Part shown: one piece after another, positions 1 to 64,000 of the stretch
Layout of the letters: each line of letters begins with the position of its first letter
Position numbering within the stretch: position 1 is the first letter of the stretch
Assembly: GCF_022370755.2 (NCBI RefSeq)
Contig: NZ_CP092364.2
Span: forward strand, 5,270,001-5,334,000
DNA: 64,000 nt
Direction of reading: 5' to 3'
Origin: Mycolicibacterium goodii
Lineage (GTDB): Bacteria; Actinomycetota; Actinomycetes; Mycobacteriales; Mycobacteriaceae
Translations under genes and position numbers: made by a program
Notes under the pieces: model-generated
The model's input: only the letters and a program-made list of their open reading frames with translations
The model's database searches: none
What the model was told of the DNA's origin: nothing

Positions 1-1
1 C

Positions 2-139
2 GCCGATGAGGCACTCAAGGCGTTCGCGTTGCATCCGCTGGTCGACTCGGTGACGGTGGCCCGCCAGCTGCTCGCCGGCTACATCGCCGCCAATCCCGAC
101 CTCGCCCGGGTGTTGGCGAACAGCTCGCTGGCCGCATGA
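2..139 (+). CDS. 6-phospho-beta-glucosidase family (GH4) C-terminus, partial
   Basis: The reading frame is open from the first bases and ends in TGA at 137-139, so only the last 45 residues of a longer protein are present. The tail reads as FALHPLVDSVTVARQLL followed by YIAANPDL. This resembles the C-terminal helix of NAD/Mn-dependent family 4 glycosidases (CelF/LicH type), which hydrolyse phosphorylated disaccharides. The stop overlaps the nagB start as ATGA, so the two genes are probably translationally coupled in one amino-sugar/phospho-sugar operon. The family call rests on a short tail and is tentative. A different C-terminal domain in the same sugar operon cannot be excluded. Confidence 0.6.
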   Translation, partial: ADEALKAFALHPLVDSVTVARQLLAGYIAANPDLARVLANSSLAA

Positions 140-879
140 CGGCGGTCGTCGACGTCACCGCCGATGCCACCGCCGCGGGCGAGGCGGTCGCCGCACGCAT
201 CGCGGCGCTGATCCGCACCAAACCCGACGCAGTGATCGGCGTCGCGACCGGTTCGTCACCGATGCCGGTGTACTCGGCACTGGCACGCCACGTTTCTGCC
301 GGTTTGGACGCGAGCCGCGTGACCTGGTGTGCCCTCGACGAGTATCTCGGTCTTCCTCCGCGACATCCGCAGTCATACCGGACCGCGCTCGAAGACGCCC
401 TGATCGGCCCACTACGCCTCGATCCCGCGGCGCTGCGGGTCCCCGACGGCACCGCCCAGGACCCGGACCAAGCGGCCGAAGCCTACGAGCAGTTCCTCGC
501 CAAGGCGGGCGTCGACCTGCAGATCCTGGGCATCGGGCGTAACGGGCACATCGGTTTCAACGAGCCGGGCACGTCGTTCGCCTCCCGCACCCACCGGGCC
601 CGACTCACCGAATCCACGCGGAAAGCGAACGCGCGGTTCTTCTCCGACGTTGCATCGGTGCCACACGAATGCCTGACACAGGGAGTCGCGACCATCATGC
701 GGGCACGGAGCATCGAACTCATCGCGACGGGGGAACACAAGGCCGAGGCGGTCGCGCGGGCACTGTACGGTCCGGTCACCGAGCAGTGCCCCGCCAGTGT
801 CCTACGACGTCATCCCGATGTACGTGTCACCCTCGACGACGCGGCCGCATCACTTCTCTCCCGCAGCCGTACCGCATGA
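136..879 (+). CDS. nagB: Glucosamine-6-phosphate deaminase
   Basis: A 247-residue cytosolic enzyme that converts glucosamine-6-phosphate to fructose-6-phosphate and ammonia, the entry of amino sugars into glycolysis. Visible motifs are the phosphate-binding loop GVATGSSP (about residues 35-42), LDEYLGLP (about 67-74, with the Asp of the catalytic region) and the signature GIGRNGHIGFNEPG (about 132-145), which has the Gram-positive form with Asn. Length matches the short bacterial NagB type. The ATG overlaps the stop of the upstream GH4-like gene by 4 bp, so translation is likely coupled. The sequence downstream is degenerate, so nagB is the last intact gene of its operon. Confidence 0.93.
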   Translation: MTAVVDVTADATAAGEAVAARIAALIRTKPDAVIGVATGSSPMPVYSALARHVSAGLDASRVTWCALDEYLGLPPRHPQSYRTALEDALIGPLRLDPAALRVPDGTAQDPDQAAEAYEQFLAKAGVDLQILGIGRNGHIGFNEPGTSFASRTHRARLTESTRKANARFFSDVASVPHECLTQGVATIMRARSIELIATGEHKAEAVARALYGPVTEQCPASVLRRHPDVRVTLDDAAASLLSRSRTA

Positions 880-1100
880 CAACCGCAACCTCGCATCTCG
901 CTCCGCGCCGCTCCGCACCAGCTTGGGGCTGGAAAGTTCGATGGTCGACACCGCCGCCAATCGACTGCGCCGACCGCAGCCACACCGATGAAGTCCAGCA
1001 GGCACTGCGCCAACCGGGCGCGGGCCTGCTCTGGTACGTCATCGAGCGTGGTGTTGGCGACGAAGTCGGCCAGGATCGCGGTGGCTCCTGGTGTGGTCAT
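880..1100 (-). pseudogene. Remnant of a second MmgE/PrpD family gene (N-terminus only)
   Basis: Immediately downstream of the intact MmgE/PrpD gene, a second ATG overlaps its stop (TGATG at 1098-1102). The frame begins with about 45 residues typical of an MmgE/PrpD N-terminus: LADFV, then DDVPEQARARLAQCLLDFIGVAA. These align with LVDWV and DQIPDPVRRRAVHLLLDGIGCGL of the neighbour. After about position 960 the frame turns into unrelated Arg/Cys-rich sequence and runs into the 3' end of nagB. The family is normally about 450-500 residues, so more than 85% is missing. It looks like the 5' stub of a tandem paralogue cut by a deletion that brought nagB next to it. I found no further homologous piece up to nagB. 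Confidence 0.7.
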
Positions 1101-2551
1101 CAGTCCAGTGCCCTTCCCACTTCACCGCCGAGTTGATCCACCAACGGCACGATGTCGTCGGCGCCGGACAGGCCGAGCACGGCGCGCTCGATCGCGGCGG
1201 CGCGCTCGACCGGCATCACCGGATCGACCAGGCTGTGGAACTTCGCGACCACCTCGTCGTCGGTCACCGGGTCCCCTGGGTAGCCGTGCGGTGCGATCAC
1301 CGTTGCGGTGTCGGTGGTGCCGTCGCTGAAGGTCAGGGTCAAGTGTGTCTGGAAGCGTTCGGTCAGTGGCAGTTCGTCGATGCTGCGGTCGAGTTCGACA
1401 TGCGTGCGGTCCAGCAGCCGCCACACGTCGTCGGCGTCGAGGCGTTGCGCGGTGAACTGCCGGGGCAGGGCGACCCCGTCCAGCAGGGTGACGGCCGCGG
1501 CGTAGCCGATGTTCATCTGCCCGCCGATCGCGGTCAGCGGGCGCTGCGGGTTCCACCAGCCGTGGTGGTAGATGACGTCACCGACGCGGATGTCGATGCG
1601 CTCGATCATGCGGCCGCCCAAGCGTTCGCGTAGCGTACGGGCCGCCTCGACCACGCCGTGCAGACCACCCATCACGGCCCAGGACTTCACCATGATGAAC
1701 GTGGTCTCCCAGTTGTCGCCGAGCCCCCGGGTGACGGCCTCGGTGTCGGGGTCATGACCCTCGCCGAACACCGCGAGGAAGCCCCCGTACGGCCGTTCCA
1801 ACACCTGGTCGATGCCGGTGTAGCCCGACTCGGCGAGTGCCGCCGAATAGAACCCGTTGCGGGCGGCGAAGCCGTGCTGCATCCGCTTGCCCATCGCTTC
1901 GTACTGCGCCGACATCAACCCGGCGGACTGGGTCGCGGCGAAACCGACCGCGTCCTCGAGCTGGGCACCGTCGAGGCCACGCAGCTTGCCGCAGGCCAGT
2001 GCGCTGGCGATGCCGCCAAAGATCGGCCCCGAATGCCATCCGCGCGAGAGCATTTCGGTACCGCCGAGGGCGTAGCCGATTCTTGGTCCGGTCTCGAACC
2101 CGGCGATCGCGGCCACCAGCAACTCTCGGCCGCTCACCGGGCGATCCAGGTGAGCCGCCGTCGCGAGCAGAGACGGCACCAAGAGCGACGCGGAGTGCAG
2201 TGGTGCCAGCGGGTGAAAGTCGTCGAGCTCGAAGCCCTGGATGAAGGTGCTGTTGAGCAGCGTCGCCCCGCCGGGTGTGGTGGTCCGGCCGGTACCGAGG
2301 ACCGGAACGGAGCCGGCCCCCTCGATGCCGAGCACGGCTTCTGTGGCGACGCGAGACCAGGGCAGCTGTGCCCCGATCAGCCCACATCCGATGCCGTCCA
2401 ACAGCAGGTGGACCGCACGCCGGCGCACTGGATCGGGGATCTGATCCCACGCCAGCCTGTGGACCCAGTCCACCAGTCGACCGGTTGGACCGTCTGGGTC
2501 GCTCGGTGGTGCTACCCGGGGCTGTGTCGACGATGCGTTCATATCGCCCAT
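1100..2551 (-). CDS. MmgE/PrpD family protein
   Basis: A soluble protein of about 483 residues of the MmgE/PrpD family, whose known members include 2-methylcitrate dehydratase and cis-aconitate decarboxylase. Family landmarks are LLDGIGCGL near the N-terminus, the motif FELDDFHPLAPLHSAS, GFETGPRIGYALG, GWHSGPIFGG and KSWAVMGGLHGVVEAA. The substrate is not evident: the neighbourhood carries no prpB or prpC. ATG at 2551 is used, and an alternative is ATG at 2542. Neither has a strong Shine-Dalgarno, so a leaderless transcript is possible. A divergent IclR gene starts about 60 bp away and probably controls it. The decayed paralogue directly downstream was once co-translated with it. Confidence 0.85.
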   Translation of the reverse strand: MGDMNASSTQPRVAPPSDPDGPTGRLVDWVHRLAWDQIPDPVRRRAVHLLLDGIGCGLIGAQLPWSRVATEAVLGIEGAGSVPVLGTGRTTTPGGATLLNSTFIQGFELDDFHPLAPLHSASLLVPSLLATAAHLDRPVSGRELLVAAIAGFETGPRIGYALGGTEMLSRGWHSGPIFGGIASALACGKLRGLDGAQLEDAVGFAATQSAGLMSAQYEAMGKRMQHGFAARNGFYSAALAESGYTGIDQVLERPYGGFLAVFGEGHDPDTEAVTRGLGDNWETTFIMVKSWAVMGGLHGVVEAARTLRERLGGRMIERIDIRVGDVIYHHGWWNPQRPLTAIGGQMNIGYAAAVTLLDGVALPRQFTAQRLDADDVWRLLDRTHVELDRSIDELPLTERFQTHLTLTFSDGTTDTATVIAPHGYPGDPVTDDEVVAKFHSLVDPVMPVERAAAIERAVLGLSGADDIVPLVDQLGGEVGRALD

Positions 2552-2612
2552 TGCAGGCAGCCCGTCGCCGACGGACCACTCAACTTGCGGAATCGGCAAG
2601 TACGATCGGAGC

Positions 2613-3383
2613 GTGGCTACGACAGCGCTGCGCGGACTGCAGATGCTGGAGACACTGGCCGGGATGCGTCAACCCGCGACGTTGCGCGATATCGCCGATC
2701 GCGCCGGTCTCTCCGAGTCCAATGCGTTCCGAATCCTGCAGGCGCTCGAGCAGGAGGGCTACCTGCATCACCTCGGCCGCTCCGGTTACCGCTTGGCGAG
2801 CCGCTCACTGGCGCTCGCGACCGTCATCGGTCCGCGCCCGGCGATGCTGCGGTTGATGTATCCGGTGGTGGCCCGGCTCGCCGCGATCAGTGGCGAAGCC
2901 GCCGTGATCCACCTGCGGGCCGGACACTTTCGGGTACTCGTGCTGGGTGTGCCGGCGCGGTCGGGGCCGATACTCGACCCGGCGGGCGTCCTCGGGGAAC
3001 GGACGCCGCTGGCCTCGGGAGCCAGTGGCCGGGTCATCCTCGCCCATCTACCCGAGGCCGAGCGTGCGCGTATCGACTTCGAGGGAGTCACGCCAGAACA
3101 GCTTGCAACGATCCGCGACCGCGGCTACGAGACCTCGCACGGGGAGAACCATCCCGGCATCAACGGCATCTCGGTGCCGCTGCTCGCCGAGATCGACAAC
3201 CCGTCGGATTCCCCAATTGCGCTGGGCGCCATGACGATTGCCGGTCCTGCCGAACGCCTTCCCGATGGGGGACTGCTGCGCCTCGCCGGCCCGCTGCAGG
3301 CGGCATGCCGCGACCTCAGCCCGCGCCTCGCAGCGCTCTTGGGACCCAATCCGGGCGCCACGCTCGACGCACTCGACCTCTAG
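2613..3383 (+). CDS. IclR family transcriptional regulator
   Basis: 256 residues with a GTG start. The N-terminal winged helix-turn-helix (about 1-65: RGLQMLETLAG, then LRDIADRAGLSESNAFRILQ) is followed by an IclR effector domain (about 75-245) with the usual GERTPLASGASGRVILA and GINGISVPL segments. It is cytosolic and DNA-binding. It lies head to head with the MmgE/PrpD gene with a short intergenic gap, the classic arrangement for a local repressor or activator of the divergent gene, probably sensing a small acid. It is not closely similar to the two paralogous IclR proteins at 34.9 and 47.0 kb. Confidence 0.9.
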   Translation: MATTALRGLQMLETLAGMRQPATLRDIADRAGLSESNAFRILQALEQEGYLHHLGRSGYRLASRSLALATVIGPRPAMLRLMYPVVARLAAISGEAAVIHLRAGHFRVLVLGVPARSGPILDPAGVLGERTPLASGASGRVILAHLPEAERARIDFEGVTPEQLATIRDRGYETSHGENHPGINGISVPLLAEIDNPSDSPIALGAMTIAGPAERLPDGGLLRLAGPLQAACRDLSPRLAALLGPNPGATLDALDL

Positions 3384-3469
3384 ATGACAGGCGCTCCAGG
3401 TCGGAGTCCGCAGATCACGACCTCGGAGTACAGGGTACGGGTGTCGGCGGCGGTCAAGGGACAGGGTTG

Positions 3470-4537
3470 TCAATTGAGAAGCCGCGCGGGCCGAGCGTCT
3501 GCCGTACGGGCCTCGTTGTTGTGGTGAACGCGGACGCTCACCTCAAGCTGAAAGCGGTCGGCGGGGTTCTTGAGTGACAGACCCGTGAGTTCCTCGATGA
3601 GCTTGATCCGGTACAGCAGGGAATGGCGGTTCAGATACAGGGTTCTTGCCGCCGCACTGATGTTCGTCGCCTCGTTGAGGAGCACTTCCAGCGTGCGGAC
3701 CAGTTGTCCGCGTCGGGTGCGGTCATAGTCGATCAGTGGCTGCAGTGTCTGCAGCACGATCGCCATGGACTGCGGATGCTGCCGCAGCACCTCGGCGAAA
3801 TGCGTTGGGCCCACCGGCCCTTCGGGGACGGGCGCCGGCGACGGCGCGGCGGCCGCAAGGTTGACGGGTTGCTGGGGAGGCAGCAACACCCAACTGACGG
3901 CAGTCTCCTGGATTGCGTTGAGCCGCTTGGCGGCTTCGACCAGCGCCGAGACCGTGGATGACGAAGGCGCCGGCGAGAAGTGGCTCATCACCAGGTCGTC
4001 CGTCACCGATGATTTCACCGTCACACCCGCCGCGAGCGCCAACTCATGGAGATTGTTGGCGAAGGTGGCGGCGAAGTCATTCCAGCCGGCGTCATCCCGT
4101 TCGCGTCGCCCGATCACCATCTGCACCTGCTCGTCGGGAGACAGCGGGGTGAGCAGGGGCAGCAGGCTCCGCTGGACCGCGGAGAATGCGACCTCCCACG
4201 GCAACAGCACCACCGGAAAGTCGTGCTGGTCGGCGGCGGGGGCCAGGGAGACAAGCAGTTCATGGACGGGCACCTCGGGCGGCGGGCTGATCACCACCCC
4301 GGCCGCAGGCGAGGTGACCAGATAGGTGAGGAAGTCCACCACGCCGGGTTGGCGGACGTCGGCGCCGGTGGTGAGAACGAGATCACCGGGACGGACGAAG
4401 GACTCGGCGGGGGCGTGCATGATGTCGACCCAGAGCACCTCGCGGCCCAACCCCCGATGCCCGGCGACGACCGATCCCAGATCGAGTGGCGGAACAGTCA
4501 AGGCCGCCGCCACGCTCAGCGGCATATCCCGAGACAT
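3470..4537 (-). CDS. PucR family transcriptional regulator
   Basis: About 355 residues. The N-terminal PucR-type domain (about 10-130) contains LWVDIMHAP and FVRPGDLVLTTG. The C-terminal helix-turn-helix of the PucR/CdaR type (about 280-345) has LVRTLEVLLNE, NISAAARTLYLNRHSLLYRI and the closing LEVSVRVHH. ATG at 4537 is preceded by AGGGA at good spacing, and an in-frame GTG at 4549 is the alternative. The central part contains a Pro/Ala-rich linker near residues 225-240. It lies beside an APC permease and faces the diol dehydratase operon, so it most likely controls uptake and use of that substrate. PucR regulators act in purine, amino-alcohol and diol catabolism. Confidence 0.88.
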   Translation of the reverse strand: MSRDMPLSVAAALTVPPLDLGSVVAGHRGLGREVLWVDIMHAPAESFVRPGDLVLTTGADVRQPGVVDFLTYLVTSPAAGVVISPPPEVPVHELLVSLAPAADQHDFPVVLLPWEVAFSAVQRSLLPLLTPLSPDEQVQMVIGRRERDDAGWNDFAATFANNLHELALAAGVTVKSSVTDDLVMSHFSPAPSSSTVSALVEAAKRLNAIQETAVSWVLLPPQQPVNLAAAAPSPAPVPEGPVGPTHFAEVLRQHPQSMAIVLQTLQPLIDYDRTRRGQLVRTLEVLLNEATNISAAARTLYLNRHSLLYRIKLIEELTGLSLKNPADRFQLEVSVRVHHNNEARTADARPARLLN

Positions 4538-4600
4538 GTCATCCCTCACTCCGTGATCGGTTCGGCTGACGGAGCCGCCCTGTTGCCGGAGGAACCGCGA

Positions 4601-4639
4601 AGGGCGCTGACGCCGCCTGATCGACGGTATCAGCGCCCT
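4601..4639 (-). terminator. Intrinsic-type hairpin after the APC permease gene
   Basis: AGGGCGCTGA at 4601-4610 and TCAGCGCCCT at 4630-4639 form a perfect 10-bp stem with a 19-nt loop. It lies about 37 bp downstream of the permease stop and upstream of the pucR-type gene. There is no long U tract, as is common for mycobacterial terminators. Confidence 0.6.
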
Positions 4640-4675
4640 GTGCGGCTCTTTGCTCGCGGTTCGGTCGGCTACTCC

Positions 4676-6103
4676 TTACTTCGTCGATGCCAAGGTCCCC
4701 GCGGCCCGGCGGCTCAGCACCATTCCGATACCGAACACGACCAACGGCGCCAAGCCCAGGATCACGGCAAGAGTGGCACTACCGCCGACGACCAGCGTCA
4801 GGTTCGACACGATCAGCGCCAACCCGGCACCGAGCGCGAGCGTGGCCGCCGACGCCAGAACCACGGTGCGGGTCGCCCCACCACGCCGGCTGAAGAAGAT
4901 CACGACAGAGATCGTCGTCAAGAGCCACAGGATTGCCAGCGCGAGTACCCCGACGCCGCCGAGCGGCCCGAAGATCTGCAGCACCGGGTCCAGTCCCAGC
5001 CCCGCGAGGATGCCCATGATCACGAACGAAGCCACGGTGATCGCCAGCGAGGCGTTGGAGGGGGCACCGAACCGGGGGTGGACCTGTCCGATCTGCTTCG
5101 GGAACACGTTGTTCTGACCGAGGACGAACGCGTACCTGGCACTGATGTTGTGGAATGCCAAGGCGCACGCGAAGACACTGACGAACCAGAACAGCGTCGT
5201 GAGGTCGCGGCCGAGCATGCCGAGGTACTTCTCGGCGGTGTTCACCATGAAGTTGTCCGGGTCGTCCTTGGCCACCTGGATGGCGTCGTGGCCGCCGTTG
5301 CCCTCGATCAGGGCCCAGCTCGAGAACGCATAGAAGCTGGCGACGATGCCGACCGCCCAATAGGTGGCGCGGGGAACGGTGCGGTCGGGATCCTTGGCCT
5401 CGTCACGGAACACCGACGTGGCCTCGACACCCACGAAGCCCCACAGCGCGTACAGCAGGGCGATGCCGACACCGCCGGCGAGACCCTGGGGTGTGAAGGA
5501 GTCGCCGGTGATCCCCTGCTCGCCGCCCCGCAGCACGATGACCAGATCGAGCACCACCAGGATCGCGACCTCGGACACGAGGAACACCCCCAGCACCTTC
5601 GCGCTCAGATCGATGTCGCGGTAGCCCAGCCACGCGACTGCCGCGAGCACGAGCGCGGTGAGGATCCACCACGGGATGTCCGGCCCGCCGAAGCGCTCGA
5701 TGAGGCCGCCGAGGATGACACCGTCGTACGCCGACACCCCGAGCAGCGTGCACATGTAGGCCGGCAGTGCGAGCACGGCCGCACCGGTACCGGCGGCGCG
5801 GCCCAGGCCCCGCTGGATGTACGCGTAGAAGGCACCCGCATCGGTGACGTACTTCGACATCGCGACGAAGCTGGCCGCGAAGAGCAGGAAGATCACACCC
5901 GCGACGAGGAACGCCACCGGGATACCTGTGGTGTTACCGAGTGCCATGCCGATCGGCACGTTCCCGCCGATGGTCGAAAGAGGCGCCGCGGCGGCCACCA
6001 CCATGAGCACGATGGCCGGGATACCGAGATTTCCGCGTAGTTTTTCGTTACCACCGCCTCGTGGCGCTTCCCTGCCGGGTCGATCGTCCACAACCTCAGA
6101 CAT
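4676..6103 (-). CDS. APC superfamily amino acid/amine permease
   Basis: About 475 residues with roughly 12 hydrophobic segments, so an inner-membrane secondary transporter of the amino acid-polyamine-organocation superfamily. The first helix carries PAIVLMVVAAAAPLSTIGG, the unwound substrate-binding helix of the family. FVGVEATSVFRDEAKDPDRTV (written here as key residues VEATSVF and EAKDP) is the conserved cytoplasmic loop. The start ATG at 6103 has a strong AGGAGG. The gene is divergent from the diol dehydratase operon and co-oriented with the pucR-type gene. It probably imports an amine or amino-alcohol related to the dehydratase substrate. That role is inference from context. Confidence 0.88.
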   Translation of the reverse strand: MSEVVDDRPGREAPRGGGNEKLRGNLGIPAIVLMVVAAAAPLSTIGGNVPIGMALGNTTGIPVAFLVAGVIFLLFAASFVAMSKYVTDAGAFYAYIQRGLGRAAGTGAAVLALPAYMCTLLGVSAYDGVILGGLIERFGGPDIPWWILTALVLAAVAWLGYRDIDLSAKVLGVFLVSEVAILVVLDLVIVLRGGEQGITGDSFTPQGLAGGVGIALLYALWGFVGVEATSVFRDEAKDPDRTVPRATYWAVGIVASFYAFSSWALIEGNGGHDAIQVAKDDPDNFMVNTAEKYLGMLGRDLTTLFWFVSVFACALAFHNISARYAFVLGQNNVFPKQIGQVHPRFGAPSNASLAITVASFVIMGILAGLGLDPVLQIFGPLGGVGVLALAILWLLTTISVVIFFSRRGGATRTVVLASAATLALGAGLALIVSNLTLVVGGSATLAVILGLAPLVVFGIGMVLSRRAAGTLASTK

Positions 6104-6202
6104 CGGTGATCCTCCTGTGCCAGCGGAGCCCCAGATCGTCAGCCCCGTCACATTCCGGGAAAGTTTGCGAGAAGAACACCGCCGCGGCCAGAGGGTGAAG
6201 CC

Positions 6203-6281
6203 GGTTTCCAACATCTTGTTGTAGAGCCGGCGGTCTTCACGCGCGGCCCGGCGCCCGCCTCAAACAGGTTGTTGGAACCTG
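6203..6281. promoter_or_regulatory. Two related inverted repeats between permease and diol dehydratase genes
   Basis: CAACA-tct-TGTTG at 6209-6221 and CAGGTT-gttgg-AACCTG at 6265-6281 are inverted repeats in the divergent intergenic region. They share the core GGTT(T)CCAACA: in the second site it appears on the opposite strand as TGTTGGAACC. This is a plausible paired operator for the adjacent PucR-type regulator. The binding protein is inferred, not shown. Confidence 0.45.
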
Positions 6282-6358
6282 CACACCCAGCGTTGTCCCG
6301 CGCCCAGGTTGCGTCGATGCTGTTTCGGTCACGCCACGAGAGAGGTACGGCAGTTGCC

Positions 6359-8623
6359 ATGCACCTGAACAGCACCGAGGTCGACAACCAGTTGGGCCGT
6401 ATCCGGCTGTTGGACCAGCAGCGCGTCAATCTCGACGGATTTGCCGAGACGGACCCGGAACTGGGGATGATCTCGCACCGTTCGCCCCACGACCCGGAGC
6501 CGTCCTGGGTGGTGGCCGACGACGGCACGGTGCTGGAGATGGACTCGAAGCAGGCCGCGGACTTCGACACGATCGACGAGTTCGTCGTGACCTACGCCAT
6601 CGACCACACCGAGGCGGCGCATTCGATGGCGATGTCCGACGTCGAACTGGCACGGATGATCGTGGATCCGAATCAGCCGCGTGAGGACGTGCTGCGGGTC
6701 TGTTCCGGGCTCACCCCGGCCAAGATGGCCCGGGTCGTCGCGCTCCTGCAGCCTGTCGAAATCCAGATGGCGATGACGAAGATGCGTGCCCGGCGCACTC
6801 CCGCAAACCAGGCGCACGTCACCAACCGCCTCGACGATCCGCTTTTGGTCGCGGCGGACGCGGCAACCGCGGTGGTGTACGGCTTCCGGGAGTTGGAGGC
6901 CACCGTGCCGGTGCTCGACGACGCCTCGGCCGTCGCCGTGGGACTGTTGATCGGCTCGCAGGTTCCCGCTCCCGGTGCGCTGACGCAATGCTCCGTCGAG
7001 GAGGCGCGCGAACTGGAGATGGGCGTGCGCGGACTGGTCTCGTACGCCGAGACGGTCTCGGTCTACGGCACCGAACAGGTCTTCACCGACGGCGACGACA
7101 CCCCGTGGTCCAAGGCATTCCTGACCTCGTGCTATGCCTCACGCGGAATCAAGATGCGGCTGTCCAGCGGCGCCGGTTCCGAGGTGCTCATGGGCCAAGC
7201 CGAAGGCAAGTCGATGAACTACCTCGAGTCTCGCTGTGTGGCCCTGGCCAAGGGCATCGGCGCGCAGGGAGTACAGAACGGCGGGGTCGACGGGGCCGCG
7301 ATCACGGCGTCGGTGCCCGGCGGCGTCAAGGAACTGCATGCCGAGAACCTCATGGTCATGCTGCGCGGCCTCGAATCATGCAGTGGGAACGACTCGTTGA
7401 TGAGCGAGTCCACCATGCGCCGCACCAGCCGGACGTTGCCGACACTGCTGTCGGGCTCGGACTTCATCTTCTCCGGCTTCGGCTCCGTCGTCTCCTACGA
7501 CAACATGTTCGGCCCGTCCAACTTCAACGCCGCCGACCTCGACGACTACCTCGTACTGCAGCGCGACTGGGGCGTCGACGGCGGCCTGCGTTCGGTGGAT
7601 CCGACCACGCTGGAATCGATGCGCCGTGAGGCCGCCGAAGCCACCCGCGCGGTGTTCGAATACCTCGGTCTGGCCGATTTCGACGACGATCACGTGGAAG
7701 CCGTTGTGGGGGCCGAAGGCTCGAAGGACCTTCCGCAGACCGACGGTGTGAAGGTCCTGAGCGCCGCGCGCATGATCGACCAGTCGGGACTCACGGTGCT
7801 CGACATTGTGACCGCCCTCGCCGAGACCGGGTTCTCCCACATCGCCGACCGTGTGCTGGGCATGGCCCGGGCCCGGGTCATGGGTGACTACCTGCAGACC
7901 GCGGCGATCTTCGACGAGGAGATGAACGTGTTGTCGGCGCTGCAGGATCCCAACGACTACCGAGGTCCGGGAACCGGTTACCGACCGAGTCCCGAGCGCC
8001 AGGCACAGATCGACGCGGTGCGGCAGGCCAGGTCGGTGGCCGATCTGGTGCGAGAGCAGGCCACCTTCGCCCGACCGGATCGCCTCAGGGTGCTCGGCGC
8101 CGCCACAGTCGGTGAGGATCCGCGGGAGGTCGTCATCGGCGTATCACCGGCATTCGGAACCAAGCTGTTTCGCACTCTGTCGGGTATGACCATCTACGAC
8201 GTGCTCGAGCAGATACTGGCCGGGTTGGAGGAGGAGCACTGTGTCCCGCGCGTCGTGCGGATCACCGACAGCATCGATCTCGGCGCGATCGGGAAGTCGG
8301 CGGCGCGGCTTTCCGGGTCCGGTATCGGTGTGGGCCTGCAGGCCAAGGGCACCACGCTCATCCACCGTCGCGATCTCCCGCCGTTGGCAAACCTCGAATT
8401 GCTCAGCGTCGCACCGCTGATCACCCCGGAGATGTACCGGCTGATCGGCATCAACGCCGGAAGGCACGCCAAGGGGGCTACTCCGGCGCCGATGCGCAAC
8501 GCCTACACCGAGGAAGCGATCACCGCCCGCTACCACACCAAGGTCGTGTCGATGGTCGCCATCGAACGGCGGGAGTCCGAACGCCGCGACACCGGCAACG
8601 TCGAACTGGAGACCACCCGATGA
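6359..8623 (+). CDS. Coenzyme B12-dependent diol/glycerol dehydratase, large and medium subunits fused
   Basis: About 754 residues. Residues up to about 530 match the large (alpha, PduC/DhaB1) subunit: RVNLDGF near the start, KMRARRTPANQAHVTN (active-site His), GFRELEAT (Glu), SYAETVSVYGTEQVFTDGDD, GVQNGGVDG (Gln), ESCSGNDSLMS (Asp) and SGSDFIFSGF (Ser). After a linker, the rest matches the medium (beta, PduD) subunit: VVIGVSPAFG, RLSGSGIGVGLQ, KGTTLIHRRDLPPLANLEL and RLIGINAGRHAKG. The enzyme dehydrates 1,2-diols to aldehydes by adenosylcobalamin radical chemistry. The N-terminal shell-targeting extension of PduD is absent at the fusion. ATG 6359 is chosen, with GAGAGG about 13 nt upstream; ATG 6317 is possible. 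The stop overlaps the gamma-subunit start. Confidence 0.93.
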   Translation: MHLNSTEVDNQLGRIRLLDQQRVNLDGFAETDPELGMISHRSPHDPEPSWVVADDGTVLEMDSKQAADFDTIDEFVVTYAIDHTEAAHSMAMSDVELARMIVDPNQPREDVLRVCSGLTPAKMARVVALLQPVEIQMAMTKMRARRTPANQAHVTNRLDDPLLVAADAATAVVYGFRELEATVPVLDDASAVAVGLLIGSQVPAPGALTQCSVEEARELEMGVRGLVSYAETVSVYGTEQVFTDGDDTPWSKAFLTSCYASRGIKMRLSSGAGSEVLMGQAEGKSMNYLESRCVALAKGIGAQGVQNGGVDGAAITASVPGGVKELHAENLMVMLRGLESCSGNDSLMSESTMRRTSRTLPTLLSGSDFIFSGFGSVVSYDNMFGPSNFNAADLDDYLVLQRDWGVDGGLRSVDPTTLESMRREAAEATRAVFEYLGLADFDDDHVEAVVGAEGSKDLPQTDGVKVLSAARMIDQSGLTVLDIVTALAETGFSHIADRVLGMARARVMGDYLQTAAIFDEEMNVLSALQDPNDYRGPGTGYRPSPERQAQIDAVRQARSVADLVREQATFARPDRLRVLGAATVGEDPREVVIGVSPAFGTKLFRTLSGMTIYDVLEQILAGLEEEHCVPRVVRITDSIDLGAIGKSAARLSGSGIGVGLQAKGTTLIHRRDLPPLANLELLSVAPLITPEMYRLIGINAGRHAKGATPAPMRNAYTEEAITARYHTKVVSMVAIERRESERRDTGNVELETTR

Positions 8624-8979
8624 CAATCACCGCACACTCCGGCCGCAACGTCAGCGAGGTGACGGTCGAGGCCGCCCGCAGCGGCGACCTGACGCTCGAT
8701 GACATCCGGATCAGCCGGGAAACACTGGTCGCCCAGGCCGAGGCCGCAGAACGTACCGGATCGGCACAACTCGGGTGCAACCTTCGGCGGGCGGCCGAGC
8801 TGACCGTGCTGAGCGCCGAGGACATGCTCGCGGCGTATGAGGCGCTGCGGCCGGGCCGCTCCACATTCGAGGAGCTGGAAGACCTCGCGCAACGCCTCTC
8901 CGCACAGGAGGCGCACAACTGTGCACAGTTGGTCCGTGAAGCTGCCGCGGCGTATCGGCGGCGCGGCCTACTGCGGTGA
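8620..8979 (+). CDS. Diol dehydratase small (gamma) subunit
   Basis: 119 residues, cytosolic, the third subunit of the B12-dependent diol dehydratase. It matches the PduE/DhaB3 family over nearly its whole length: LTLDDIRISRETLVAQAEAA, LRRAAELTVLSAEDML, EALRPGRST and the C-terminal QLVREAAAAYRRR. The family is usually 140-175 residues. The shortening lies at the N-terminus, where PduE-type proteins carry variable or targeting sequence. ATG overlaps the stop of the fused alpha-beta gene (ATGA), so stoichiometric coupled translation is likely. Confidence 0.92.
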   Translation: MTITAHSGRNVSEVTVEAARSGDLTLDDIRISRETLVAQAEAAERTGSAQLGCNLRRAAELTVLSAEDMLAAYEALRPGRSTFEELEDLAQRLSAQEAHNCAQLVREAAAAYRRRGLLR

Positions 8980-10550
8980 CCGTCTGGGCGGGCGTCGACA
9001 TCGGCAACGCCACCACCGAAATCGTGCTCTGCGGCGGAGACACCGGACTCGACGTGCTTGCGAGTGCACGCACCCCAACACGCGGTGGCAAGGGTTCGCT
9101 GCGCGCCATCGACGGGGCCGCGCAGCTGGCCCGCAGGCTCGCCGATGCGGAGGGGTTGGTGATCGACCGGGCCGCGTTCGCCCCGACGCCGCCGGTCCAC
9201 TCGACCGTGGAGCGGGTTCTGCTGGAGTCCCGGCGCACCGGGCGACTCGCGATCGTCACCCGTGCTGCCGCCACCACCGGGGGCGATGGTGCCGGCGTGG
9301 GCCTGCCGGTTCCGGTCGAGCAGCTCAGCGACGCCGATGCGGATCGCCCGGTTGTCGCGTGCGCGTCCCGGCAGTGGGGATACCGCGACGTGGCAGGCCG
9401 GGTGAACGCGGCGGTAGAGGTGGGCAGGAACGTCGTCGCCGTGCTCACCGAGAACGACGAGGCTGTGCTGGTGTCCAACCGGTTGCGGAACCCGCTGCCA
9501 GTGGTCGACGACGTCGACGTGCAGCGTGTGCTGTCGACAGCACGGGTCGCGGTCGAGGTTCGTCAAGGGCCGACGCCGCTTCAGCGGCTGACCGATCCGT
9601 TCTGGCTCACCGACGTGTTCGGACTTTCCGACGACGAACGCGTCGACGCCCGTGTCGTCGCTGACCTGCTGTACGACAGCGCCTGCGCGGTCGTGTGTCT
9701 CGATGGGTCCGGATCCGCGGACGACACACCGTCGCGGCCGGCTGCACCTATACCTTCGCAGTCCGACGGCACCCATGTCGTCGACCTCACCGAGGTTGCC
9801 GCCCAGGCGAATTCGCGGCGAGGGTCGGTTGCGGTGGACAGCGTGGTGCTCGCCACGATGGGCGACGCCGCGGACACGCCGGCCGGCGCCGATGCGCTGT
9901 CCGACGCCCTCGGGGTTCCGGTGACGCGGATCGAGTCCGAGGCGGCCGCCGCACGCGTCGGCGCACTCACCACGCCCGGTGTCACCCCCGACGTCGTGGT
10001 GGTGGATGTCGGAGGTGGCACCGTCGACGTGGTCGCCGAGGGTTCTCGCATCGTCCTGCCCGGAGCCGGTCAACTGCTGACCACCGCCACGGCCACTGCA
10101 CTGGGCATCTCCCGAAGCGCCGCGGAGTACGCGAAACGCGCCGAGGCGGTCACCGCGGTCACCACCCAGCTCGTCGAGGACGAGCACGGCCGGAGGCGCT
10201 TCCTCGACCGACCCATCGACGGCAGGTGCACGGGGTGGCTCCTGACAACCGCACCGAGCGGTCTGCTTCCCTTCACGTCGCGGCTCTCCGGTGCGGAATG
10301 GCGTAGTTGGAGGCTGGCCGCCAAGCGGCTGGTCATCGGAACCAACGTGATGCGCGGCATGGCACAGGTGGCTCCTGACGCACCGGGGGTGCTGCTCGTG
10401 GGCGGCGGCGCCAGCGATGACGAGCTCGTGCGGGCGGTCAGCGAGCAACTCGGCCACCATGTCACGGTGGGGCGCGGCAACGTGGGTGGCCGGCTGAGCC
10501 ATCGGTTCGCGGTGGCCTATGGGCTGGTGGCGCTGGCCGTCGATCGGTGA
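8976..10550 (+). CDS. ddrA: Diol dehydratase-reactivating factor, large subunit
   Basis: 524 residues with a GTG start that overlaps the gamma-subunit stop (GTGA). It is an ASKHA/Hsp70-like ATPase that exchanges damaged cobalamin from inactivated diol dehydratase. Signatures are the phosphate-1 motif AGVDIGNATTEIVL, the NRLRNPLPVVDDVD segment, SEAAAARVGALTTPG, the phosphate-2 motif VVVDVGGGTVDVV, a conserved GAGQLLTT and the C-terminal LLVGGGASDDEL with GRGNVGGRLSHRFAVAYG. Enteric DdrA is about 610 residues. Here the central swivelling region is roughly 80 residues shorter. No small subunit gene (ddrB/pduH) follows, since the operon ends here. Confidence 0.92.
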   Translation: MTVWAGVDIGNATTEIVLCGGDTGLDVLASARTPTRGGKGSLRAIDGAAQLARRLADAEGLVIDRAAFAPTPPVHSTVERVLLESRRTGRLAIVTRAAATTGGDGAGVGLPVPVEQLSDADADRPVVACASRQWGYRDVAGRVNAAVEVGRNVVAVLTENDEAVLVSNRLRNPLPVVDDVDVQRVLSTARVAVEVRQGPTPLQRLTDPFWLTDVFGLSDDERVDARVVADLLYDSACAVVCLDGSGSADDTPSRPAAPIPSQSDGTHVVDLTEVAAQANSRRGSVAVDSVVLATMGDAADTPAGADALSDALGVPVTRIESEAAAARVGALTTPGVTPDVVVVDVGGGTVDVVAEGSRIVLPGAGQLLTTATATALGISRSAAEYAKRAEAVTAVTTQLVEDEHGRRRFLDRPIDGRCTGWLLTTAPSGLLPFTSRLSGAEWRSWRLAAKRLVIGTNVMRGMAQVAPDAPGVLLVGGGASDDELVRAVSEQLGHHVTVGRGNVGGRLSHRFAVAYGLVALAVDR

Positions 10551-10657
10551 ATTGCTGCCATCCTGCGGTCAATCACTGCCAACAGAAATTGCTGTGGGTG
10601 GGCCGTGGTTGTGGAAGGCAACCGGGCAGTACACCGACACAGAGAAAGGCTCGAATC

Positions 10658-10825
10658 ATGAAGAAGTTCGGATTCGCCACCACCATCGCCACCGGCTTCG
10701 CCGCCGCCATCTTCGCGCTGGCCGCGCCCGCCAACGCCGACATCGCCCACCACGACTGGGTCCACGACGTGCAACAGCACGCCACCGTCGGAGCCGTCCA
10801 ACCCGTCTTCGGCAACGGCCGCTGA
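10658..10825 (+). CDS. Small secreted protein, 55 aa, unknown function
   Basis: Begins MKKFGFATTIATG, with a basic N-terminus, a hydrophobic core AAAIFALAAP and the cleavage site ANA|D. The mature peptide of about 27 residues contains HHDWVHDVQQH and ends in FGNGR. AAAGG lies upstream of the ATG. A perfect terminator follows the stop by 14 bp, so it is a self-contained expression unit, which argues that this short frame is real. Tiny exported His-rich peptides of this kind are common in mycobacteria and have no assigned role. No homology-based function can be proposed from the sequence alone. Confidence 0.72.
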   Translation: MKKFGFATTIATGFAAAIFALAAPANADIAHHDWVHDVQQHATVGAVQPVFGNGR

Positions 10826-10839
10826 CACCGCGAGACACC

Positions 10840-10869
10840 AAGAGGGGCACCCGATCGGGTGCCCCTCTT
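10840..10869 (+). terminator. Perfect palindromic terminator after the 55-aa secreted peptide gene
   Basis: AAGAGGGGCACCCGA at 10840-10854 is followed directly by its exact reverse complement to 10869, giving 15-bp arms (a practical stem of 13 bp with a 4-nt loop). The TTC run is minimal. This is a GC-rich I-shaped terminator, and it also separates the peptide gene from the DUF1361 gene. Confidence 0.85.
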
Positions 10870-10906
10870 CGCGTTCTCCGTCCAATGCGGACGGCAGACT
10901 GATCCC

Positions 10907-11542
10907 ATGACCGAAGCGCGTGGATTCCTGCTGATCATCTCGCTGGCGGCGACGACGGCTCTGACCCTGGCGCTGGGATTCACCGACCCCGCCGCGCCCC
11001 TGTCGTATCCGACGAAATTCCTGGTGTGGAATCTGTTCCTGGCCTGGATTCCGATGCTGTGCGCGGTGGCCTTCGATCTGGTGGAACGACGCTTCTGGCT
11101 GATCCCGCTGGGACTCGTCTGGTTGGCATTTCTGCCGAACGCCCCTTACCTGGTCACCGATCTGGTGCACCTCGGTGAGGGATACGAATTGTGGCGCCAC
11201 GTGCTGCAGTACGGGTTCGCCGCATGGACCGGCATCCTGCTCGGGGTGGTCTCGCTGCTGCTCGTCCACACCCGCGTCGCACGCGAGTTCGGCGGTGTGT
11301 GGGGATGGTTGGCCGCCGTGCTGTCGGTGGGACTGTGCGCGATCGGTGTGGTGATCGGCCGGTTCCAACGGTGGAACTCCTGGGATCTGGTCACCCAACC
11401 CGACGCGGTGGTCGCCGCCACGTTCGACTGGATGCGCGCCCCGCTGGCCTATGTGCAGTCCACCGGGGTCGCGCTGGCTGTTGCGGCGTTCTTCGGCTTG
11501 GCCTATCTCACGGTGTGGTCTATTCGGGGGCTTGCGTTGTAG
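10907..11542 (+). CDS. DUF1361 family integral membrane protein
   Basis: About 211 residues, with start ATG 10907 placed beyond the upstream terminator. It has six or seven hydrophobic segments. The family signature is FLPNAPYLVTDLVHL, followed by GFAAWTGILLGVVSLLLVH and the segment IGRFQRWNSWDLV. DUF1361 proteins are bacterial membrane proteins of unknown function. Nothing in the neighbourhood explains it: it is monocistronic, between a secreted peptide gene and a convergent MFS gene. There is no clear Shine-Dalgarno, so a leaderless start is possible. Confidence 0.85.
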   Translation: MTEARGFLLIISLAATTALTLALGFTDPAAPLSYPTKFLVWNLFLAWIPMLCAVAFDLVERRFWLIPLGLVWLAFLPNAPYLVTDLVHLGEGYELWRHVLQYGFAAWTGILLGVVSLLLVHTRVAREFGGVWGWLAAVLSVGLCAIGVVIGRFQRWNSWDLVTQPDAVVAATFDWMRAPLAYVQSTGVALAVAAFFGLAYLTVWSIRGLAL

Positions 11543-11587
11543 CACCACCAGGACGGTGATGACGCTCGTCGTTGGCGGGGAGCCGGT

Positions 11588-12955
11588 TCAGGTCGCCGGA
11601 ACTCCACCACTGTGAGCCTCGGCGTCGCTGTCCGCCACCGACACGATGTCCCTGCGGTTGGTTTCCGGCCCGTAGGCCAGCGCGACGAGGGTGAGCAGAG
11701 TCAAGATGGCAAGGTAGACCACGATGACCCACCAGTGGCCGAAGGCCGCGATGAGGGCCGTCGCGATCAACGGCAGGAAGCCACCGGCCAACACCGAACC
11801 GATCTCCCGGGCAAAAGCGAACCCCGACAGTCGAGTTCGGGTGTCGAACAACTCTGCGTAGTAGGCGGCCTGGGGCGCGAGCATGGCCGGGTAGAGAATG
11901 CCCAAGCCCACGACGAAGCCGAGCATCAGCAGTGGCGGGCTGAGGGTTTCGAGCATCAGGAAGAACGGCACGAGCCACAACACCGAGATCAACGCGCCGG
12001 CGGCGTACACCGGTCGGCGACCGATGCGGTCGCTGACACTGGCCCATACCGGTATCGCACCGATCTGCACCGCGGACGCGATCACCACCGCCAGCAGCGT
12101 GGTGCTACTCGACACGCCCAGTGAGTTCACCGCGAACCCCACAGCGAACACCGGAAACAGATATGCGAAGCCGTTCTCGGCCAAGCGGGAACCGACCACC
12201 ACGAGGAAGCTGCGTGGGCTGCGTCGAATCGCCTCCAGAACAGGGATCTTGGTTTGCTCAACGTTTCCGTGAGCCTCAGCCGCCACAGCGTCCTCATACG
12301 CCTGCGTTTCGTCGATACTGCGGCGAATGAAGTACCCGACCACCAGCAGCACCGCGCCGAGCAGGAACGGCACGCGCCAACCCCAGCTCTGGAAAGCATC
12401 GTCGGGCAGTAATGTGGCCAGCTGGAACACGCCAGTGGACAACAACGTCGCGATGGCGAAACCTGTTGGGGCCCAAGCACCGGCCATCCCCCGTCGCGTC
12501 TGGTCACCGTGTTCCACCGACAAGACGACCGCACCGGCGTACTCCCCGCCCGCGCCGAAGCCCTGGAGCAGCCGCAGCACGATCAACAGGACCGGTGCGA
12601 GAACCCCGATGGTGTCGTAGTTCGGCAGGACACCGATCAGCGTGGTTGCCACACCCATCAATACGATGGTGAACACAAGCATCCTCTTGCGCCCCAACCG
12701 GTCTCCCATGTTGCCGAGCACGATGCCGCCGAGCGGACGCGCCAGGAAGCCGACGGCGTAGGACGCGAAGGCCGCCAAGGTACCGGCCGTCGGGTTCACA
12801 CTGGGAAAGAACTGTGAGTTGAGCACCAGCGCGGCGGCCGTGCCGTAGATGAGGAAATCGTACCACTCCAAGGTGGTACCGACCAGCGCCGCGATGCCTG
12901 CCTTGCGGGCTTGGTTGGGCGCCTTGTTCTCCGCGTTGTCGGCGGTACTGCTCAT
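11588..12955 (-). CDS. MFS transporter, metabolite:H+ symporter (ProP/ShiA-like) type
   Basis: About 455 residues with 12 hydrophobic segments. It begins with GTTLEWYDFLIYG in helix 1, the hallmark of the MHS subfamily that takes up organic acids and betaines. Both cytoplasmic loop motifs are present (GDRLGRKRM after helix 2 and SDRIGRRPV after helix 8), plus LRLLQGFGAGGEYAGA. ATG 12955 has AAGGAG 7 nt upstream. It follows the dehydratase gene on the minus strand by only 26 bp, so it should be co-transcribed with the FAD oxidoreductase and dehydratase and import their substrate, probably a sugar acid or hydroxy acid. Confidence 0.9.
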   Translation of the reverse strand: MSSTADNAENKAPNQARKAGIAALVGTTLEWYDFLIYGTAAALVLNSQFFPSVNPTAGTLAAFASYAVGFLARPLGGIVLGNMGDRLGRKRMLVFTIVLMGVATTLIGVLPNYDTIGVLAPVLLIVLRLLQGFGAGGEYAGAVVLSVEHGDQTRRGMAGAWAPTGFAIATLLSTGVFQLATLLPDDAFQSWGWRVPFLLGAVLLVVGYFIRRSIDETQAYEDAVAAEAHGNVEQTKIPVLEAIRRSPRSFLVVVGSRLAENGFAYLFPVFAVGFAVNSLGVSSSTTLLAVVIASAVQIGAIPVWASVSDRIGRRPVYAAGALISVLWLVPFFLMLETLSPPLLMLGFVVGLGILYPAMLAPQAAYYAELFDTRTRLSGFAFAREIGSVLAGGFLPLIATALIAAFGHWWVIVVYLAILTLLTLVALAYGPETNRRDIVSVADSDAEAHSGGVPAT

Positions 12956-12981
12956 GACATGACTCCTTCGACTCGGCGAGT

Positions 12982-14676
12982 TCAGTTGTGTGGCCTGCGC
13001 AGTACCGCACCGCGCTGAACCGGACCAACCAGGGCCGCATACTGGCCCAGCCAACCGCGTTCGGGGCGTTCTCCGGTGGCCCGCACCGGTTCACCGTCTC
13101 GCACCGGGTGGGTGTCGATCCGGCGGGCGTCGAGGTCGATCGTGACGGTGTCTCCGTTGTCGAGTCCTGCCAGCGGACCGCCATCGGCGGCTTCCGGCAT
13201 GACCTGACCGACCACGAGCCCGTGGTTGAGCCCGGAGAGTTCTCCGTCGGTCACCACCGCTACGTGACCGCCGAGTCCGGCCCCGTTCAGTGCGGCGACG
13301 AAGCTCGCGGCGAATACCGTTCCCGGGCCTCCACGTGGCCCCATGCCACGCAGCACGATGACGTCCCCCCGCTGGATACGGCCGTCCCCCAGGGCTGCGA
13401 TCGCGTCATCCTCGCCAACGAAAACCTTTGCCGGGCCTTGAAACTGCCGCCGCGTTGCCTTTCCGACGCCGGCGACCTTGACGATCGAGCCGTCGGGCGC
13501 CAGTGACCCGCGCAGAATGATCAGGCCGGGCTCATCGTTGACTGGGTCGTCGAGCGGATGCAGCACGTCGCCGTCGGCAGGTCGCGCGCTTTCGGCGCGC
13601 TGGGCTACGGTACGGCCGTCGACCGTGAGCGCATCGCCGTGCAGCCGAGGCAGCAGAGTGCGCATCACGGTCTGGACGCCGCCCACATCGTCGAGATCCC
13701 ACACCTGGTGCGCGCCGTTAGGCCGGATGGCTGCGAGCTGCACCGCGTCGCCGCCGTGCTTCTCGAACAGTGCCACCACGTCGAGGTCGAGGTCTGCCTC
13801 AGCGGAGATCGCCGCAAGGTGGCGGATGCAGTTCACCGACCCGCCGAGGGCCAGCGCCACTTCGATGGCATTCTCGATCGACTTCGCGGTGATGACCTGG
13901 CGTGCGGTGAGGTCCTGTTCGACCATCTTCACGATGCGCTGCCCGGCTGCGGTCGCGTTGGCCAGCATCCGATCCGAATTCGCCCGCACCGGTGCGGATC
14001 CCGCGACGGTCATACCGAGGGCTTCAGCCAGGCAGTGCATGGTGTTGGCGGTGGCCAGTCCGGCGCACACCCCTGGTCCCTGGATCGCACGGTCGGCCAG
14101 CTCACCCAGTTCGTCGACGGTCATCGTGCCAGCGGCCAGGGCGCCGACCGATTCGTACACGGTGTCGATGTCCACCGAGCATCCGCTCCAGGTTCCACCG
14201 CGTTGGTAACCGCCGATGACGACGATCGCGGGCAGGTCAAGCCGTGCCGCAGCCATCAGATGCGCCGGTGTCGTCTTGTCGCACGATGAGAGAAAAACGA
14301 CTCCGTCGAGCACCGCACCCTCCACCGCGGCCTCCACGTCGTTGACGATGAGGTCGCGGGTTGGCATCAGGTAACGGGCCTTACGGCCTGCGCTGGTGAC
14401 GAAATCGCTCGGCGCCGTGGTACGGATCTCGAACGGAAGTCCGCCTGCGGCTCGTACGGCATCGGCGACCCGCACAGCCACCTCGTCGAGATGGGCAAAG
14501 CACACCGACAGTTTCGAGGAGGTGTTGACGATTGCGATCTTGGGCTTCTGCTGGTCGCGCCAATCGATTCCCATGGCACTCCATTGGGCGCGCCGGACCG
14601 CCCACCGTGTGCTGCCGGGGGTGAAGTTGCTGCGTAGTTCACCTGGCGCACTGGCTCGTTCGAAGTTGTCGGTCAC
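12982..14676 (-). CDS. IlvD/Edd family dehydratase (probable sugar-acid dehydratase)
   Basis: 564 residues with a GTG start overlapping the FAD oxidoreductase stop (GTGA). It belongs to the Fe-S dehydratase family that includes dihydroxy-acid dehydratase, phosphogluconate dehydratase and pentonate dehydratases. Visible cluster-ligand regions are LSSCDKTTPAHLMAAARLD (about 140) and GPGVCAGLATANTM (about 207). Further landmarks are GGSVNCIRHLAAIS, LRGMGPRGGPGT, TDGELSGLNHGLVVG and PEAADGGPLAG. The branched-chain pathway ilvD is normally elsewhere, and this operon has an MFS transporter and a GntR regulator, so a catabolic sugar-acid dehydratase is more likely. The substrate cannot be read from sequence. 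Confidence 0.87.
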   Translation of the reverse strand: MTDNFERASAPGELRSNFTPGSTRWAVRRAQWSAMGIDWRDQQKPKIAIVNTSSKLSVCFAHLDEVAVRVADAVRAAGGLPFEIRTTAPSDFVTSAGRKARYLMPTRDLIVNDVEAAVEGAVLDGVVFLSSCDKTTPAHLMAAARLDLPAIVVIGGYQRGGTWSGCSVDIDTVYESVGALAAGTMTVDELGELADRAIQGPGVCAGLATANTMHCLAEALGMTVAGSAPVRANSDRMLANATAAGQRIVKMVEQDLTARQVITAKSIENAIEVALALGGSVNCIRHLAAISAEADLDLDVVALFEKHGGDAVQLAAIRPNGAHQVWDLDDVGGVQTVMRTLLPRLHGDALTVDGRTVAQRAESARPADGDVLHPLDDPVNDEPGLIILRGSLAPDGSIVKVAGVGKATRRQFQGPAKVFVGEDDAIAALGDGRIQRGDVIVLRGMGPRGGPGTVFAASFVAALNGAGLGGHVAVVTDGELSGLNHGLVVGQVMPEAADGGPLAGLDNGDTVTIDLDARRIDTHPVRDGEPVRATGERPERGWLGQYAALVGPVQRGAVLRRPHN

Positions 14677-16058
14677 TGCGCATCCTGTCGTTGTGAGGTT
14701 TGCAACGCGCTTCCGTTGGCGATCATCCGGGTTTGGATGTCGACGGGGTCCAGATGGCGGTAGGCGGTGCCGCGAGCGAGCGACAGTGCCGTGGCCACAG
14801 CGGCGGCGTGGCCGTATTCGAAGCACTGGGCGGTGACCCTGGCCGAGGCGAGTGCCTGGTGTTCGGCGCTCAAGCAGCGACCGGCCACGATGATGTTCTC
14901 ACCGATTCGCGGGACCAACGTGCCGTACGGGATGTCGTAGTAATCGTCGAGAAGCCAGTGGAGTTTGGGCTTTTCGCCGTCGTGCAACTCGATCGGCCAG
15001 GGTGATCGGCAGATGCTGTCGTCGTGTTTGGTGCCGTCGACGACGTCGCTGTCGCGTAATGTCGCGATGCAGTCAACCGTGCGGGTTTGGCGGATACCGG
15101 CTTCGACGCCGGTGTCCACCACGAAGGCCTGCGCACATCCGGGTACCGATTCCGCGAGGAATCGGGCGTATGCGCGAACCTGACGACGACCCGCGACCTC
15201 GGCAATGGTGAAATCCGCCGGATCGATCACGTTGAGCATACGGCCATCCGGCGCCGTCAGCCGAGTCGCATTCACAAGCAGCTCTCCCGGACGGGTGGTG
15301 TCGAAGATCCAGATCTTGTTCCTGGGAAGATCGAGCCCTGCGGTCCTGGCCCGGTCGATCGCATCGGAAACCCATTGCGGAGAAATGGTGTTGGGTCCCC
15401 ATGCAGCCCAGAAGGCGCGCAGGTCGACGTTGCCGAGCCGAAAGAACATGGTGGGGTTCTGGATTCGTCCGTGATCGCCGAACCGGTAGCCGCCTCCACC
15501 GCGTGACACCACCGCGCCGTCACCGGACGCGTCGATGATCCGGGCCGCCCGGACCACGCCGACCCCGGCGTTCGACGCCAGGACCAACCCCAGGTACGCG
15601 TCATCCTCGGTCAGCACATCGATCACCTGCGTGTGATAGAGGATCCGGACCCCCGCCGCGGTCAGCAGATCATCCGCGACCTCGCGCCACACCAGCGGAT
15701 CGTGCGCGACCGTGAAAGTCTTGCCATATCGCTGAGGCTTCGTGAGCCCGCCGCGGACGGCCAACTCCCCGGCGAACCGCTCGGTGAAGCCCCGAACAAC
15801 TCGCTCGGGCCGTCCCGCCCCGTCGGAAGCCAGGTACATCCCGCAGATCGTCCCGGACATGCCTGCCACGGCCGCACCGCCCGCGAACCCGTACTTCTCC
15901 ACCACGATCACCGAAAGGCCGGCCTCGGCGGCAACCGTTGCCGCGGCGACTCCCGCAGCGCCCGCCCCGACCACCGCCACGTCGACATCGGCGACCAGCG
16001 GAAGCCGATGGGGATTCACGTCGCTTTGCAACCGCCATGCAACCGATATATTGGCCAT
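14673..16058 (-). CDS. FAD-dependent oxidoreductase, FAD_oxidored type
   Basis: About 461 residues. The N-terminal Rossmann motif DVAVVGAGAAGVAAATVAAEAG (key GAGAAG) is followed by EKYGFAGGAAVAGMSGTICG, as in the FAD_oxidored family of hydroxy-acid or glycolate-type oxidoreductases. The C-terminal FAD contact is GENIIVAGRCLSAEHQALASAR (key AGRCLSAEH). ATG 16058 is used, and the alternative ATG 16073 is directly preceded by GGAG. It is first in the minus-strand operon FAD oxidoreductase-IlvD-like-MFS and divergent from a GntR gene 55 bp away. It probably oxidises the compound imported by the MFS protein. Its reaction is not determined. Confidence 0.82.
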   Translation of the reverse strand: MANISVAWRLQSDVNPHRLPLVADVDVAVVGAGAAGVAAATVAAEAGLSVIVVEKYGFAGGAAVAGMSGTICGMYLASDGAGRPERVVRGFTERFAGELAVRGGLTKPQRYGKTFTVAHDPLVWREVADDLLTAAGVRILYHTQVIDVLTEDDAYLGLVLASNAGVGVVRAARIIDASGDGAVVSRGGGGYRFGDHGRIQNPTMFFRLGNVDLRAFWAAWGPNTISPQWVSDAIDRARTAGLDLPRNKIWIFDTTRPGELLVNATRLTAPDGRMLNVIDPADFTIAEVAGRRQVRAYARFLAESVPGCAQAFVVDTGVEAGIRQTRTVDCIATLRDSDVVDGTKHDDSICRSPWPIELHDGEKPKLHWLLDDYYDIPYGTLVPRIGENIIVAGRCLSAEHQALASARVTAQCFEYGHAAAVATALSLARGTAYRHLDPVDIQTRMIANGSALQTSQRQDAQ

Positions 16059-16113
16059 ATGCGGACCGTACATCTCCGGTAGCGTTACTGTCTACCCCAT
16101 AGGGAGGAGGCAG

Positions 16114-16773
16114 ATGACCAGCGAACCGCAGAACAAGAGCGATCAAGCCTTCATCGAGATCGAGCAGATGATCGTGCTCGGCGAGATCGCCCCGGGCAGT
16201 CTGGTCTCCGAGAAGCAGTTGATGGAGCTCACCGGGTTGGGCCGCACGCCGGTACGGGAGGCGGTGCAGCGACTCTCACGTGAGCGACTGCTGGAGATCC
16301 ACCCCAATCGGGGTGTGCTGGTTCCGCCGACCTCCGTCGAGGCGCAGTTGAAGCTCCTCGAGCTGCGACGCACACTCGAGCCCTTCGCCGTGCGTCTCGC
16401 GGCCTCGCGAGCGACCTATACGCAGCGCCACGCGGCCCGCGAACTGGCCGACAGCGTCGTGAGCGGCGACAAGACGGTGACCGAATTCTCGATCTTTCTG
16501 CGCAAGGCGCACGCGCTCGTCGTCGCCGCGACCCATAACGAATACATCGAAGTGGCGATGGCACCGCTTCAGGGCCTGTCACGGCGCTTCTGGTTCGGCC
16601 ACATGGGCAATCCCGTCGAAGACCTCCGTCAAGCCGCCCACCTACACCACGACATCCTCGCCGCGATAGCGGCTGGCGATGCCGAGGCTGCACATTCGGC
16701 ATCAATAGCGTTGAGCGACTATCTGTTCGAATTCGCCTATGCGACCCTGCCCGGTCGCAATCGATCAGCGTAG
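16114..16773 (+). CDS. GntR family regulator, FadR/FCD subfamily
   Basis: 219 residues with ATG 16114 preceded by an excellent GGGAGGAGG. The N-terminal winged helix (about 8-75) reads IVLGEIAPGSLVSEKQLMEL, then GRTPVREAVQRLSRERLLEI. The C-terminal FCD ligand domain (about 85-205) has LELRRTLEPFAVRLAA and HLHHDILAAIAAGDAEAA, with the His ligands of the metal site. It is divergent from the FAD oxidoreductase operon, so it probably represses it and itself. The 55-bp spacer contains ATATTGGCCATAT (near-palindromic), a candidate operator. Confidence 0.9.
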   Translation: MTSEPQNKSDQAFIEIEQMIVLGEIAPGSLVSEKQLMELTGLGRTPVREAVQRLSRERLLEIHPNRGVLVPPTSVEAQLKLLELRRTLEPFAVRLAASRATYTQRHAARELADSVVSGDKTVTEFSIFLRKAHALVVAATHNEYIEVAMAPLQGLSRRFWFGHMGNPVEDLRQAAHLHHDILAAIAAGDAEAAHSASIALSDYLFEFAYATLPGRNRSA

Positions 16774-16814
16774 CGGCACTACCCCGATTCTCGGCCGCTT
16801 CCCGGGGACAGTCC

Positions 16815-16896
16815 TTCACAAGGCAAGCAAAGGCGTCTATGGTGACCAACAGGACATCTTTGCTCAAGTTTGTTATGCGACAAAGAGTTTCATAAC
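16815..16896 (+). promoter_or_regulatory. Predicted promoter and 5' UTR inverted repeat for the lipoprotein gene
   Basis: TTCACA at 16815-16820 and TATGGT at 16838-16843 are separated by exactly 17 bp, a good SigA-type promoter. The predicted leader of about 65 nt contains GTTATG (16872-16877) and CATAAC (16891-16896), an inverted repeat separated by 13 nt, which could be an operator or an RNA hairpin near the ribosome-binding region. Confidence 0.5.
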
Positions 16897-16912
16897 GCGG
16901 TCTGGGGGTTGA

Positions 16913-17710
16913 ATGACGTTGCGATCCAGGATGATTGTGCTGTTGGGAGCGATCTTCGCGCTGCTGCTCGGCGGTTGCGGATCCCAGTCCGAACCACCGG
17001 CGGACAAATCCCCATCCGCGACGTCATCGGCCGCGGCCCAGTCCAGCGCTGCACCGGCACACGATGGGCAATTCTGTGCGCACAACATGGATCCGAAGTG
17101 TCCCGCGGGAAGTTATGTCGGGCCGTTCGTCGCGGTGAAATCCGGCGGCGGGCACTGGGACGCCAACGGTGCGCCGGTGAATGGCGGCCCGGTCGGCGCC
17201 GACGGCTCCACGGGAAACGACCTGACGCAGGAATACTGCGCCAGGAATGAGGACCCAGCATGCCCGGTCGGCAGTTTCGTGGGGCCGAATGCCATCCGCA
17301 ACCCGGACGGCACGCACACCTACGTGGTGTGCGAGGGCACCATCTGCACCAACCCGAACCACGGAGCCGGTGATCCGGTTGGGACCTGGGGACCCGACGG
17401 CCAACCGATCAACGGTGGCCCGGTCGGCGCCGACGGCTCGACCGGCAACAACCTGACGCACGAGTACTGCGCCAGGAACGAGGATCCGGCCTGTCCGGCA
17501 GGCACATTCGTCGCACCCAACGCCATCAAGAACCCGGACGGCAGCAATGGGTATTCGCCCTGCGAGGGCACCATCTGCACGAACCCGAACCACGGCGCCG
17601 GTGAACAGCCCGACGCTGTCGACCCGCCACCGGGCGATGTCCCCGACATCGAGACCGACGCTCCGCCTGCGGACGACGCGGATGACGGCACCGGAGATGA
17701 CGTGCCGTAA
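16913..17710 (+). CDS. Lipoprotein with Cys-rich tandem repeats, unknown function
   Basis: 265 residues. A signal sequence of about 21 residues ends in the lipobox LLGGC (Cys22 lipidated), followed by a Ser/Ala/Pro linker. Two nearly identical units of about 75 residues follow (82-158 and 159-231). Each has NGGPVGADGSTGN, then EYCARNEDPACP, a FV.PNAI.NPDG segment and CEGTICTNPNHGAG. Each unit shows Cys spacing C-x7-C-x22-C-x4-C. A degenerate half unit (FCAHNMDPKCPAGSYVGPF) precedes them. The acidic Asp/Pro tail may interact with cations or the envelope. The paired cysteines suggest disulfides in the oxidising cell envelope. It is monocistronic and I do not recognise the family. Confidence 0.85.
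   Translation: MTLRSRMIVLLGAIFALLLGGCGSQSEPPADKSPSATSSAAAQSSAAPAHDGQFCAHNMDPKCPAGSYVGPFVAVKSGGGHWDANGAPVNGGPVGADGSTGNDLTQEYCARNEDPACPVGSFVGPNAIRNPDGTHTYVVCEGTICTNPNHGAGDPVGTWGPDGQPINGGPVGADGSTGNNLTHEYCARNEDPACPAGTFVAPNAIKNPDGSNGYSPCEGTICTNPNHGAGEQPDAVDPPPGDVPDIETDAPPADDADDGTGDDVP
17156..17605 (+). repeat. Tandem intragenic repeat in the lipoprotein gene (two units)
   Basis: Unit 1 spans about 17156-17386 and unit 2 about 17387-17605. They share near-identical DNA blocks, for example GGCCCGGTCGGCGCCGACGG and the stretch encoding CEGTICTNPNHGAG. This points to recent duplication or gene conversion rather than ancient divergence. Confidence 0.8.
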
Positions 17711-17752
17711 CGCCGTCATGCGGCGGTGTGCCGTGGTTCTGTCGGCTCGGTG

Positions 17753-19006
17753 CTATCTCTCGATGACCAAACCGGTGTTGAGAACCCCGATTTCGTCACC
17801 AGGTCTGCCGAGGATCTGGATCGAGGTGGGTAGTCCGTGCGGATCACAGCTCACCGGCACCGCCAGTGCCGGAGCACCGGTGACACTCCACGGTGCCGTG
17901 TAGGCGACAAGCGCCTGTCCCACTTCGATAGTTCGCTCACCCACATCGGCGGTTGTCTGACCCCGCTTCGGTGCGGTGATCGGAGTGGTAGGACAGATGA
18001 GCACATCGTGATGGTCGAAGAGGCGGAGCAGATCGTCTGCGATCTGAACGCGTCGACGAAGCGCTTCGTCGTACGCCTGACGAGATATCCGGCCGCCTGC
18101 GGTCAACCGTTGGTACGTCGACGGTTGGAAGAGAGGTGACCGCTCGGACAACCGGTCGCGGTGGCCGCGGGCCGCTTCGACCCCCACGATGTGCGTATAG
18201 ATCGACAGCGCGGCCTCGCCCCACCCCAACTGCACAGGCCTGACCGTGGATCCATGCCGCTCGAGCAGAGCGGTCGCGGACCTCACCGCTTCAGCGATCG
18301 CCGGACTTGACGGAGCGAAGTGGGCATCGACCACCACGCCGACCCTGCGGGGCGCATCCGGCCCCGGCGGTGGGGGTGCTGTGCCGCTGACGGCACACCA
18401 GACGACGGCGGCGATGTCGACGGATGCGGCGAGAACACCGATGGTGTCAAGCGTAGGCGACAACGGTCGGACCCCGGCAGATGACAGGGTTCCTGTTGTG
18501 GGTCGTAAGCCCACGACGCCGCAGCATGCGGCAGGTACCCGGACAGACCCTCCCGTATCGGTCCCGATCGCGAAGGGCACGTCGCCCGCCGCGACCGCGG
18601 CCGCGGATCCACTACTCGACCCGCCCGGAATGCGCCCGGCTGCACGGGGATTCTGCGCCGGTTCCGTGGCCGACACCATTCCAGTTGCACCGTAGGCGAC
18701 TTCGTGCATCGCGTTCTTGCCGATGATCGCTGCGCCTGCGTCGCGCAATGCGCGGACCACGTCGGCATCTCTCGTCGCGGTTGCCGACGTGTAGGCCGAC
18801 CCCGACCCGGTCGGCAAACCCGCGACATCGATGTTGTCCTTGATGCCGCAGGGCAAACCCTCCAGCATGCGGTCGTTCTCGGAACCATTGGGGTGTGTGC
18901 GCTGGTACTGGCCGACCGCATGCTGGTTCAGCGTCACCCAGGCCTGGTGATCGTTGGCCGCGGCCACTTCCAGCGCTCGCTCGATGACACGCACGTGGCT
19001 CGTCAT
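17753..19006 (-). CDS. Amidase signature family hydrolase
   Basis: 417 residues. It carries the Ser-cisSer-Lys catalytic machinery of the amidase signature family: [10 protein letters not shown] (catalytic Lys, about 50), [14 protein letters not shown] (about 125-138) and [19 protein letters not shown] with the nucleophile Ser in GGS. It hydrolyses an amide or ureide to acid and ammonia or amine. The start overlaps the RidA stop (ATGA). It is the last gene of the GntR-MFS-HAD-aminotransferase-RidA-amidase unit on the minus strand. An allophanate hydrolase- or aryl-amidase-like role cannot be distinguished. Confidence 0.9.
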
Positions 19007-19455
19007 GTCGGCAGCCGTCCATCCGCGACGCGCACGCCGGCGGTGAGCTCGACCTCGACGGGCGCACCTCCGGGAAGACACGCAACGCCGACAGCGGTAC
19101 GCGCCCCCAATCCTCTTTCGCCATAGCGTTTCCGAAGGATCTCCGACGCAGCATCGGCGACGAGCGAGTGCTCGGCGAAAGTGGGTGCCGACGCGATGAA
19201 AACGCTCATGCGAAGCACCTGGGCGATGGCCTCTCCAGTGAACAGACACGATTCCGCGGCGACGACGGCGTTCGCGGCCGCTTGCCGTGCCGCGACACGA
19301 GCCCGGTCCAGGTCGACGTTCGCTCCGACGACGCCGACGTCGATCAGCTCACCGTCTCTTCGCGGCGTCATGCCGGCCGTGTAGATCACCGTGCCCAGTC
19401 GAGTGGCCGGTCGGTAGTCACCCTGCGGCACAGGGATGGTCGAGGTTTCGTTCAC
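19003..19455 (-). CDS. RidA/YjgF family protein
   Basis: 150 residues. RidA proteins hydrolyse reactive enamine/imine intermediates to ketones and ammonia, and some family members are catabolic amidohydrolases. Motifs are YTAGMTPRRDGELID near the N-terminus, QAAANAVVAAESC, LRMSVFIASAPTF and the C-terminal ARTAVGVACLPGGAPVEVEL. The usual catalytic Arg is present in GARTAVGVA. The gene overlaps both neighbours: the stop of the aminotransferase gene at 19452 and the start of the amidase gene. Tight coupling to a PLP aminotransferase suggests it clears its imine product or acts in the same pathway. Confidence 0.9.
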   Translation of the reverse strand: MNETSTIPVPQGDYRPATRLGTVIYTAGMTPRRDGELIDVGVVGANVDLDRARVAARQAAANAVVAAESCLFTGEAIAQVLRMSVFIASAPTFAEHSLVADAASEILRKRYGERGLGARTAVGVACLPGGAPVEVELTAGVRVADGRLPT

Positions 19456-20657
19456 GCCGCCAACTCGGTCGCCAGACCACAGATGATCGCGACGGCTTCG
19501 AGGGCCTTGTCGCGTTGCTGGGAGAAGTTCAGCCGGAAACTGCGTTCGTAACCGGAGCCGAACTCGCCGCCCGGGGTTACGGTGATCCCGTGACCGGTTC
19601 GCAGCAGGGCCCGGAATTCGACGGCCGACACACGCAAGAGTGGAAGCTGCGGAAACATGTAACTGCCACCCTCGGTGAGACGGACCGAGACGCCATCGGT
19701 GGCGTGCAACCGTGCGTGCAGGTCGTCACGGATGGCCTGGTGCTCGACGATGCGCCGGTCGAGCCATCCCGGCGGTTCGGTGAACCAGCATCGCAAGACG
19801 GCCTGGCTGTATCCCGGAGCGCGCAACGACACCAGTGCCTGCAGCTTCTCCATCCGGTCGATGACGTGTGGGGCGCCGACGGCCACGCCCACGCGAAACC
19901 CACTTAATGACTCCGTCTTCGACGGCCCTAGCAACGTGAGGCAGTGATCGCCGGAAATCCCGGACGCGCGAAGGTGAGTGAACGATGCGCCCGGGTACAC
20001 CAGCCGGGAGTACAACTGATCAACCACGATGAAGGCACCGTATCTCCCCGCCAACGTCGCGATCTCGTGAATCTGTTGGGACGTGTAGACGACACCTGTG
20101 GGATTGTTCGGGTTCGACAGGACGAGCAGTTTCACACCAGCCGCGAAAGCGTCGGCCAGCCCAGCGAGGTCGAGTTCGCCGGCGCGTGCCGGTTCCTGGT
20201 AGTGCAGCGTCACAGGGACCGTCTGAGCGCGAAGGTAGGTCACGATACGACTGTTGGCGAAGTAGTCGGGAACGACGACGGCCACCTTGTCGCCGGGTTC
20301 GACCAGAGCGGACAAGGCCAGGAACAGCGCCCCTTGGGTGCCGGGAGTCACGATGACCTCACGCGCCGGGTCGACGGGGTGACCGGTGAATTCACCGACA
20401 TGGTGTGCGACGTGTTCGCGCACGTCCTGGTGGCCGCGGTACCGGGAGTACGCATAGCGTCGCCCGTCGCCGAAGGCGTCTCGGTACAGATCGAAGGCGC
20501 GCGGTATCGGCGGGAATGCGCCGACGTCCCCGTGCGAGAAGTCGGTGCCGGCGAGTGGGTGGGTCGTCGTGGTGGCGAGCGACTTCTCCTGGCCCGGTGA
20601 GGAGCTGATGTCGAGGTCATCGAGCGGATTTGCGGCCTCACGACTGGCCGAGTCCAT
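19452..20657 (-). CDS. Class I/II PLP-dependent aminotransferase
   Basis: 401 residues in fold type I. Key features are VTPGTQGALFLALSAL, LLVLSNPNNPTGVVY, VVDQLYSRLVYPG (Asp and Tyr that contact PLP) and the Schiff-base Lys in GPSKTESLSGFRVG. The C-terminal Arg region FRLNFSQ resembles the substrate carboxylate-binding Arg. ATG 20657 has a strong GGAG. It is 34 bp downstream of the HAD gene and overlaps ridA. It may convert an amino acid to a 2-oxo acid or act as a beta-lyase. The combination with RidA suggests an imine-forming reaction. Confidence 0.9.
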   Translation of the reverse strand: MDSASREAANPLDDLDISSSPGQEKSLATTTTHPLAGTDFSHGDVGAFPPIPRAFDLYRDAFGDGRRYAYSRYRGHQDVREHVAHHVGEFTGHPVDPAREVIVTPGTQGALFLALSALVEPGDKVAVVVPDYFANSRIVTYLRAQTVPVTLHYQEPARAGELDLAGLADAFAAGVKLLVLSNPNNPTGVVYTSQQIHEIATLAGRYGAFIVVDQLYSRLVYPGASFTHLRASGISGDHCLTLLGPSKTESLSGFRVGVAVGAPHVIDRMEKLQALVSLRAPGYSQAVLRCWFTEPPGWLDRRIVEHQAIRDDLHARLHATDGVSVRLTEGGSYMFPQLPLLRVSAVEFRALLRTGHGITVTPGGEFGSGYERSFRLNFSQQRDKALEAVAIICGLATELAA

Positions 20658-20691
20658 GTGGTCTCCTTGTGTTGAGCGCACCATTGAGGAG

Positions 20692-21381
20692 TCAGACCTT
20701 CAGCAGGGCCGGAAGGTCTCGAAGATCGGGCAGGATCTCGTCGGGCGCCGGGGTGCCGTCGTTGAGATCCTGGGCATTGCGGTTGATCCAGATCGTGCGG
20801 AACCCCATGGGGACGCTGCGTGGAAGGTCGACGTACTGCGACTGCGCGATGTGCACGGTGCGTTCGACCGGCACGGCGGCCTTTTCGAGAACAAGTTCGA
20901 ACAGCGCCGAGTCAGGTTTGTAGGCATGTGTTGTCTCGGCCGTGAGGACCACGCTGAACAGGTTGTCCATGCGTTCGACGGCATGGCAGATGATGTCGTC
21001 CTGGCTGTTGCTGATGATCGCCAGACGATACTCACCAGCGAGCTGGCGCAGCACGTCGACGGTGTCCGGGAACGGCTCGGCTTCGGCCATGGCGTCGCCA
21101 CAATCCGCCCCGTCCGAATCGTCGACGTCAGCGCCGTATTCACGCAGCGCCGCTTGCATGCTCTGTTTCAGCAGTTCGCGATAGATGAGGAATGGGCCCT
21201 GCAACAGCCGCAACGCGTGGCGGTAGTACCACCCGTGATAGAACTCGTCGGGTTCGACAGACAGATTCTTGCGTTTCAGCAGATCGGCCACATAAACGCG
21301 CAAGGCGGAGTCCCAGTCGATCAACGTGCCGTAGCAGTCGAAGGTCAGCAGTTCAGGTTTCGGCTCAAGGTTCAAAGCCAC
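20692..21381 (-). CDS. HAD superfamily hydrolase, haloacid dehalogenase type II-like
   Basis: 229 residues with a GTG start and GAAGG upstream. HAD motif I is FDCYGTLIDWDSAL (nucleophile Asp, about 15), motif II IISNSQ, motif III Lys in HAYKPDSALFE and motif IV HIAQSQYVDL. The C1 cap and the YGTLIDWDSAL context resemble L-2-haloacid dehalogenases, but the same fold includes many phosphatases. It is encoded between an MFS gene and an aminotransferase gene in a GntR-controlled operon, so it probably acts on the same imported compound. True dehalogenase activity is not established by these motifs. Confidence 0.87.
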   Translation of the reverse strand: MALNLEPKPELLTFDCYGTLIDWDSALRVYVADLLKRKNLSVEPDEFYHGWYYRHALRLLQGPFLIYRELLKQSMQAALREYGADVDDSDGADCGDAMAEAEPFPDTVDVLRQLAGEYRLAIISNSQDDIICHAVERMDNLFSVVLTAETTHAYKPDSALFELVLEKAAVPVERTVHIAQSQYVDLPRSVPMGFRTIWINRNAQDLNDGTPAPDEILPDLRDLPALLKV

Positions 21382-21440
21382 GGTGGTTCACCTTCCAATC
21401 GTGTTGATTTCAAATTCGTTTCATGCAAGAGGTACCGCCA

Positions 21441-22760
21441 TCAGGTTCTGATCGATTCGGACGGAGCCCCTTCGGCGATGCCAAGGGCGGTGATCGACTT
21501 CTTGTACGTCTCGGGGAGTGCGAGGACACATCCGAGGCTGACTGCGGCCAGCAGCGCCAACCACATGGGTGCGGGCCACGAATGCCCCGCCGATGCGACC
21601 ATCGCCGTCACGATCATCGGAGTCGTGCCGCCGACGAGGCCCGCCGAAACCTGTTGCCCCAGAGAGGCTCCCGTGTAACGGATATGGGGTTCAAACATTT
21701 CCGCACTGAGAGATCCCATCAGCCCGTACAACGACCCGTTGGCGAATCCACCGATGCCCTGGGCAATCCAGATGAGTACCGCCACCTTGGTCTCCACCAG
21801 CCAGAACAACGGGAAGGCGTACAACATGGTGAACAGGGCCATCGTCAGGAAGACCGGTCGACGCCCGATTCGGTCGGATACCGCGGCGGAGGTGAGGTTT
21901 CCGACTATCGCGCAGCACGCGAAGACGATGCCGCCGACGAGCATTGTGGTGGCCGCGATCCCGAGATCATTCTTGCCGTAGGCCACCATGTAGGTGGCGT
22001 ACACGTAGTATCCGCCGCTGGAGATCGCGAAAGCCCCGATCCCCAACAGGACGGTCTTGGGATGATTGCGCAGTACCTCCACCAGAGGAACTGCCAGCTT
22101 CTGCTGGACCTTCTCGCGCATTTCGGCGAAAACCGGGGTTTCCGGCACCGCAAGACGGATGAAGAGCCCGACCGCGACAAGAATACCGCTGAGCAAGAAG
22201 GGGATTCGCCATCCCCACGTGTCGAATGCATCGCCGGTGGCGGTGGTGACGATCGCAAATACCGTGGTGGCGAGGAGAAAGCCGGCGGGCGATCCGACCT
22301 GCGGCAGGGCACCGTAGAGACCGCGTTTGCCCGGCGGTGCGTGTTCGACGCTCAGCAGGACAGCGCCACCCCATTCGCCGCCGAGTGCGATTCCTCCCAG
22401 CAAGCGCATCGCCACCAAGAGTATGGGTGCCCAGACCCCGATGGTGTCGTATGAAGGGATCACCCCGACCGCGAAGGTACTGATACCCATCAGCAAAAGG
22501 GTGATGAGAAGAATCTGCTTTCGACCGGCACGGTCCCCGAAGTGGCCGAAGATGACGCCGCCGAGGGGGCGGGCGAAGAACCCCAAGGCGAACACCGCAA
22601 ATGACGCCAGCGTGCCGGCAAGGGTGCTCACCTCCGGAAAGAACACGGTGCTGAAGACCACTGCCGCGCTCAGTCCGTAGATCTGGAAGTCGTACCACTC
22701 GATGGTGGTCCCGACCAGGCTGGCCCATCCGGCCTTCCGTGACGATTGCATACGGTTCAT
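21441..22760 (-). CDS. MFS transporter, metabolite:H+ symporter (MHS) type
   Basis: About 439 residues with 12 hydrophobic segments. GTTIEWYDFQIYGLSA at helix 1, GHFGDRAGRKQ, LGGIALGGEWGGAVLL and SDRIGRRPVFL identify the MHS subfamily for carboxylates and betaines. ATG 22760 is used. Its last base overlaps the palindrome TTGTTAACAA, and no clear Shine-Dalgarno is present, so initiation may be weak or leaderless. It is the first structural gene after the GntR gene on the same strand and presumably brings in the substrate of the HAD/aminotransferase/RidA/amidase enzymes. Confidence 0.9.
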   Translation of the reverse strand: MNRMQSSRKAGWASLVGTTIEWYDFQIYGLSAAVVFSTVFFPEVSTLAGTLASFAVFALGFFARPLGGVIFGHFGDRAGRKQILLITLLLMGISTFAVGVIPSYDTIGVWAPILLVAMRLLGGIALGGEWGGAVLLSVEHAPPGKRGLYGALPQVGSPAGFLLATTVFAIVTTATGDAFDTWGWRIPFLLSGILVAVGLFIRLAVPETPVFAEMREKVQQKLAVPLVEVLRNHPKTVLLGIGAFAISSGGYYVYATYMVAYGKNDLGIAATTMLVGGIVFACCAIVGNLTSAAVSDRIGRRPVFLTMALFTMLYAFPLFWLVETKVAVLIWIAQGIGGFANGSLYGLMGSLSAEMFEPHIRYTGASLGQQVSAGLVGGTTPMIVTAMVASAGHSWPAPMWLALLAAVSLGCVLALPETYKKSITALGIAEGAPSESIRT

Positions 22761-22769
22761 TGTTAACAA
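22760..22769. promoter_or_regulatory. Palindromic operator candidate TTGTTAACAA before the MFS gene
   Basis: A perfect 10-bp palindrome that abuts the MFS start codon. With its flank it reads CATTGTTAACAA, identical over 12 bp to the site upstream of the GntR gene at 23525-23536. The spacing and duplication fit a FadR-subfamily GntR operator that would block transcription or initiation. Confidence 0.7.
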
Positions 22770-22847
22770 CTTTCGGGTAAATGAATGCGACTGCACTCTT
22801 GGCGGTTGAGGGATCTCCGTGGGAGCATGTCGCGCCGACGGCGCGGA

Positions 22848-23513
22848 TCAGTCGTACGACGCCACAAGTCGCCGGTAGGCCGTCTCGATGTGCGCGCGGA
22901 CCGCGTCGACCAGTTCGGACTCGCTGCGGGCTCGAAGCAGGGCGAGGAGGTGCGCGTGTTCATCGACTACGATTTCACGACTCGTCGCCGACACTGTATT
23001 GCGCGAGAACAGACACAAGGCCACCTGGGAGCGCACCGTGCGCCAGGCCACGCTGAGCCGGTCATGGTGTGCAGCTTCATAGAACGCGTCGTGAAACCGA
23101 AGATCTGCATCGGTGATGGATCGCCGATCACCTCTGTCGAAAGCATCGGCAAGCTCCTCCATCGCGCGATCGAGAATCTCGAAGTCGACGGCCGCCGCGC
23201 GCTTGACGGCGGTACGCGCAGCCAAGGTCTCCAACGCCACTCTCAGCGAGTAGACGTCCTCGATGTCCGCCCTGTCGAGCAGGGGCACACGGGCACCCTT
23301 GTGCGGTTCATGGACCACCAGACCCTCATGGGCCAAGGCCGCCAAAGAATCTCGGATGGGGCCACGGCTTGTACCCAACTGCTCGGCGAGATCTTTTTCG
23401 TTGAGACGTTCACCGGGGGCGAACTGCCCGGCGATGATGGCGTCACGAAGGACGGTCAACACATCGTCTTTCAACCTGACCCGTTGAGCGGCACGCAGGG
23501 AGTTGACCGCCAC
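22848..23513 (-). CDS. GntR family regulator, FadR/FCD subfamily
   Basis: 221 residues. GTG 23513 is preceded by GAGGAGG. The winged helix is at about 10-75 (VLRDAIIAGQFAPGERLNEK, DLAEQLGTSRGPIRDSLAAL). The FCD effector domain (about 85-210) has YSLRVALETLAAR, DLRFHDAFYEAAHHDRL and DEHAHLLALL, supplying Asp/His metal ligands. It precedes the MFS gene by 87 bp on the same strand. Identical palindromes lie upstream of both genes, so autoregulation and control of the downstream operon are likely. The ligand is unknown, presumably a carboxylate. Confidence 0.91.
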   Translation of the reverse strand: MAVNSLRAAQRVRLKDDVLTVLRDAIIAGQFAPGERLNEKDLAEQLGTSRGPIRDSLAALAHEGLVVHEPHKGARVPLLDRADIEDVYSLRVALETLAARTAVKRAAAVDFEILDRAMEELADAFDRGDRRSITDADLRFHDAFYEAAHHDRLSVAWRTVRSQVALCLFSRNTVSATSREIVVDEHAHLLALLRARSESELVDAVRAHIETAYRRLVASYD

Positions 23514-23526
23514 ACCGCCTCCTCAT

Positions 23527-23536
23527 TGTTAACAAT
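23527..23536. promoter_or_regulatory. Palindromic operator candidate TTGTTAACAA before the GntR gene
   Basis: A second copy of the 10-bp palindrome (12 bp identical, CATTGTTAACAA), starting 14 bp upstream of the GntR start codon. A partial copy TTAACTGTTA follows directly. It is the expected position for autorepression. Confidence 0.7.
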
Positions 23537-23657
23537 TAACTGTTACCTGGATCATACGACGAAGACGGTGCCTTCTGTCAAGGAACATCCGACAACCCCG
23601 GCGGCCGACACCGCGCGTGGGCACCGCAGTCTCACGCCGACGGTCTTTCGGGGGTCA

Positions 23658-23674
23658 TTGCAATCTCTTGCAAC
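23658..23674. promoter_or_regulatory. Paired TTGCAA motifs upstream of acoA
   Basis: TTGCAA occurs at 23658-23663 and 23669-23674, so two self-complementary hexamers are 11 bp (one helical turn) apart and about 130 bp upstream of acoA. Same-face spacing suggests an activator site, possibly for the GAF regulator at 28.8 kb. Binding is not shown. Confidence 0.35.
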
Positions 23675-23800
23675 GGTAGTGACCACGCTCTCACCTTCCT
23701 AGCATCTGTGACCGCGACCGGCGCCGAGGAGAACGTCTCTTCGGCGCCGGCACCGAGGCACCGGCCAGAGGGAGCTCTGGCCGCATCGCGAAGGAGAGAC

Positions 23801-24763
23801 ATGGCGTTGACCAAGCCGGAGTTGCTGCGCGCATACCGCAAGATGGCGGAGATCCGGGCATTCGAAGACCGCCTCCACGAGGAGAATGCGACGGGCGACA
23901 TACCGGGGTTCATTCACCTGTACTCGGGCCAAGAGGCGATCGCGGTCGGGGTGTGCGAAAACCTCGGCGACAGTGACTACATCGGTTCCACGCACCGCGG
24001 CCACGGGCACTGTATCGCCAAGGGCTGCGACATTCGGGCGATGATGGCGGAGATCTTCGGCAAGGACGACGGATTGTGTCACGGCAAGGGCGGCTCGATG
24101 CACATCGCCGACCTGTCTGTAGGCATGCTGGGGGCGAACGCGATCGTCGGCGGCGCCCCATCCCTGGCGATCGGCGCCGCGCTGACCGCCAAGACCCTCG
24201 GCAATGGTGGCGTGGCAGCGAGTTTCACCGGTGACGGCGGGTCGAATCAAGGCACGGTGTTCGAGGCCATGAACATGGCTGTCGTACTGGACCTGCCGAT
24301 CGTGTTCGTGATCGAGAACAACGGATATGGTGAGGCCACCGGCCGCGATTACGCCGTCGGGACCACCAGCATCGCGCAGCGGTCTGCGTCATTCGGTATG
24401 CCGGCGACCACCGTGGACGGGACGGACTTCTTCGCCGTCTACGAGGCCACCCGCGAGGCCGTGCAACGGGCCCGCAGCGGCGGCGGCCCCTCGACCATCG
24501 AGGCGGTCGCACACCGGTTCCACGGCCACTTCGAAGGTGACGCGCAGCTGTACCGGACGCCTGAGCAGGTCGCCGAGCTGCGGAGCACCAGCGACCCACT
24601 GCAGAAGTTCCGTGCATCCGTCGCGAAAACGATCGACATTGATGAGCTCGACGAGATAGACCGTGCCGCACGCATTCTCGTCGACGACGCCGTGTCCGAA
24701 GCCCGGGCCGGCGCCTACCCGCCGGTATCCAGCCTGCTCACCGACGTCTACGTCGCGTACTGA
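23801..24763 (+). CDS. acoA: Acetoin/pyruvate dehydrogenase complex E1 component, alpha subunit
   Basis: 320 residues; ATG 23801 has AAGGAG. It binds thiamine diphosphate with the beta subunit and decarboxylates a 2-oxo compound or cleaves acetoin. The ThDP motif runs from GDGGSNQG to ENN over about 30 residues. HLYSGQEAIAVG, STHRGHGHCIAKG and HGKGGSMHIADLSVGMLGAN match the acetoin dehydrogenase AcoA subgroup better than housekeeping pyruvate dehydrogenase. It is first in the acoA-acoB-acoC-lpd operon. Acetoin as substrate is inferred from subgroup motifs and from the AcoR-like regulator downstream. A branched 2-oxo acid is the alternative. Confidence 0.88.
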   Translation: MALTKPELLRAYRKMAEIRAFEDRLHEENATGDIPGFIHLYSGQEAIAVGVCENLGDSDYIGSTHRGHGHCIAKGCDIRAMMAEIFGKDDGLCHGKGGSMHIADLSVGMLGANAIVGGAPSLAIGAALTAKTLGNGGVAASFTGDGGSNQGTVFEAMNMAVVLDLPIVFVIENNGYGEATGRDYAVGTTSIAQRSASFGMPATTVDGTDFFAVYEATREAVQRARSGGGPSTIEAVAHRFHGHFEGDAQLYRTPEQVAELRSTSDPLQKFRASVAKTIDIDELDEIDRAARILVDDAVSEARAGAYPPVSSLLTDVYVAY

Positions 24764-24775
24764 GGGAGAAACACA

Positions 24776-25807
24776 ATGAGCCTGTCAAAGATCACCTACC
24801 GCGAGGCGGTCAAGGATGCACTGGCCTCGGAGATGCGGCGGGACCCCACCGTCGTACAGATCGGCGAGGACCTGCGTGGCGGCCAGGGCGGCAGCAACCC
24901 GGCACTCGCCACCGAGAAAGTGGAAGCGTTCGGCGGCGTTCTGGGCGTCACGAAAGGCCTGTGGAGCGAGTTCGGTTCGGAGCGCGTCATCGACACCCCG
25001 ATCACCGAGTCGGCCATCATCGGTATGGCCGCCGGCGCGGCGTTGACGGGGCTGCGCCCGGTCGCGGAACTGATGTTCATGGATTTCTTCGGTGTTTGTT
25101 ATGACGCGCTCTACAACCAGGCCGCGAAGTTCCGGTACATGTTCGGCGGTAAGGCCCGTACGCCGCTCGTGGTTCGCGGCATGATCGGTGCCGGATTCTC
25201 CGCGGCCGCCCAACACTCGCAGTCGCCTTACAACGTGTTCGCCGCTGTGCCCGGTCTCAAAGTGGTGGCGCCCTCGAATCCGTATGACGCCAAAGGACTG
25301 CTGATTCAGTCCATTCGCGACGACGACCCGGTCGTGTTCTGTGAACACAAGACTCTCTACGACATGAAGGGAGAGGTGCCGCAGGAGTCGTACACGATCC
25401 CACTCGGCGTCGCCAATTACACCCGTGAAGGCACCGATGTCACGGTGATCGCCCTCTCGGCGATGGTGAATGTGGCGAACGACGCGGCAGATGCCCTTGC
25501 TGCCGAAGGTATCTCCGTGGAGGTGGTTGACCCGCGATCGGTCTCCCCTCTCGACGAGGAGAGCATTCTGGAATCGGTGGCATCGACCGGCCGAGCAGTC
25601 ATCGTGGACGAGTCCGCTGCCCGGTGCGGATTCGGGCATGATGTGGCCGCCCTCATCACGACGAAGGCTTTTTGGTCTCTCAAGGCGCCGATCGAACTCG
25701 TCACACCGCCGCACACCCCTGTGCCGTTCTCCCCGGCGCTGGAGAAGGAATGGTTGCCCTCGGTCAGCCGAGTCGAGGATGCCATCCGCCGGGCGGTGTC
25801 GGCATGA
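24776..25807 (+). CDS. acoB: Acetoin/pyruvate dehydrogenase complex E1 component, beta subunit
   Basis: 343 residues; ATG 24776 has GAGGGAG and lies 12 bp after acoA. The transketolase-like pyrimidine domain contains ITYREAVKDALASEM, FGSERVIDTPITESAIIGMAAGAALTGLRPVAE and MFMDF. The C-terminal domain has VEVVDPRSVSPLDEESIL and VDESAARCGFG. It forms the alpha2beta2 E1 with the alpha subunit. The stop overlaps the E2 start (ATGA). Length and motifs are intact. Confidence 0.9.
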   Translation: MSLSKITYREAVKDALASEMRRDPTVVQIGEDLRGGQGGSNPALATEKVEAFGGVLGVTKGLWSEFGSERVIDTPITESAIIGMAAGAALTGLRPVAELMFMDFFGVCYDALYNQAAKFRYMFGGKARTPLVVRGMIGAGFSAAAQHSQSPYNVFAAVPGLKVVAPSNPYDAKGLLIQSIRDDDPVVFCEHKTLYDMKGEVPQESYTIPLGVANYTREGTDVTVIALSAMVNVANDAADALAAEGISVEVVDPRSVSPLDEESILESVASTGRAVIVDESAARCGFGHDVAALITTKAFWSLKAPIELVTPPHTPVPFSPALEKEWLPSVSRVEDAIRRAVSA

Positions 25808-27336
25808 GTGAACTGTCGGTCATCGAGATCCCGAAGTGGGGACTGTCGATGGAAGAAGGCACCATCGTCGAGTGGCTCATCGACGAGGGCACGGAATTCG
25901 CCAAGGGTGATCTGCTGTGCGAGATCGAGACGAGCAAGATCACAAACCAACTGGAGGCTCCCTTCGACGGGCTCCTACGCCGGATCATCGCCAAACCCGG
26001 TGACACCCTTCCGGTCAACGCACCCATCGCGATCAGCGCGCCGACGTCGGTCAGCGATGCCGACGTCGACCGCTTCGCCACCGCCCTCGCCGGTACGACT
26101 CACACGGCATCCCCTGCGCCGTCACGGCCCGAGTCCGCCGCAACGGCGACATCCGGTGTCGTGCAGTCGGCACCGGCTCCAACCCGGACAGCGATGCCGG
26201 CAAGCCCGCCCGGGGCCACCACCGTCGTTCCCGACTTGCTGCGCGGCAAGACGGCAGGCGACGTGTTCGCCACTCGTCATGCCTTGCGACTGGCCGACGA
26301 ACTGTCGATCGACCTGGCGCGCGTAACGCCCACCGGGCGGGGTGGCCGCGTCTCGGTGGCCGACGTCGAGCAGGCCATTCTCGACGCAGGCGGGGCGGTC
26401 GCCGCCAAGCCTCGCGCGGCCCGCAGCGGCATTCCCGGGAAATCGACCCGCGACGACAGTGGTGTGGCCGCGACGCCGGTTGCACGCCGTCTCGCCGGGA
26501 TACTCGGGATCAACCTGCACGACTGCCGCGCAACGGGTTCCAGGGGACGCGTGTGCGAAGCGGACGTACGTGACGCCGCGCGACGATTCAACCCGGAACC
26601 TGCGGCCGCCACGAGCACGCCGTCGGCCGCGGTGATCGACAACGCCCGGCCGGTTGAGACGATTCCGCTGTCTGTGATGCGTAAGGCGATCGCCTCACGA
26701 TTGCAAGAGTCGAAACGCAACGCCCCTCATTTCCGGCTGACCGTGGACCTCACGATCGACGATCTGCTGCGGTTGCGCAACGAGATCAACGCGACAGTCG
26801 CGGGCGTCAAACTGTCTGTCAACGACTTCATCGTCAAAGCCGCCGCGATGGCGCTGGTCAAGGTTCCCGACGTCAACATCCAGTACGACGAACAGGGACA
26901 GTCGGTGCTGCGGTATGCAAGTGCGGACGTCTCCGTCGCGGTCGCGCTACCCGCCGGGCTCATCACTCCGATCGTGCGCGGTGCGGACGGTAAATCGCTT
27001 GCCGAGATTTCGGCCGAGGTCGCCGCACTGGTGACGAAGGCCAAAGCCGGCACCCTGCAGCCAGACGACTTCCAAGGGGGCACGTTCACCGTGTCGAACC
27101 TCGGAATGTTCGGCGTCAGAGAGTTCGACGCAATCATCAACCCTCCCCAGGGCGCGATCTTGGCCGTCGGCGCCGCCACCGAGCGGCCGACGATCGTCGA
27201 CGGTGCACTCACGTCGACAACCGTGATGACCGTGACGTTGTCGTGTGATCACCGGGTCATCGACGGTGCCACAGGAGCGAAGTTCCTGCAGCAGATGCGG
27301 GCGTACGTCGAGTCCCCCGCTCTCATGTTGGTTTAG
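25804..27336 (+). CDS. acoC: Dihydrolipoamide acyltransferase (E2) with two E3/E1-binding domains
   Basis: 510 residues. One lipoyl domain is at 1-80, with the lipoylated Lys45 in ETSKI. A Pro/Ala linker is followed by two peripheral subunit-binding domains rather than one, at about 156-194 (ATRHALRLADELSID, TGRGGRVSVADVEQ) and about 223-261 (ATPVARRLAGILGIN, GSRGRVCEADVRDA). The catalytic acyltransferase domain (about 285-510) ends with the HxxxDG motif DHRVIDG (His483, Asp487). It transfers the acyl group to CoA at the complex core. The start overlaps acoB by 4 bp. The duplicated binding domain is unusual and may raise the number of bound E3 or E1 units. Confidence 0.9.
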   Translation: MSELSVIEIPKWGLSMEEGTIVEWLIDEGTEFAKGDLLCEIETSKITNQLEAPFDGLLRRIIAKPGDTLPVNAPIAISAPTSVSDADVDRFATALAGTTHTASPAPSRPESAATATSGVVQSAPAPTRTAMPASPPGATTVVPDLLRGKTAGDVFATRHALRLADELSIDLARVTPTGRGGRVSVADVEQAILDAGGAVAAKPRAARSGIPGKSTRDDSGVAATPVARRLAGILGINLHDCRATGSRGRVCEADVRDAARRFNPEPAAATSTPSAAVIDNARPVETIPLSVMRKAIASRLQESKRNAPHFRLTVDLTIDDLLRLRNEINATVAGVKLSVNDFIVKAAAMALVKVPDVNIQYDEQGQSVLRYASADVSVAVALPAGLITPIVRGADGKSLAEISAEVAALVTKAKAGTLQPDDFQGGTFTVSNLGMFGVREFDAIINPPQGAILAVGAATERPTIVDGALTSTTVMTVTLSCDHRVIDGATGAKFLQQMRAYVESPALMLV

Positions 27337-27347
27337 GAGATTCAGTG

Positions 27348-28742
27348 ATGACCGACAGTTTCGATGTCCTGGTGATCGGTGGTGGCCCGGGCGGCTATGT
27401 GGCCGCCATTCGGGCAGCCCAGCTGGGCCTCAAGACCGCCCTCGTCGAACGTGACCGGCTCGGCGGGATCTGCCTGAACTGGGGCTGCATCCCCACCAAG
27501 GCGTTGTTGCACGGCGCCGATGTCGCGCACACCCTGGCCAACGCCCACGAGGTGGGATTCACCGTCGGCGCAGTCGAATTCGACCTCTCGAAACTCGTGC
27601 AGTTCAGCCGCAGCGTCTCGGCACGGCTTTCCAACGGTGTCGAGTACCTGATGCGCAAGAACGCCATAACGGTGATCGCCGGTAACGCGAAGTTGGCCGA
27701 CAAAGGAGTCGTCGACATCAGCACAGAGACGGGCATGCAACGTCACCATGCCGATGACGTCATCGTGGCGACGGGAGCCAGGCCGCGCACCGTCCCAGGC
27801 CTCGCTCCGGACGGTGATCGGGTATGGACGTACTTCGATGCGCTACAGCCCGCCACGTTGCCGCGTTCGCTTGTCGTGGTGGGCTCCGGGGCGATCGGTG
27901 TGGAGTTCGCCAGCCTCTACCGTGATCTCGGCACCGAGGTCACACTCGTGGAGATGGCGCCGCAGATCATGCCCGCGGAAGACGCAGCAGTATCCGAGTT
28001 CGTACGACGGCGCTTCGAGAAGCGCGGAATCGGTGTGCACACGAATTCTCGGGTGACCTCCGCGACGATCACCGACACCGGGGTCGATCTCATCATCGAC
28101 ACACCGCGCGGCCCCGAGAACGCGACGGTCGAGCGGGTCCTGGTCGCCGCGGGAATTCAGGGCAACATCGAAGACCTGGGACTGGAGGACATCGGCGTCG
28201 AAGTGTCCGGAGGTTCGATTGTGACCGATGAATGGTGCCGCACCACGGCCTTCGGCACATACGCGATCGGTGACGTCGCAGGCGGGCCGTGCCTGGCACA
28301 CAAAGCCAGCCACGAAGCGGTGCTGTGCGTCGAGCACATCGCGGGCGTGGCGCACACGAGACCCCTCGACACGAACATGGTGCCCGCCTGCACCTACGCT
28401 CGTCCGCAAGTGGCCAGCCTGGGAATGACCGAAGAACAGGCCAGGGCGACCGGCCGCCGGCTGCAGGTCGGCACCTTCGACCTGCAAGCCTCGGGCAAAG
28501 CCCTGGCCATCGCGGAAGCCGACGGATTCGTCAAGACCATCTTCGATGCCGACAGCGGTGCACTGCTCGGTGCCCACATGGTCGGACCCGACGTCACCGA
28601 ACTGATCCAGGGTTTCGGCATCACCGCGTCGCTCGAAGCCACCGTCGATGACCTGGCAGAGGTGATGTTCGCGCATCCGACACTTTCGGAAGCCATGCAC
28701 GAATCTGTCCTCGCCGCTCTCGGCAGACCCCTCAACAGCTGA
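27348..28742 (+). CDS. lpdA: Dihydrolipoamide dehydrogenase (E3)
   Basis: 464 residues. The FAD motif VIGGGPGGYVAA and the redox-active disulfide GGICLNWGCIPTKALL are at the N-terminus. The NAD-binding motif is VVGSGAIGVEFAS, the second FAD contact is YAIGDVAGGPCLAHKASHEA, and the C-terminal interface His-Glu lies in FAHPTLSEAMHE. It reoxidises the lipoyl group of the E2 and passes electrons to NAD+. GGAG precedes the start; ATG 27348 is preferred over the in-frame GTG 27345. It is the last enzyme gene of the operon, a dedicated E3 in addition to the housekeeping one expected elsewhere. Confidence 0.93.
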   Translation: MTDSFDVLVIGGGPGGYVAAIRAAQLGLKTALVERDRLGGICLNWGCIPTKALLHGADVAHTLANAHEVGFTVGAVEFDLSKLVQFSRSVSARLSNGVEYLMRKNAITVIAGNAKLADKGVVDISTETGMQRHHADDVIVATGARPRTVPGLAPDGDRVWTYFDALQPATLPRSLVVVGSGAIGVEFASLYRDLGTEVTLVEMAPQIMPAEDAAVSEFVRRRFEKRGIGVHTNSRVTSATITDTGVDLIIDTPRGPENATVERVLVAAGIQGNIEDLGLEDIGVEVSGGSIVTDEWCRTTAFGTYAIGDVAGGPCLAHKASHEAVLCVEHIAGVAHTRPLDTNMVPACTYARPQVASLGMTEEQARATGRRLQVGTFDLQASGKALAIAEADGFVKTIFDADSGALLGAHMVGPDVTELIQGFGITASLEATVDDLAEVMFAHPTLSEAMHESVLAALGRPLNS

Positions 28743-28770
28743 CGGAGGCATCCTGGAAGTCCCCGCTACT

Positions 28771-29979
28771 GTGAACCCCATGGCTCGCCCTGCGATCGTC
28801 GGAGCGTCGGTCGATCTCGCCCGGCACGCTCGATTACTCAGTGACATCCGCGACGCGGTGCTGTCCGGCCAGCGGCCGCCCAGACCGCCCCGACCTCTGG
28901 TAGCACGGTCCTGGGAGCGGCTGTGCGCACACGGCATTTCGCCCGACGACTGCGCACGGTCCAACCCGGTGAGCTTGTCCGAAGTCGAGAACCGGCGGAG
29001 CCGAAGCGACCTGCGTAAAGTGCTTCCCGAGCTACGTGCCGTTTTGGGGACCGCGGCCGCCTCCGCCGATTTCGTGGTGGTCATCGCGGACAACGACGGA
29101 ATCGTCCTCTGGAGAGACGGGGCGCAGGCCGTTCGCCGCACCGCCGATCAACTCGGTTTCGTCGAAGGCGCCAGCTGGGCGGAAAACGAGGTGGGTACCA
29201 ACGCAATTGGCACCGCGCTTCTCGAGAACACCGGAATCACACTGTTTTCCGCCGAGCACTACGCCCTCCGCCAGCACAGCTGGTACTGCATCGGCGAACC
29301 TGTCCGGGATCCGCGAAACGGCGACATCCTGGGCGTGATCGACATCAGCGGGCCGGCGTTGACGCTGCACCCATCGACGGCCGGGCTGGCGCACTCGGCC
29401 GCACGACTCGCCGAAGCCGCCCTGTGGCGGCTGCATCGAGAGAATCTCGACCGCCTGTGCGAGCAGAGCGCCGCCCTGCTCGCCAACACCACCCGTGCGC
29501 TGGTGGTCGACGACCAAGGCTGGGTCGCCTGCGCACGAGGCGTGGAGAATCCTCGACGCATCGCAGCCCCGTCGCCCGGCACCGCCGTATTCGTTCCCGG
29601 ACTTGGCCTGACAGTCCCCGAACCGCTCGACCACGGATGGATCCTGCGGCCACACCGGGTTGACGACGCACATGTGGAACTCGAGCTCGACCTCGGTGAT
29701 GCACCACGAGCCACGATTCGTGGCGAAGTCACTTGGACGCGCGGACTTTCCCCTCGCCACGCGCAAATTCTGCGAATGCTGGCACAAAACGACGGCCACG
29801 GCGTCACCGCAACCGATCTCAGCATCGCGCTGTACGGCAATGCCGAACACACCGTCGCGATTCGCTCGGAGATCTCACGCCTGAGAAAGCGACTTGGCGC
29901 CATCATCACTGGCCAGCCCTACCGGTTCTCCGATCAGGTCGTCGTACGGGTTCTCACCGGCCTCGACCGAGCAGACTGA
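28771..29979 (+). CDS. AcoR-like GAF-domain transcriptional regulator without sigma-54 domain
   Basis: 402 residues with a GTG start (ATG at 28780 is an alternative). The N-terminus RSWERLCAHGISPDD and the GAF domain (about 95-205, including FVEGASWAENEVGTNAIGTAL and HSWYCIGEPVRDP) match AcoR-type acetoin regulators. The AAA+ sigma-54 activation domain and Fis helix of AcoR are absent. Instead the C-terminus (about 325-395) looks like a winged helix: LSPRHAQILRMLAQND, VTATDLSIALYGN, RSEISRLRKRLG. Mycobacteria lack sigma-54, so this is a domain replacement. It lies 28 bp after lpd and probably activates the aco operon. Confidence 0.85.
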   Translation: MNPMARPAIVGASVDLARHARLLSDIRDAVLSGQRPPRPPRPLVARSWERLCAHGISPDDCARSNPVSLSEVENRRSRSDLRKVLPELRAVLGTAAASADFVVVIADNDGIVLWRDGAQAVRRTADQLGFVEGASWAENEVGTNAIGTALLENTGITLFSAEHYALRQHSWYCIGEPVRDPRNGDILGVIDISGPALTLHPSTAGLAHSAARLAEAALWRLHRENLDRLCEQSAALLANTTRALVVDDQGWVACARGVENPRRIAAPSPGTAVFVPGLGLTVPEPLDHGWILRPHRVDDAHVELELDLGDAPRATIRGEVTWTRGLSPRHAQILRMLAQNDGHGVTATDLSIALYGNAEHTVAIRSEISRLRKRLGAIITGQPYRFSDQVVVRVLTGLDRAD

Positions 29980-30055
29980 GATCGAGGGATTGCCGGACAT
30001 CACGAAAGAGAGCTTGGGCTCCTGGTACTTCTCGAAGACGAACTGTGCTTAGGGA

Positions 30056-30802
30056 TCAACGTCCCCGCAGTCGCCCGCCGCTGACGTTGAGGATCGCGCC
30101 GCTGATCCAGTCGCCGGATGAGTCGAGGAGGTAGTGGGTCGCGTCGACCAGGGGTTGCGGTCCGCCAAATCCGAGCGGATGGTTCTGCAGGTATGCCGGC
30201 ACGTCGCTCGGGTCCATCGGCGTACCGGTGTTGCCCGTGGGGCCCGGCATCAGGCAGTTCACCAGGACGTTGTGTTCTTCGAACTGTGTGGCGAGGGCAA
30301 CGGTGAGGCCGATGAGTCCTGACTTGGACGCGCAATATGCGGGCGAGATGTTGCGGCCGCCGATATACACCGACGACGAACTGACGTAGACGATCCTGCC
30401 GTACTGCCGCTCCACCATGCCGGGCAATACAGCCTGGGTGCACCACCATTGCCCGGTCAGGTCGATATCGATGAGTCGCTTCCAGTGTGCCTCATCGATT
30501 TCCAGGGCTCGGCCGGGCTGGGCGTCGAGGCCGCCGTTGTTCACCAGAGCGTCGATACTGCCGAGATCACGTGTGACCTCATCGATGAGGCCGGTGACCA
30601 TCGCTCTGTCGGCGACGTCGACGTAATAGGCGCGTGCTTGCCCGCCGTCGCGGGCGATCGATTCGCCGACAGCGGCGGCCTTCTCGTAATCGATGTCGGC
30701 GAGGGCGACGGTCGCTCCGCGGGCCGCCAGTGAGCGCGCGATGGCTTCGCCGATGCCTTGAGCGGCACCGGTGACGAGGGCGACACGGTCGAAGTTGGTC
30801 AT
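30056..30802 (-). CDS. Short-chain dehydrogenase/reductase
   Basis: 248 residues of the classical SDR family. The cofactor motif is TGAAQGIG (about 10-17), Asp in LADIDYEKA favours NAD(H), NNGG replaces the usual NNAG, and the active site is Ser in VSSSSVY with YCASKSG (Tyr-x3-Lys). ATG 30802 has AAGGAGA. It is the last gene of the NCS1 permease-SDR-amidase-SDR unit on the minus strand. It oxidises a hydroxyl or reduces a carbonyl of a pathway intermediate; the substrate is unknown. Only 27% or so of SDR specificity can be guessed from sequence, so none is claimed. Confidence 0.88.
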   Translation of the reverse strand: MTNFDRVALVTGAAQGIGEAIARSLAARGATVALADIDYEKAAAVGESIARDGGQARAYYVDVADRAMVTGLIDEVTRDLGSIDALVNNGGLDAQPGRALEIDEAHWKRLIDIDLTGQWWCTQAVLPGMVERQYGRIVYVSSSSVYIGGRNISPAYCASKSGLIGLTVALATQFEEHNVLVNCLMPGPTGNTGTPMDPSDVPAYLQNHPLGFGGPQPLVDATHYLLDSSGDWISGAILNVSGGRLRGR

Positions 30803-30862
30803 GTGTTGTCTCCTTGAGAGTTGCTGGGGCACCGCTGATTCAGGCGATGGTGCGTCCCGGCT

Positions 30863-32278
30863 TCAGGCGGTGAAGTCGATCAGTGGCTCATAGGCGGGCG
30901 CGGTGAGCCGCCATGGGTGTGAGCGCTCCCATATCTCGGCGACGCCGAGTAGCCAGAGGTCGCGACCACGAGGTGCGATGACCTGCATGCCGAACGGCAT
31001 GCCATCGATTTCCCCGGCAGGCACGCTGAGGCCGGGGTGCCCGGTCAGGTTCAGAGCGGCGGTGTTGAACAAGTTGATGGGTACCGACTCGCCGACGGGG
31101 ACGTCGATTTTGCCGTCGGCGGGCAACCACGATCTGGTCAACGTTGGGGCCAGGAGGAGGTTGTCGGCCTGCAACAGGTCGTCGAGTACGCGGACGTATC
31201 GGCAGCGGTCGCGTCGGGCCCGGAGGTAGTCGTCGAGTGTTGTCTCCATCCCTCGATCAATCCACGGTGCGATCCTTTGATCGAGCGCGTCGTGATGCGC
31301 CTTCGCGAGGTCCCATCCCAGCGCGTACGAATCTTCGGCCGCGTAGATGGTGGCCCACACGTCGTCCGCCTCGGAGCTGAGAACACCCTCGTCGAGGATC
31401 TGCACTTCGCGTCCCAGTGCGGCCCCGAAATGCTCCACCGCATCGAGGAACGCGGTCTCGACGTCGGTGTCGATGGCTTCGTCCCCGGCGATTCGCCTGA
31501 CTGCGAAGATTTTCCCGACTGGGCGTTGGAGGTCGGAGCCGTCAGGCCCACGGACGCACGATGGGTCCCCATGGGCTGGGAGCAAAGTCAGTTCGGCCAA
31601 CAGTCGCAGATCGGCCACCGTATGCGCCAGCGGCGCGGTCGATGACAGATCGATCGGCAGGCGTGCCGCAGAGCTGCCGGCGACGCCGCTGGTCGGCTTG
31701 AGCCCGAGCAAACCACACAACGCAGCTGGTATCCGAGTGGACCCGCCTCCGTCGGTCCCCGTCGCGACGGCCGCGAGGCCCGCGGCGAGAGCGGCCGCCG
31801 ACCCGCCGCTCGACCCGCCGGGAGATTTGTCGCGCCGCCACGGGTTGTGTGTGGCACCGAAGACGAGATTGTCGGTGAATGACTCCATCGCGAATTCGGG
31901 CAGATTGGTTTTTCCGACGATGACCGCGCCGGCGGCGCGCAATTGAGCTGTGATCGTGTCGTCGCGGTCCGCGGGCGGGGATTCGGCGTACAGGAGTGAG
32001 CCGTGGGTGGTACGCATGCCGCGGACGTCGGTGTTGTCCTTGATCAGTGTTGGGACACCAGCAAGGGGCGGCAGGGCAGCACCCACCTTGCGCAGCCGAT
32101 CGATTTCATCCGCGCGCTTCAATGCGCCCTCGCCATCAAGTGCGACGACGGCGTTGAGATCGGAAGCGGCACCGATGCGTTTCAACGACGCCTCGGCGAG
32201 TTGGGTCGCTGTGCGGTATCCCCTGGCTTGCGCATCGGCCAGAGCGCTGAGCAGGCCGTGGGTTCGTGTCGCGCTCAC
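30863..32278 (-). CDS. Amidase signature family hydrolase
   Basis: About 471 residues. Catalytic Lys is in TLIKDNTDVRG (about 80). The Gly/Ser-rich signature is SPGGSSGGSAAALAAG and TGTDGGGSTRIPAALCG, giving Ser-cisSer-Lys. A GTG at 32278 overlaps the stop of the upstream SDR gene (GTGA), so I prefer it to the GTG at 32290. It hydrolyses an amide, releasing ammonia or an amine. In this operon it is flanked by two SDR genes and follows an NCS1 permease gene, so a nitrogen-containing heterocycle or amide taken up by the permease is the likely source of its substrate. Confidence 0.88.
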   Translation of the reverse strand: MSATRTHGLLSALADAQARGYRTATQLAEASLKRIGAASDLNAVVALDGEGALKRADEIDRLRKVGAALPPLAGVPTLIKDNTDVRGMRTTHGSLLYAESPPADRDDTITAQLRAAGAVIVGKTNLPEFAMESFTDNLVFGATHNPWRRDKSPGGSSGGSAAALAAGLAAVATGTDGGGSTRIPAALCGLLGLKPTSGVAGSSAARLPIDLSSTAPLAHTVADLRLLAELTLLPAHGDPSCVRGPDGSDLQRPVGKIFAVRRIAGDEAIDTDVETAFLDAVEHFGAALGREVQILDEGVLSSEADDVWATIYAAEDSYALGWDLAKAHHDALDQRIAPWIDRGMETTLDDYLRARRDRCRYVRVLDDLLQADNLLLAPTLTRSWLPADGKIDVPVGESVPINLFNTAALNLTGHPGLSVPAGEIDGMPFGMQVIAPRGRDLWLLGVAEIWERSHPWRLTAPAYEPLIDFTA

Positions 32279-33072
32279 ACCGAGTACCACGAGGTCGCTC
32301 CTCCGTCCACACGGACGACGGATCCGGTCATGAAGGATGACTGATCCGAAGCGAGAAATACTGCGACGGAGGCCAACTCGGCGGGTTCACCGTTACGGCC
32401 GAGCAGGATGAGGCGGTCCTGTGCCTCCGCGAGGCCAGGGTCTTCCTGAAAGAGCGTCAAGCCCCGCTCGGTGGCGATGGGGCCGGGAACGATGCAGTTC
32501 GCGCGGATGTTCTGGGCGGCGTGGTCCACGGCAAGTGCGCGCGTGAGGTTGATGATGCCCGCCTTGGCCGCGCAGTAGCCGACCGATCGGCGCGCCCCGA
32601 ACAGCCCGTACTCCGATGCGGTAGTGATGATTACGCCTCCGCCCACGCGATCCAGGGCCGGGATGCCGTATTTGGCCAGGTAGAAGGTACCGCTGAGGTT
32701 CACCGCGAGGCTGGATGCCCAGTCATCGAGATTGGTTTCGGTCGCGTTGCCCCAGTGGTGAATTCCCGCGTTGGCGTAGAGAACATCGATACGCCCGAAG
32801 TCGCGCTCGACGTCGGAAACCACCTGTTCCACCTGGGCGGGGTCAGCCACGTCGGCAGTGTAGGCCCGTGCGCCCGGTAAGCCTGCAGCAGAACCGATCT
32901 CGGCGACGACAGGTGCGGCGTCGGATAGGTCCACAAGCGCCACATGGGCGCCCGCGGCGGCGAACTTCAATGCGCCGGCACGGCCGATGCCGGTGGCCGC
33001 TCCTGTGATGACGACGACCTTGCCCGTGAGGTTGGGCAGATGCTGGGCAACGACCGGGGTTGCGATGCTCAC
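32275..33072 (-). CDS. Short-chain dehydrogenase/reductase
   Basis: 265 residues with GTG start 33072 and AAGGA upstream. The motifs are TGAATGIG, LVDLSD (Asp for NAD), YANAG, Ser in TTASEYG and the catalytic YCAAKAG. It has the classical SDR length and fold, though only about a third of its sequence resembles the SDR at 30.0 kb. The stop overlaps the amidase start, and the gene lies 70 bp downstream of the NCS1 permease gene. It is probably a catabolic dehydrogenase acting before or after the amidase step. Confidence 0.88.
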   Translation of the reverse strand: MSIATPVVAQHLPNLTGKVVVITGAATGIGRAGALKFAAAGAHVALVDLSDAAPVVAEIGSAAGLPGARAYTADVADPAQVEQVVSDVERDFGRIDVLYANAGIHHWGNATETNLDDWASSLAVNLSGTFYLAKYGIPALDRVGGGVIITTASEYGLFGARRSVGYCAAKAGIINLTRALAVDHAAQNIRANCIVPGPIATERGLTLFQEDPGLAEAQDRLILLGRNGEPAELASVAVFLASDQSSFMTGSVVRVDGGATSWYSV

Positions 33073-33142
33073 GATGATTCCTTGCTGTCTGTGATGGTGG
33101 TTGACTCGATGGGGTTGGGGTGTCGGAGGGGCGGTTGCCCGT

Positions 33143-34606
33143 CTATCGAGGGATCTCGGGCGAGCTGACGATGACGCCGGGTTGGGCGGGTGTGACCGAG
33201 GGGGTTCTCCCCTGGAGCCGGTCAAGTGGCTGGAGCAGTACGTACGCCAGCGCGGAGACGACGAGCCCGAAAATCCATGAGATGTCCGCACCGTGGACGA
33301 TCTTGGCCAGCGGGCCCTCGTAGAAGCCGTCGACCACGAGGAATGGCGCCATGAACGCAAGCCCGATGGCGTAGGCGATCAGTCCTCGCATCGACCACAT
33401 CCCGTACGCGGTGCTCGGTCGCAGCAGGTCGGTGATGACAAATCGCCCGCGCTTGAGGACGAAGTAGTCGATGAGGTTGATGGCGGTCCAGGGTACGAGG
33501 ATGGCGAGGTTGAGTGTCAGCGCGTTACCCAGCGCGGTGAGCGCATCACCGGTGATGGATGTTCCGACCACGCCGACGAACAGACACACGACTACGATCA
33601 CCACCACCCGCGAGCGACTGGTGAAGATGGGTCTGCCGAACGAGCTACGAACCGTGACGGCCGAGAGCATCGTGCTGTAGGCGCTGGTCGCGTTGGCCGC
33701 GATGAGCGCGAGCACGGACGTGAAAGCGGCGAGATCGCCGAGGTGGGAGACGAGACCGTTTCCGACGTCGCGCATGCCGCTCAGCGCATCCGCCACACCG
33801 AGATACGAGGCCAGCCAGGTGCCCAGGCTCATCATCCACAGACCTGACAGTGCCGCTCCCCCGCCCACGGCGAGGATCATTTTCTTCGAACTCGTACTCG
33901 CCTTCATATAGCGGGTGTAGTCGGAGACATATGGGGCCAGCGTGATGTTGTAGCCGGCGGCGGCGGTCGCTTGGAAGATGAATCCGATGGTGGTGAATCC
34001 CAGCGCCGTGGACGTTGCCTCGTCGGCATGCGTGAAAGGTAAGGCGAAGGTGACCATCACGATGAACGGCAGTGAGACATATAGGAAGATCGTGTAGAGG
34101 CGGTGCAGCCAGTCATAACCCGACAGCGCCATCGCCATTGCGACGGCGGTGATGAGCCAGCCTCCGATCAATGCCGGGATGCCGAAGACTTTCTCGATCC
34201 CGTCGCTCGCGATCACCACCACCGTGATGCTCGACGCGACGAAAACGAAGACCGCCGAGAAGATGGGGAGGATGACTCCGCGGTGACCGAACTGCGCCCG
34301 AGACTGGATCATCTGCGGCAATCCGAGGTGGGGCCCCTGCGATCCGTGCAACGCCATGAACGTGGTGCCGACTACCAAGCCAAGGACGGTGGCGACCACG
34401 GACCAACCGAAGCTCAGCCCCATCGAGGGACCGATGAAGCCGATCGACATCGCGTAGAACTGGAAGTTGCTGAGGAACCAGAATCGAAATTGCTGTGCGA
34501 TTGTTCCGTGGCGTTCCTCGGCCGGCACATAGGACACGACCCGCTCGGAGTCGTTATCGATGGGTGTCTGATCCTCGACGGCTGACAGGCTTTGTCGCGC
34601 CATCAT
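33143..34606 (-). CDS. NCS1 family (cytosine/purine/hydantoin-type) permease
   Basis: About 487 residues with 12 hydrophobic segments, in the nucleobase:cation symporter-1 family. Landmarks are RFWFLSNFQFYAMSIGFIGPSMGLSF (key residues FQFYAMSIG), SRAQFGHRGVILP, YNITLAPYVSDYTRYMK and LVPWTAINLIDYFVLKRG. Members import cytosine, purines, hydantoins, uracil or allantoin. The start ATG 34606 is chosen because it overlaps the stop of a 20-codon upstream frame with its own strong Shine-Dalgarno. The in-frame GTG at 34651 lacks one. First gene of a four-gene minus-strand operon controlled from the IclR-flanked intergenic region. Confidence 0.88.
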   Translation of the reverse strand: MMARQSLSAVEDQTPIDNDSERVVSYVPAEERHGTIAQQFRFWFLSNFQFYAMSIGFIGPSMGLSFGWSVVATVLGLVVGTTFMALHGSQGPHLGLPQMIQSRAQFGHRGVILPIFSAVFVFVASSITVVVIASDGIEKVFGIPALIGGWLITAVAMAMALSGYDWLHRLYTIFLYVSLPFIVMVTFALPFTHADEATSTALGFTTIGFIFQATAAAGYNITLAPYVSDYTRYMKASTSSKKMILAVGGGAALSGLWMMSLGTWLASYLGVADALSGMRDVGNGLVSHLGDLAAFTSVLALIAANATSAYSTMLSAVTVRSSFGRPIFTSRSRVVVIVVVCLFVGVVGTSITGDALTALGNALTLNLAILVPWTAINLIDYFVLKRGRFVITDLLRPSTAYGMWSMRGLIAYAIGLAFMAPFLVVDGFYEGPLAKIVHGADISWIFGLVVSALAYVLLQPLDRLQGRTPSVTPAQPGVIVSSPEIPR

Positions 34607-34665
34607 GCGCCGGCTCGATCGTCGGAGCGGCCGGGCAGGCAGTTCTGCCACTCGGTGGAGATCAT
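34603..34665 (-). CDS. Putative 20-aa leader peptide coupled to the NCS1 permease gene
   Basis: ATG 34665 is preceded by AAGGGG at 6-nt spacing, the best Shine-Dalgarno in this leader. The frame encodes MISTEWQNC, then LPGRSDDRAGA, and stops in TGA at 34605-34603, exactly overlapping the ATG of the permease gene (ATGA). The permease start itself has no Shine-Dalgarno. This is the structure expected for a translationally coupled or attenuating leader peptide. It lacks runs of one codon, so simple amino-acid attenuation is not indicated. Short-frame coincidence is possible. Confidence 0.5.
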   Translation of the reverse strand: MISTEWQNCLPGRSDDRAGA

Positions 34666-34688
34666 AGGGAACCCCTTAAGCAGGAAGA

Positions 34689-34713
34689 ATGCTAGAGTGT
34701 GCGCATAGCGCGG
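34689..34713 (-). promoter_or_regulatory. Predicted promoter of the NCS1 operon with IclR-type operator (site A)
   Basis: On the minus strand TAGCAT (forward 34689-34694) is a TANNNT -10 element about 24 bp upstream of the leader ATG. The palindrome-like site GTGCGCATAGCGCGG at 34699-34713 sits 4 bp upstream of it, where a bound IclR protein would contact RNA polymerase. It matches four further sites in the window. Confidence 0.6.
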
Positions 34714-34723
34714 ATAAATTCGT

Positions 34724-34779
34724 TGTGCGCACACACACCATGACATAGCGAAGGGGTTCGCGCAACGCGAAATGCGTTG
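34724..34779. promoter_or_regulatory. Additional palindromes in the NCS1/IclR divergent spacer
   Basis: TGTGCGCACA at 34724-34733 is a perfect 10-bp palindrome. CAACGC (34763-34768) and GCGTTG (34774-34779) form a 6-bp inverted repeat. Together with site A they give three symmetrical elements in a 238-bp divergent spacer, so it is probably a multi-site regulatory region. The proteins bound are unknown. Confidence 0.4.
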
Positions 34780-34903
34780 TTAAAACGGCCGAATGTGAAT
34801 CCCGGTCAGCCGCCATAGGCGGAAACGGCGGCTTACAAGCGGGGCGGTAGGTTCGACCGGACAGATCCGCGAGGTGATCGCGGGCACACACGGAGGGCAC
34901 AGG

Positions 34904-35704
34904 GTGGACGTGGATCACGAGCGTCACTTCGTGCAGTCGTTCGCCCGGGGTCTGGAGGTTGTCCGTACGTTCGCTCAGGCCCGTGACCGCTTGTCTGTCG
35001 CCGAGGTTGCCGATCTCACCGGGTTGTCCAGCGCCGCGGCTCGCCGGTTCGTGCTGACGCTGTCCGGCCTCGGGTATCTGCGGGCAGAGGGGCGGCACTA
35101 CGTGCTGACCACAAAGGTGTTGGAGTTGGGTGACGCGTATCTTGCATCAACCGCCCTGCCGGTGATTGCGCAGCCCCATCTCGACGAATTGGTGAGCACC
35201 GTGCGCCAAGCGACACCACTCACGGTGTTAGATAGCGGGATTGCGGTTCGCGAGGGCGACGCGGTCGTCTACATCGCCTACATCCGTGCCGAAGCCCTCT
35301 TCGTACTCAACGTCTCGACCGGGTCCCGGTACCCGGCATGGGTGGCGTCCACGGGACGGGTGCTCCTGGGCTCTGACACCGAGGAGAACATCGCGCGATA
35401 CATCGACCGGGTCGAGCTGATCAGGTACACCGACCACACCGTGACAAGCAAGGTCGCGTTGCGTCGTACTATCGCCGACGTCGCCAGGCAAGGCTGGGCG
35501 ATAGTCGACCAGGAGTTCGACGACCGGCTCTGCTCATACGCGGTGCCGGTCCACGACGGCTCACGCAACGCCGTTGCGGCGGTGAACGTTTCCGTCATGC
35601 ACAACGCAAAGTGCGGCGCCGAGCATCACGACGCGGTCATCGAAAGGCTCACCGACACGGCCAGACGGATCGAAACGTCACTGCGACAACGGGGTCGCGA
35701 GTAA
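34904..35704 (+). CDS. IclR family regulator, PcaR/PobR-like (paralogue 1)
   Basis: 266 residues with a GTG start preceded by GGAGGG at 6 nt. The N-terminal winged helix (about 10-75: HFVQSFARGLEVVRTFAQ, LSVAEVADLTGLSSAAARRF) and the effector domain with VLNVSTGSRYPAWVASTGRVLL and VDQEFDDRLCSYAVPV are typical of the PcaR/PobR-type IclR subgroup. It is clearly paralogous to the IclR protein at 47.0 kb. It is divergent from the NCS1 operon and flanked downstream by the ureohydrolase gene, so it is the likely regulator of both through the shared 15-bp palindromes. Confidence 0.92.
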   Translation: MDVDHERHFVQSFARGLEVVRTFAQARDRLSVAEVADLTGLSSAAARRFVLTLSGLGYLRAEGRHYVLTTKVLELGDAYLASTALPVIAQPHLDELVSTVRQATPLTVLDSGIAVREGDAVVYIAYIRAEALFVLNVSTGSRYPAWVASTGRVLLGSDTEENIARYIDRVELIRYTDHTVTSKVALRRTIADVARQGWAIVDQEFDDRLCSYAVPVHDGSRNAVAAVNVSVMHNAKCGAEHHDAVIERLTDTARRIETSLRQRGRE

Positions 35705-35718
35705 CGGTTGGGAGTTGC

Positions 35719-35740
35719 ACGGCGCCCTCAGAGGCGCCGT
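35719..35740 (+). terminator. Hairpin terminator after IclR paralogue 1
   Basis: ACGGCGCC (35719-35726) and GGCGCCGT (35733-35740) form a perfect 8-bp stem with a 6-nt loop, 14 bp after the stop, followed by a short T-rich stretch (TGATATGCTT). Confidence 0.7.
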
Positions 35741-35886
35741 TGATATGCTTGCGGCCAGGACACACGACGAAATCGGTTCCGCTGAAAGTGGTTTCGGTGT
35801 CGGACACTGGTTCAGTCCCTAAGTTTTCGGGAACACTCCAACGTGTCATCAGCCGGTTGGAGGGTGAGTGGTATCACCGATTCAGT

Positions 35887-35918
35887 GATGCTGGTCCGCG
35901 CACAGGCGAACCAGCATC
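35887..35918 (-). terminator. Hairpin terminator after the ureohydrolase gene
   Basis: GATGCTGGT (35887-35895) and ACCAGCATC (35910-35918) form a 9-bp stem with a 14-nt loop, 11 bp downstream of the minus-strand ureohydrolase stop at 35930. Confidence 0.65.
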
Positions 35919-35929
35919 CTCGGCTGAAC

Positions 35930-36922
35930 TTACTGATTGATCTTGCGGTCCGCGATCAGCGCGACCATCTCGTGCATGACGGCGGCCGCAACCATAGCGG
36001 TGACCTTGCTGGGCAGATCGCGCGTCGGCATGAGGCACACGACGTCGCCGCCGATCACGTTCTTGCCGCGCATGGCGCGAAGGATCTCGGTCACCTGATC
36101 GACGTTGAACCCAACCGTGCCGGCCTCAATGTTCGACACTCCCGGCGCCACGGTCACATCCAGGCAGTCGAGGTCAAACGTGATGTAGAGGGGCGCATCC
36201 CCGATGCGGTGCTGAATCAAGTCGATGATCTTGGCCGCTCCTTCTTCCTGATAACGCTTCATGGTCACCACGTCGTAGCCCAGTTCGTAGGAGCGGTCGA
36301 GCCAACCGGGGCTGCGTGGGTTGCCGCGCATGCCGATCTGCACACTCTTGGTGGCGTCGACATTGCCCTGATGAACCAGGTAGGCCGCCCAGTTGGCCGC
36401 CGATTTCCTGGCGCCCAGCCAGTGATCGAGGCTGTCGTAGGCGTCGGTGTGCGCATCAAAGTGCAGCAGAGCCACCTTCTCCCCCAAGGGCGAGGACTCA
36501 TCACCGGCGATGCCCTGGACGATTCCGCCGGTGATGCCGTGATCGCCCCCGATCGACACGGTGCGCGCTCCCGCTCGGAAGACGCGGTCGTAGTACGCCG
36601 AGATACGTTCGATGCTCTTCTCGTTGTCGGCATACTCGGGCAGCGGCACGTCGCCGAGGTCGGCGACGTTCACCGCGTCCCAGGCCATGAAGCCGAAGTC
36701 GTCGTGGTACCGGCGCGCGTTGGCTGAGATATCACGAACCGCACGGGGGCCGTGATGCTGGTCGCGCAGCGTGGTGTTGTTGCCGGAAGAGTGTGGGACA
36801 CCGATCAGCGCGATGTCGACGCCTTCCGGGCTTTTGGCATGGGGTGCCCGGAACAAAGTCGGGATACCCCACCACTCCAGCATCTCCACCATCATGACGT
36901 CGGCCGCATCGTCGTGACTCAC
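35930..36922 (-). CDS. Ureohydrolase (agmatinase/guanidinobutyrase) family protein
   Basis: 330 residues; GTG 36922 has GAGGAGA upstream. All dinuclear Mn-ligand motifs of the arginase/agmatinase family are present: GGDHGIT, LLHFDAHTDAYDS and TFDLDCLDVTVAPG. Family members release urea from guanidino compounds (agmatine, guanidinobutyrate, guanidinopropionate, guanidine). The segment after the last metal motif is atypical: DVTVAPGVSNIEAGTVGF replaces the usual DP..APGTGTPE.GG loop that helps select the substrate. It is therefore not safely called agmatinase. It is monocistronic, with a predicted IclR operator (site B) 22 bp upstream and a terminator behind it. Confidence 0.87.
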   Translation of the reverse strand: MSHDDAADVMMVEMLEWWGIPTLFRAPHAKSPEGVDIALIGVPHSSGNNTTLRDQHHGPRAVRDISANARRYHDDFGFMAWDAVNVADLGDVPLPEYADNEKSIERISAYYDRVFRAGARTVSIGGDHGITGGIVQGIAGDESSPLGEKVALLHFDAHTDAYDSLDHWLGARKSAANWAAYLVHQGNVDATKSVQIGMRGNPRSPGWLDRSYELGYDVVTMKRYQEEGAAKIIDLIQHRIGDAPLYITFDLDCLDVTVAPGVSNIEAGTVGFNVDQVTEILRAMRGKNVIGGDVVCLMPTRDLPSKVTAMVAAAVMHEMVALIADRKINQ

Positions 36923-36943
36923 GGGTTCTCCTCACATCGGCGT

Positions 36944-36958
36944 GCGCGCATAGCGCAC
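36944..36958. promoter_or_regulatory. IclR-type operator candidate upstream of the ureohydrolase gene (site B)
   Basis: GCGCGCATAGCGCAC shares its last 12 bases exactly with site C at 37186-37197. It is centred about 29 bp upstream of the GTG start, close to or over the expected promoter or transcript start. Confidence 0.6.
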
Positions 36959-37182
36959 TTTTGGTTGCAATACGTACCATAGTGGACTCCGTCGCCAATT
37001 CCGGTCAAGGGCCGCCCCTGTGTGCGCGGCGGTACACCCTCGCGCCCTCGGCGCGCCACGCGCCACAAACCGCCCCTGTTAACAGCAAGTTGCCGGAGTC
37101 AACGTGACGTTACGACGCATAGTGTGAGGGTTGACACATGCAAGTGCGGAGGCCAAACTGATGCGCACTCGTTCGCACTTGT

Positions 37183-37206
37183 GGGCGCATAGCGCACACC
37201 TAGGAT
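37183..37206 (+). promoter_or_regulatory. IclR-type operator (site C) and -10 element of the MFS-creatininase-NCS1 operon
   Basis: The operator-like GGGCGCATAGCGCAC at 37183-37197 lies 3 bp upstream of the -10 element TAGGAT (37201-37206). A start about 7 bp downstream of the -10 would fall at 37212-37217, at or just before the MFS ATG, so the transcript may be leaderless. Geometry is the same as at site A. A degenerate copy (ACGCATAGTGTG) lies at 37115-37126. Confidence 0.6.
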
Positions 37207-37216
37207 TGGTAACTGT

Positions 37217-38584
37217 ATGACCGACGGTTCTGTGATCGACAAGGCTCCCATCGCGGGGTTTCACCGCAAGTTGCGCCTCCAATGCGCGGGCGGCACCTTT
37301 CTCGATGGCTATCTGCTGAGTTCGATGGCCGTGGCGATTCCTGGCGTCACGGACGAGTTCTCCCTGTCGCCGGTGGCTCTGAGCGTTATGGCGGCCGCGG
37401 CCCTCGTCGGCATATTCGGTGGCAGCTTAATCTTCGGCTGGCTCAGCGACCGCGTCGGCAGGCACACGCTTTTCACCGTCGACCTTGCGGTCTTCGCCGT
37501 GGCTGCCCTGATGACCTTCTTCGTCACCGACGCATGGCAGCTGATCGTTCTCCGGTTGATCGTCGGGCTGGCCGTCGGGGCCGACTACCCGCTGGCAATG
37601 GCCATGGTCACCGAGTGGATGCCGACGAAGTACCGCGCCGGCGGGATCGCGACGTTGGTGATGTCCTGGTTCGGCGGCGCCGTCACTGCCTACATCGTCG
37701 GATACTTCATCGTGGCAGGGGCCGGCGACGACGCCTGGCGATGGGTGCTCGGTAGCGCAACGGTGCCAGCCGTGATCACGTTGCTTCTGCGGGTGGGCAT
37801 GCCGGAGTCGCCCCGGTGGCTCCTCGCCAAGGGCCGCGCCGATGAAGCGTTGGACGTGCTGCGCAACGTGTTCGGTTCGACGGCGACATTGGACGGCTTG
37901 ACCGCAGGCGCCGACACCGATCCGCAGGGGCGCATCAGCGAGTTGTTTTCCCGGCGGTACATCCGCCGCACCGCGTTCGCTGCCGGGCCCTACACCGCGC
38001 AGACGACAGCCTTCTTCGTCATTCTGACGTTCGAACCGACCATCCTTCTGTCCTTTGGCCTCGACCACGGCAACATCAGCTACCTCGGATCCGCATTGAC
38101 GAGCTTGCTGTTCCTGCTTGGATGTCTGCCAGTGTTGCGGTGGGCCGAGACCGTGGGTCGTCGGCGTCTGTACATCTGGTCGTTCGCGTTGATGACCCTT
38201 CCGCTGCTGGTGTTGGGATTGGTTCCTATCGAAGCTGCCGCGCTCGTGGTGGCCTCCTTCTGCTTCTACGCCTTTGTTTCCGGCCCCACCAACGTGTTGT
38301 CCTGGTCTTACCCGAATGAACTGTTCCCGACGCATATCCGCGCCACCGCAGTCGGATTCGCGACAGCGATGACGCGCGTCGGTGCCACAGCAGGCACCTT
38401 CCTGCTGCCGATTCTGCTGGAATCCATCGGCACACGGCCCACGATGCTCGTGGGAGCTGCGGTGGTGGCGTCCGGACTGGTGATGTGCGTCCTGTGGGCG
38501 CCTGAGACCAGTGGCAAGCCGCTCGAAGAAGCGTCGGCGGTCCCCGCACCCGGTGCCGCACGCACACCGAGCCGCCTCTCATGA
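37217..38584 (+). CDS. MFS transporter, sugar-porter/AAHS-like
   Basis: 455 residues with 12 hydrophobic segments. Features are FLDGYLLSSMAVAIPG in helix 1, GWLSDRVGRHTLF after helix 2, GLAVGADYPLAMAMVTEWMPTKYRA, PESPRWLLAKGRADEAL in the central loop, and SYPNELFPTHIRATAVGFATAMTRVGA before helix 11. This is the pattern of proton-coupled MFS carriers for aromatic acids or sugars. There is no Shine-Dalgarno, so a leaderless transcript is likely. The stop overlaps the creatininase start (ATGA), tying uptake to hydrolysis. Confidence 0.9.
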   Translation: MTDGSVIDKAPIAGFHRKLRLQCAGGTFLDGYLLSSMAVAIPGVTDEFSLSPVALSVMAAAALVGIFGGSLIFGWLSDRVGRHTLFTVDLAVFAVAALMTFFVTDAWQLIVLRLIVGLAVGADYPLAMAMVTEWMPTKYRAGGIATLVMSWFGGAVTAYIVGYFIVAGAGDDAWRWVLGSATVPAVITLLLRVGMPESPRWLLAKGRADEALDVLRNVFGSTATLDGLTAGADTDPQGRISELFSRRYIRRTAFAAGPYTAQTTAFFVILTFEPTILLSFGLDHGNISYLGSALTSLLFLLGCLPVLRWAETVGRRRLYIWSFALMTLPLLVLGLVPIEAAALVVASFCFYAFVSGPTNVLSWSYPNELFPTHIRATAVGFATAMTRVGATAGTFLLPILLESIGTRPTMLVGAAVVASGLVMCVLWAPETSGKPLEEASAVPAPGAARTPSRLS

Positions 38585-39318
38585 CCGAACTCCCGAACTC
38601 GTGGGCGCACCTGCGCACCGAACTGGAGGCGGGGCGGCCGGCGATCTTGGCCATCGGTTCGTATGAGGCACACGGTCCACACCTTCCCAACGACACCGAC
38701 ACGGTCATCGCAGCAGCAACGTGCCGCGAAATCGCGCGTCGTGTTGGCGGATTCGCGCTGCCAGTGCTGCCGTACGGCGCCACCTCGCGTCCGCGATCCG
38801 GCGGCGGAGATGTCTTTCCACTTCCCGCGCTGCGGATCCCCACACTGTTCGCGGTCGTGACCGAACTGGTCACCGGCGTGGTCCGCGCCGGTGCCCGCCA
38901 GCTCGTCATGCTGACCGGACACTACGAGAACGCATCGGTGCTGTGGGATGCGACCTTTGAAGCGACGGCCGACACTGATTGCCGCGCAGTAGTTTTCGAT
39001 GCGCCCTGGGAACTGATCGACGCCGACGTGTTGACCACCACGTTTCCAGAGGGAGTCAACTGGGCCGCTGATCACGGCGGCCTCCTCGAGACTGCGATCA
39101 TGCGCCACCTCGCACCGGACCGCGTCGGCGAACCACCGGCCCCCTGGTCTCTCACCCCCCGCAACTACGATGTGCTACCCACTCCGGGGGACGCCGTTCC
39201 GGCCACCGGAATCGTCAACGACGCGCGCCAGGTTACCGCAGCTGACGGCGCGGTGTTGTTCGAATCCATGCTCGACGGGCTCGAAAGCGCGCTACGGCGC
39301 GAACAGTTCCATTCCTGA
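38581..39318 (+). CDS. Creatininase family amidohydrolase
   Basis: 245 residues of the creatininase fold. Metal-binding motifs are IGSYEAHGPHLPNDTDTVIA (Glu and His ligands, Asp in TD), LTGHYENAS and AADHGGLLETAIM (His and Glu). Family members hydrolyse creatinine to creatine or open other cyclic amides, and include mycofactocin MftE peptidases. It is not next to an mft locus. It is encoded between an MFS gene and an NCS1 permease gene, so ring opening of an imported lactam or cyclic ureide is the most natural role. Creatinine itself is only one candidate. Confidence 0.9.
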   Translation: MTELPNSWAHLRTELEAGRPAILAIGSYEAHGPHLPNDTDTVIAAATCREIARRVGGFALPVLPYGATSRPRSGGGDVFPLPALRIPTLFAVVTELVTGVVRAGARQLVMLTGHYENASVLWDATFEATADTDCRAVVFDAPWELIDADVLTTTFPEGVNWAADHGGLLETAIMRHLAPDRVGEPPAPWSLTPRNYDVLPTPGDAVPATGIVNDARQVTAADGAVLFESMLDGLESALRREQFHS

Positions 39319-39360
39319 TCTCAAGCTCAGCCTCATATTCATCAGCCCTGGGAGACGCCG

Positions 39361-40968
39361 ATGTCGGATAAAAACGTGCCCACAGAACGGTCATCAGTGA
39401 TCGAATCATATGGTGTAGAACCGATTCCGCCTGAGGCGCGCACCTCCACACCATGGGACTTCTGGCGCATCGCAACGGGATCCGTCCTCACGACCGCGAC
39501 CGTGCTGCTCGGCACTTTGCCGATCGCACTCGGATTGAGCCTCACCGCCGCAGCGACCGCCATCGTCGTCGGGGTATCGGTGGGATCCTTGCTCCTCGCG
39601 CCGCTGGCGTCCATCGGCCAGCGCTCACACACCAATAACGCGGTGTCCTCCGGGGCTCACTTCGGTGTGACCGGCCGCGTCGTGGGTTCCGTTCTCTCGC
39701 TCCTCATCGCCATCACCTTCTTCACCCTGTCAGTGTGGGTGTGCGGTGACGCCGCCGTCTCGGCGATCGGATTGTTCACACCGGAGTTCGCCAGCGACTT
39801 CACTGCCGCGATCGCCTACGGGTTGGCGGCGCTGGTCACGTTCGCGATCTGCATCGTCGGCTACCGTTGGCTGCTGGCGGCGAACAAGTTCCTCGCCCCC
39901 GCCATGCTGGTCCTGATGGCCCTCGGGTTTGTGGCACTTGGCGGGCGTATCGACGTCGATTATCCCGGAACCGGGGAGTACGCCCTCGGCGGCTTCTGGA
40001 CCACCTGGTCTGCTGCAGTGCTCATCGTTATGGCCAATCCCGTGTCGTACGGTCCGTTCCTCGGCGACTGGTCCCGCTATGTGCCACAACATGTTCCGGC
40101 GCGACACCTCCGGATCGCAGTTGTCGTCGCACAAATCTCCTCGCTAATCCCGTTTCTCTTTGGGGCCGCCACAGCGGCATTGGTACCCGACGCCGCCGCC
40201 TATATCGCCGGGCTGGTCGACATATCCCCCGCCTGGTACGTCGCACCGCTGATCGTCGTGCTCATCGGGGGCAGCCTCGGCGGTAGCGTCTCGTCGCTGT
40301 ATGGCACCGGGCTGGACTTCTCGTCGGTCATCCCTCGCCTCAACCGCATGCAGGCCACGATCGCGATCGGCGCCGTATCCATCGTCCTGGTCTTCCTCGG
40401 CCGGTTCGTCTTCAACCTCATTGACACCATCAACGCCTTCACGGCCCTTATCCTCGTGTTATCTGCGCCTTGGATGTCCATTCTGCTCGTCGGATACCTG
40501 ACTCACCGGGGTCACTATCTAGTCGAAGACCTGCAGGTCTTCAACCGCGGGCAGGAAGGTGGCGCGTACTGGTTCAGCCGCGGTTACAACATCCGCAGCA
40601 TGGTCGCCTGGATTTCCGGCGCCGCAGTGGGTCTGCTGACGGCCAACACCGCGCTCATCGCCGGCCCGCTCAAGGACATCGCGGGCGGTATCGACGTCAG
40701 CTTCTTCTTGTCCTTCCTCCTCAGCGGTGCCGTGTACTGGATCGCATTGGTGTTGTTTCCTGAGCCTGCTTACGTCTTTCCCGACGCCGGGCCGCGACTG
40801 GCGCCGTGCCGCCGCGACGCCGTGACGCCACCGCCTATCGTGATCGTAGATGCGGAATTGGCGCACCGCAGGCAGCCTTCGGCCCGCGAGCAACGCGAAG
40901 AAGCCCAACAGCACCAGCATCCGGCACAGACCCGGCCCGCCGGCCCCTCCGCACCCTCGTTGGATTGA
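39361..40968 (+). CDS. NCS1/purine-cytosine permease family transporter
   Basis: 535 residues with about 12 hydrophobic segments over the first 480. The signature FWRIATGSVLTTATVLLGTLP, SRYVPQHVPA after GPFLGDW, and LIDTINAFTALILVLSAPWMSIL place it in the purine-cytosine permease branch of NCS1. The last 55 residues form a low-complexity hydrophilic tail (RREAQQHQHPAQ-like), which may be an artefact of a late stop or a cytosolic extension. It is third in the MFS-creatininase-NCS1 operon. It differs from the NCS1 protein at 33-34.6 kb, so the region encodes two carriers with probably different ring compounds. Confidence 0.87.
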   Translation: MSDKNVPTERSSVIESYGVEPIPPEARTSTPWDFWRIATGSVLTTATVLLGTLPIALGLSLTAAATAIVVGVSVGSLLLAPLASIGQRSHTNNAVSSGAHFGVTGRVVGSVLSLLIAITFFTLSVWVCGDAAVSAIGLFTPEFASDFTAAIAYGLAALVTFAICIVGYRWLLAANKFLAPAMLVLMALGFVALGGRIDVDYPGTGEYALGGFWTTWSAAVLIVMANPVSYGPFLGDWSRYVPQHVPARHLRIAVVVAQISSLIPFLFGAATAALVPDAAAYIAGLVDISPAWYVAPLIVVLIGGSLGGSVSSLYGTGLDFSSVIPRLNRMQATIAIGAVSIVLVFLGRFVFNLIDTINAFTALILVLSAPWMSILLVGYLTHRGHYLVEDLQVFNRGQEGGAYWFSRGYNIRSMVAWISGAAVGLLTANTALIAGPLKDIAGGIDVSFFLSFLLSGAVYWIALVLFPEPAYVFPDAGPRLAPCRRDAVTPPPIVIVDAELAHRRQPSAREQREEAQQHQHPAQTRPAGPSAPSLD

Positions 40969-40994
40969 CGAGACGGTGCTGATCACATGCGAGA

Positions 40995-41025
40995 ACGCAC
41001 TGCGCGGCCGGGTCGCGCAGTGCGT
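40995..41025 (+). terminator. Strong hairpin terminator after the NCS1 operon
   Basis: ACGCACTGCGCG (40995-41006) and CGCGCAGTGCGT (41014-41025) form a perfect 12-bp stem with a 7-nt loop, followed by CTTTG. It lies 26 bp after the NCS1 stop. It also lies between convergent transcription units, so it may serve both. Confidence 0.85.
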
Positions 41026-41135
41026 CTTTGATTCGCCTCCGTCGGCTGTGCCGCGCTGCTCGAAGAGGCCTTCATTCGTCGATACCGGCCAACCGAATTC
41101 GCTGAGCGAACCGGCGGTGTTGTTGATTCTCTGGA

Positions 41136-42308
41136 TTAGGCAGTTCCACGGCCGCACACAGCGATTGCGGCGTCGCCGACCGCGGAAAGGTGCTCGTCGG
41201 TCATTGCCGTCGACAGCGACAGCAGACCGTTGGTGCCGGCCAACACTCCGGCCTGGTACAACCTCCACCACGTAGTCTGCGGGTCGTCGGTGATCAGCCT
41301 GATCAGAGAGCCGCTGCCATGGGCGGCGATCCCGTTGTCATTGAGTCTCGCCCGGAGGGCGTCACCGCGGTTGTTGAGTTCGGTGACGGCCAGCGGGGAG
41401 TACCGGCGCAGCGCAACCAGGCCTGCAGCCATGGTCACCGGGTTGGCACTGAAGGTGCCACCCCACGCCACCGGTCCGTCGGTGAGCGGGCTGAACGACG
41501 ACAACACGTCGGCCCGACCGCCAACTGCGCCGACGGGGAAACCACCGCCGATGACCTTCCCCAGCGAGATCAGGTCTGGGCTGAATCCGTAGCGGGTGTG
41601 TAAACCCCCGTGCTCAAGCCGAAACGTGATTACCTCGTCGACCGCCAGCAGTACGTCATGCTCGCGAGTCAACGAGACCAGCCGGTCGACGTCCTCTGCG
41701 TGCGCCGGCACCAGTCCGGCACGGTTGGGCATCAGATCGATCAGCAAGGCAGCCACCCGGCCGGGATGCTCCATCAGGGCGCGTTCAACTGCGTCGATAT
41801 CGCCCTGGGGCACTTCGATCACAGAGTCTTGCACCGCACGTGCGACGCCCTTGGCGCGTGTGGAGACGACGGCATCGTAGGTGCCGTGATAGCTGCCTTC
41901 GAAGCGCACGATGATGTCGCGGCCGGTGTAGGCCCGTGCGGCGCGGATGAGCATCATGACCGCCTCGGTACCTGAATTGCAGAATCGCCACTGTGGGATG
42001 CCGCCGGTACGTTGCACCAGCGTTTCGGCCATCTCCACTTCATATCGAGTGGGCAGTCCGAAAGCTGTGCCGTCAGCGGCGGCCACGCGTGCCGCGTCGA
42101 GAATCTCCGGGTCGGCATGTCCGTGAATCAAGGAGGTGTAGTTGTTGTTGCAGTCGATGACGACGTGTCCATCGACGTCGGTGACCTCAGCGCCTTTGCC
42201 GTGAGCCGCATACGGGGGGTGCGGTGCGACGAAAACCGTTGAGCGGGTGTTCCCGCCCGGCATGACCTCGACAGCGCGCTGGTAGAGCCGCTCATGAGAA
42301 CGTGACAT
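41136..42308 (-). CDS. Class III aminotransferase, glutamate-1-semialdehyde aminomutase-like
   Basis: 390 residues; ATG 42308 has AAGGA. Class III fold: YQRAVEVMPGGNTRSTV near the N-terminus, FCNSGTEAVMMLIRAARAYTGR, EGSYHGTYD, LAVDEVITFR and the PLP Lys in ISLGKVIGGGFPVGAVGG. The closest fold relatives are HemL-like aminotransferases, but hemL itself sits with heme genes. Here it is the last gene of an operon with an amine oxidase, an aldehyde dehydrogenase and an amidohydrolase, so it probably transaminates an amine or beta-amino acid in the pathway. A 150-bp gap separates it from the isochorismatase gene. Confidence 0.88.
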   Translation of the reverse strand: MSRSHERLYQRAVEVMPGGNTRSTVFVAPHPPYAAHGKGAEVTDVDGHVVIDCNNNYTSLIHGHADPEILDAARVAAADGTAFGLPTRYEVEMAETLVQRTGGIPQWRFCNSGTEAVMMLIRAARAYTGRDIIVRFEGSYHGTYDAVVSTRAKGVARAVQDSVIEVPQGDIDAVERALMEHPGRVAALLIDLMPNRAGLVPAHAEDVDRLVSLTREHDVLLAVDEVITFRLEHGGLHTRYGFSPDLISLGKVIGGGFPVGAVGGRADVLSSFSPLTDGPVAWGGTFSANPVTMAAGLVALRRYSPLAVTELNNRGDALRARLNDNGIAAHGSGSLIRLITDDPQTTWWRLYQAGVLAGTNGLLSLSTAMTDEHLSAVGDAAIAVCGRGTA

Positions 42309-42461
42309 GGTGCAAGTCCTTCGTCTGGTGTGGATCACCGCCGGTTGCGACCGAACACCTGTATGGCGGTGTACGTGTGCGTGAGTTGGAGTAATGATCG
42401 CCGCGGCGGGACCGCTTCGCAGCAGCCTCGCCGTGAAAAGATCCCGCCGCAACGAATTCCG

Positions 42462-43220
42462 CTAGACCCGGGAGCCACTTTCGGTCTCGCTGAGTTCAGC
42501 CATGCAATCTTCACTGCTCAGCACGTCACAGACGATCATCTGACAGTTCCGAAGCGATGCGAAGTGCATCTCTTCGGCAGTGACGTAATGCGTCTCTTTG
42601 GTAATCGGGTGCAGGGTCGTGCCGCCGATCGTGCCAAGGCAGTCGTGCACCATCACCGCGTTGAAATTGCGGAAATTGGCGTCCCGAGCAGTCGATTCAC
42701 AGCACGACCCCGTCGCTACACCTGTGATCAGAACGGTATCGCGCTCCAAGTCGCGGAGGAGCTGCTCGAGTCCGGTTTGGTAGAACCCGCTCATCCGCTT
42801 GCGTTGAATGAACCAGTCTCCGTACTTCTCTGCGGACAGCGGCAATTCGGGGATTACCTGAACACCGAACGTCCCTTCGCGCAGACCCTTGCCACCGTCA
42901 TCACGTAACGCAGGCCGTTTGTCGAAGACAGGGCCTCCATCGATCCGGCCACGGCATGCGTACGTCAGACAGATCACCGGAATGCCGTGCTCGTGGCAGA
43001 ACTCGACGAGTTTCACGGTGGGTTCGACGGTCCGGGTCATGTGGGAGATGTCGAATCCCGTACGAGCGTACGCCCCGTCCGGGTGAAACCACTCGTTTTG
43101 AAAATCGATCAGGATCAACGCCGTCCGGTCAGACGACAACGTGGGCGAGATGCGGGCGATGCTTGCCGCCCCGTCAGGCGTGTTCGCCGGACGAGGTGCG
43201 TTCGCGCGTGTGGCGACCAT
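42462..43220 (-). CDS. Isochorismatase-family cysteine hydrolase (N-carbamoylsarcosine amidase-like)
   Basis: 252 residues. The Asp-Lys-Cys catalytic triad is visible: Asp in ALILIDFQNEWFHPDGA, Lys in FIQRKRMSGFYQTGLE and Cys in ITGVATGSCCESTARDANF. This family includes N-carbamoylsarcosine amidase, biuret and ureidoacrylate hydrolases, and nicotinamidase. The neighbours (amine oxidase, DUF1989, aldehyde dehydrogenase, ureohydrolase and creatininase) favour a carbamoyl- or ureido-compound as substrate. ATG 43220 starts 5 bp after the DUF1989 stop. Confidence 0.88.
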   Translation of the reverse strand: MVATRANAPRPANTPDGAASIARISPTLSSDRTALILIDFQNEWFHPDGAYARTGFDISHMTRTVEPTVKLVEFCHEHGIPVICLTYACRGRIDGGPVFDKRPALRDDGGKGLREGTFGVQVIPELPLSAEKYGDWFIQRKRMSGFYQTGLEQLLRDLERDTVLITGVATGSCCESTARDANFRNFNAVMVHDCLGTIGGTTLHPITKETHYVTAEEMHFASLRNCQMIVCDVLSSEDCMAELSETESGSRV

Positions 43221-43225
43221 GGCGT

Positions 43226-43963
43226 CTACAGGCCGGTCTTCTCGACCGGACGGCCCCGCTCGCGCAGCTGTTGGTGCAGCCATGTGTAGTGGTCGAGTAC
43301 TGGGAACGGCTCAGCCTCGGTGTCCTCGAAGATCTCGATCTTGACCGATGTGCAATTGCCCGCATTGCACGCGGTGGTGATGTCCTCGGGGCAGTTGGCG
43401 AATGCGACGAGCACATCCATCTCTGCGCGGAACTCGATGTAATCGCCGGCCTTGGTGATCGGTTCGTTGATGAAGAACCCGTCGCGATCGCGGTCGTAGG
43501 GGTAGTTCATGAAGACGTTCATGGGGTCTGGTACTTCGGTGTAGTCGACACCGAACGGTGCGATGGCCTTACCGATGATCTCGTGGCAGCCGTCGACGTC
43601 CACTCCACCCAGGACGTTCATCATGAAGCGATTGCACATCCGATGGTGCAGATCGTGCACACCCTTGCGCTCGGCCGTCTCCTTGAGAATCGTCATCAGC
43701 GGACGGCAGCTTGTCGACATGAGCCAATCGCCTTCGCCGATGGTGTTGCGCGGCAGGTATTCCGATCCCTGCGGTGCGAAGTAGCGGGAGCGGGAGTAGC
43801 TCGCCGACAGCTTCTCCCGACGGTCGTCGTTGTTCCAGACGACGAAGTCGATGACCTGTTTGCCTTCGAGGTCGGTCAGCCGGACGATCTGGCCCTGCTT
43901 GACGATGCCGGCGTAGCCCTCCTTGGCCCCGACGACCTGTTCTTCGATCTTGTTCAGTGACAT
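43226..43963 (-). CDS. DUF1989 (urea carboxylase-associated) family protein
   Basis: 245 residues; ATG 43963 has GAGGAGA. The family landmarks are QVIDFVVWNNDDRREKLSAS, the LPRNTIGEGDWLMS segment, MCNRFMMNVLGG, DGCHEIIGKA, PMNVFMNY and the C-terminal cluster CPEDITTACNAGNCTSVK. Conserved Cys/His residues suggest a metal site. Paired DUF1989 proteins have been described as carboxyguanidine deiminase in guanidine degradation. Here only one copy exists and no urea/guanidine carboxylase gene is in the window, so a related deiminase or hydrolase step on another guanidino/ureido compound is inferred. It is central in the amine oxidase-ALDH-DUF1989-isochorismatase operon. Confidence 0.87.
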   Translation of the reverse strand: MSLNKIEEQVVGAKEGYAGIVKQGQIVRLTDLEGKQVIDFVVWNNDDRREKLSASYSRSRYFAPQGSEYLPRNTIGEGDWLMSTSCRPLMTILKETAERKGVHDLHHRMCNRFMMNVLGGVDVDGCHEIIGKAIAPFGVDYTEVPDPMNVFMNYPYDRDRDGFFINEPITKAGDYIEFRAEMDVLVAFANCPEDITTACNAGNCTSVKIEIFEDTEAEPFPVLDHYTWLHQQLRERGRPVEKTGL

Positions 43964-43995
43964 GGGATTCTCCTCGGTGATACGGGTATTGCGTA

Positions 43996-45540
43996 TTACT
44001 TGGCGACCGGAAGGGTGCGACTCTGCTCACGGGCGAAGCCCGGCAGATACCAGGGACCGAGGCCGCCCTTGCCTGCCGATCCGCTGGACTTCCAGCCGCA
44101 GAAGGACTGGATACCGGGCCAGGCGCCGGTGGTCGCACCCGTGCGTCGGTTGACGTACAGGACACCGGCCTCGATCCGATCCAGGAACTCCTCGACCTCG
44201 GTGTCGTCGGCGCTGAAAACGCCTGCCGCAAGGCCGTAGTCGACCGCGTTAGCCTCATCGATCGCGGCGTCGAAGGAGTCGACCTTGGTCACCGTGACGA
44301 AGGGCAGGAACAGTTCCTTGCGGGTGAGTTCGTGCCCCAACGGCAGACCCGAAACCACGGTCGGGTTGACGAAGTATCCGTCCCGGTCCGGTCGGTCACC
44401 GCCGGCGTCGATGCTGGCGCCGTCGGCCTGGGCGCTGGCCACCGCCTTCTCGAAGCGCGCGACGGCGGCTTCGTCGATCACCGGCCCCATGAAGGCGTCG
44501 GCGTCTTCGGGAGCCGACACGGTCAGCGCGTTCACACGCTCAGCGAGTTTGGCGACGAACTCGTCGTGCACGGACTCCTCGACCACGACACGTGAGCAGG
44601 CCGAGCACTTCTGCCCGGACAGCCCGTAGGCCGAGCGCACCACTCCTTCGGCGGCGGCATCAAGATCGGCGTGTCGGGATACCACCGTGACGTTCTTGCC
44701 GCCCATCTCTGCCAGCACCGGCCGGCCGAACGGGCCATCGCTTAACGCACGCACCATCTGCCAGCCGATCTCTGCGGAACCGGTGAAGGCGATGCCGTCG
44801 ACAGCGGCGTCGGCGAGAGCCTTGCCGGTGGTCGCACCGCCGTGGATGAGGTTTACCGCACCGGACGGGAGGTGGCGAGCGAGGATCTCGGCGACGGTGG
44901 CGCCTGAGCGGGGTGCCTTATCCGACGGCTTCATCACCACGGTGTTGCCCATCAGCAGCGCGGCGGTGGCCATGCCGACGTTGAGCGCGGCCGGAAAGTT
45001 GAAGGGGCCGATGACCGCGAAAACCCCGTAGGGCCGCAGCAGATCGGTGTTCTCCTCTTTCGGGTCGGCGGTCTTCATTCGCTTACGGAAGTCACCGGAC
45101 TCCTCGAATTGCGTGGTGTAGGTGTCGACGAGGTCCACGACCTCCTGCGCCTCGCCGAGCGCTTCAAGCCGCGACTTTCCCGTCTCGGCCGACACGATGC
45201 CCGCGATCTCCACTAGCCGGTCCTGGAACTCGCGCTGGGCGGCTCGCAGCCCTTCCGCGCGCTTGACCGTCGATGTTCTGCGCCAGTCACGCTGCGCCTG
45301 TTTGGCTGCGACCACCGCGGCCGCCACGACCGACTCGTCGCCGGCGTGCGCCTCGGTGACGATTTCGCCCGGGTGCGCCGGATTGACCCGCGCGAACACC
45401 TCACCGGTGTTGACCTCGCGCCCTCCGATGAGGTGCGCCAGTGTGCCGCCGGCAGTGCGACCCTTCTCCAGTGCGGCCTCGAAAGCCGCTGCGGTGTCTG
45501 CGTCGGTGTTAGTGCTGGCGTAGTTCACGCGTGTGCTCAC
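43996..45540 (-). CDS. Aldehyde dehydrogenase family protein
   Basis: 514 residues. GTG 45540 overlaps the amine oxidase stop (GTGA). NAD-dependent ALDH fold: IGPFNFPAALNVG, TVVMKPSDKAP, IAFTGSAEIGWQMV, the Glu in LAEMGGKNVTVVS and the catalytic Cys in SGQKCSACSR. That Cys context, together with FFVNPTVV-like YFVNPTVVSG, resembles delta-1-pyrroline-5-carboxylate/semialdehyde dehydrogenases. It would oxidise the aldehyde made by the preceding amine oxidase or the aminotransferase to an acid. The exact semialdehyde is unknown. Confidence 0.91.
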   Translation of the reverse strand: MSTRVNYASTNTDADTAAAFEAALEKGRTAGGTLAHLIGGREVNTGEVFARVNPAHPGEIVTEAHAGDESVVAAAVVAAKQAQRDWRRTSTVKRAEGLRAAQREFQDRLVEIAGIVSAETGKSRLEALGEAQEVVDLVDTYTTQFEESGDFRKRMKTADPKEENTDLLRPYGVFAVIGPFNFPAALNVGMATAALLMGNTVVMKPSDKAPRSGATVAEILARHLPSGAVNLIHGGATTGKALADAAVDGIAFTGSAEIGWQMVRALSDGPFGRPVLAEMGGKNVTVVSRHADLDAAAEGVVRSAYGLSGQKCSACSRVVVEESVHDEFVAKLAERVNALTVSAPEDADAFMGPVIDEAAVARFEKAVASAQADGASIDAGGDRPDRDGYFVNPTVVSGLPLGHELTRKELFLPFVTVTKVDSFDAAIDEANAVDYGLAAGVFSADDTEVEEFLDRIEAGVLYVNRRTGATTGAWPGIQSFCGWKSSGSAGKGGLGPWYLPGFAREQSRTLPVAK

Positions 45541-46733
45541 TGCTGTGCTCCTTGCAGGTTGACTCCGGCGAGTGCCGGATCGGATGTTGCGATACGGGTT
45601 GAGTCCCACTTCGATCCCGGGCCCGCCATCGACGGGGCGACCCCTTCGAGGTACTCGGCGACCGTCTTGCCGATGGCCGGGGCGAGCTGGATACCGTTAC
45701 CGCCCGCGCCGAGCGCGCAGTAGACCCGGGCGTCGGCGGGATGCGGGCCGACCACCGGTTGCTGGTCGAAAGACATCGGGTACATGCCCGCCCAACCACG
45801 GCCCAGTCCTGCGCCCTCCAGGCCGGGCAGTCGTTCGGCGAGGGCCTCGGCGATCTGTTCGGTGAACGCCTCGTCGGCGTTGTACGAGACCCTGTCGGGG
45901 TCGCTCGCCTCCTGGATCGTCTCCTCGGTGTGCAAGCCGGCGAAGAGGGAGGCCTTGTTCTCGTGACGGAAGTACAACCCTGCTCGGCCGCTGCCGGGTA
46001 CGTAGTCCATCACCGAGGTCATGGTGTAACCCAGTGGCTTGTTCAGGGTGACCGTGATCGCTTGGTGGCGTTGCGGGTTCATCGTCACGGGCGCATCCAG
46101 CAGCTCTCCGACCCTGCCCGCCCAGCCGCCGGCCGCATTGACGACGACGTCGGCCACAATCGGCCCACGGGTGGTGTCCAGCACGATTTCCTCGCCACGA
46201 CCGCATGTCGCCCCAAGCACCTTGGCCTTCTGCATGATCGTCGCCCCGTTCCGGCGCGCGATGTCGCCCATCAGGTTGGCGAAGAGATGCCCGTCCAGGT
46301 AGCCGTCGCTGGGGCCGTAGAGGCCCCCCGCCCGGTCACCCATTTCCAAATGCGGTACCAGAGATTTGATTTCAGACTTCCCCAGCACCCGGGCATCGTC
46401 GATGCCGTGCCTCTTCTGTAGGTCGACGCTGCACGCATACCGCTCGAGTGCTTCGTCGGAGTCCCCCAGGCGCAGGTATCCGTTTCTGTTGAAGTGCAGG
46501 CCGTCACTGGCGACCAGCTCCTCAACGAACCGCAACCCGAAGGCCCGCACCGCGATGTCGAATTCGTCCATGTACTGCGTCTCGACGATGCCGATCGACC
46601 GGCTCGACGATCCCTCGGCGATGTATTCGGCCTCTAACACGATGATGTCGAACTTGCCGGAGCGGGCCAAATGCAACGCCGCCGACAGACCGACTGTCCC
46701 CGCGCCGACGATCGCCACGCGCGTTTTGGTCAT
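45537..46733 (-). CDS. FAD-dependent amine oxidoreductase, DAO/sarcosine oxidase beta-like
   Basis: 398 residues; ATG 46733 has GAGGA. The FAD motif is VAIVGAGTVGLSAALHLARSG (key GAGTVG). EGSSSRSIGIVETQY is the DAO-family segment after the second strand, VVNAAGGWAGRVG is typical of sarcosine/dimethylglycine-type enzymes, and GAGGNGIQLAPAIGKTVAEYL is the C-terminal flavin contact. It lacks the folate-binding domain of dimethylglycine dehydrogenases. It is first in its operon, divergent from the second IclR gene, with operator site D 26 bp upstream. It probably oxidises a secondary or primary amine to an aldehyde handled by the ALDH. Confidence 0.88.
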   Translation of the reverse strand: MTKTRVAIVGAGTVGLSAALHLARSGKFDIIVLEAEYIAEGSSSRSIGIVETQYMDEFDIAVRAFGLRFVEELVASDGLHFNRNGYLRLGDSDEALERYACSVDLQKRHGIDDARVLGKSEIKSLVPHLEMGDRAGGLYGPSDGYLDGHLFANLMGDIARRNGATIMQKAKVLGATCGRGEEIVLDTTRGPIVADVVVNAAGGWAGRVGELLDAPVTMNPQRHQAITVTLNKPLGYTMTSVMDYVPGSGRAGLYFRHENKASLFAGLHTEETIQEASDPDRVSYNADEAFTEQIAEALAERLPGLEGAGLGRGWAGMYPMSFDQQPVVGPHPADARVYCALGAGGNGIQLAPAIGKTVAEYLEGVAPSMAGPGSKWDSTRIATSDPALAGVNLQGAQQ

Positions 46734-46758
46734 TTCGTCCTCACTTCCGGGCGATTGT

Positions 46759-46773
46759 GTTCGCATTGCGCCC
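46759..46773. promoter_or_regulatory. IclR-type operator candidate upstream of the amine oxidase operon (site D)
   Basis: GTTCGCATTGCGCCC matches the consensus of the other sites at 11 or more of 15 positions. It sits 26 bp upstream of the amine oxidase start, on the side of the divergent spacer that serves the minus-strand operon. Confidence 0.5.
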
Positions 46774-46863
46774 GATAGATCGTTATGCGCCCGCATCAGT
46801 GTGACGTCCACTGCGCTTGACGTCAATACCGCTGCTAAAGAGTCTTCTAGCTGATGGCCGTAT

Positions 46864-46878
46864 GACCGCATAGCGAAC
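46864..46878. promoter_or_regulatory. IclR-type operator candidate upstream of IclR paralogue 2 (site E)
   Basis: GACCGCATAGCGAAC keeps the central CGCATAGCG and the AC end. It lies 95 bp upstream of the IclR start. A TATCTT -10-like element follows at about 46917-46922, so it would be an upstream regulatory site for that gene. Confidence 0.5.
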
Positions 46879-46972
46879 ACCTGCGGGGAAATGCCCCTGG
46901 TTTCGATCCCGCCCGGTATCTTCGTAGTGCGCTCCGCTCCGGAGGCAGCGAGGACGCACAGAAGGAACTCCG

Positions 46973-47794
46973 ATGGATGACGATCGTGAACGCCACTACG
47001 TCCAGTCGCTCGAACGGGGACTGGCAGTAATCCAGTCTTTCAGCGACTCCCGCGACCGTCAGACGATTGCCGACGTCGCTGAATCAACGGGTCTGACCCG
47101 CGCCGCGGCTCGCAGATTCATACTCACGTTGGTGGACCTGGGCTATCTGCGAGCCGAGGGGCGCTACTTCGCGATGACTCCCAAGATCCTCGAACTGGGA
47201 TACTCCTACCTGGCCTCGGCGCCCCTGTCTGCCACCGTCCTGCCGCACCTCAACGAGTTGATCTCCGCAGTGCGTGCCGGCACGCCACTGTCCATCCTCG
47301 ACGCCGGCCTGACCGTCTTGGAGGGCGTCGACGTGGTCTACATCGCCCACACGCGTGCCGAAAACCTCTTCATGCTCAACGTCTCAACCGGCACGCGATT
47401 TCCGGCGTGGATCACCTCGACCGGCCGGATGCTGCTCAGCGCGCTCAGCGACGATGAGCTCGAGACATACCTGCAGAGCGTCACGCTGACCAAGTACACG
47501 GATGAGACGGTGGCGTCGAAAGCGCAACTGCGCAAGAGTATTCGCGAGATCGGCGAGCGTGGCTGGGCGGTCCTCGATCAAGAGTTCGACGAAAGACTCT
47601 GCGCCTACGCTGTCCCCGTCTACGATCGGTCGCAACACCCAGTGGCCGCGTTGAACCTTTCGGTGATGCACACCTCATCGCGCCCGAAAGAGTCCGAGTC
47701 GGCATTGATAACCGCGATGACCAATACCGCGGCGCGCATCGAGGCCGACCTGAGGCTGCGGCGCGGACCCAATGACCTGACGCAGACCTTGTAG
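46973..47794 (+). CDS. IclR family regulator, PcaR/PobR-like (paralogue 2)
   Basis: 273 residues; ATG 46973 has GAAGGA. The N-terminal winged helix is HYVQSLERGLAVIQSFSD, IADVAESTGLTRAAARRF. The effector domain contains FMLNVSTGTRFPAWITSTGRMLL and LDQEFDERLCAYAVPVYD. It aligns almost end to end with IclR paralogue 1 (shared YLRAEGRYF/YLRAEGRHY, VYIAHTRAE/VYIAYIRAE, NLSVMH/NVSVMH). It is divergent from the amine oxidase operon. Two paralogues at the two ends of one region, with one site type, suggest shared or competing control. Confidence 0.92.
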   Translation: MDDDRERHYVQSLERGLAVIQSFSDSRDRQTIADVAESTGLTRAAARRFILTLVDLGYLRAEGRYFAMTPKILELGYSYLASAPLSATVLPHLNELISAVRAGTPLSILDAGLTVLEGVDVVYIAHTRAENLFMLNVSTGTRFPAWITSTGRMLLSALSDDELETYLQSVTLTKYTDETVASKAQLRKSIREIGERGWAVLDQEFDERLCAYAVPVYDRSQHPVAALNLSVMHTSSRPKESESALITAMTNTAARIEADLRLRRGPNDLTQTL

Positions 47795-47847
47795 AGAGCC
47801 AAATCGGATCGTCAGCTGCCTGAGCAGAAACACCTTCCGGTGACGAC

Positions 47848-47888
47848 GCGGATGCGACCGCCCGGTTGTCCCGGGCAGTCGCATCCGC
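47848..47888. terminator. Bidirectional hairpin terminator after IclR paralogue 2
   Basis: GCGGATGCGAC (47848-47858) and GTCGCATCCGC (47878-47888) form a perfect 11-bp stem. An inner CCCGG/CCGGG pairing strengthens it. It lies between the convergent IclR gene and the small secreted protein gene. Confidence 0.85.
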
Positions 47889-47916
47889 AGCTGGCGTCAA
47901 CTACACGCGACAGGCG

Positions 47917-48204
47917 TCACAGTGGAATCCACTGGCCCAGGAACCAGAATCCCCATCCTGCTCCGTTGCCGGCAGGCAACGGTTGGACCTGATGGCCGTT
48001 GTAGCTGAAAGGTTTGTGGTCTTGTCGCGCCTTGTCGATACCACGGTTCTGCCAGTCATTACCCGGACCCGGCTGGCACGCTGGAGCGTTGGGTGCATTG
48101 CACGGGTGACCCGGTTCGGCATTGGCCGCGCCTGCACCGACCAAACCGGCAACTCCGACTCCGACAGCCAGTGTCGATCCGTACATCAATTGCTTGAACT
48201 TCAC
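47917..48204 (-). CDS. Small secreted protein, unknown function
   Basis: 95 residues with a GTG start preceded by GGAGAAGAG. The signal peptide of about 29 residues (VKFKQLMYGSTLAVGVGVAG, then GAGAANA|E) should be cleaved, leaving a mature chain of about 66 residues. It contains one likely disulfide pair (HPCNAPNAPACQPGPG) and a Trp/Gly-rich end (GWGFWFLGQWIPL). Small exported proteins with this layout are frequent in mycobacteria, but no function is assigned. It is monocistronic and convergent with IclR paralogue 2. Confidence 0.75.
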   Translation of the reverse strand: MKFKQLMYGSTLAVGVGVAGLVGAGAANAEPGHPCNAPNAPACQPGPGNDWQNRGIDKARQDHKPFSYNGHQVQPLPAGNGAGWGFWFLGQWIPL

Positions 48205-48511
48205 TGTCAGCTCTTCTCCATTGCTCCGTTCTGCGCCAGCGTGATTCACTGGACTGCCACCACGTTAAGCGCCACAGATCGGTCACCGATGTGTCACGCT
48301 TAAGCGTTCGCTGTGCAGACGTCACGTCGTCCCGTGCGTGGCGCGGGGCCTCGTGGCCACCGGCGGATGTCCGCATCGACAACGGGCGGGAGCCCCGTCG
48401 ATGTGACCGCAGTCTGAAGTCGCTGCATGACAGGAGATTCGGTGACGATCGCACCAACCCTTGTTGCCGACGACGGTTGAGGTGGTGCAGTATCACGGTG
48501 TGCGCTCTGCG
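48205..48511. other. Divergent intergenic region between the small secreted protein and sarcosine oxidase-like genes
   Basis: 307 bp without a convincing gene. It contains the inverted repeat ATCGGT-c-ACCGAT (48278-48290), the palindrome CGCTTAAGCG (48297-48306) and a related TTAAGCG at about 48265-48271, 35 bp away. No clear promoter hexamers were found, so the elements may be operators. Confidence 0.4.
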
Positions 48512-49660
48512 ATGAGATGTGTCGTGATCGGGGCGGGAGCCTGGGGTTTACCCACTGCCGCCGAACTGGCGAGGCGTGGGCATCGGGTCACGCTCATCGA
48601 CCGGTACGGGCCGCTCAACGCGGAGTCGTCGTCGTCTGGGCCCACCCGATTGTGGCGCATCGCCGACCCCGACCCGGTGCGGGTCCGAATGGCGTTGCGG
48701 GGCATAGACGCCATGGAACGCCTCGCCGAACGGTCGCGGGCAACAGTGTTCCTGAAGCGTGGATTGCTGTGGCGTGACAACGAATCCCTGCCGGATCTGA
48801 TCGCCACCATGCAGCAATTCGACGTCGACCATACGGTCGTCGACGACGGCGACGTCGCGATGTACCATCCCGGCCTGCGGCCGGATGGGAGGGGCGCAGT
48901 CTGGCAGCCGGCGGCCGGGATCGTTCTGGCCGAAGAATCGCTGCGGGCCCAGGAGCGGCTGTTTCTTGCAAGCGGAGGTATCGAATCGTTCGGTCGAACC
49001 GTGGCGGGCATCGAGGTCCGCGGGAACGGTGTGCGAGTGCAGTTCGATGATCACACCGTGGAGGACGCCGACGTGGTCGTCGTTGCGGCTGGCCCAGGAA
49101 CTCCACGATTGCTCGAGACGATCGGTGTGGACCTGCCCCTGCATCCCTATCTCGAACAAACCGTGCACTTCGGTGATCCGGAAAACCCCGGGGCGACAAA
49201 CGATCACCCGTGCCTCTTCGATGGCCCGCAGGGCGATATCCCGGGCATCTACGCGATGCCGTCACCCGGTATCGGCTACAAGGTCGGCCTCGATCTGCCG
49301 TTGCGTCCCTATGATGACGCAGACCCCGACCGCACTCCCGACATTGCCCGCACGGCACTGCTCAGGGACCGCGTCGCGCGAGACCTGACGTCGGTCGAGC
49401 CGACAGTGCTCGGTGCACACGTCTGTTCGTGGACCGATTCGCCCGACGGCAAGTTCGTCATCGACGCGTTGTCCGACGGCGTGGTACTCGCCTGTGGCGA
49501 TTCCGGTGAGGGGTTCAAGTACTCGGCCCTCATGGGCGAGGTGCTGGCCGATCTCGCGGAGGGCCGAGCCGTCGATCCCGACGTGGCGGCGATGTCGATG
49601 ACCCGCTTCGATAAAGGCCTGCCCGTGCACACCGGGCCGCACGCCCTCGGCAGGCATTGA
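48512..49660 (+). CDS. Monomeric sarcosine oxidase/N-methyl-amino acid oxidase family flavoprotein
   Basis: 382 residues. The N-terminal FAD motif is CVVIGAGAWGLPTAAELARRG. The C-terminal segment aligns with monomeric sarcosine oxidase: VCSWTDSPDGKFVID carries the Cys that links FAD covalently in that family (CMYT in the bacterial enzyme), and CGDSGEGFKYSALMGEVL has the Lys of the oxygen-activating site. It should oxidise an N-methyl or secondary amino acid to an imine with H2O2. ATG 48512 is used, but no Shine-Dalgarno is evident, and GTG 48500 is an alternative. It is monocistronic, and the nearby polyamine and amine clusters suggest amine catabolism. Confidence 0.85.
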   Translation: MRCVVIGAGAWGLPTAAELARRGHRVTLIDRYGPLNAESSSSGPTRLWRIADPDPVRVRMALRGIDAMERLAERSRATVFLKRGLLWRDNESLPDLIATMQQFDVDHTVVDDGDVAMYHPGLRPDGRGAVWQPAAGIVLAEESLRAQERLFLASGGIESFGRTVAGIEVRGNGVRVQFDDHTVEDADVVVVAAGPGTPRLLETIGVDLPLHPYLEQTVHFGDPENPGATNDHPCLFDGPQGDIPGIYAMPSPGIGYKVGLDLPLRPYDDADPDRTPDIARTALLRDRVARDLTSVEPTVLGAHVCSWTDSPDGKFVIDALSDGVVLACGDSGEGFKYSALMGEVLADLAEGRAVDPDVAAMSMTRFDKGLPVHTGPHALGRH

Positions 49661-49810
49661 CACAGAACACGCTCGCCGCGCGCATCTCCGTGCGTTGACG
49701 TAGGTTTCTTCCCACCACTCATCAGCCGTCAGCGGCTGGTGCACATCCCTCGCTTGGGCCTTTTCGCGCTGCCTGTGAGACTTCAGTCACATCCTCACCA
49801 CCTCTCGGGG

Positions 49811-49855
49811 TTGCATCACAGCTCAAGATCGCCTACGTTCAACGAACAACTTGTT
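49811..49855 (+). promoter_or_regulatory. Predicted promoter and operator for the XRE-cupin/polyamine cluster
   Basis: TTGCAT (49811-49816) and TACGTT (49834-49839) have exactly 17 bp between them. The palindrome AACAA-c-TTGTT at 49845-49855 covers the predicted transcript start, a typical repressor position for an autoregulated PuuR-like protein. Confidence 0.55.
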
Positions 49856-49905
49856 TAGTGAGACAGAAACTGCGATCTACTCACACGAACGGACGTTCCA
49901 TACAG

Positions 49906-50493
49906 ATGCAATCTGAGAGCGCGGAGCCGGCCGCGAAGCCCGCTGCGGCGGAGGCCGACCTGGGTGCGCGCATTCGGGAGTTCCGCCTGGCGCGCAAGCT
50001 GACCCTGCGTGACCTCGCCACACGCGCGGCGACCTCTCCCGGATTCCTCAGCCAGTTGGAACGCGGACAGGTCAACGCCAGCGTGGGCACGCTGCGTCGG
50101 TTGTGTGAGGAACTCGGGGTAACCCTGCCCGATCTGTTCACCGACCATCACGCAAACGGCGCCCGCATTCTGCGCAAGCGAGACCGTCCCGAGATCCATG
50201 TGTCGGACACGAGCGCGAAATACCTTCTCTCCCAGAAGCCGTTGCGAAATCTCGAGGTGTACGTCGCCGAGTTCGCCCCGGGAGGCACCGCCGGGGAAGC
50301 CTACGTCCACGACGACTCCCAGGAGATCCTGCTGGTCATCAACGGCAGCGTCGTGCTCGAGCTCGACGGCGCGATGCATCACCTGGAGGCCGGCGACAGC
50401 GCGGAGTACCGAACCTCTGTGCCGCACACCGTTCACAATCAAAGCACGGAGCCTGCCGAACTTCTCTGGATCGTCAGTCCGCCCACAATATAA
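49906..50493 (+). CDS. XRE family regulator with C-terminal cupin (PuuR-like)
   Basis: 195 residues. The HTH-3 domain is at about 17-80 (ARIREFRLARKLTLRDLATR, SPGFLSQLERGQVNASVGTL). The cupin-2 domain (about 110-190) has HDDSQEILLVINGSVVLELDG and AGDSAEYRTSVPHTVHN, with the His/Glu of the metal-binding site. The same two-domain form occurs in PuuR, the putrescine-utilisation repressor. It is directly upstream of a polyamine-type ABC transporter and a PuuB-like oxidase, so it is the likely local regulator. ATG 49906 has only a weak Shine-Dalgarno. Confidence 0.88.
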   Translation: MQSESAEPAAKPAAAEADLGARIREFRLARKLTLRDLATRAATSPGFLSQLERGQVNASVGTLRRLCEELGVTLPDLFTDHHANGARILRKRDRPEIHVSDTSAKYLLSQKPLRNLEVYVAEFAPGGTAGEAYVHDDSQEILLVINGSVVLELDGAMHHLEAGDSAEYRTSVPHTVHNQSTEPAELLWIVSPPTI

Positions 50494-50503
50494 GGAGTGA
50501 TCC

Positions 50504-51637
50504 GTGGCCGCTTTCTCACCGCGCCGACATCTGCCCCTGACCGCCGCATCGCTGTTCGTCACGACGGCGATCGTCGCCGGATGCACGCCGGCGGGTCCCG
50601 GCAGTGCCGCAGACGTCGATCTGGGCAGCGGCCCGCCGCAGGCCGGAACCGTGAAAGCCGATGCCTTGAAGGGAATTACGCTCACCTTCGTCTCGTACGG
50701 CGGCATCTACCAGGAGGGTCAGATGAAAGCCGCGGTCGACCCCTTCGCGCAGGAATCCGGCGCACGCATCCTTCAAGACGGACCGACGGACAACTCCAAG
50801 ATCAAGAGCCAGGTGGAGTCCGGCAATGTCACGTGGGACGTCATCGACTCGACCAACGTCTTCACCGCACGCCACTGTGGTGATCTGTTCGTGCCGATCG
50901 ACACGAGCATCGTCGATATCAGCAAGATTCCGCCGGGCGCCAAGACCGACGACTGTTCGGTGCCCGCCATGCAGTACGGGCTGATCGTCATCTACAACAC
51001 CGAAAAATACGGTGCCAATCCGCCGGCGAGCTGGGCAGACTTCTACGACACGGCCAAGTTCCCCGGAAAGCGGGCCGTGCAAGGAGTTTCCGGCGAAGTC
51101 GATCCAGGCGTGTTCGAAGGAGCCCTGCTGGCCGACGGGGTCGCACCTGACCAGATGTATCCACTCGATGTGGATCGCGCGCTGCGCAAGATGTCGAGTA
51201 TTCGTGACGACAGCGTGTTCTGGACCACCGGAGCTCAAGCACAGCAGCTTGTCGAGTCAGGGCAGGTGGACATGGCCGTGCTGTGGAGTGGCCGCGCGTA
51301 CGCCGCCGTGAAGAACGGCGCACCGTTCGCACCGATGTGGAACCAGTGGATGCCCGAGGCCGACACCATCGCGGTGCCGAAGAACGCCAAGAACCCGAAG
51401 GCCTCCATGGCGCTCATCAACTTCTATCTCGGTGCCCAGCAGCAGGCGAAGCTCGCCGAGCTCACCTCGTACAGCCCGATCAACGTCGACTCCAAGCCAC
51501 AACTCGACGATCTGGCCAAGGCGTATCTGACCACCACACCCGAACGGCAGAAGGACAAGTTCCCGATCGACCTGACCTACTGGGCTGACAACCACGACAC
51601 GCTCGTCAACGCGTACACAGACTGGCTGGCCGGCTAA
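50504..51637 (+). CDS. ABC transporter substrate-binding lipoprotein, spermidine/putrescine (PotD) type
   Basis: 377 residues; GTG 50504 has AAGGAG. The signal ends in a lipobox IVAGC (Cys27), so it is anchored outside the membrane. The mature protein is a periplasmic-binding fold of the PotD/iron family: FVSYGGIYQEGQMKAAVDPF near the N-terminus, VESGNVTWDVIDSTNVF, YGLIVIYNTEKYG, GKRAVQGVSGEVD and FPIDLTYWADN at the end. It is the first of four transporter genes (binding protein, two permeases, ATPase). Acidic ligand residues of PotD were not mapped. A related amine or amino acid is possible. Confidence 0.88.
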   Translation: MAAFSPRRHLPLTAASLFVTTAIVAGCTPAGPGSAADVDLGSGPPQAGTVKADALKGITLTFVSYGGIYQEGQMKAAVDPFAQESGARILQDGPTDNSKIKSQVESGNVTWDVIDSTNVFTARHCGDLFVPIDTSIVDISKIPPGAKTDDCSVPAMQYGLIVIYNTEKYGANPPASWADFYDTAKFPGKRAVQGVSGEVDPGVFEGALLADGVAPDQMYPLDVDRALRKMSSIRDDSVFWTTGAQAQQLVESGQVDMAVLWSGRAYAAVKNGAPFAPMWNQWMPEADTIAVPKNAKNPKASMALINFYLGAQQQAKLAELTSYSPINVDSKPQLDDLAKAYLTTTPERQKDKFPIDLTYWADNHDTLVNAYTDWLAG

Positions 51638-51651
51638 CAGGATTCGACGCT

Positions 51652-52551
51652 ATGACCGTAATCGATGCGTTGTCGGGGCCGAGCACGTCCCGCCAGGCAC
51701 CAGACGAGCTGCCGGTCGGTGCCAGGCGACGACGCGGCGGTACCGTCGGCTTGCTGCTGCCCGCAGTGGTTCTCGTCCTCGGCGTCTTCGTGGTGCCACT
51801 CGGCATCATGCTGTGGCGGGCCCTCAGCGAACCAGATCTGGGGTTGGGCAATTTCGCGTGGTACCTGACCGATCCGGTACAGCGTGACGTGCTGGCCAGG
51901 ACATTCACCACGGGACTGATCGTGACCATCGTCTGTCTCGTGATCGGTTATCCCTACGCATACGCGATGGTCGCGTTCGGGCCGAAAATCCGAGCGTTAC
52001 TGACGATGCTCGTGCTGGTGCCGTTCTGGACCAGTCTCATGGTTCGAACGTTCTCGTGGGTCATCCTGTTGGCCGACAACGGTCCGGTGCACTCTGTGCT
52101 GAAATCGATCGGACTGGGCAACGTGCATCTCATTCGCACCAACCTCGGCGTGGTGATCGGCATGAGCCAGATCCTGTTGCCGTTCATGGTGTTACCGCTC
52201 TACGCGGTGATGGCCGGAATCGATCGCAGGCTCATCCTGGCATCATCGAGCCTGGGCGCGCGGCCTGCCGTCTCGTTTCTGCGGGTGTGGGTGCCGTTGA
52301 CCCTTCCGGGCGTCGGTGCGGGCTGTTTGATGGTGTTCATCAGCAGCCTCGGCTTCTACGTGACCCCCGCATTGTTGGGCTCACCGGACAACGCGCTGAT
52401 CAGTCAGCAGATCTACGCGCAGGTCAGCAGCCTGTTGCAGTGGGGGAAGGGCGGAGCGATGGGTGTGGTGCTGCTGGTCCTGACGTTCTTGGTGCTCGCG
52501 GTTCTCGCGTTGGCGCTGCGCCGCGCGAACCGGCAGGGGCTGCGAGCATGA
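51652..52551 (+). CDS. ABC transporter permease, PotB type
   Basis: 299 residues with about six hydrophobic segments. The cytoplasmic EAA-like loop is in ASSSLGARPAVSFLRVWVPLTLPG, which contacts the ATPase. Preceding helices contain LVLVPFWTSLMVRTFSWVILL, typical of the PotB/PotH subunit. It is 14 bp after the binding-protein gene and overlaps the second permease gene (ATGA). It forms the membrane channel with the next gene product. Confidence 0.89.
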   Translation: MTVIDALSGPSTSRQAPDELPVGARRRRGGTVGLLLPAVVLVLGVFVVPLGIMLWRALSEPDLGLGNFAWYLTDPVQRDVLARTFTTGLIVTIVCLVIGYPYAYAMVAFGPKIRALLTMLVLVPFWTSLMVRTFSWVILLADNGPVHSVLKSIGLGNVHLIRTNLGVVIGMSQILLPFMVLPLYAVMAGIDRRLILASSSLGARPAVSFLRVWVPLTLPGVGAGCLMVFISSLGFYVTPALLGSPDNALISQQIYAQVSSLLQWGKGGAMGVVLLVLTFLVLAVLALALRRANRQGLRA

Positions 52552-53348
52552 ACAGTCGGCTGAACACCGTGTGGCGGGCACTGCTGCTGCTGTTCTGCGG
52601 CATCGTCGCGCTGTGGCTGGTCGCGCCATCGCTCGTCGTGATCCCGCTGAGCTTCACCGATCGCCCCACATTCACCTTCCCGCCCACTGGTTGGTCCACG
52701 CAGTGGTACGCCAACTTCTTCTCCGATCCGTCATGGATGGCCGCCCTACAGGCCAGCATCCAGGTCGGCGTACTGGTCGCGATCGTGGCAACGGTGTGCG
52801 GAACTGCAGCGGCCCTCGCGCTGAGCCGAACCCGGTTCTTCGGCCAGCAGGGGCTCAGGGCGCTGCTGCTCGCTCCGATGCTGGTCCCGGTCATCGTGAT
52901 CGCGATCGGGCTCTACGCGTTGTTCCTGCGCCTCAACCTGCTCGGAACTACATTCGGATTCGTTGTCGCGCACAGCGTTCTGGCCCTGCCGTTCGTGATC
53001 ATACCGGTGATGGCCAGCCTGCAGGGGTTCGACCGGCGCCTGGAAGATGCCGCCGCAATCTGCGGGGCCGGGCGATGGACCACGTTTCGCACCGTGACGT
53101 TGCCGCTCGTGGCGCCCGGCGTCCTGTCCGGAGCGGTGTTCGCGTTCGCCACGAGCTTCGACGAGGTCGTGCTGTCGCTGTTCATCCAAAGTCCATACCT
53201 GCAGACGCTGCCCGTGCGGATGTACTCGTCGGTGACCCGGGACACCGACCCCACTATCGCCGCTGCGGCGACCCTCATCCTTGCCCTGACGACCGTCGTC
53301 ACGGTCCTTGCGAGCCTCTATGCAACGAGGAGACGAAATGCCGGATGA
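52548..53348 (+). CDS. ABC transporter permease, PotC type
   Basis: 266 residues with about six hydrophobic segments. ATG 52548 overlaps the previous stop. The N-terminal PSLVVIPLSFTDRP and STQWYANFFSDP segments and the EAA loop DAAAICGAGRWTTFRTVTLPLVAPG match PotC/PotI. The C-terminus overlaps the ATPase gene start by 11 bp. It pairs with the PotB-like permease. A longer upstream open frame exists but has no signal and overlaps potB, so this start is chosen. Confidence 0.89.
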   Translation: MNSRLNTVWRALLLLFCGIVALWLVAPSLVVIPLSFTDRPTFTFPPTGWSTQWYANFFSDPSWMAALQASIQVGVLVAIVATVCGTAAALALSRTRFFGQQGLRALLLAPMLVPVIVIAIGLYALFLRLNLLGTTFGFVVAHSVLALPFVIIPVMASLQGFDRRLEDAAAICGAGRWTTFRTVTLPLVAPGVLSGAVFAFATSFDEVVLSLFIQSPYLQTLPVRMYSSVTRDTDPTIAAAATLILALTTVVTVLASLYATRRRNAG

Positions 53349-54471
53349 CCGCTCCCCCCAAGGCGCTTCCATCACCATGCGAAACCTGACGAAGCGTTAC
53401 GGGGACTTCACCGCGGTGGACTCCATCGATCTGGAAGCCCGCCCGGGGGAGTTCTTGACCCTGCTGGGCCCAAGTGGCTCCGGTAAGACCACGACGTTGA
53501 ACATGATCGCCGGCTTCGCCGACGTGACGTCAGGGGACCTGCTCATCGACGGCCGTGCGGTCACGAATCTTCCTCCCTACAAGCGGAATATCGGCATGGT
53601 GTTCCAGCACTATGCGCTCTTTCCGCACATGACGGTGGCCCAGAACGTGGAGTATCCTCTGCGGCAACGCAAGATACCCGCGGCCGAGCGGCGCACGCGC
53701 GTCGAGCAGGCACTGGAGATGGTCGGCCTTGATCACCTGGGCCGCCGTAGGCCCAAGGAGCTGTCGGGCGGTCAGCAACAGCGCGTGGCGCTCGCGAGAG
53801 CGATGGTGTACAGCCCACGCGTCCTGCTGATGGACGAACCGCTCGGTGCGCTCGACAAGAAGCTCCGCGACTCATTGCAGCTGGAGATCAAGCGCATCCA
53901 CGCAGATCTCGGTACGACGTTCGTCTACGTCACACACGACCAGGACGAGGCACTCATACTGTCGGATCGCATCGCGGTTTTCAACAACGCTCGGATCGAA
54001 CAAATTGGTTCCCCCACAGAGCTTTACGAGTACCCGAACACGCTCTTCGTGGCGCAGTTCCTCGGCGAGTCGTCCCTGTTCCATGGGGTTTCCGAGGGTG
54101 GGCGGGAAGCCGACTCCAACGGTCATCGCCTCTGCGCGGTCCGTGGACCTGAGCACGTCCGCGGTGCCGGTGTCGCAGTGGTGGTGCGGCCCGAACGGAT
54201 CCGGATCGAGCCCGACGGTCCTCGTCCGGGCTCGGTCAACGCGGTTCCGGGCACCGTGGTGCAGCACATCTATCTCGGAAACTCGCGCAAGGTCGAGGTC
54301 CGTCTCGACGACGGCACGATCGTGCTGGTGCGTGAAAGTGCCGGTGCCATCAGCTCGGCCAGTGTCGACGATCGCATCTGGCTCACCTTCCACCCCGACG
54401 ACGCCGCGATCCTCGCCTCCGGTGACTCGCAGCCCGCGGCGCCGAAGCAGGCCGCGACCGCGTCTCTTTGA
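53338..54471 (+). CDS. ABC transporter ATP-binding protein, PotA type
   Basis: 377 residues; ATG 53338 has GAGGAG. Walker A is LGPSGSGKTTTLN, the signature motif is LSGGQQQRVALARA, Walker B is VLLMDEPLGALD, and the switch His is in THDQDEAL. A C-terminal TOBE domain (about 265-360) follows, as in PotA/FbpC importers. It energises uptake with the upstream permeases. It overlaps potC and ends just before the oxidase gene. Confidence 0.93.
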   Translation: MPDDRSPQGASITMRNLTKRYGDFTAVDSIDLEARPGEFLTLLGPSGSGKTTTLNMIAGFADVTSGDLLIDGRAVTNLPPYKRNIGMVFQHYALFPHMTVAQNVEYPLRQRKIPAAERRTRVEQALEMVGLDHLGRRRPKELSGGQQQRVALARAMVYSPRVLLMDEPLGALDKKLRDSLQLEIKRIHADLGTTFVYVTHDQDEALILSDRIAVFNNARIEQIGSPTELYEYPNTLFVAQFLGESSLFHGVSEGGREADSNGHRLCAVRGPEHVRGAGVAVVVRPERIRIEPDGPRPGSVNAVPGTVVQHIYLGNSRKVEVRLDDGTIVLVRESAGAISSASVDDRIWLTFHPDDAAILASGDSQPAAPKQAATASL

Positions 54472-54501
54472 CCCACACGCATGACGAACAGGAGTACACC
54501 C

Positions 54502-55917
54502 ATGCCCACCGGCGGCAGCACAGTCGGCGATCCGACGAAGTTCATCAACGGCGACGTGTCGTTCTGGTACCGCTCGATCGGCCTGCCGAAGCGGCGACCG
54601 TCGCTTCCGGGCGACCAGGAGGCCGACGTGTGCATTGTCGGCGCCGGTCTGACGGGTCTGTGGACGGCGTACTACCTCAAGCGGGAGCAGCCCGACCTGC
54701 GAATTGTCATGCTGGAGCGCGAATTCGCCGGTTTCGGCGCGTCCGGCCGCAATGGCGGTTGGCTTTCGGCCGAGCTGGCCGGTAGTCGCGACGCGTACGC
54801 ATCGACCCATGGACGACAGGGTGTGGTCGACCTCATGCGGGCAATGCGCGGCGCCGTCGACGAGGTCATTTCGGTCGCCAAGGCCGAGGGTATCGACGCC
54901 GACATCGCCAAGGACGGGCTTCTGCATGTCGCCCGGACGCGCGCGCAACTTGGCCGGCTCTACGAGTCGGTGCGCTACGAACAGCAGTGGGGCGCCGGGC
55001 CGGAGGATTTCGTCGCGTTGAGCCGCGACGAGATGGACGACCGGATCCGCGTCGCAGGCGCGTTGGGCGGGATGTTCAGCCCCCACTGCGCTCGCGTCCA
55101 ACCCGCGAAACTTGTGCTGGGCTTGGCCCGTGCGGTGGAAGCGGCCGGCGTCACGATCTATGAGGGCACCACGGTCACCGGCATCGAGCAGGGCCGCGCG
55201 ATCAGCGACCGTGGTGTCGTGCGCGCACCGATCATGTTGCGGTGCTTGGAAGGTTTCACGGCCACCCTGGAGGGGCAGCGTCGCGACTGGCTTCCGATGA
55301 ACTCGTCGATGATCGTCACGGCACCACTGACGCCGCAAGCATCCGAGCAGATCGGTTGGCGGGGCGCCGAACTGCTCGGCGACTACGCACACGGCTACAT
55401 GTACGCCCAGCGCACCGCCGACAACCGGATCGCGCTGGGCGGCCGCGGCATTCCGTATCGCTTCGGCTCACGTACCGACACGAACGGGGCCACGCAACAG
55501 TGGACCATCAACGCACTGACCGAGCTCATGCACGACATGTTCCCGGCAACGGCGTCGATCCCGATCGTGCACGCCTGGTGTGGGGTGCTGGGCGTACCGC
55601 GCGACTGGACGGCCACCGTCGATCTCGACCCGGTGACCGGCTTGGGCACGGCAGGCGGCTACGTCGGTAGCGGGTTGACCACCACCAACCTTGCCGGTCG
55701 TACGCTCGCCGACCTGGTCCTCAGGCGCGATACACCGGTGACCCGCCTGCCGTGGGTCGGGCGCCGAGTTCGGCGGTGGGAACCCGAACCGCTCCGATGG
55801 CTCGGCGTGCAGAGCATGTATGTGCTCTACCGGATGGCCGACCGCCGAGAGGCCGAACGTGACCTGCCCAAGACCAGCCGGATCGCCCGGATCGCCAACA
55901 TGATCACCGGTCGCTGA
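54502..55917 (+). CDS. FAD-dependent amine oxidoreductase, PuuB-like
   Basis: 471 residues. ATG 54502 has AGGAG at 7 nt and is preferred over ATG 54481. FAD motif VCIVGAGLTGLWTAYYLK (key GAGLTG), then FAGFGASGRNGGWLS, a segment typical of DAO-type gamma-glutamylputrescine oxidases. Later LPMNSSMIVTAPL, NRIALGGRGIPYRFGS and the C-terminal GGYVGSGLTTTNLAGRTLADL. It follows the polyamine-type transporter and PuuR-like regulator, so oxidation of putrescine or a glutamylated polyamine is inferred. No puuA-type synthetase is in the window, so direct amine oxidation is the alternative. Confidence 0.87.
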   Translation: MPTGGSTVGDPTKFINGDVSFWYRSIGLPKRRPSLPGDQEADVCIVGAGLTGLWTAYYLKREQPDLRIVMLEREFAGFGASGRNGGWLSAELAGSRDAYASTHGRQGVVDLMRAMRGAVDEVISVAKAEGIDADIAKDGLLHVARTRAQLGRLYESVRYEQQWGAGPEDFVALSRDEMDDRIRVAGALGGMFSPHCARVQPAKLVLGLARAVEAAGVTIYEGTTVTGIEQGRAISDRGVVRAPIMLRCLEGFTATLEGQRRDWLPMNSSMIVTAPLTPQASEQIGWRGAELLGDYAHGYMYAQRTADNRIALGGRGIPYRFGSRTDTNGATQQWTINALTELMHDMFPATASIPIVHAWCGVLGVPRDWTATVDLDPVTGLGTAGGYVGSGLTTTNLAGRTLADLVLRRDTPVTRLPWVGRRVRRWEPEPLRWLGVQSMYVLYRMADRREAERDLPKTSRIARIANMITGR

Positions 55918-55944
55918 CAGCGGCGAGAGTACGAGGACGGAACT

Positions 55945-56301
55945 GTGTCAGTCGATTTCAATGTCAGTCTGCGCCATACACCGGCAGAGGGCGCCGATCT
56001 GCCTGCCGCGCAACCGAAGCCGACGAGCAGAAGTAACCAGATGGAGTCGTCATTGGACCTGTGGGGCGACGGTGAGACCGCAGTCGGCATCTGGGAGTGC
56101 GGACCAGGCGAGTTCACAGCCGACCGCACCAATACGACCGAGGTGTGCCACATCGTGTCCGGCCGCGGCACCGTCACCGGTGACGACGGCACGTCCGCGG
56201 ACATCGGCCCAGGGTCACTGCTCGTCCTGCCCCGCGGATGGCGCGGTACCTGGGTCATCCACGAAACGATCCGCAAGTCTTACGTATTGATCGACGCGTA
56301 G
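55945..56301 (+). CDS. Cupin domain protein, DUF861 type
   Basis: 118 residues; GTG start with AGGA upstream. A single cupin barrel: TAVGIWECGPGEFTADR, TTEVCHIVSGRGTVTGDDG, GPGSLLVLPRGWRGTWVIHETIRKSYVL. This matches the cupin_3/DUF861 family, often found as the last gene in polyamine or ureide catabolic operons. Function unknown; sugar-, ureido- or amine-binding has been suggested for relatives. It is the last gene of the polyamine-type unit. A weak convergent spacer of about 170 bp follows before the alanine racemase gene. Confidence 0.85.
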   Translation: MSVDFNVSLRHTPAEGADLPAAQPKPTSRSNQMESSLDLWGDGETAVGIWECGPGEFTADRTNTTEVCHIVSGRGTVTGDDGTSADIGPGSLLVLPRGWRGTWVIHETIRKSYVLIDA

Positions 56302-56471
56302 CGCAGGACTCGGCTATCGCGTCCGCGGTGCCATCTGGCGGTTTACGACGGTGTGCGGCCGGTGAGCCGAGTGCGCGCGGTGTTGATGGTGTCGGGTCGA
56401 CTTGGCTCGGTGGCGTGCGGGTGTATCAGTTCTTTTTCGGAAACTGTTGTCCGAACGAAGCTCCGGCTCGA

Positions 56472-57671
56472 TCAGTCGGGATCCTGAACTCGATCCGCTC
56501 CGGTCCGGTAGACGCGGGGGACGCGTCCTCCGATGCCGGTGAGTATTTCGTATGCGATGGTGTCGCTTGATGCTGCAAGGTCGGTGATACAAGGGTCGCC
56601 GGTGGTTGTGTCGCCGAAGACTGTCACTTCGTCGCCGACGCGCGCATTGATCCCCGTCGTATCGATGACGAATTGATCCATACAGACCCGGCCGACTATC
56701 GGCGCACGTCGACCTCGCACGGTAACCTGGGCGCAGTTTGAGCCGGACCGCGGTACGCCGTCGGCATACCCGAGCGGCACCAGGGCCAACGTGGAATCTC
56801 GCTGAGTGTGGTAGGTCGCACCGTATGAGACGGGGTAACCGCGCCCCACAGCGCGGAGGCGGACAATCTGGCTTCGCAGTGTCATCGCCGGCTGCAGCAC
56901 TATCCGGCCGTTGACAGAATCCCACGACGTAGGGCTCACCCCATAGCTGGCAAGACCGCACCGAACCAGGTCGAGGTGAGTGCTTGGCTTGGTCAACAGT
57001 GCAGCCGAATTGGCGAGGTGCCGAAGCTCGGGTACCAGTCCCGCCGCCCTGACAGTTTCCAGCGCCCGCAGATATGTCTTCAGCTGCTGGTCGGTCGGCC
57101 GAGGATCTTGCTCGTCGGCACGCGCCAGGTGCGACCACACCCCGACAAACCGGACTGTCCCTTGCTGTTCAGCTCGCCGCAGGCGTTCGACGAGCGTTTG
57201 TAACTCTGCGAGATCGCAGCCAGCGCGTCCCATGCCGCTATCCACCTCGAGGTGGACGCGGGCTGATTTGCCGACGGACCGAGCAGCTCCGATGACGCGG
57301 GTGAGCGCCCAGGAAGACTCAACCGACAGATCGATCTCTGCGGCCACCGCATCGTCGAAGGAATCACTTGGCGAGAGCAACCAGGCCAGGATCGGGGATC
57401 GGATACCAGCGGCTCTGAGGCTCAGGGCTTCTGAGATCAAGGCGGTACCGAGCCAGTCGGCCCCGCCGGCGAGGGCGGCCAGGGATGCCTGCACAAGTCC
57501 GTGCCCGTATCCGTCGGCTTTCACGACAGTCATGGACTGAGCACCGGCGTTCAGACTTTTGAGCGCTCTGACGTTGTCCTGAATTGCCGCGAGGTCGATG
57601 TACGCGACTGCCCTGTGATCGAGAGGCGCTCGCGGAGCCCGGCGGTCAGGGAATCGAGGTGTTCGGTGCAT
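56472..57671 (-). CDS. alr: Alanine racemase
   Basis: 399 residues; ATG 57671 overlaps the end of the oppF-type gene by 26 bp. The PLP Lys is in VVKADGYGHG (about 50), and the second catalytic base Tyr is in YPVSYGATYHT. DSGMGRAG, VGVWSHLARAD, RCGLASYG and GRVCMDQFVIDT are family landmarks. It interconverts L- and D-alanine. Its position as the last gene of a peptide-importer operon is notable: it may process D-Ala-containing peptides recovered from peptidoglycan. A separate housekeeping alr is expected elsewhere but cannot be checked here. Confidence 0.91.
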   Translation of the reverse strand: MHRTPRFPDRRAPRAPLDHRAVAYIDLAAIQDNVRALKSLNAGAQSMTVVKADGYGHGLVQASLAALAGGADWLGTALISEALSLRAAGIRSPILAWLLSPSDSFDDAVAAEIDLSVESSWALTRVIGAARSVGKSARVHLEVDSGMGRAGCDLAELQTLVERLRRAEQQGTVRFVGVWSHLARADEQDPRPTDQQLKTYLRALETVRAAGLVPELRHLANSAALLTKPSTHLDLVRCGLASYGVSPTSWDSVNGRIVLQPAMTLRSQIVRLRAVGRGYPVSYGATYHTQRDSTLALVPLGYADGVPRSGSNCAQVTVRGRRAPIVGRVCMDQFVIDTTGINARVGDEVTVFGDTTTGDPCITDLAASSDTIAYEILTGIGGRVPRVYRTGADRVQDPD

Positions 57672-58446
57672 GCTGCTGTGCTGTGCTCTGGGGCCCCCTG
57701 CCGGGGATGGAGTCGAGCAGCAGTTGGGTGTAGGGGTGCGTCGGGCTGGTGAAAAGCTTGTTGCTGTCCCCCTGTTCGACGATGTGGCCCGCGTACATCA
57801 CGGCCGCGCGTTCGGTCATGTAGCGCACGACGGCGAGATCATGACTGATCAACAGGAGCGACAGACCGCGTTCTTCTTGGAGGTCACGCATCAGATTGAG
57901 AATCTGGGCCTGCACCGAAACATCCAGGGAGGACGTGGGTTCATCGGCGACGAGCAGATCAGGCCCGCACGCCAGCGCGCGGGCGATGCCCACTCGTTGA
58001 CACTGCCCACCACTGAGGCGGGCGGTGCGCGAGTCCAGGGCTCGTTCTGGCAGGCCGACCTCTTCCAGGAGGCGACGCGCGGCCCCGATGGCAGCGCGGC
58101 GGCTCCCGCCATTCCACCGATGGTAGGAGTCAGCTACCACCTCCTCGGCAGTGAGCTTGGGATTGAGCGCCCCGTATGGGTCTTGAAAGACCATCTGAAT
58201 CCGTCGGCGGACCGGGTCTTTGGCAGGCCGCTTGCCCCACTGCTGGCCACAGATGCGTACTGTACCTGAGGCCGGTGCAACGAGACCCATGATGACTTTG
58301 GCCAAGGTTGTTTTACCGCAACCGCTTTCACCGACCAGTCCAACCGATTCGCCGGCGGCGATGGTCAGTGAGACCCCTTTGAGGGTCAGTGCGTTTGTGC
58401 GATATCCAGCTGTGACCCCGGATACCTCGACGAGTTGTTCAGGCAT
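57646..58446 (-). CDS. oppF: Oligopeptide ABC transporter ATP-binding protein, OppF type
   Basis: 266 residues. Walker A GESGCGKTTLAK, signature LSGGQCQRVGIARAL, Walker B LLVADEPTSSLDVSVQ and the switch His in LLISHDLAVV. The oligopeptide-type C-terminal extension is present but short, ending in TSPTHPYTQLLLDSIPG. It overlaps oppD (8 bp) and alr (26 bp). It is the second ATPase of the importer. Confidence 0.9.
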   Translation of the reverse strand: MPEQLVEVSGVTAGYRTNALTLKGVSLTIAAGESVGLVGESGCGKTTLAKVIMGLVAPASGTVRICGQQWGKRPAKDPVRRRIQMVFQDPYGALNPKLTAEEVVADSYHRWNGGSRRAAIGAARRLLEEVGLPERALDSRTARLSGGQCQRVGIARALACGPDLLVADEPTSSLDVSVQAQILNLMRDLQEERGLSLLLISHDLAVVRYMTERAAVMYAGHIVEQGDSNKLFTSPTHPYTQLLLDSIPGRGPQSTAQQHAPNTSIP

Positions 58447-59467
58447 CGATTTCCTCTTCGGCTCGGATGCACCGCACGTGGTGCCCTGGGTCTACTTCGT
58501 TGACGATGGGCGGATGCGTGCGGCATTCGTCGGTCGCCAGTGGGCAACGGTCGGCGAAACGGCACCCTGGAGGCCACGCACCAACGGCCGGGGGCCGGCC
58601 GGGTAAGCCTTTGAGTCGATTGTCTGTCACCTCGACCATAGAGGGGCGAGCCTGCATCAGCGCTGCGGTATACGGGTGCCGGGATCGTCCGAAAAGTGTT
58701 GCAGTCGGCCCTGTCTCCATCGATTGGCCGGCGTACATAACGAGGACACTGTCGCAGACGTCGCTGACAATTCCGAGATCGTGCGTCACCAGGATCAGCG
58801 CCATGCCGGTGGAGGAACACAGGTCTGTCAGCAACTCCAACAGCCGGCGTTGAACGGTGACATCGAGAGCGGTGGTGGGTTCGTCGGCGACCAGCAGTCG
58901 CGGTTCACCCGCGATACCGAGTGCAATCATGACGCGTTGGCGCATGCCTCCGGACAATTCGTGAGGGTATTTCGCGAGCACACCTCTGGGGTCAGGCATC
59001 TGCACCGCCGCCATGAGTTCCTCGGCACGGGCGACAGCCTTCTTCTTGCTAACGCCGTAAAGCCGTACAGTCTCGGCGATCTGCTGCCCGACCCGCATGA
59101 CCGGGTTCAGCGAGTTGAGCGAACTCTGCGGAATGAAACCGATTTCGCGGCCGCGGATCGCGCGCCATTGACGGTCATCGAGGGACAACAAGTTCATGTC
59201 GCGATAGCGCAGTTCTCCGGTGGCGGTCATCCCTTTCCGCTGCAATGCCCCCAGCACTGCGCGGCACGTGATGGACTTGCCCGAACCCGTTTCACCGACG
59301 ATGCCGAGACGCTCGCCTGGCGAAAGCGCAAAGCTGACTGAGTCGACAATGGGGGCGGTGGGCGTGCGGATAACGAGGTTGCGTGCGCGCAATAGAACTT
59401 CGCCGCGCTCGTCGGCATTGCCGGTGTGCATTGCGGTCTCCAGGGTGTACGAACTGTGAGTGGTCAT
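58439..59467 (-). CDS. oppD: Oligopeptide ABC transporter ATP-binding protein, OppD type
   Basis: 342 residues. Walker A GETGSGKSITCRAVLG, Q-loop near IPQSSLNSLNPVM, signature LSGGMRQRVMIALG, Walker B LLVADEPTTALDVTVQ. The C-terminal cysteine motif of OppD proteins (PPGCRFADRCPLATDECR) forms the Fe-S/zinc-like cluster site. It overlaps oppC (ATGA) and oppF. First ATPase of the importer. Confidence 0.92.
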   Translation of the reverse strand: MTTHSSYTLETAMHTGNADERGEVLLRARNLVIRTPTAPIVDSVSFALSPGERLGIVGETGSGKSITCRAVLGALQRKGMTATGELRYRDMNLLSLDDRQWRAIRGREIGFIPQSSLNSLNPVMRVGQQIAETVRLYGVSKKKAVARAEELMAAVQMPDPRGVLAKYPHELSGGMRQRVMIALGIAGEPRLLVADEPTTALDVTVQRRLLELLTDLCSSTGMALILVTHDLGIVSDVCDSVLVMYAGQSMETGPTATLFGRSRHPYTAALMQARPSMVEVTDNRLKGLPGRPPAVGAWPPGCRFADRCPLATDECRTHPPIVNEVDPGHHVRCIRAEEEIDA

Positions 59468-60345
59468 TTGCTGCCTTCAGACAGGACCCGGGACCCTTGC
59501 CCCATGAGGCGGACCGCAATGCCGGTGCACACGATGAACAGGCCCGGCCCCAGACATACCCAAGGAGCCTCGCTCAGTACTGAGCGCCCGTCGTAGATGA
59601 TGCTGCCCCACTCAGGAGTGGGCGGTTGGACGCCGGCGCCGAGGAACGGCAGTGCGGCAATGACACCGATGACCAGTACCGCATCGGACAGTGCGTAGGT
59701 CAGGGTGGCCGGAAGAACATTGGGAAAGATGTGGCGTCGCACAATGGTCCACCAGCTCAGCCCGCTCACCCTGGCGGCGACCAAGAAGTCACGTTCGCGC
59801 AGTGCCAACGTTTCCCCGCGGGCGATCCGCGCATACACGCTCCAGCTCGTCAGAAACAGGGCCACGAGGATTCCCGGTACGCCTGCGGGGAGGAACCAGA
59901 ATGTCGTGGACTGACCCAGCACGACAGCCAGCGCCAGGATCAAAATGTTGAAGGGAAACGCCAGGATGGCATCCACGGTGCGCATCACGACACGGTCCAG
60001 TAGGGATCCAGCAACCAGACCCGACGCGATGCCGATCACGGTGCCCACGAGCAAAGGCACGACCACTCCGATGAAGGCGACTCCCAGGTCGAGTCTGCCG
60101 CCGACGAGGGTCCTGCTGAAGACGTCGCGGCCGAAGGCATCGGTGCCGAACGGGTGGGTCGGGCTTGGAGCGGAGAGCGGTACGCCGACGAAATCGGTGG
60201 TTGATGTGGTGAGGACCAGCGGAGCAAGGACGCACAGCGCAACGATGGTTCCCAGCAGAACGGCGCCTGCGGCGAAGGTACGGTTGCGCGGCGAGAGGGT
60301 TGTCCGCTTCGGGGCGGATGCGGTTGACGGAACCGGTGTGGTCAT
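59464..60345 (-). CDS. oppC: Oligopeptide ABC transporter permease, OppC type
   Basis: 293 residues with about six hydrophobic segments. The N-terminal HPFGTDAFGRDVFSRTLVGGR is the OppC/DppC signature. The EAA loop RVSGLSWWTIVRRHIFPNV and PPTPEWGSIIYDGR match the family. It overlaps oppB by 4 bp and oppD by 4 bp. It forms the channel with OppB. Confidence 0.92.
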   Translation of the reverse strand: MTTPVPSTASAPKRTTLSPRNRTFAAGAVLLGTIVALCVLAPLVLTTSTTDFVGVPLSAPSPTHPFGTDAFGRDVFSRTLVGGRLDLGVAFIGVVVPLLVGTVIGIASGLVAGSLLDRVVMRTVDAILAFPFNILILALAVVLGQSTTFWFLPAGVPGILVALFLTSWSVYARIARGETLALRERDFLVAARVSGLSWWTIVRRHIFPNVLPATLTYALSDAVLVIGVIAALPFLGAGVQPPTPEWGSIIYDGRSVLSEAPWVCLGPGLFIVCTGIAVRLMGQGSRVLSEGSK

Positions 60346-61376
60346 GAGCGTGCCCTCGGATCAACAGCAGCGTGCAAGAGGTCGGCGAGTAGGTTGCCGG
60401 CCAGAACGATCAGTGCGGTGATCACTGCCGCCCCCTGGATGGTCGGATAGTCACGTTGAGAGACAGCGTTGACCAGTTGGGTGCCGATACCGGGCAAGTC
60501 GAAGACAGCCTCGATGACGGCGGCGCCGCCGATGAGCGTGCCGATGTTCATCCCGACGACTGAGATGGTGGGCATCAAGCTGTTGGGCAGAATGTGACGA
60601 AGTGCGACGCGCAACGGGCTGTGGCCTCGTAGGACCGCGGCCTCGATGAAGTCTTCGTTCATGATCTGGCGGGCGCTGGTCCAGACCGCGCGGTGAACCA
60701 GGGCACCGAGATAGGCGCTGAGCGCCAATGCAGGCAACCACACGAATTGCGCGTTGTCGGGCCAGTTTCCGGCCCATCCGCCCGCAGGTGCCATCCCCCA
60801 GCGCACCGCCACGAACACGAGCATTATGAGCCCGAGCAGGAACGGTGGCGTGGCCAGTGAGGTGGTGGAGAGCACTTCGAGGGCGCTGCGGATCCATCCC
60901 GATCTGGACAGGGCCGCGGTCAACCCGCTCAGCGCGCCGATGATGACCGAAAAGACCACGGTCACCGCAATGACCGACAGCGTGACTGACAGCGGTGGCA
61001 GTAGCAGGCTCTCCACCGACCGTCCGGGGTGTGCCACTGATTGGCCGAACTTTCCTCGGACGACATCGCCGATGTAGGAGACGAATTGGGTCAGCAGCGG
61101 CTGGTCGAGGCCGAGCGAGCTACGCAAGGCTGCAACTTTGTCAGGTGAGGCGTGGAATCCCAGGATGGTGCGGGCGGGGTCCCCGGGCACGAGGTGGACC
61201 AGGACGAAACTGAGGACGACCACGATGGCGGTGACGATGAGCGAGTCCAGCAGTCGCTTCCCCACTGCCATCGCTGCACGTGTGATTCCGGCGGAGCGCG
61301 TGCCCGATCGCGGGATAGCTGGTTCGCTGCCCGGTTCAGCGGATGGAGGTCGGCCGGTGTCGGCGAGCGCGGTCAC
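60342..61376 (-). CDS. oppB: Oligopeptide ABC transporter permease, OppB type
   Basis: 344 residues with about six hydrophobic segments. GTG 61376 overlaps the oppA stop. LVHLVPGDPARTILGF, SYIGDVVRGKFGQSV and the EAA loop RGHSPLRVALRHILPNSLMP are typical of OppB/DppB. The C-terminal segment FDLPGIGTQLVNAVSQRDYPTIQG is also diagnostic. It has an N-terminal Pro/Ser-rich extension of about 35 residues before helix 1. Confidence 0.92.
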   Translation of the reverse strand: MTALADTGRPPSAEPGSEPAIPRSGTRSAGITRAAMAVGKRLLDSLIVTAIVVVLSFVLVHLVPGDPARTILGFHASPDKVAALRSSLGLDQPLLTQFVSYIGDVVRGKFGQSVAHPGRSVESLLLPPLSVTLSVIAVTVVFSVIIGALSGLTAALSRSGWIRSALEVLSTTSLATPPFLLGLIMLVFVAVRWGMAPAGGWAGNWPDNAQFVWLPALALSAYLGALVHRAVWTSARQIMNEDFIEAAVLRGHSPLRVALRHILPNSLMPTISVVGMNIGTLIGGAAVIEAVFDLPGIGTQLVNAVSQRDYPTIQGAAVITALIVLAGNLLADLLHAAVDPRARS

Positions 61377-62956
61377 AGGCCCGGCCCCCGGTCGCTGGTG
61401 CCGACCTCATAGACGCCGCTCGGTGTGAGCGCGACCAGTCGCGGAGAGATCCGTGAGGCCCACGTCGTCGCGAAATCGGTGAGCGGAACGTAGGGCATGT
61501 CCTCCTGGAACAACGCGTTGATGTCGGCGAGCAGTTCTCGTCGCCTTTGCTGGTCGGACGTGGCGGAGAGATCGTTGATGAGGGCGGTCATTGCCGCAGA
61601 GTCGTAGCCGGACCACAACGAGTTGATGCCTCCCTCGGGAGTCAGTCCGTAGCGCAGCATCACCAACTCCGGCGAGTTCACCACATCCCAAAGGTCGTTC
61701 GATTGAAGTTGGAAATTGCCGTTCTGTTCATTGGCCGCCAGCGTTGAGGCATCGATCGTGTTGATTTCGACCTTGATCCCGATCTCGGCGAGATTCTGCT
61801 GCACGATCTGAGCGATCGAGTCGTACGGGGGAAACCCCGCCTTCTGCATGATTTCCAGGGTGCAGCCGCTTTCACACTCGGTGCCTTGGAGCAGTTTCCT
61901 GGCTTTCGGGAGGTCCTTGGCAATGGGGGCATTGGGGTCGTGCCCTTCCATGATGGAGGGTAGGAAGCTGCCCAGGGGCTTGTTTCGACCCAAATAGGCG
62001 ATGTCGTTGATCTGATTGCGGTCGACCGCCGCCGAGATCGCCTTGCGCACATTGACGTCGCGCAGTGGACCGGCGTTGTTGTTCATCTCCAGGTACACGC
62101 CTCCGTACCTGCTCGCGACGTAGGCTTTGGCCGGTTCGGCGACCTGGGCGGCAAGGTTGGCCGGCATCTGATGGGCAATATCGATCTGGCCGGTTCCAAG
62201 CTGCAATAGACGTGTATTGGCGTCGATTACGACGCGAAAGACGATGCTGTCCACGACGGGTGAAAGATCACTGGGGTAATGCGGGTTGCGAGTAAACGTG
62301 ATCTCCGAAGTTTCCACGCGGTCAAGCGTGTACGGCCCAGCCGACACCGGTTTGACGAAGAAGTCGGGCGTATTCACGCGATCGGCCGGATAGACACTCA
62401 GCAGTGGCTCGGTCAACGCCATCGGAAACGCAGCCGCAGGGTATTTGAGGTGGAACACCACCTTCTTCTCGTCAGGCGCACTCACCTCCTTGAGTGCGGC
62501 GAGCAGGCCGGCGTTGGCATTGGCGTCGTCGGTGAGGGCCCGCTTGAAACTCGCTTCGACGTCCCTGCTGGTCAGCTTGGTCCCGTCGGAGAACTTCGCG
62601 TCGGAACGCAATGTGCACATGTAGTCGAGGTGGTCGGCCGACAGTGCGCATTCTTGTGCCAGCGACGGTCGCACACCTGAAGGACCTTGCTCGACGAGGG
62701 TGCCGGCGATCATCGACAGGGACATGACTTCGACGTCGGCAACGGCCCGGTTCGGATCCACCGTTCCCAGCGGCGCCCCGACGCCGATAGAAACTACCGC
62801 GGGTATTTCAGTGGGGAGAGCGCCGTCGACACTGGCAGTCGTCGATGCCGATTCCGGCACCGATTCCCCTCCGCCACAAGCTGCTACGAGCGTCGCAGAC
62901 ACCGCAACGGGCCACACCCAGGCGTATGGGATCATCACACGCTTCCTGGTACTCAT
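61373..62956 (-). CDS. oppA: Oligopeptide ABC transporter substrate-binding lipoprotein (OppA/DppA, paralogue 1)
   Basis: About 527 residues. A basic N-terminus (STRKRV) and hydrophobic core end in the lipobox LVAAC, so it is a lipoprotein. SBP family 5 landmarks are LRSDAKFSDGTKLTSRDVEASFKRAL, KPVSAGPYTLD, VRKAISAAVDRNQI and GNFQLQSND. It binds the peptide outside the membrane and delivers it to OppBC. ATG 62956 is used; GTG 62962 is an alternative. It overlaps oppB. Highly similar to the truncated paralogue at 63.3-64 kb. Confidence 0.9.
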   Translation of the reverse strand: MSTRKRVMIPYAWVWPVAVSATLVAACGGGESVPESASTTASVDGALPTEIPAVVSIGVGAPLGTVDPNRAVADVEVMSLSMIAGTLVEQGPSGVRPSLAQECALSADHLDYMCTLRSDAKFSDGTKLTSRDVEASFKRALTDDANANAGLLAALKEVSAPDEKKVVFHLKYPAAAFPMALTEPLLSVYPADRVNTPDFFVKPVSAGPYTLDRVETSEITFTRNPHYPSDLSPVVDSIVFRVVIDANTRLLQLGTGQIDIAHQMPANLAAQVAEPAKAYVASRYGGVYLEMNNNAGPLRDVNVRKAISAAVDRNQINDIAYLGRNKPLGSFLPSIMEGHDPNAPIAKDLPKARKLLQGTECESGCTLEIMQKAGFPPYDSIAQIVQQNLAEIGIKVEINTIDASTLAANEQNGNFQLQSNDLWDVVNSPELVMLRYGLTPEGGINSLWSGYDSAAMTALINDLSATSDQQRRRELLADINALFQEDMPYVPLTDFATTWASRISPRLVALTPSGVYEVGTSDRGPGL

Positions 62957-62978
62957 ATACACATCCCGTCATCCACTG

Positions 62979-63052
62979 ATACTATCTCTCTAGTGAACAG
63001 CAGCGGACCCGTCATGTCAACGAAAAAGTGTGGCGCAGTTCGCATAACGCGG
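62979..63052 (-). promoter_or_regulatory. Predicted promoter of the opp-alr operon and a degenerate IclR-type site (F)
   Basis: On the minus strand TTGACA (forward 63015-63020) is a perfect -35, but the best -10 at 17 bp is only TTCACT. Downstream TAGTAT (forward 62979-62984) is a good TANNNT element 22 bp before the ATG. GTTCGCATAACGCGG at 63038-63052 differs from the IclR site consensus mainly by one central base and lies just upstream of the TTGACA. Confidence 0.4.
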
Positions 63053-63255
63053 TACATCAACAAGTAGACCACTGCGGCCGAGGGCCTCGCTCGGCGTAGT
63101 TCGGAACCAGGTGGCCCTGAAGACAAGTCAGCCATGGAACCCGTTGCGGTCCCCCACCTTTCGTGCGCCACGGTCCACAAGTGGCCGGCGCCGATTCAGA
63201 TAGACGACGCGGCCCAGCGATTGGGCACGCAACGACCCATTAACACTACGGAGAC

Positions 63256-63293
63256 AACCTGGGCTCGGCCCCGCAAGGGGTCGAGCCCAGGTT
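63256..63293 (-). terminator. Hairpin terminator after the second oppA paralogue
   Basis: AACCTGGGCTCG (63256-63267) and CGAGCCCAGGTT (63282-63293) form a perfect 12-bp stem with inner CCCC/GGGG pairing. It lies 25 bp downstream of the minus-strand stop at 63318 and separates the two oppA genes. Confidence 0.8.
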
Positions 63294-63317
63294 GGTGATG
63301 TGCCGGTGCGCAGGACC

Positions 63318-64000
63318 TTACTGCCCTGGGCCCGACTGCTCAGTCCCTACTCGATAGACGCCGCCCGGGGTGTAGGCCACGATGCGCGGCGAGAGTGAAG
63401 ACGCCCAGATGTTGGCCTGGTCCACCAGTGGGATGAACGGTAGGTCAGTGGCGAACAGGGCGTTGATCTTTGCGAAGAGGTCGGCGCGTGCCTTCGGGTC
63501 GTCAGTCGACGAGAGTTGCTCCACGAGATCGGTCATGGCCGGTGAATCGTAGCCTGAGAACAGTGAATCGATGCCTCCGCCGGGTGTCAATCCATAAGGC
63601 AGCATGACCAATTCTGGTGCGTTGACGATGTCGAAAAGGTTACCGACTTCCATCTGGAAGTTGCCATTCTGCTCGTTGGTGTCAGCGGTGGCCTGGTCGA
63701 CGGTTTGAACTGCGACCTTGATGCCGACCTCATCGAGATTCTGCTGAACGATGGTAGCGATGGCGTCATATGGTGCAAAACCCGATCGAACCATGATGGT
63801 CAGCTCACACCCATCCTCACACGCACTGCCGCGCAGCAGCTCTCGCGCCTTGTCGACATCGCGGTCGGTAGGCACAGTTGGATCGTGGCCTTCCATCGCC
63901 GACGGCAGGTAGCTACCGAGCACGTGGTTCTGGCCGAGGTAGGCGATGCCGTTGATCTGATTGCGGTCGATGGCCGCGGAAATGGCCTGCCGAACTTTGG
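63318..64000 (-). CDS. Oligopeptide-binding protein paralogue 2, 5' end beyond the window
   Basis: The C-terminal 227 residues are present, in frame to the window edge; the start is outside. The sequence is closely related to paralogue 1: AISAAIDRNQI, EGHDP, CEDGCELTI, GIKVAVQTVD, NEQNGNFQMEV, YGLTPGGGIDSLFSGYDS, and GVYRVGTEQSGPGQ at the end. It belongs to SBP family 5. A terminator follows it, so it is transcribed separately from the opp operon and may share the OppBCDF channel with a different peptide specificity. Confidence 0.88.
   Translation of the reverse strand, partial: KVRQAISAAIDRNQINGIAYLGQNHVLGSYLPSAMEGHDPTVPTDRDVDKARELLRGSACEDGCELTIMVRSGFAPYDAIATIVQQNLDEVGIKVAVQTVDQATADTNEQNGNFQMEVGNLFDIVNAPELVMLPYGLTPGGGIDSLFSGYDSPAMTDLVEQLSSTDDPKARADLFAKINALFATDLPFIPLVDQANIWASSLSPRIVAYTPGGVYRVGTEQSGPGQ

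Follow-up and report, generated by a model that had tools for sequence, protein, structure and literature searches.

A predicted IclR-controlled gene module of Mycolicibacterium goodii with a Rhodococcus plasmid counterpart and a cyclic guanidino compound as putative substrate

The classical creatinine route comprises creatininase, creatinase (M24 fold) and sarcosine oxidase. Another system for guanidino nitrogen, CgdAB, is defined by a pair of DUF1989 proteins matching the UAAP1 and UAAP2 models, together with a urea (guanidine) carboxylase. CgdAB is also treated in PMC11271267. For Corynebacterium glutamicum ATCC 14067, PMC8864220 gives CreT, CrnA, CshA, HyuB, CodA and CrnT as the products of the creatine/creatinine genes, and it places CreT homologues, CreT being a creatine carrier, usually beside creatinase or creatininase. 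At the level of titles and abstracts, we found no report combining a creatininase with a ureohydrolase or a DUF1989 protein. The carbendazim texts consulted describe the later steps or genes of that degradation as not known.

A creatininase-like enzyme, a ureohydrolase and a DUF1989 protein are encoded together in a 64,000-nucleotide stretch of the Mycolicibacterium goodii genome (the window), where a set of about 15 genes occupies positions 30056..47794. Pfam recovered there every enzyme and carrier family that the first-pass annotation had named. The reverse strand carries the short-chain dehydrogenases SDR1 (30056..30832) and SDR2 (32275..33072), with a probably accessory amidase of the amidase-signature family (30863..32290) between them, and then the permease NCS1a (33143..34651); the regulator gene for IclRa (34874..35704) lies on the forward strand. 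An arginase-family ureohydrolase is encoded on the reverse strand (35930..36922), followed on the forward strand by an MFS carrier (37217..38584), a creatininase-like amidohydrolase (38581..39318) and the permease NCS1b (39361..40968). The next block, again on the reverse strand, contains a class III aminotransferase (AT, 41136..42308), an isochorismatase-fold cysteine hydrolase (42462..43220), the DUF1989 protein (43226..43963), a P5C-dehydrogenase-like aldehyde dehydrogenase (ALDH, 43996..45540) and an FAD-dependent oxidase (DAO, 45537..46733), and the forward-strand gene for IclRb (46973..47794) closes the set. Comparison with Rhodococcus orthologues set five gene starts inside the longest open reading frames, which extend to 33360 (SDR2), 42452 (AT), 43283 (hydrolase), 45609 (ALDH) and 46880 (DAO).

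A 15-bp palindrome precedes the operons of the module. Motif search located copies with the exact core GCGCATAGCGCA at 36944..36958 and 37183..37197, a weaker copy, GTGCGCATAGCGCGG, before NCS1a and IclRa (34699..34713), and a weaker operator-like site, GACCGCATAGCGAAC, between DAO and IclRb (46864..46878). Across the 6.74 Mb of the genome, exact GCGCATAGCGCA has just two occurrences, and both fall within the ureohydrolase/MFS promoter region. The motif was derived from these promoters and its loose matches are not enriched: with at most one mismatch there are 47 genome sites versus 89 for the reversed control pattern, and with at most two the window holds 15 sites versus 10.0 expected, a count reached by 7 of 100 shuffles. 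On the Rhodococcus plasmid, all five strict sites of a 45-kb stretch fall in three module promoter regions (0.27 expected), the pattern being derived from these very sites. Since the total count shows no enrichment, the regulon claim is carried by position, exactness and conservation in Rhodococcus. IclRa finds its best NCBIfam model in PcaR/PcaU, at a score under that model's cut-off, and shares 55% identity with its paralogue IclRb. A common operator-like site, predicted to bind IclR, thus stands before the operons and is kept in a relative, and we infer that an IclR protein binds the palindrome. With the same motif before the same genes in both hosts, the earlier proposal of one predicted regulon is fairly well borne out, and the roughly 15 genes are probably switched on together.

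The plasmid in question belongs to Rhodococcus qingshengii CX-1, a carbendazim degrader isolated from carbendazim-contaminated soil. Its copy of the module, HRR33_RS33160 to RS33225, comprises 12 of the 15 genes at 69-94% identity (blastp), including the ureohydrolase (94%), MFS carrier (86%), IclRb (82%), creatininase-like enzyme (77%), SDR2 (70%) and SDR1 (69%), in operons arranged as in Mycolicibacterium goodii with one block inverted. The Rhodococcus set lacks orthologues of the amidase and of NCS1a; for the amidase no relative on plasmids turned up at E 1e-60, and it shares 34% identity with an amidase near that set. Within the plasmid collection, close matches over the full length came from two records, both of R. 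qingshengii (CX-1 and JCM 15477). The DUF1989 gene is present in 2 of 301 same-family genomes, and the isochorismatase-fold hydrolase family is small (18 similar proteins at E 1e-25). A DUF1989-led scan of the genome collection, leaving out matches that covered less than 45% of the query, yielded 51 loci with scattered SDR, ABC, amidase, ALDH, IclR and similar matches, and none at E 1e-8 to the module ureohydrolase, creatininase, NCS1, AT or hydrolase. Paracoccus pantotrophus, a candidate third carrier, gave no match in 394 genomes of its presumed family in a search run without a positive control. The GC content of the window is 0.60-0.69 in 2-kb steps with no sharp island edge, and a search for repeats at the borders led nowhere. 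When the neighbouring GAF gene was used for an insertion test, 11 of 41 relatives' genomes matched at E 1e-60 and none of the others exceeded 45% identity, which left no clean empty site. The best reading is of a rare, horizontally mobile module conserved as a unit in two genera.

The creatininase-like protein matches PF02633 with 140.9 bits against a cut-off of 31.3, and its alignment to the Pseudomonas putida creatininase 1j2t revealed retention of EAH, D, HYEN, two W, H and E. These we take to be the active-site positions. Its score for the NCBIfam equivalog TIGR04448 is 169.5 bits against the required 235. A mycofactocin MftE role was rejected at 74.3 versus 172 bits.

The ureohydrolase matches PF00491 and displays the metal motifs GGDH, FDAHxD and FDxDxxD as well as the group motifs WWG, APGVSN and CLMPT. 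Its best solved relatives are 3-guanidinopropionase (3nip, 161 bits) and guanidinobutyrase (3nio, 132 bits), matches that mean superfamily kinship only and leave activity on a guanidino acid as a candidate. The group is abundant: at least 2379 of 8000 scored candidates reach E 1e-60 or better, all those met bearing automatic names; no relative of known activity was found, in an alignment that did not contain GpuA. An identity as metformin hydrolase was rejected on the weak match of that enzyme's subunits (55-61 bits), and use of agmatine or arginine was rejected as well, the module having no decarboxylase or ornithine genes and the ureohydrolase scoring 126.4 bits against an agmatinase cut-off of 174.3. 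It shares 31% identity with an agmatinase-annotated P. aeruginosa gene beside an NCS1b-like permease, which we take to be gbuA.

The first-pass annotation had seen no creatinase here and had suggested that the ureohydrolase may take its place. With a single query, an M24 protein beside the creatininase in Shinella whose creatinase function is deduced from that place, neither host genome yielded a close creatinase-like M24 gene: the best match reached 26% and 52 bits in Mycolicibacterium goodii and 28% and 57 bits in R. qingshengii. Other plasmid creatininase loci have an M24 creatinase-like gene in 7 of 11 cases, the proteins of these seven loci sharing 63-92% identity, and a ureohydrolase in one of 11, that of Rhizobium sp. 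CIAT894, where a ureohydrolase, in place of creatinase, comes directly after the creatininase. The proposed replacement gains support from this pair and from the failure to find a close M24 gene in either host. The creatininase score under its cut-off and the one ureohydrolase locus versus seven with M24 speak against a cyclic-guanidino module.

The DUF1989 protein falls in the superfamily of carboxyguanidine deiminase and TMAO demethylase. It scores 99.8 bits against 284.7 for UAAP1 and 52.2 against 205.95 for UAAP2, and the module, with a single DUF1989 gene and no carboxylase among its genes, departs from the CgdAB definition. A guanidine carboxylase route was rejected on the same lack of a carboxylase. 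The match to TMAO demethylase reached 34 bits in one search and 61.5 bits in another; that enzyme also has the DUF1989 fold, which indicates that deimination is not the sole chemistry of the fold. The isochorismatase-fold hydrolase has RutB, 3irv and BiuH as its closest folds, with RutB the best model match and BiuH soon after, both of them enzymes that cleave ureido groups. It keeps the fold and the Asp, Lys and Cys positions, which presumably act as a triad, and fails the equivalog cut-offs of RutB (72.6 versus 377.95 bits) and biuret hydrolase (67.5 versus 370 bits). Its match to carbamoylsarcosine amidase 1nba, of the same fold family, is 33 bits, placing it nearer RutB and BiuH. Rut-type uracil breakdown was rejected, no RutA-like monooxygenase being present among the module genes.

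Relatives of the AT are 6k8h, ForI, GSA aminomutases and beta-phenylalanine aminotransferase, and the DAO is related to sarcosine oxidase, dimethylglycine dehydrogenase and glycine oxidase. Six loci with relatives of these two enzymes were opened: three contain AT, FAD oxidase and ALDH, one AT alone, and in one the oxidase and ALDH are accompanied by SDRs and a cytosine permease, with no AT; the sixth, which carries no annotation, was left out. The three complete loci, all on plasmids, have no ureohydrolase, creatininase or DUF1989 annotated nearby, a grouping outside the module's nitrogen enzymes that weighs against a cyclic-guanidino module. Around NCS1 relatives a ureohydrolase or DUF1989 gene was close by in all five loci opened. 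For NCS1b (three loci, from 13 plasmid records outside the module) an agmatinase-annotated gene lies at about 0.5, 4 and 5 kb; for NCS1a (two loci, from 29 records) one relative adjoins DUF1989 and the other has a ureohydrolase, an isochorismatase and an amidase. These neighbourhoods support the guanidino/ureido theme suggested earlier.

We judge it an even call whether the set is an IclR-controlled mobile catabolic module for a cyclic guanidino compound with a glycocyamidine- or creatinine-type ring; candidate substrates are creatinine, another glycocyamidine and the 2-aminoimidazole fragment of 2-aminobenzimidazole. We infer every reaction, the reaction order and the substrate. The NCS1 and MFS carriers would import the ring compound, the creatininase-like enzyme would hydrolyse the ring amide to a guanidino acid, and the ureohydrolase, in creatinase's role, would split this to urea and an amino acid. 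DUF1989 and the RutB/BiuH-like hydrolase may convert a guanidino or ureido by-product to ammonia and CO2, and FAD oxidase, ALDH and AT may turn the amino-acid skeleton into a central acid. Having two nitrogen-releasing routes makes sense only if the substrate offers two such groups; otherwise one is redundant, which tells against a cyclic-guanidino module. Ring opening with urea release, as first proposed, is supported as a reading, as are the single regulon, the guanidino/ureido theme and the replacement of creatinase; the earlier interpretation is in part borne out, with the substrate, the reactions of DUF1989, DAO, ALDH and AT, and a core role of the amidase and NCS1a as its tentative points.

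It is possible, though doubtful, that the Rhodococcus module is the lower 2-aminobenzimidazole (carbendazim) pathway: hydroxylation and extradiol cleavage would leave 2-aminoimidazole or 2-aminoimidazol-4-one, to be dismantled by the creatininase-like enzyme and the ureohydrolase, and Mycolicibacterium goodii would use a natural 2-aminoimidazole-type compound. Consistent with this, both close plasmid records come from R. qingshengii, CX-1 from carbendazim-contaminated soil, and the plasmid module adjoins a ring-hydroxylating dioxygenase, a VOC (extradiol-type) protein and a BphD-like hydrolase. Two middling motif matches lie within the dioxygenase operon (L009 12749, score 15.0; 12474, score 12.7, in the gap that precedes the ferredoxin gene), whereas the 400 bases holding the start of its first gene gave no match (best 0.4), and an ORF resembling, by eye, an IS3-type transposase separates the two parts. 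Neither the dioxygenase (best match 38% across some 200 residues) nor the VOC protein (36-38%) has an orthologue in the Mycolicibacterium goodii genome. The accessible parts of reviews place the mheI, hdx and edo genes on the 288-kb CX-1 plasmid 2 and leave later steps undescribed; however, mheI was not found in bases 1-65000 and 238100-288048 of the plasmid. As far as abstracts and excerpts tell, X2, a formyl-imidazoline carboxylate, was reported from another strain, but published schemes first deaminate 2-aminobenzimidazole to 2-hydroxybenzimidazole, whereby the guanidino group would be lost. A literature look-up on 2-aminoimidazole breakdown led nowhere. That a creatininase-type opening of a 2-aminoimidazol(on)e ring, followed by the ureohydrolase and a DUF1989/RutB-like deiminase-carbamoylase pair, forms the missing lower carbendazim pathway on the Rhodococcus plasmid is offered as a long shot worth keeping.

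Rather unlikely is a creatinine/creatine pathway, in which creatinine would give creatine, the ureohydrolase sarcosine and urea, and the FAD oxidase would oxidise the sarcosine. The retained creatininase positions, the kinship of the oxidase to sarcosine and glycine oxidases and the fold family shared with carbamoylsarcosine amidase agree with it, whereas the creatininase score lies under the equivalog cut-off, the hydrolase is nearer RutB and BiuH, and sarcosine breakdown offers no obvious part for the P5C-dehydrogenase-like ALDH or for this AT. The creatininase gene directly follows the MFS carrier gene, in the manner of CreT homologues in the available text of PMC8864220, a comparison of gene place only; the available text of PMC9772407 has the human guanidino-acid hydrolase rejecting creatine and guanidinoacetate.

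With 3-guanidinopropionase as the best solved match of the ureohydrolase, a linear beta- or gamma-guanidino or ureido acid might be the substrate, the creatininase homologue having another amidohydrolase role as in other family members. The likeness of the hydrolase to the ureidoacrylate amidohydrolase RutB and the NCS1b relative in what we take to be the P. aeruginosa gbuA region fit this, as does the AT, a relative of beta-phenylalanine aminotransferase, although it is just as close to GSA aminomutases and closer to ForI and 6k8h. The creatininase-like enzyme, however, keeps its presumed active-site positions and the same operon in both genera, making this improbable. Several unrelated operons lying side by side under different inducers, to which the two IclR paralogues and the lack of Rhodococcus-set orthologues of amidase and NCS1a might point, are most improbable given that the module promoter regions share one motif and 12 of 15 genes are kept between genera.

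Assigning the module would help to find functions for several families, namely the ureohydrolase group, the stand-alone DUF1989 protein, two types of NCS1 permease and the very small hydrolase family. The carbendazim gap also becomes directly testable, since the 288-kb CX-1 plasmid, which reviews, in the parts accessible, credit with the upper genes, holds the module.

Compared with the classical creatinine route, the module shares the creatininase positions, a plausible urea-releasing second step and an FAD oxidase that counts sarcosine and glycine oxidases among its relatives, but has an arginase-fold ureohydrolase for the M24 creatinase and additional DUF1989, RutB-like hydrolase, ALDH, AT and IclR genes. 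Like the C. glutamicum ATCC 14067 set it combines an MFS carrier gene and a creatininase with an isochorismatase-fold amidase among its enzymes; it differs in having no hydantoinase or creatinine deaminase, and in IclR in place of AmtR. The ureohydrolase superfamily and the NCS1b-like permease beside the agmatinase-annotated P. aeruginosa gene recall the Pseudomonas GbuA/GpuA pathways, to which the module adds a creatininase-like enzyme, its ureohydrolase being only 31% identical to the presumed GbuA. With guanidine, metformin and guanylurea degradation (CgdAB, GuuH, MfmAB/MetCaCb) it shares the DUF1989, isochorismatase-fold hydrolase and ureohydrolase families, GuuH presumably being a member of one of them, but it has a single DUF1989 gene, no urea carboxylase or allophanate hydrolase, and a ureohydrolase distant from the metformin hydrolase subunits. 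The module chemistry is not new in kind; the gene combination is undescribed and offers a testable link to the lower carbendazim pathway.

Every gene family that the first-pass annotation had named at 30056..47794 was confirmed by a Pfam scan of the window, which spans 5,270,001-5,334,000 of a host genome that is one contig of 6.74 Mb. Judged from gene order and strand, the module comprises four units and two IclR genes (IclRa and IclRb): an NCS1 permease, two SDRs and an amidase (NCS1a-SDR2-amidase-SDR1, minus strand), the ureohydrolase (minus), an MFS carrier, a creatininase-like enzyme and a second permease (MFS-creatininase-NCS1b, plus), and an FAD oxidase (DAO), an aldehyde dehydrogenase (ALDH), a DUF1989 protein, an isochorismatase-fold hydrolase and a class III aminotransferase (DAO-ALDH-DUF1989-hydrolase-AT, minus). 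Comparison with Rhodococcus orthologues gave five genes starts shorter than the longest ORFs, all on the minus strand (DAO 46733, ALDH 45540, hydrolase 43220, AT 42308 and SDR2 33072). Adjoining the module, 48461-55917 encodes two DAOs, one of them sarcosine-oxidase-like, together with a PuuR/cupin regulator and a Pot-type ABC transporter, and looks like a separate locus for polyamine-like uptake and oxidation. Genes at 23708-29979 encode a 2-oxo acid or acetoin dehydrogenase complex (E1 alpha, E1 beta, E2 and E3); a GAF-domain protein comes next, and since it is at most 45% identical to its counterparts in the relatives searched, this region, too, may be variable.

R. qingshengii CX-1, a strain from carbendazim-contaminated soil, has a 288-kb plasmid with orthologues of 12 of the 15 module genes: ureohydrolase (93.6% identity), hydrolase (88.8%), MFS (85.8%), ALDH (84.6%), DUF1989 (82.9%), IclRb (82.1%), NCS1b (81.7%), AT (79.9%), DAO (78.6%), creatininase (77.3%), SDR2 (69.8%) and SDR1 (68.6%). 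NCS1a had no match among the CX-1 plasmid genes compared, IclRa is 56% identical to the same single CX-1 IclR that IclRb matches, and the window amidase is 34% identical to a different CX-1 amidase. The DAO-to-AT operon is inverted on the plasmid relative to the window, and the CX-1 set has extra genes for an NAD-glutamate dehydrogenase and a second MFS carrier. A second R. qingshengii record, JCM 15477, holds DUF1989, ureohydrolase, creatininase, hydrolase, AT, DAO, MFS and NCS1b genes at matching positions.

Among genomes of the family, the DUF1989 gene was present in 2 of 301 at E 1e-60, including the window genome (R. qingshengii falls within the same family in the grouping used for this count; a same-family genome of another genus has its match at coordinates identical to those of the JCM 15477 plasmid record), and at E 1e-80 it was present in 1 of 394 class genomes, the window genome itself; the hydrolase gene, at E 1e-40, was present in 1 of 397 order genomes, once more that of the window. 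Of 1631 candidates scored in the protein database, 18 were hydrolase relatives at E 1e-25, and ten DUF1989 relatives with at least 64% identity were among the 120 matches listed. Judged solely by equal length of the longest contig, DUF1989 and hydrolase relatives may share contigs of 12602, 12043 and 1604287 bases, the last carrying the name Paracoccus pantotrophus, and DUF1989 and ureohydrolase relatives may share contigs of 842819 and 12602 bases. The module is real, conserved across genera and rare, and because its spread is patchy and it has a home on a plasmid, it appears to be mobile.

An operator-like motif is found in module promoters of both the window and Rhodococcus, and the module genes are probably co-regulated, in line with the single regulon initially proposed. 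The genome has just two exact copies of GCGCATAGCGCA, each lying between the ureohydrolase and MFS genes, with a one-mismatch copy upstream of NCS1a and a two-mismatch copy between DAO and IclRb. Looser matches were not enriched, either genome-wide at up to one mismatch (47 sites versus 89 for the reversed pattern) or in the window at up to two (15 versus 10.0 expected). The strict form G[GT]GCGC..AGCGC, derived from the very sites counted, occurs five times in a 45-kb Rhodococcus stretch (0.27 expected), always in one of three module promoter regions (ureohydrolase/MFS, IclR/DAO and SDR/MFS), and twice in the window (0.4 expected), both times in module promoters. With a matrix built from the five Rhodococcus sites only, the module sites of the window ranked 1, 2, 5 and 7, ranks 3, 4 and 6 lying outside module promoters. 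The reverse matrix, from four window sites, placed 6 of its 7 top matches in the plasmid stretch in module promoter regions; rank 4 (12749) is inside the hydrolase gene of a dioxygenase operon, 12474, in the gap upstream of the ferredoxin gene of that operon, ties rank 7, and the strict plasmid site at 23504 is absent from the best 12 matches. Conservation of the motif is a stronger argument for the probable regulon than its counts.

The creatininase-like protein aligns to P. putida creatininase along its length and keeps positions that we take to be the metal ligands and catalytic residues; it falls under the NCBIfam cut-off, and therefore creatinine itself need not be its substrate. In line with the reported lack of a visible creatinase, a Shinella M24 query, probably a creatinase, matched nothing above 29% identity in the window genome or the R. 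qingshengii genome. All 11 other plasmid creatininase records at E 1e-25 were examined: a creatinase-like M24 gene, whose position suggests that it encodes a creatinase, lies within 5 kb of creatininase in seven, and neither an M24 gene nor a ureohydrolase is nearby in three. In the one from Rhizobium sp. CIAT894 (L102, 4971-6698), a ureohydrolase just 34% identical to that of the module begins at the base directly after creatininase, and the surrounding 5 kb hold no M24 gene. Counting the module, creatininase thus has a ureohydrolase beside it, and no M24 gene, in two unrelated settings. On a Paraburkholderia phymatum plasmid (L110, 2352-7194), creatininase is grouped with a creatinase-like M24 gene and an NCS1b-like permease (27%).

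The ureohydrolase keeps its metal motifs. It and 13 aligned relatives have in common, in slightly varying form, an N-terminal WWG as well as APGVSN and CLMPT, which are missing in the sole outgroup of the alignment; many of the group's members listed in the database carry the automatic name guanidinopropionase, GpuA lying outside the alignment. On two marine Rhodobacterales plasmids, from Ruegeria and Alisedimentitalea (L010, 11977-13958; L011, 11977-13931), a 55% identical relative is in tandem with a second ureohydrolase, 3' of a betaine-type ABC carrier.

Outside the module, 13 records hold NCS1b relatives; in all three of the annotated loci opened, an agmatinase-annotated gene lies within about 5 kb, and one of these loci, in P. 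aeruginosa, is presumably the gbuA region. Two loci of NCS1a relatives were opened (of 29 records), one with an adjoining DUF1989 gene and the other with ureohydrolase, isochorismatase and amidase genes. A conjugative Klebsiella plasmid (L097, 6998-14793) encodes an NCS1b-like permease, an aldehyde dehydrogenase, an amino-acid ABC carrier and a ureohydrolase, and a second Klebsiella plasmid has an NCS1b-like permease at 13 places.

The predicted model of the hydrolase (pLDDT 81.6) best matches RutB, then 3irv and BiuH, and its conserved Asp, Lys and Cys are presumably the triad. That of DUF1989 (pLDDT 85.4) matches at E 0.001 chains of two solved DUF1989 proteins only, and TMAO demethylase is also among its sequence matches. 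AT is closest to 6k8h and ForI, followed equally by GSA aminomutases and beta-phenylalanine aminotransferase, ALDH is P5C-dehydrogenase-like, and DAO is kin to sarcosine oxidase, dimethylglycine dehydrogenase and glycine oxidase. Plasmids of Mesorhizobium, Phyllobacterium and Caballeronia have clustered genes for AT, FAD oxidase and ALDH, near which the annotation shows no ureohydrolase, creatininase or DUF1989.

Alternatively, the Rhodococcus set could serve the lower pathway of carbendazim via 2-aminobenzimidazole, which we consider unlikely. On the CX-1 plasmid the module adjoins genes for a biphenyl-dioxygenase-like oxygenase, a VOC protein and a BphD-like hydrolase, and if 2-aminobenzimidazole, once dihydroxylated, underwent extradiol cleavage at the ring fusion, a 2-aminoimidazol-4-one would be left, the ring type that creatininase opens. 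Two reviews place mheI, hdx and edo genes on a 288-kb plasmid 2 of CX-1, a location taken from them, the sequence covered here being bases 1-65000 and 238100-288048, and describe later carbendazim steps as still to be worked out; the djl-10 genome paper likewise states that genes acting after MheI are not known in djl-10. However, a transposase-like ORF separates the module from the dioxygenase part, the motif has no match upstream of the first dioxygenase-operon gene, despite two of middling score within that operon, the upper-pathway enzymes are missing from the window genome, and published schemes have 2-aminobenzimidazole losing its amino group early. Also on the plasmid (L087, 14084-19583, and L009, 92-13355), a second, distant DUF1989 (28.6% to that of the module), an APC permease, a tautomerase, a fumarylacetoacetase-like protein, an IclR and an amidase are encoded near the dioxygenase genes, perhaps as the true 2-aminobenzimidazole cluster.

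Catabolism of a guanidino compound is the best reading, and we give about even chances to a mobile module for a cyclic one. Of the guanidino/ureido system set out in the first-pass annotation, the gene set stands and co-regulation is probable; the substrate and each reaction are putative. Among the titles and abstracts listed from the open literature, with subscription journals mostly outside coverage, none gave an account of this gene combination. The tandem ureohydrolases of the marine plasmids recall ureohydrolases made of two subunits, metformin hydrolase among them. Guanidino and creatinine catabolism is known in kind, and the module would vary it by a ureohydrolase in place of creatinase and by a DUF1989/RutB-like branch.
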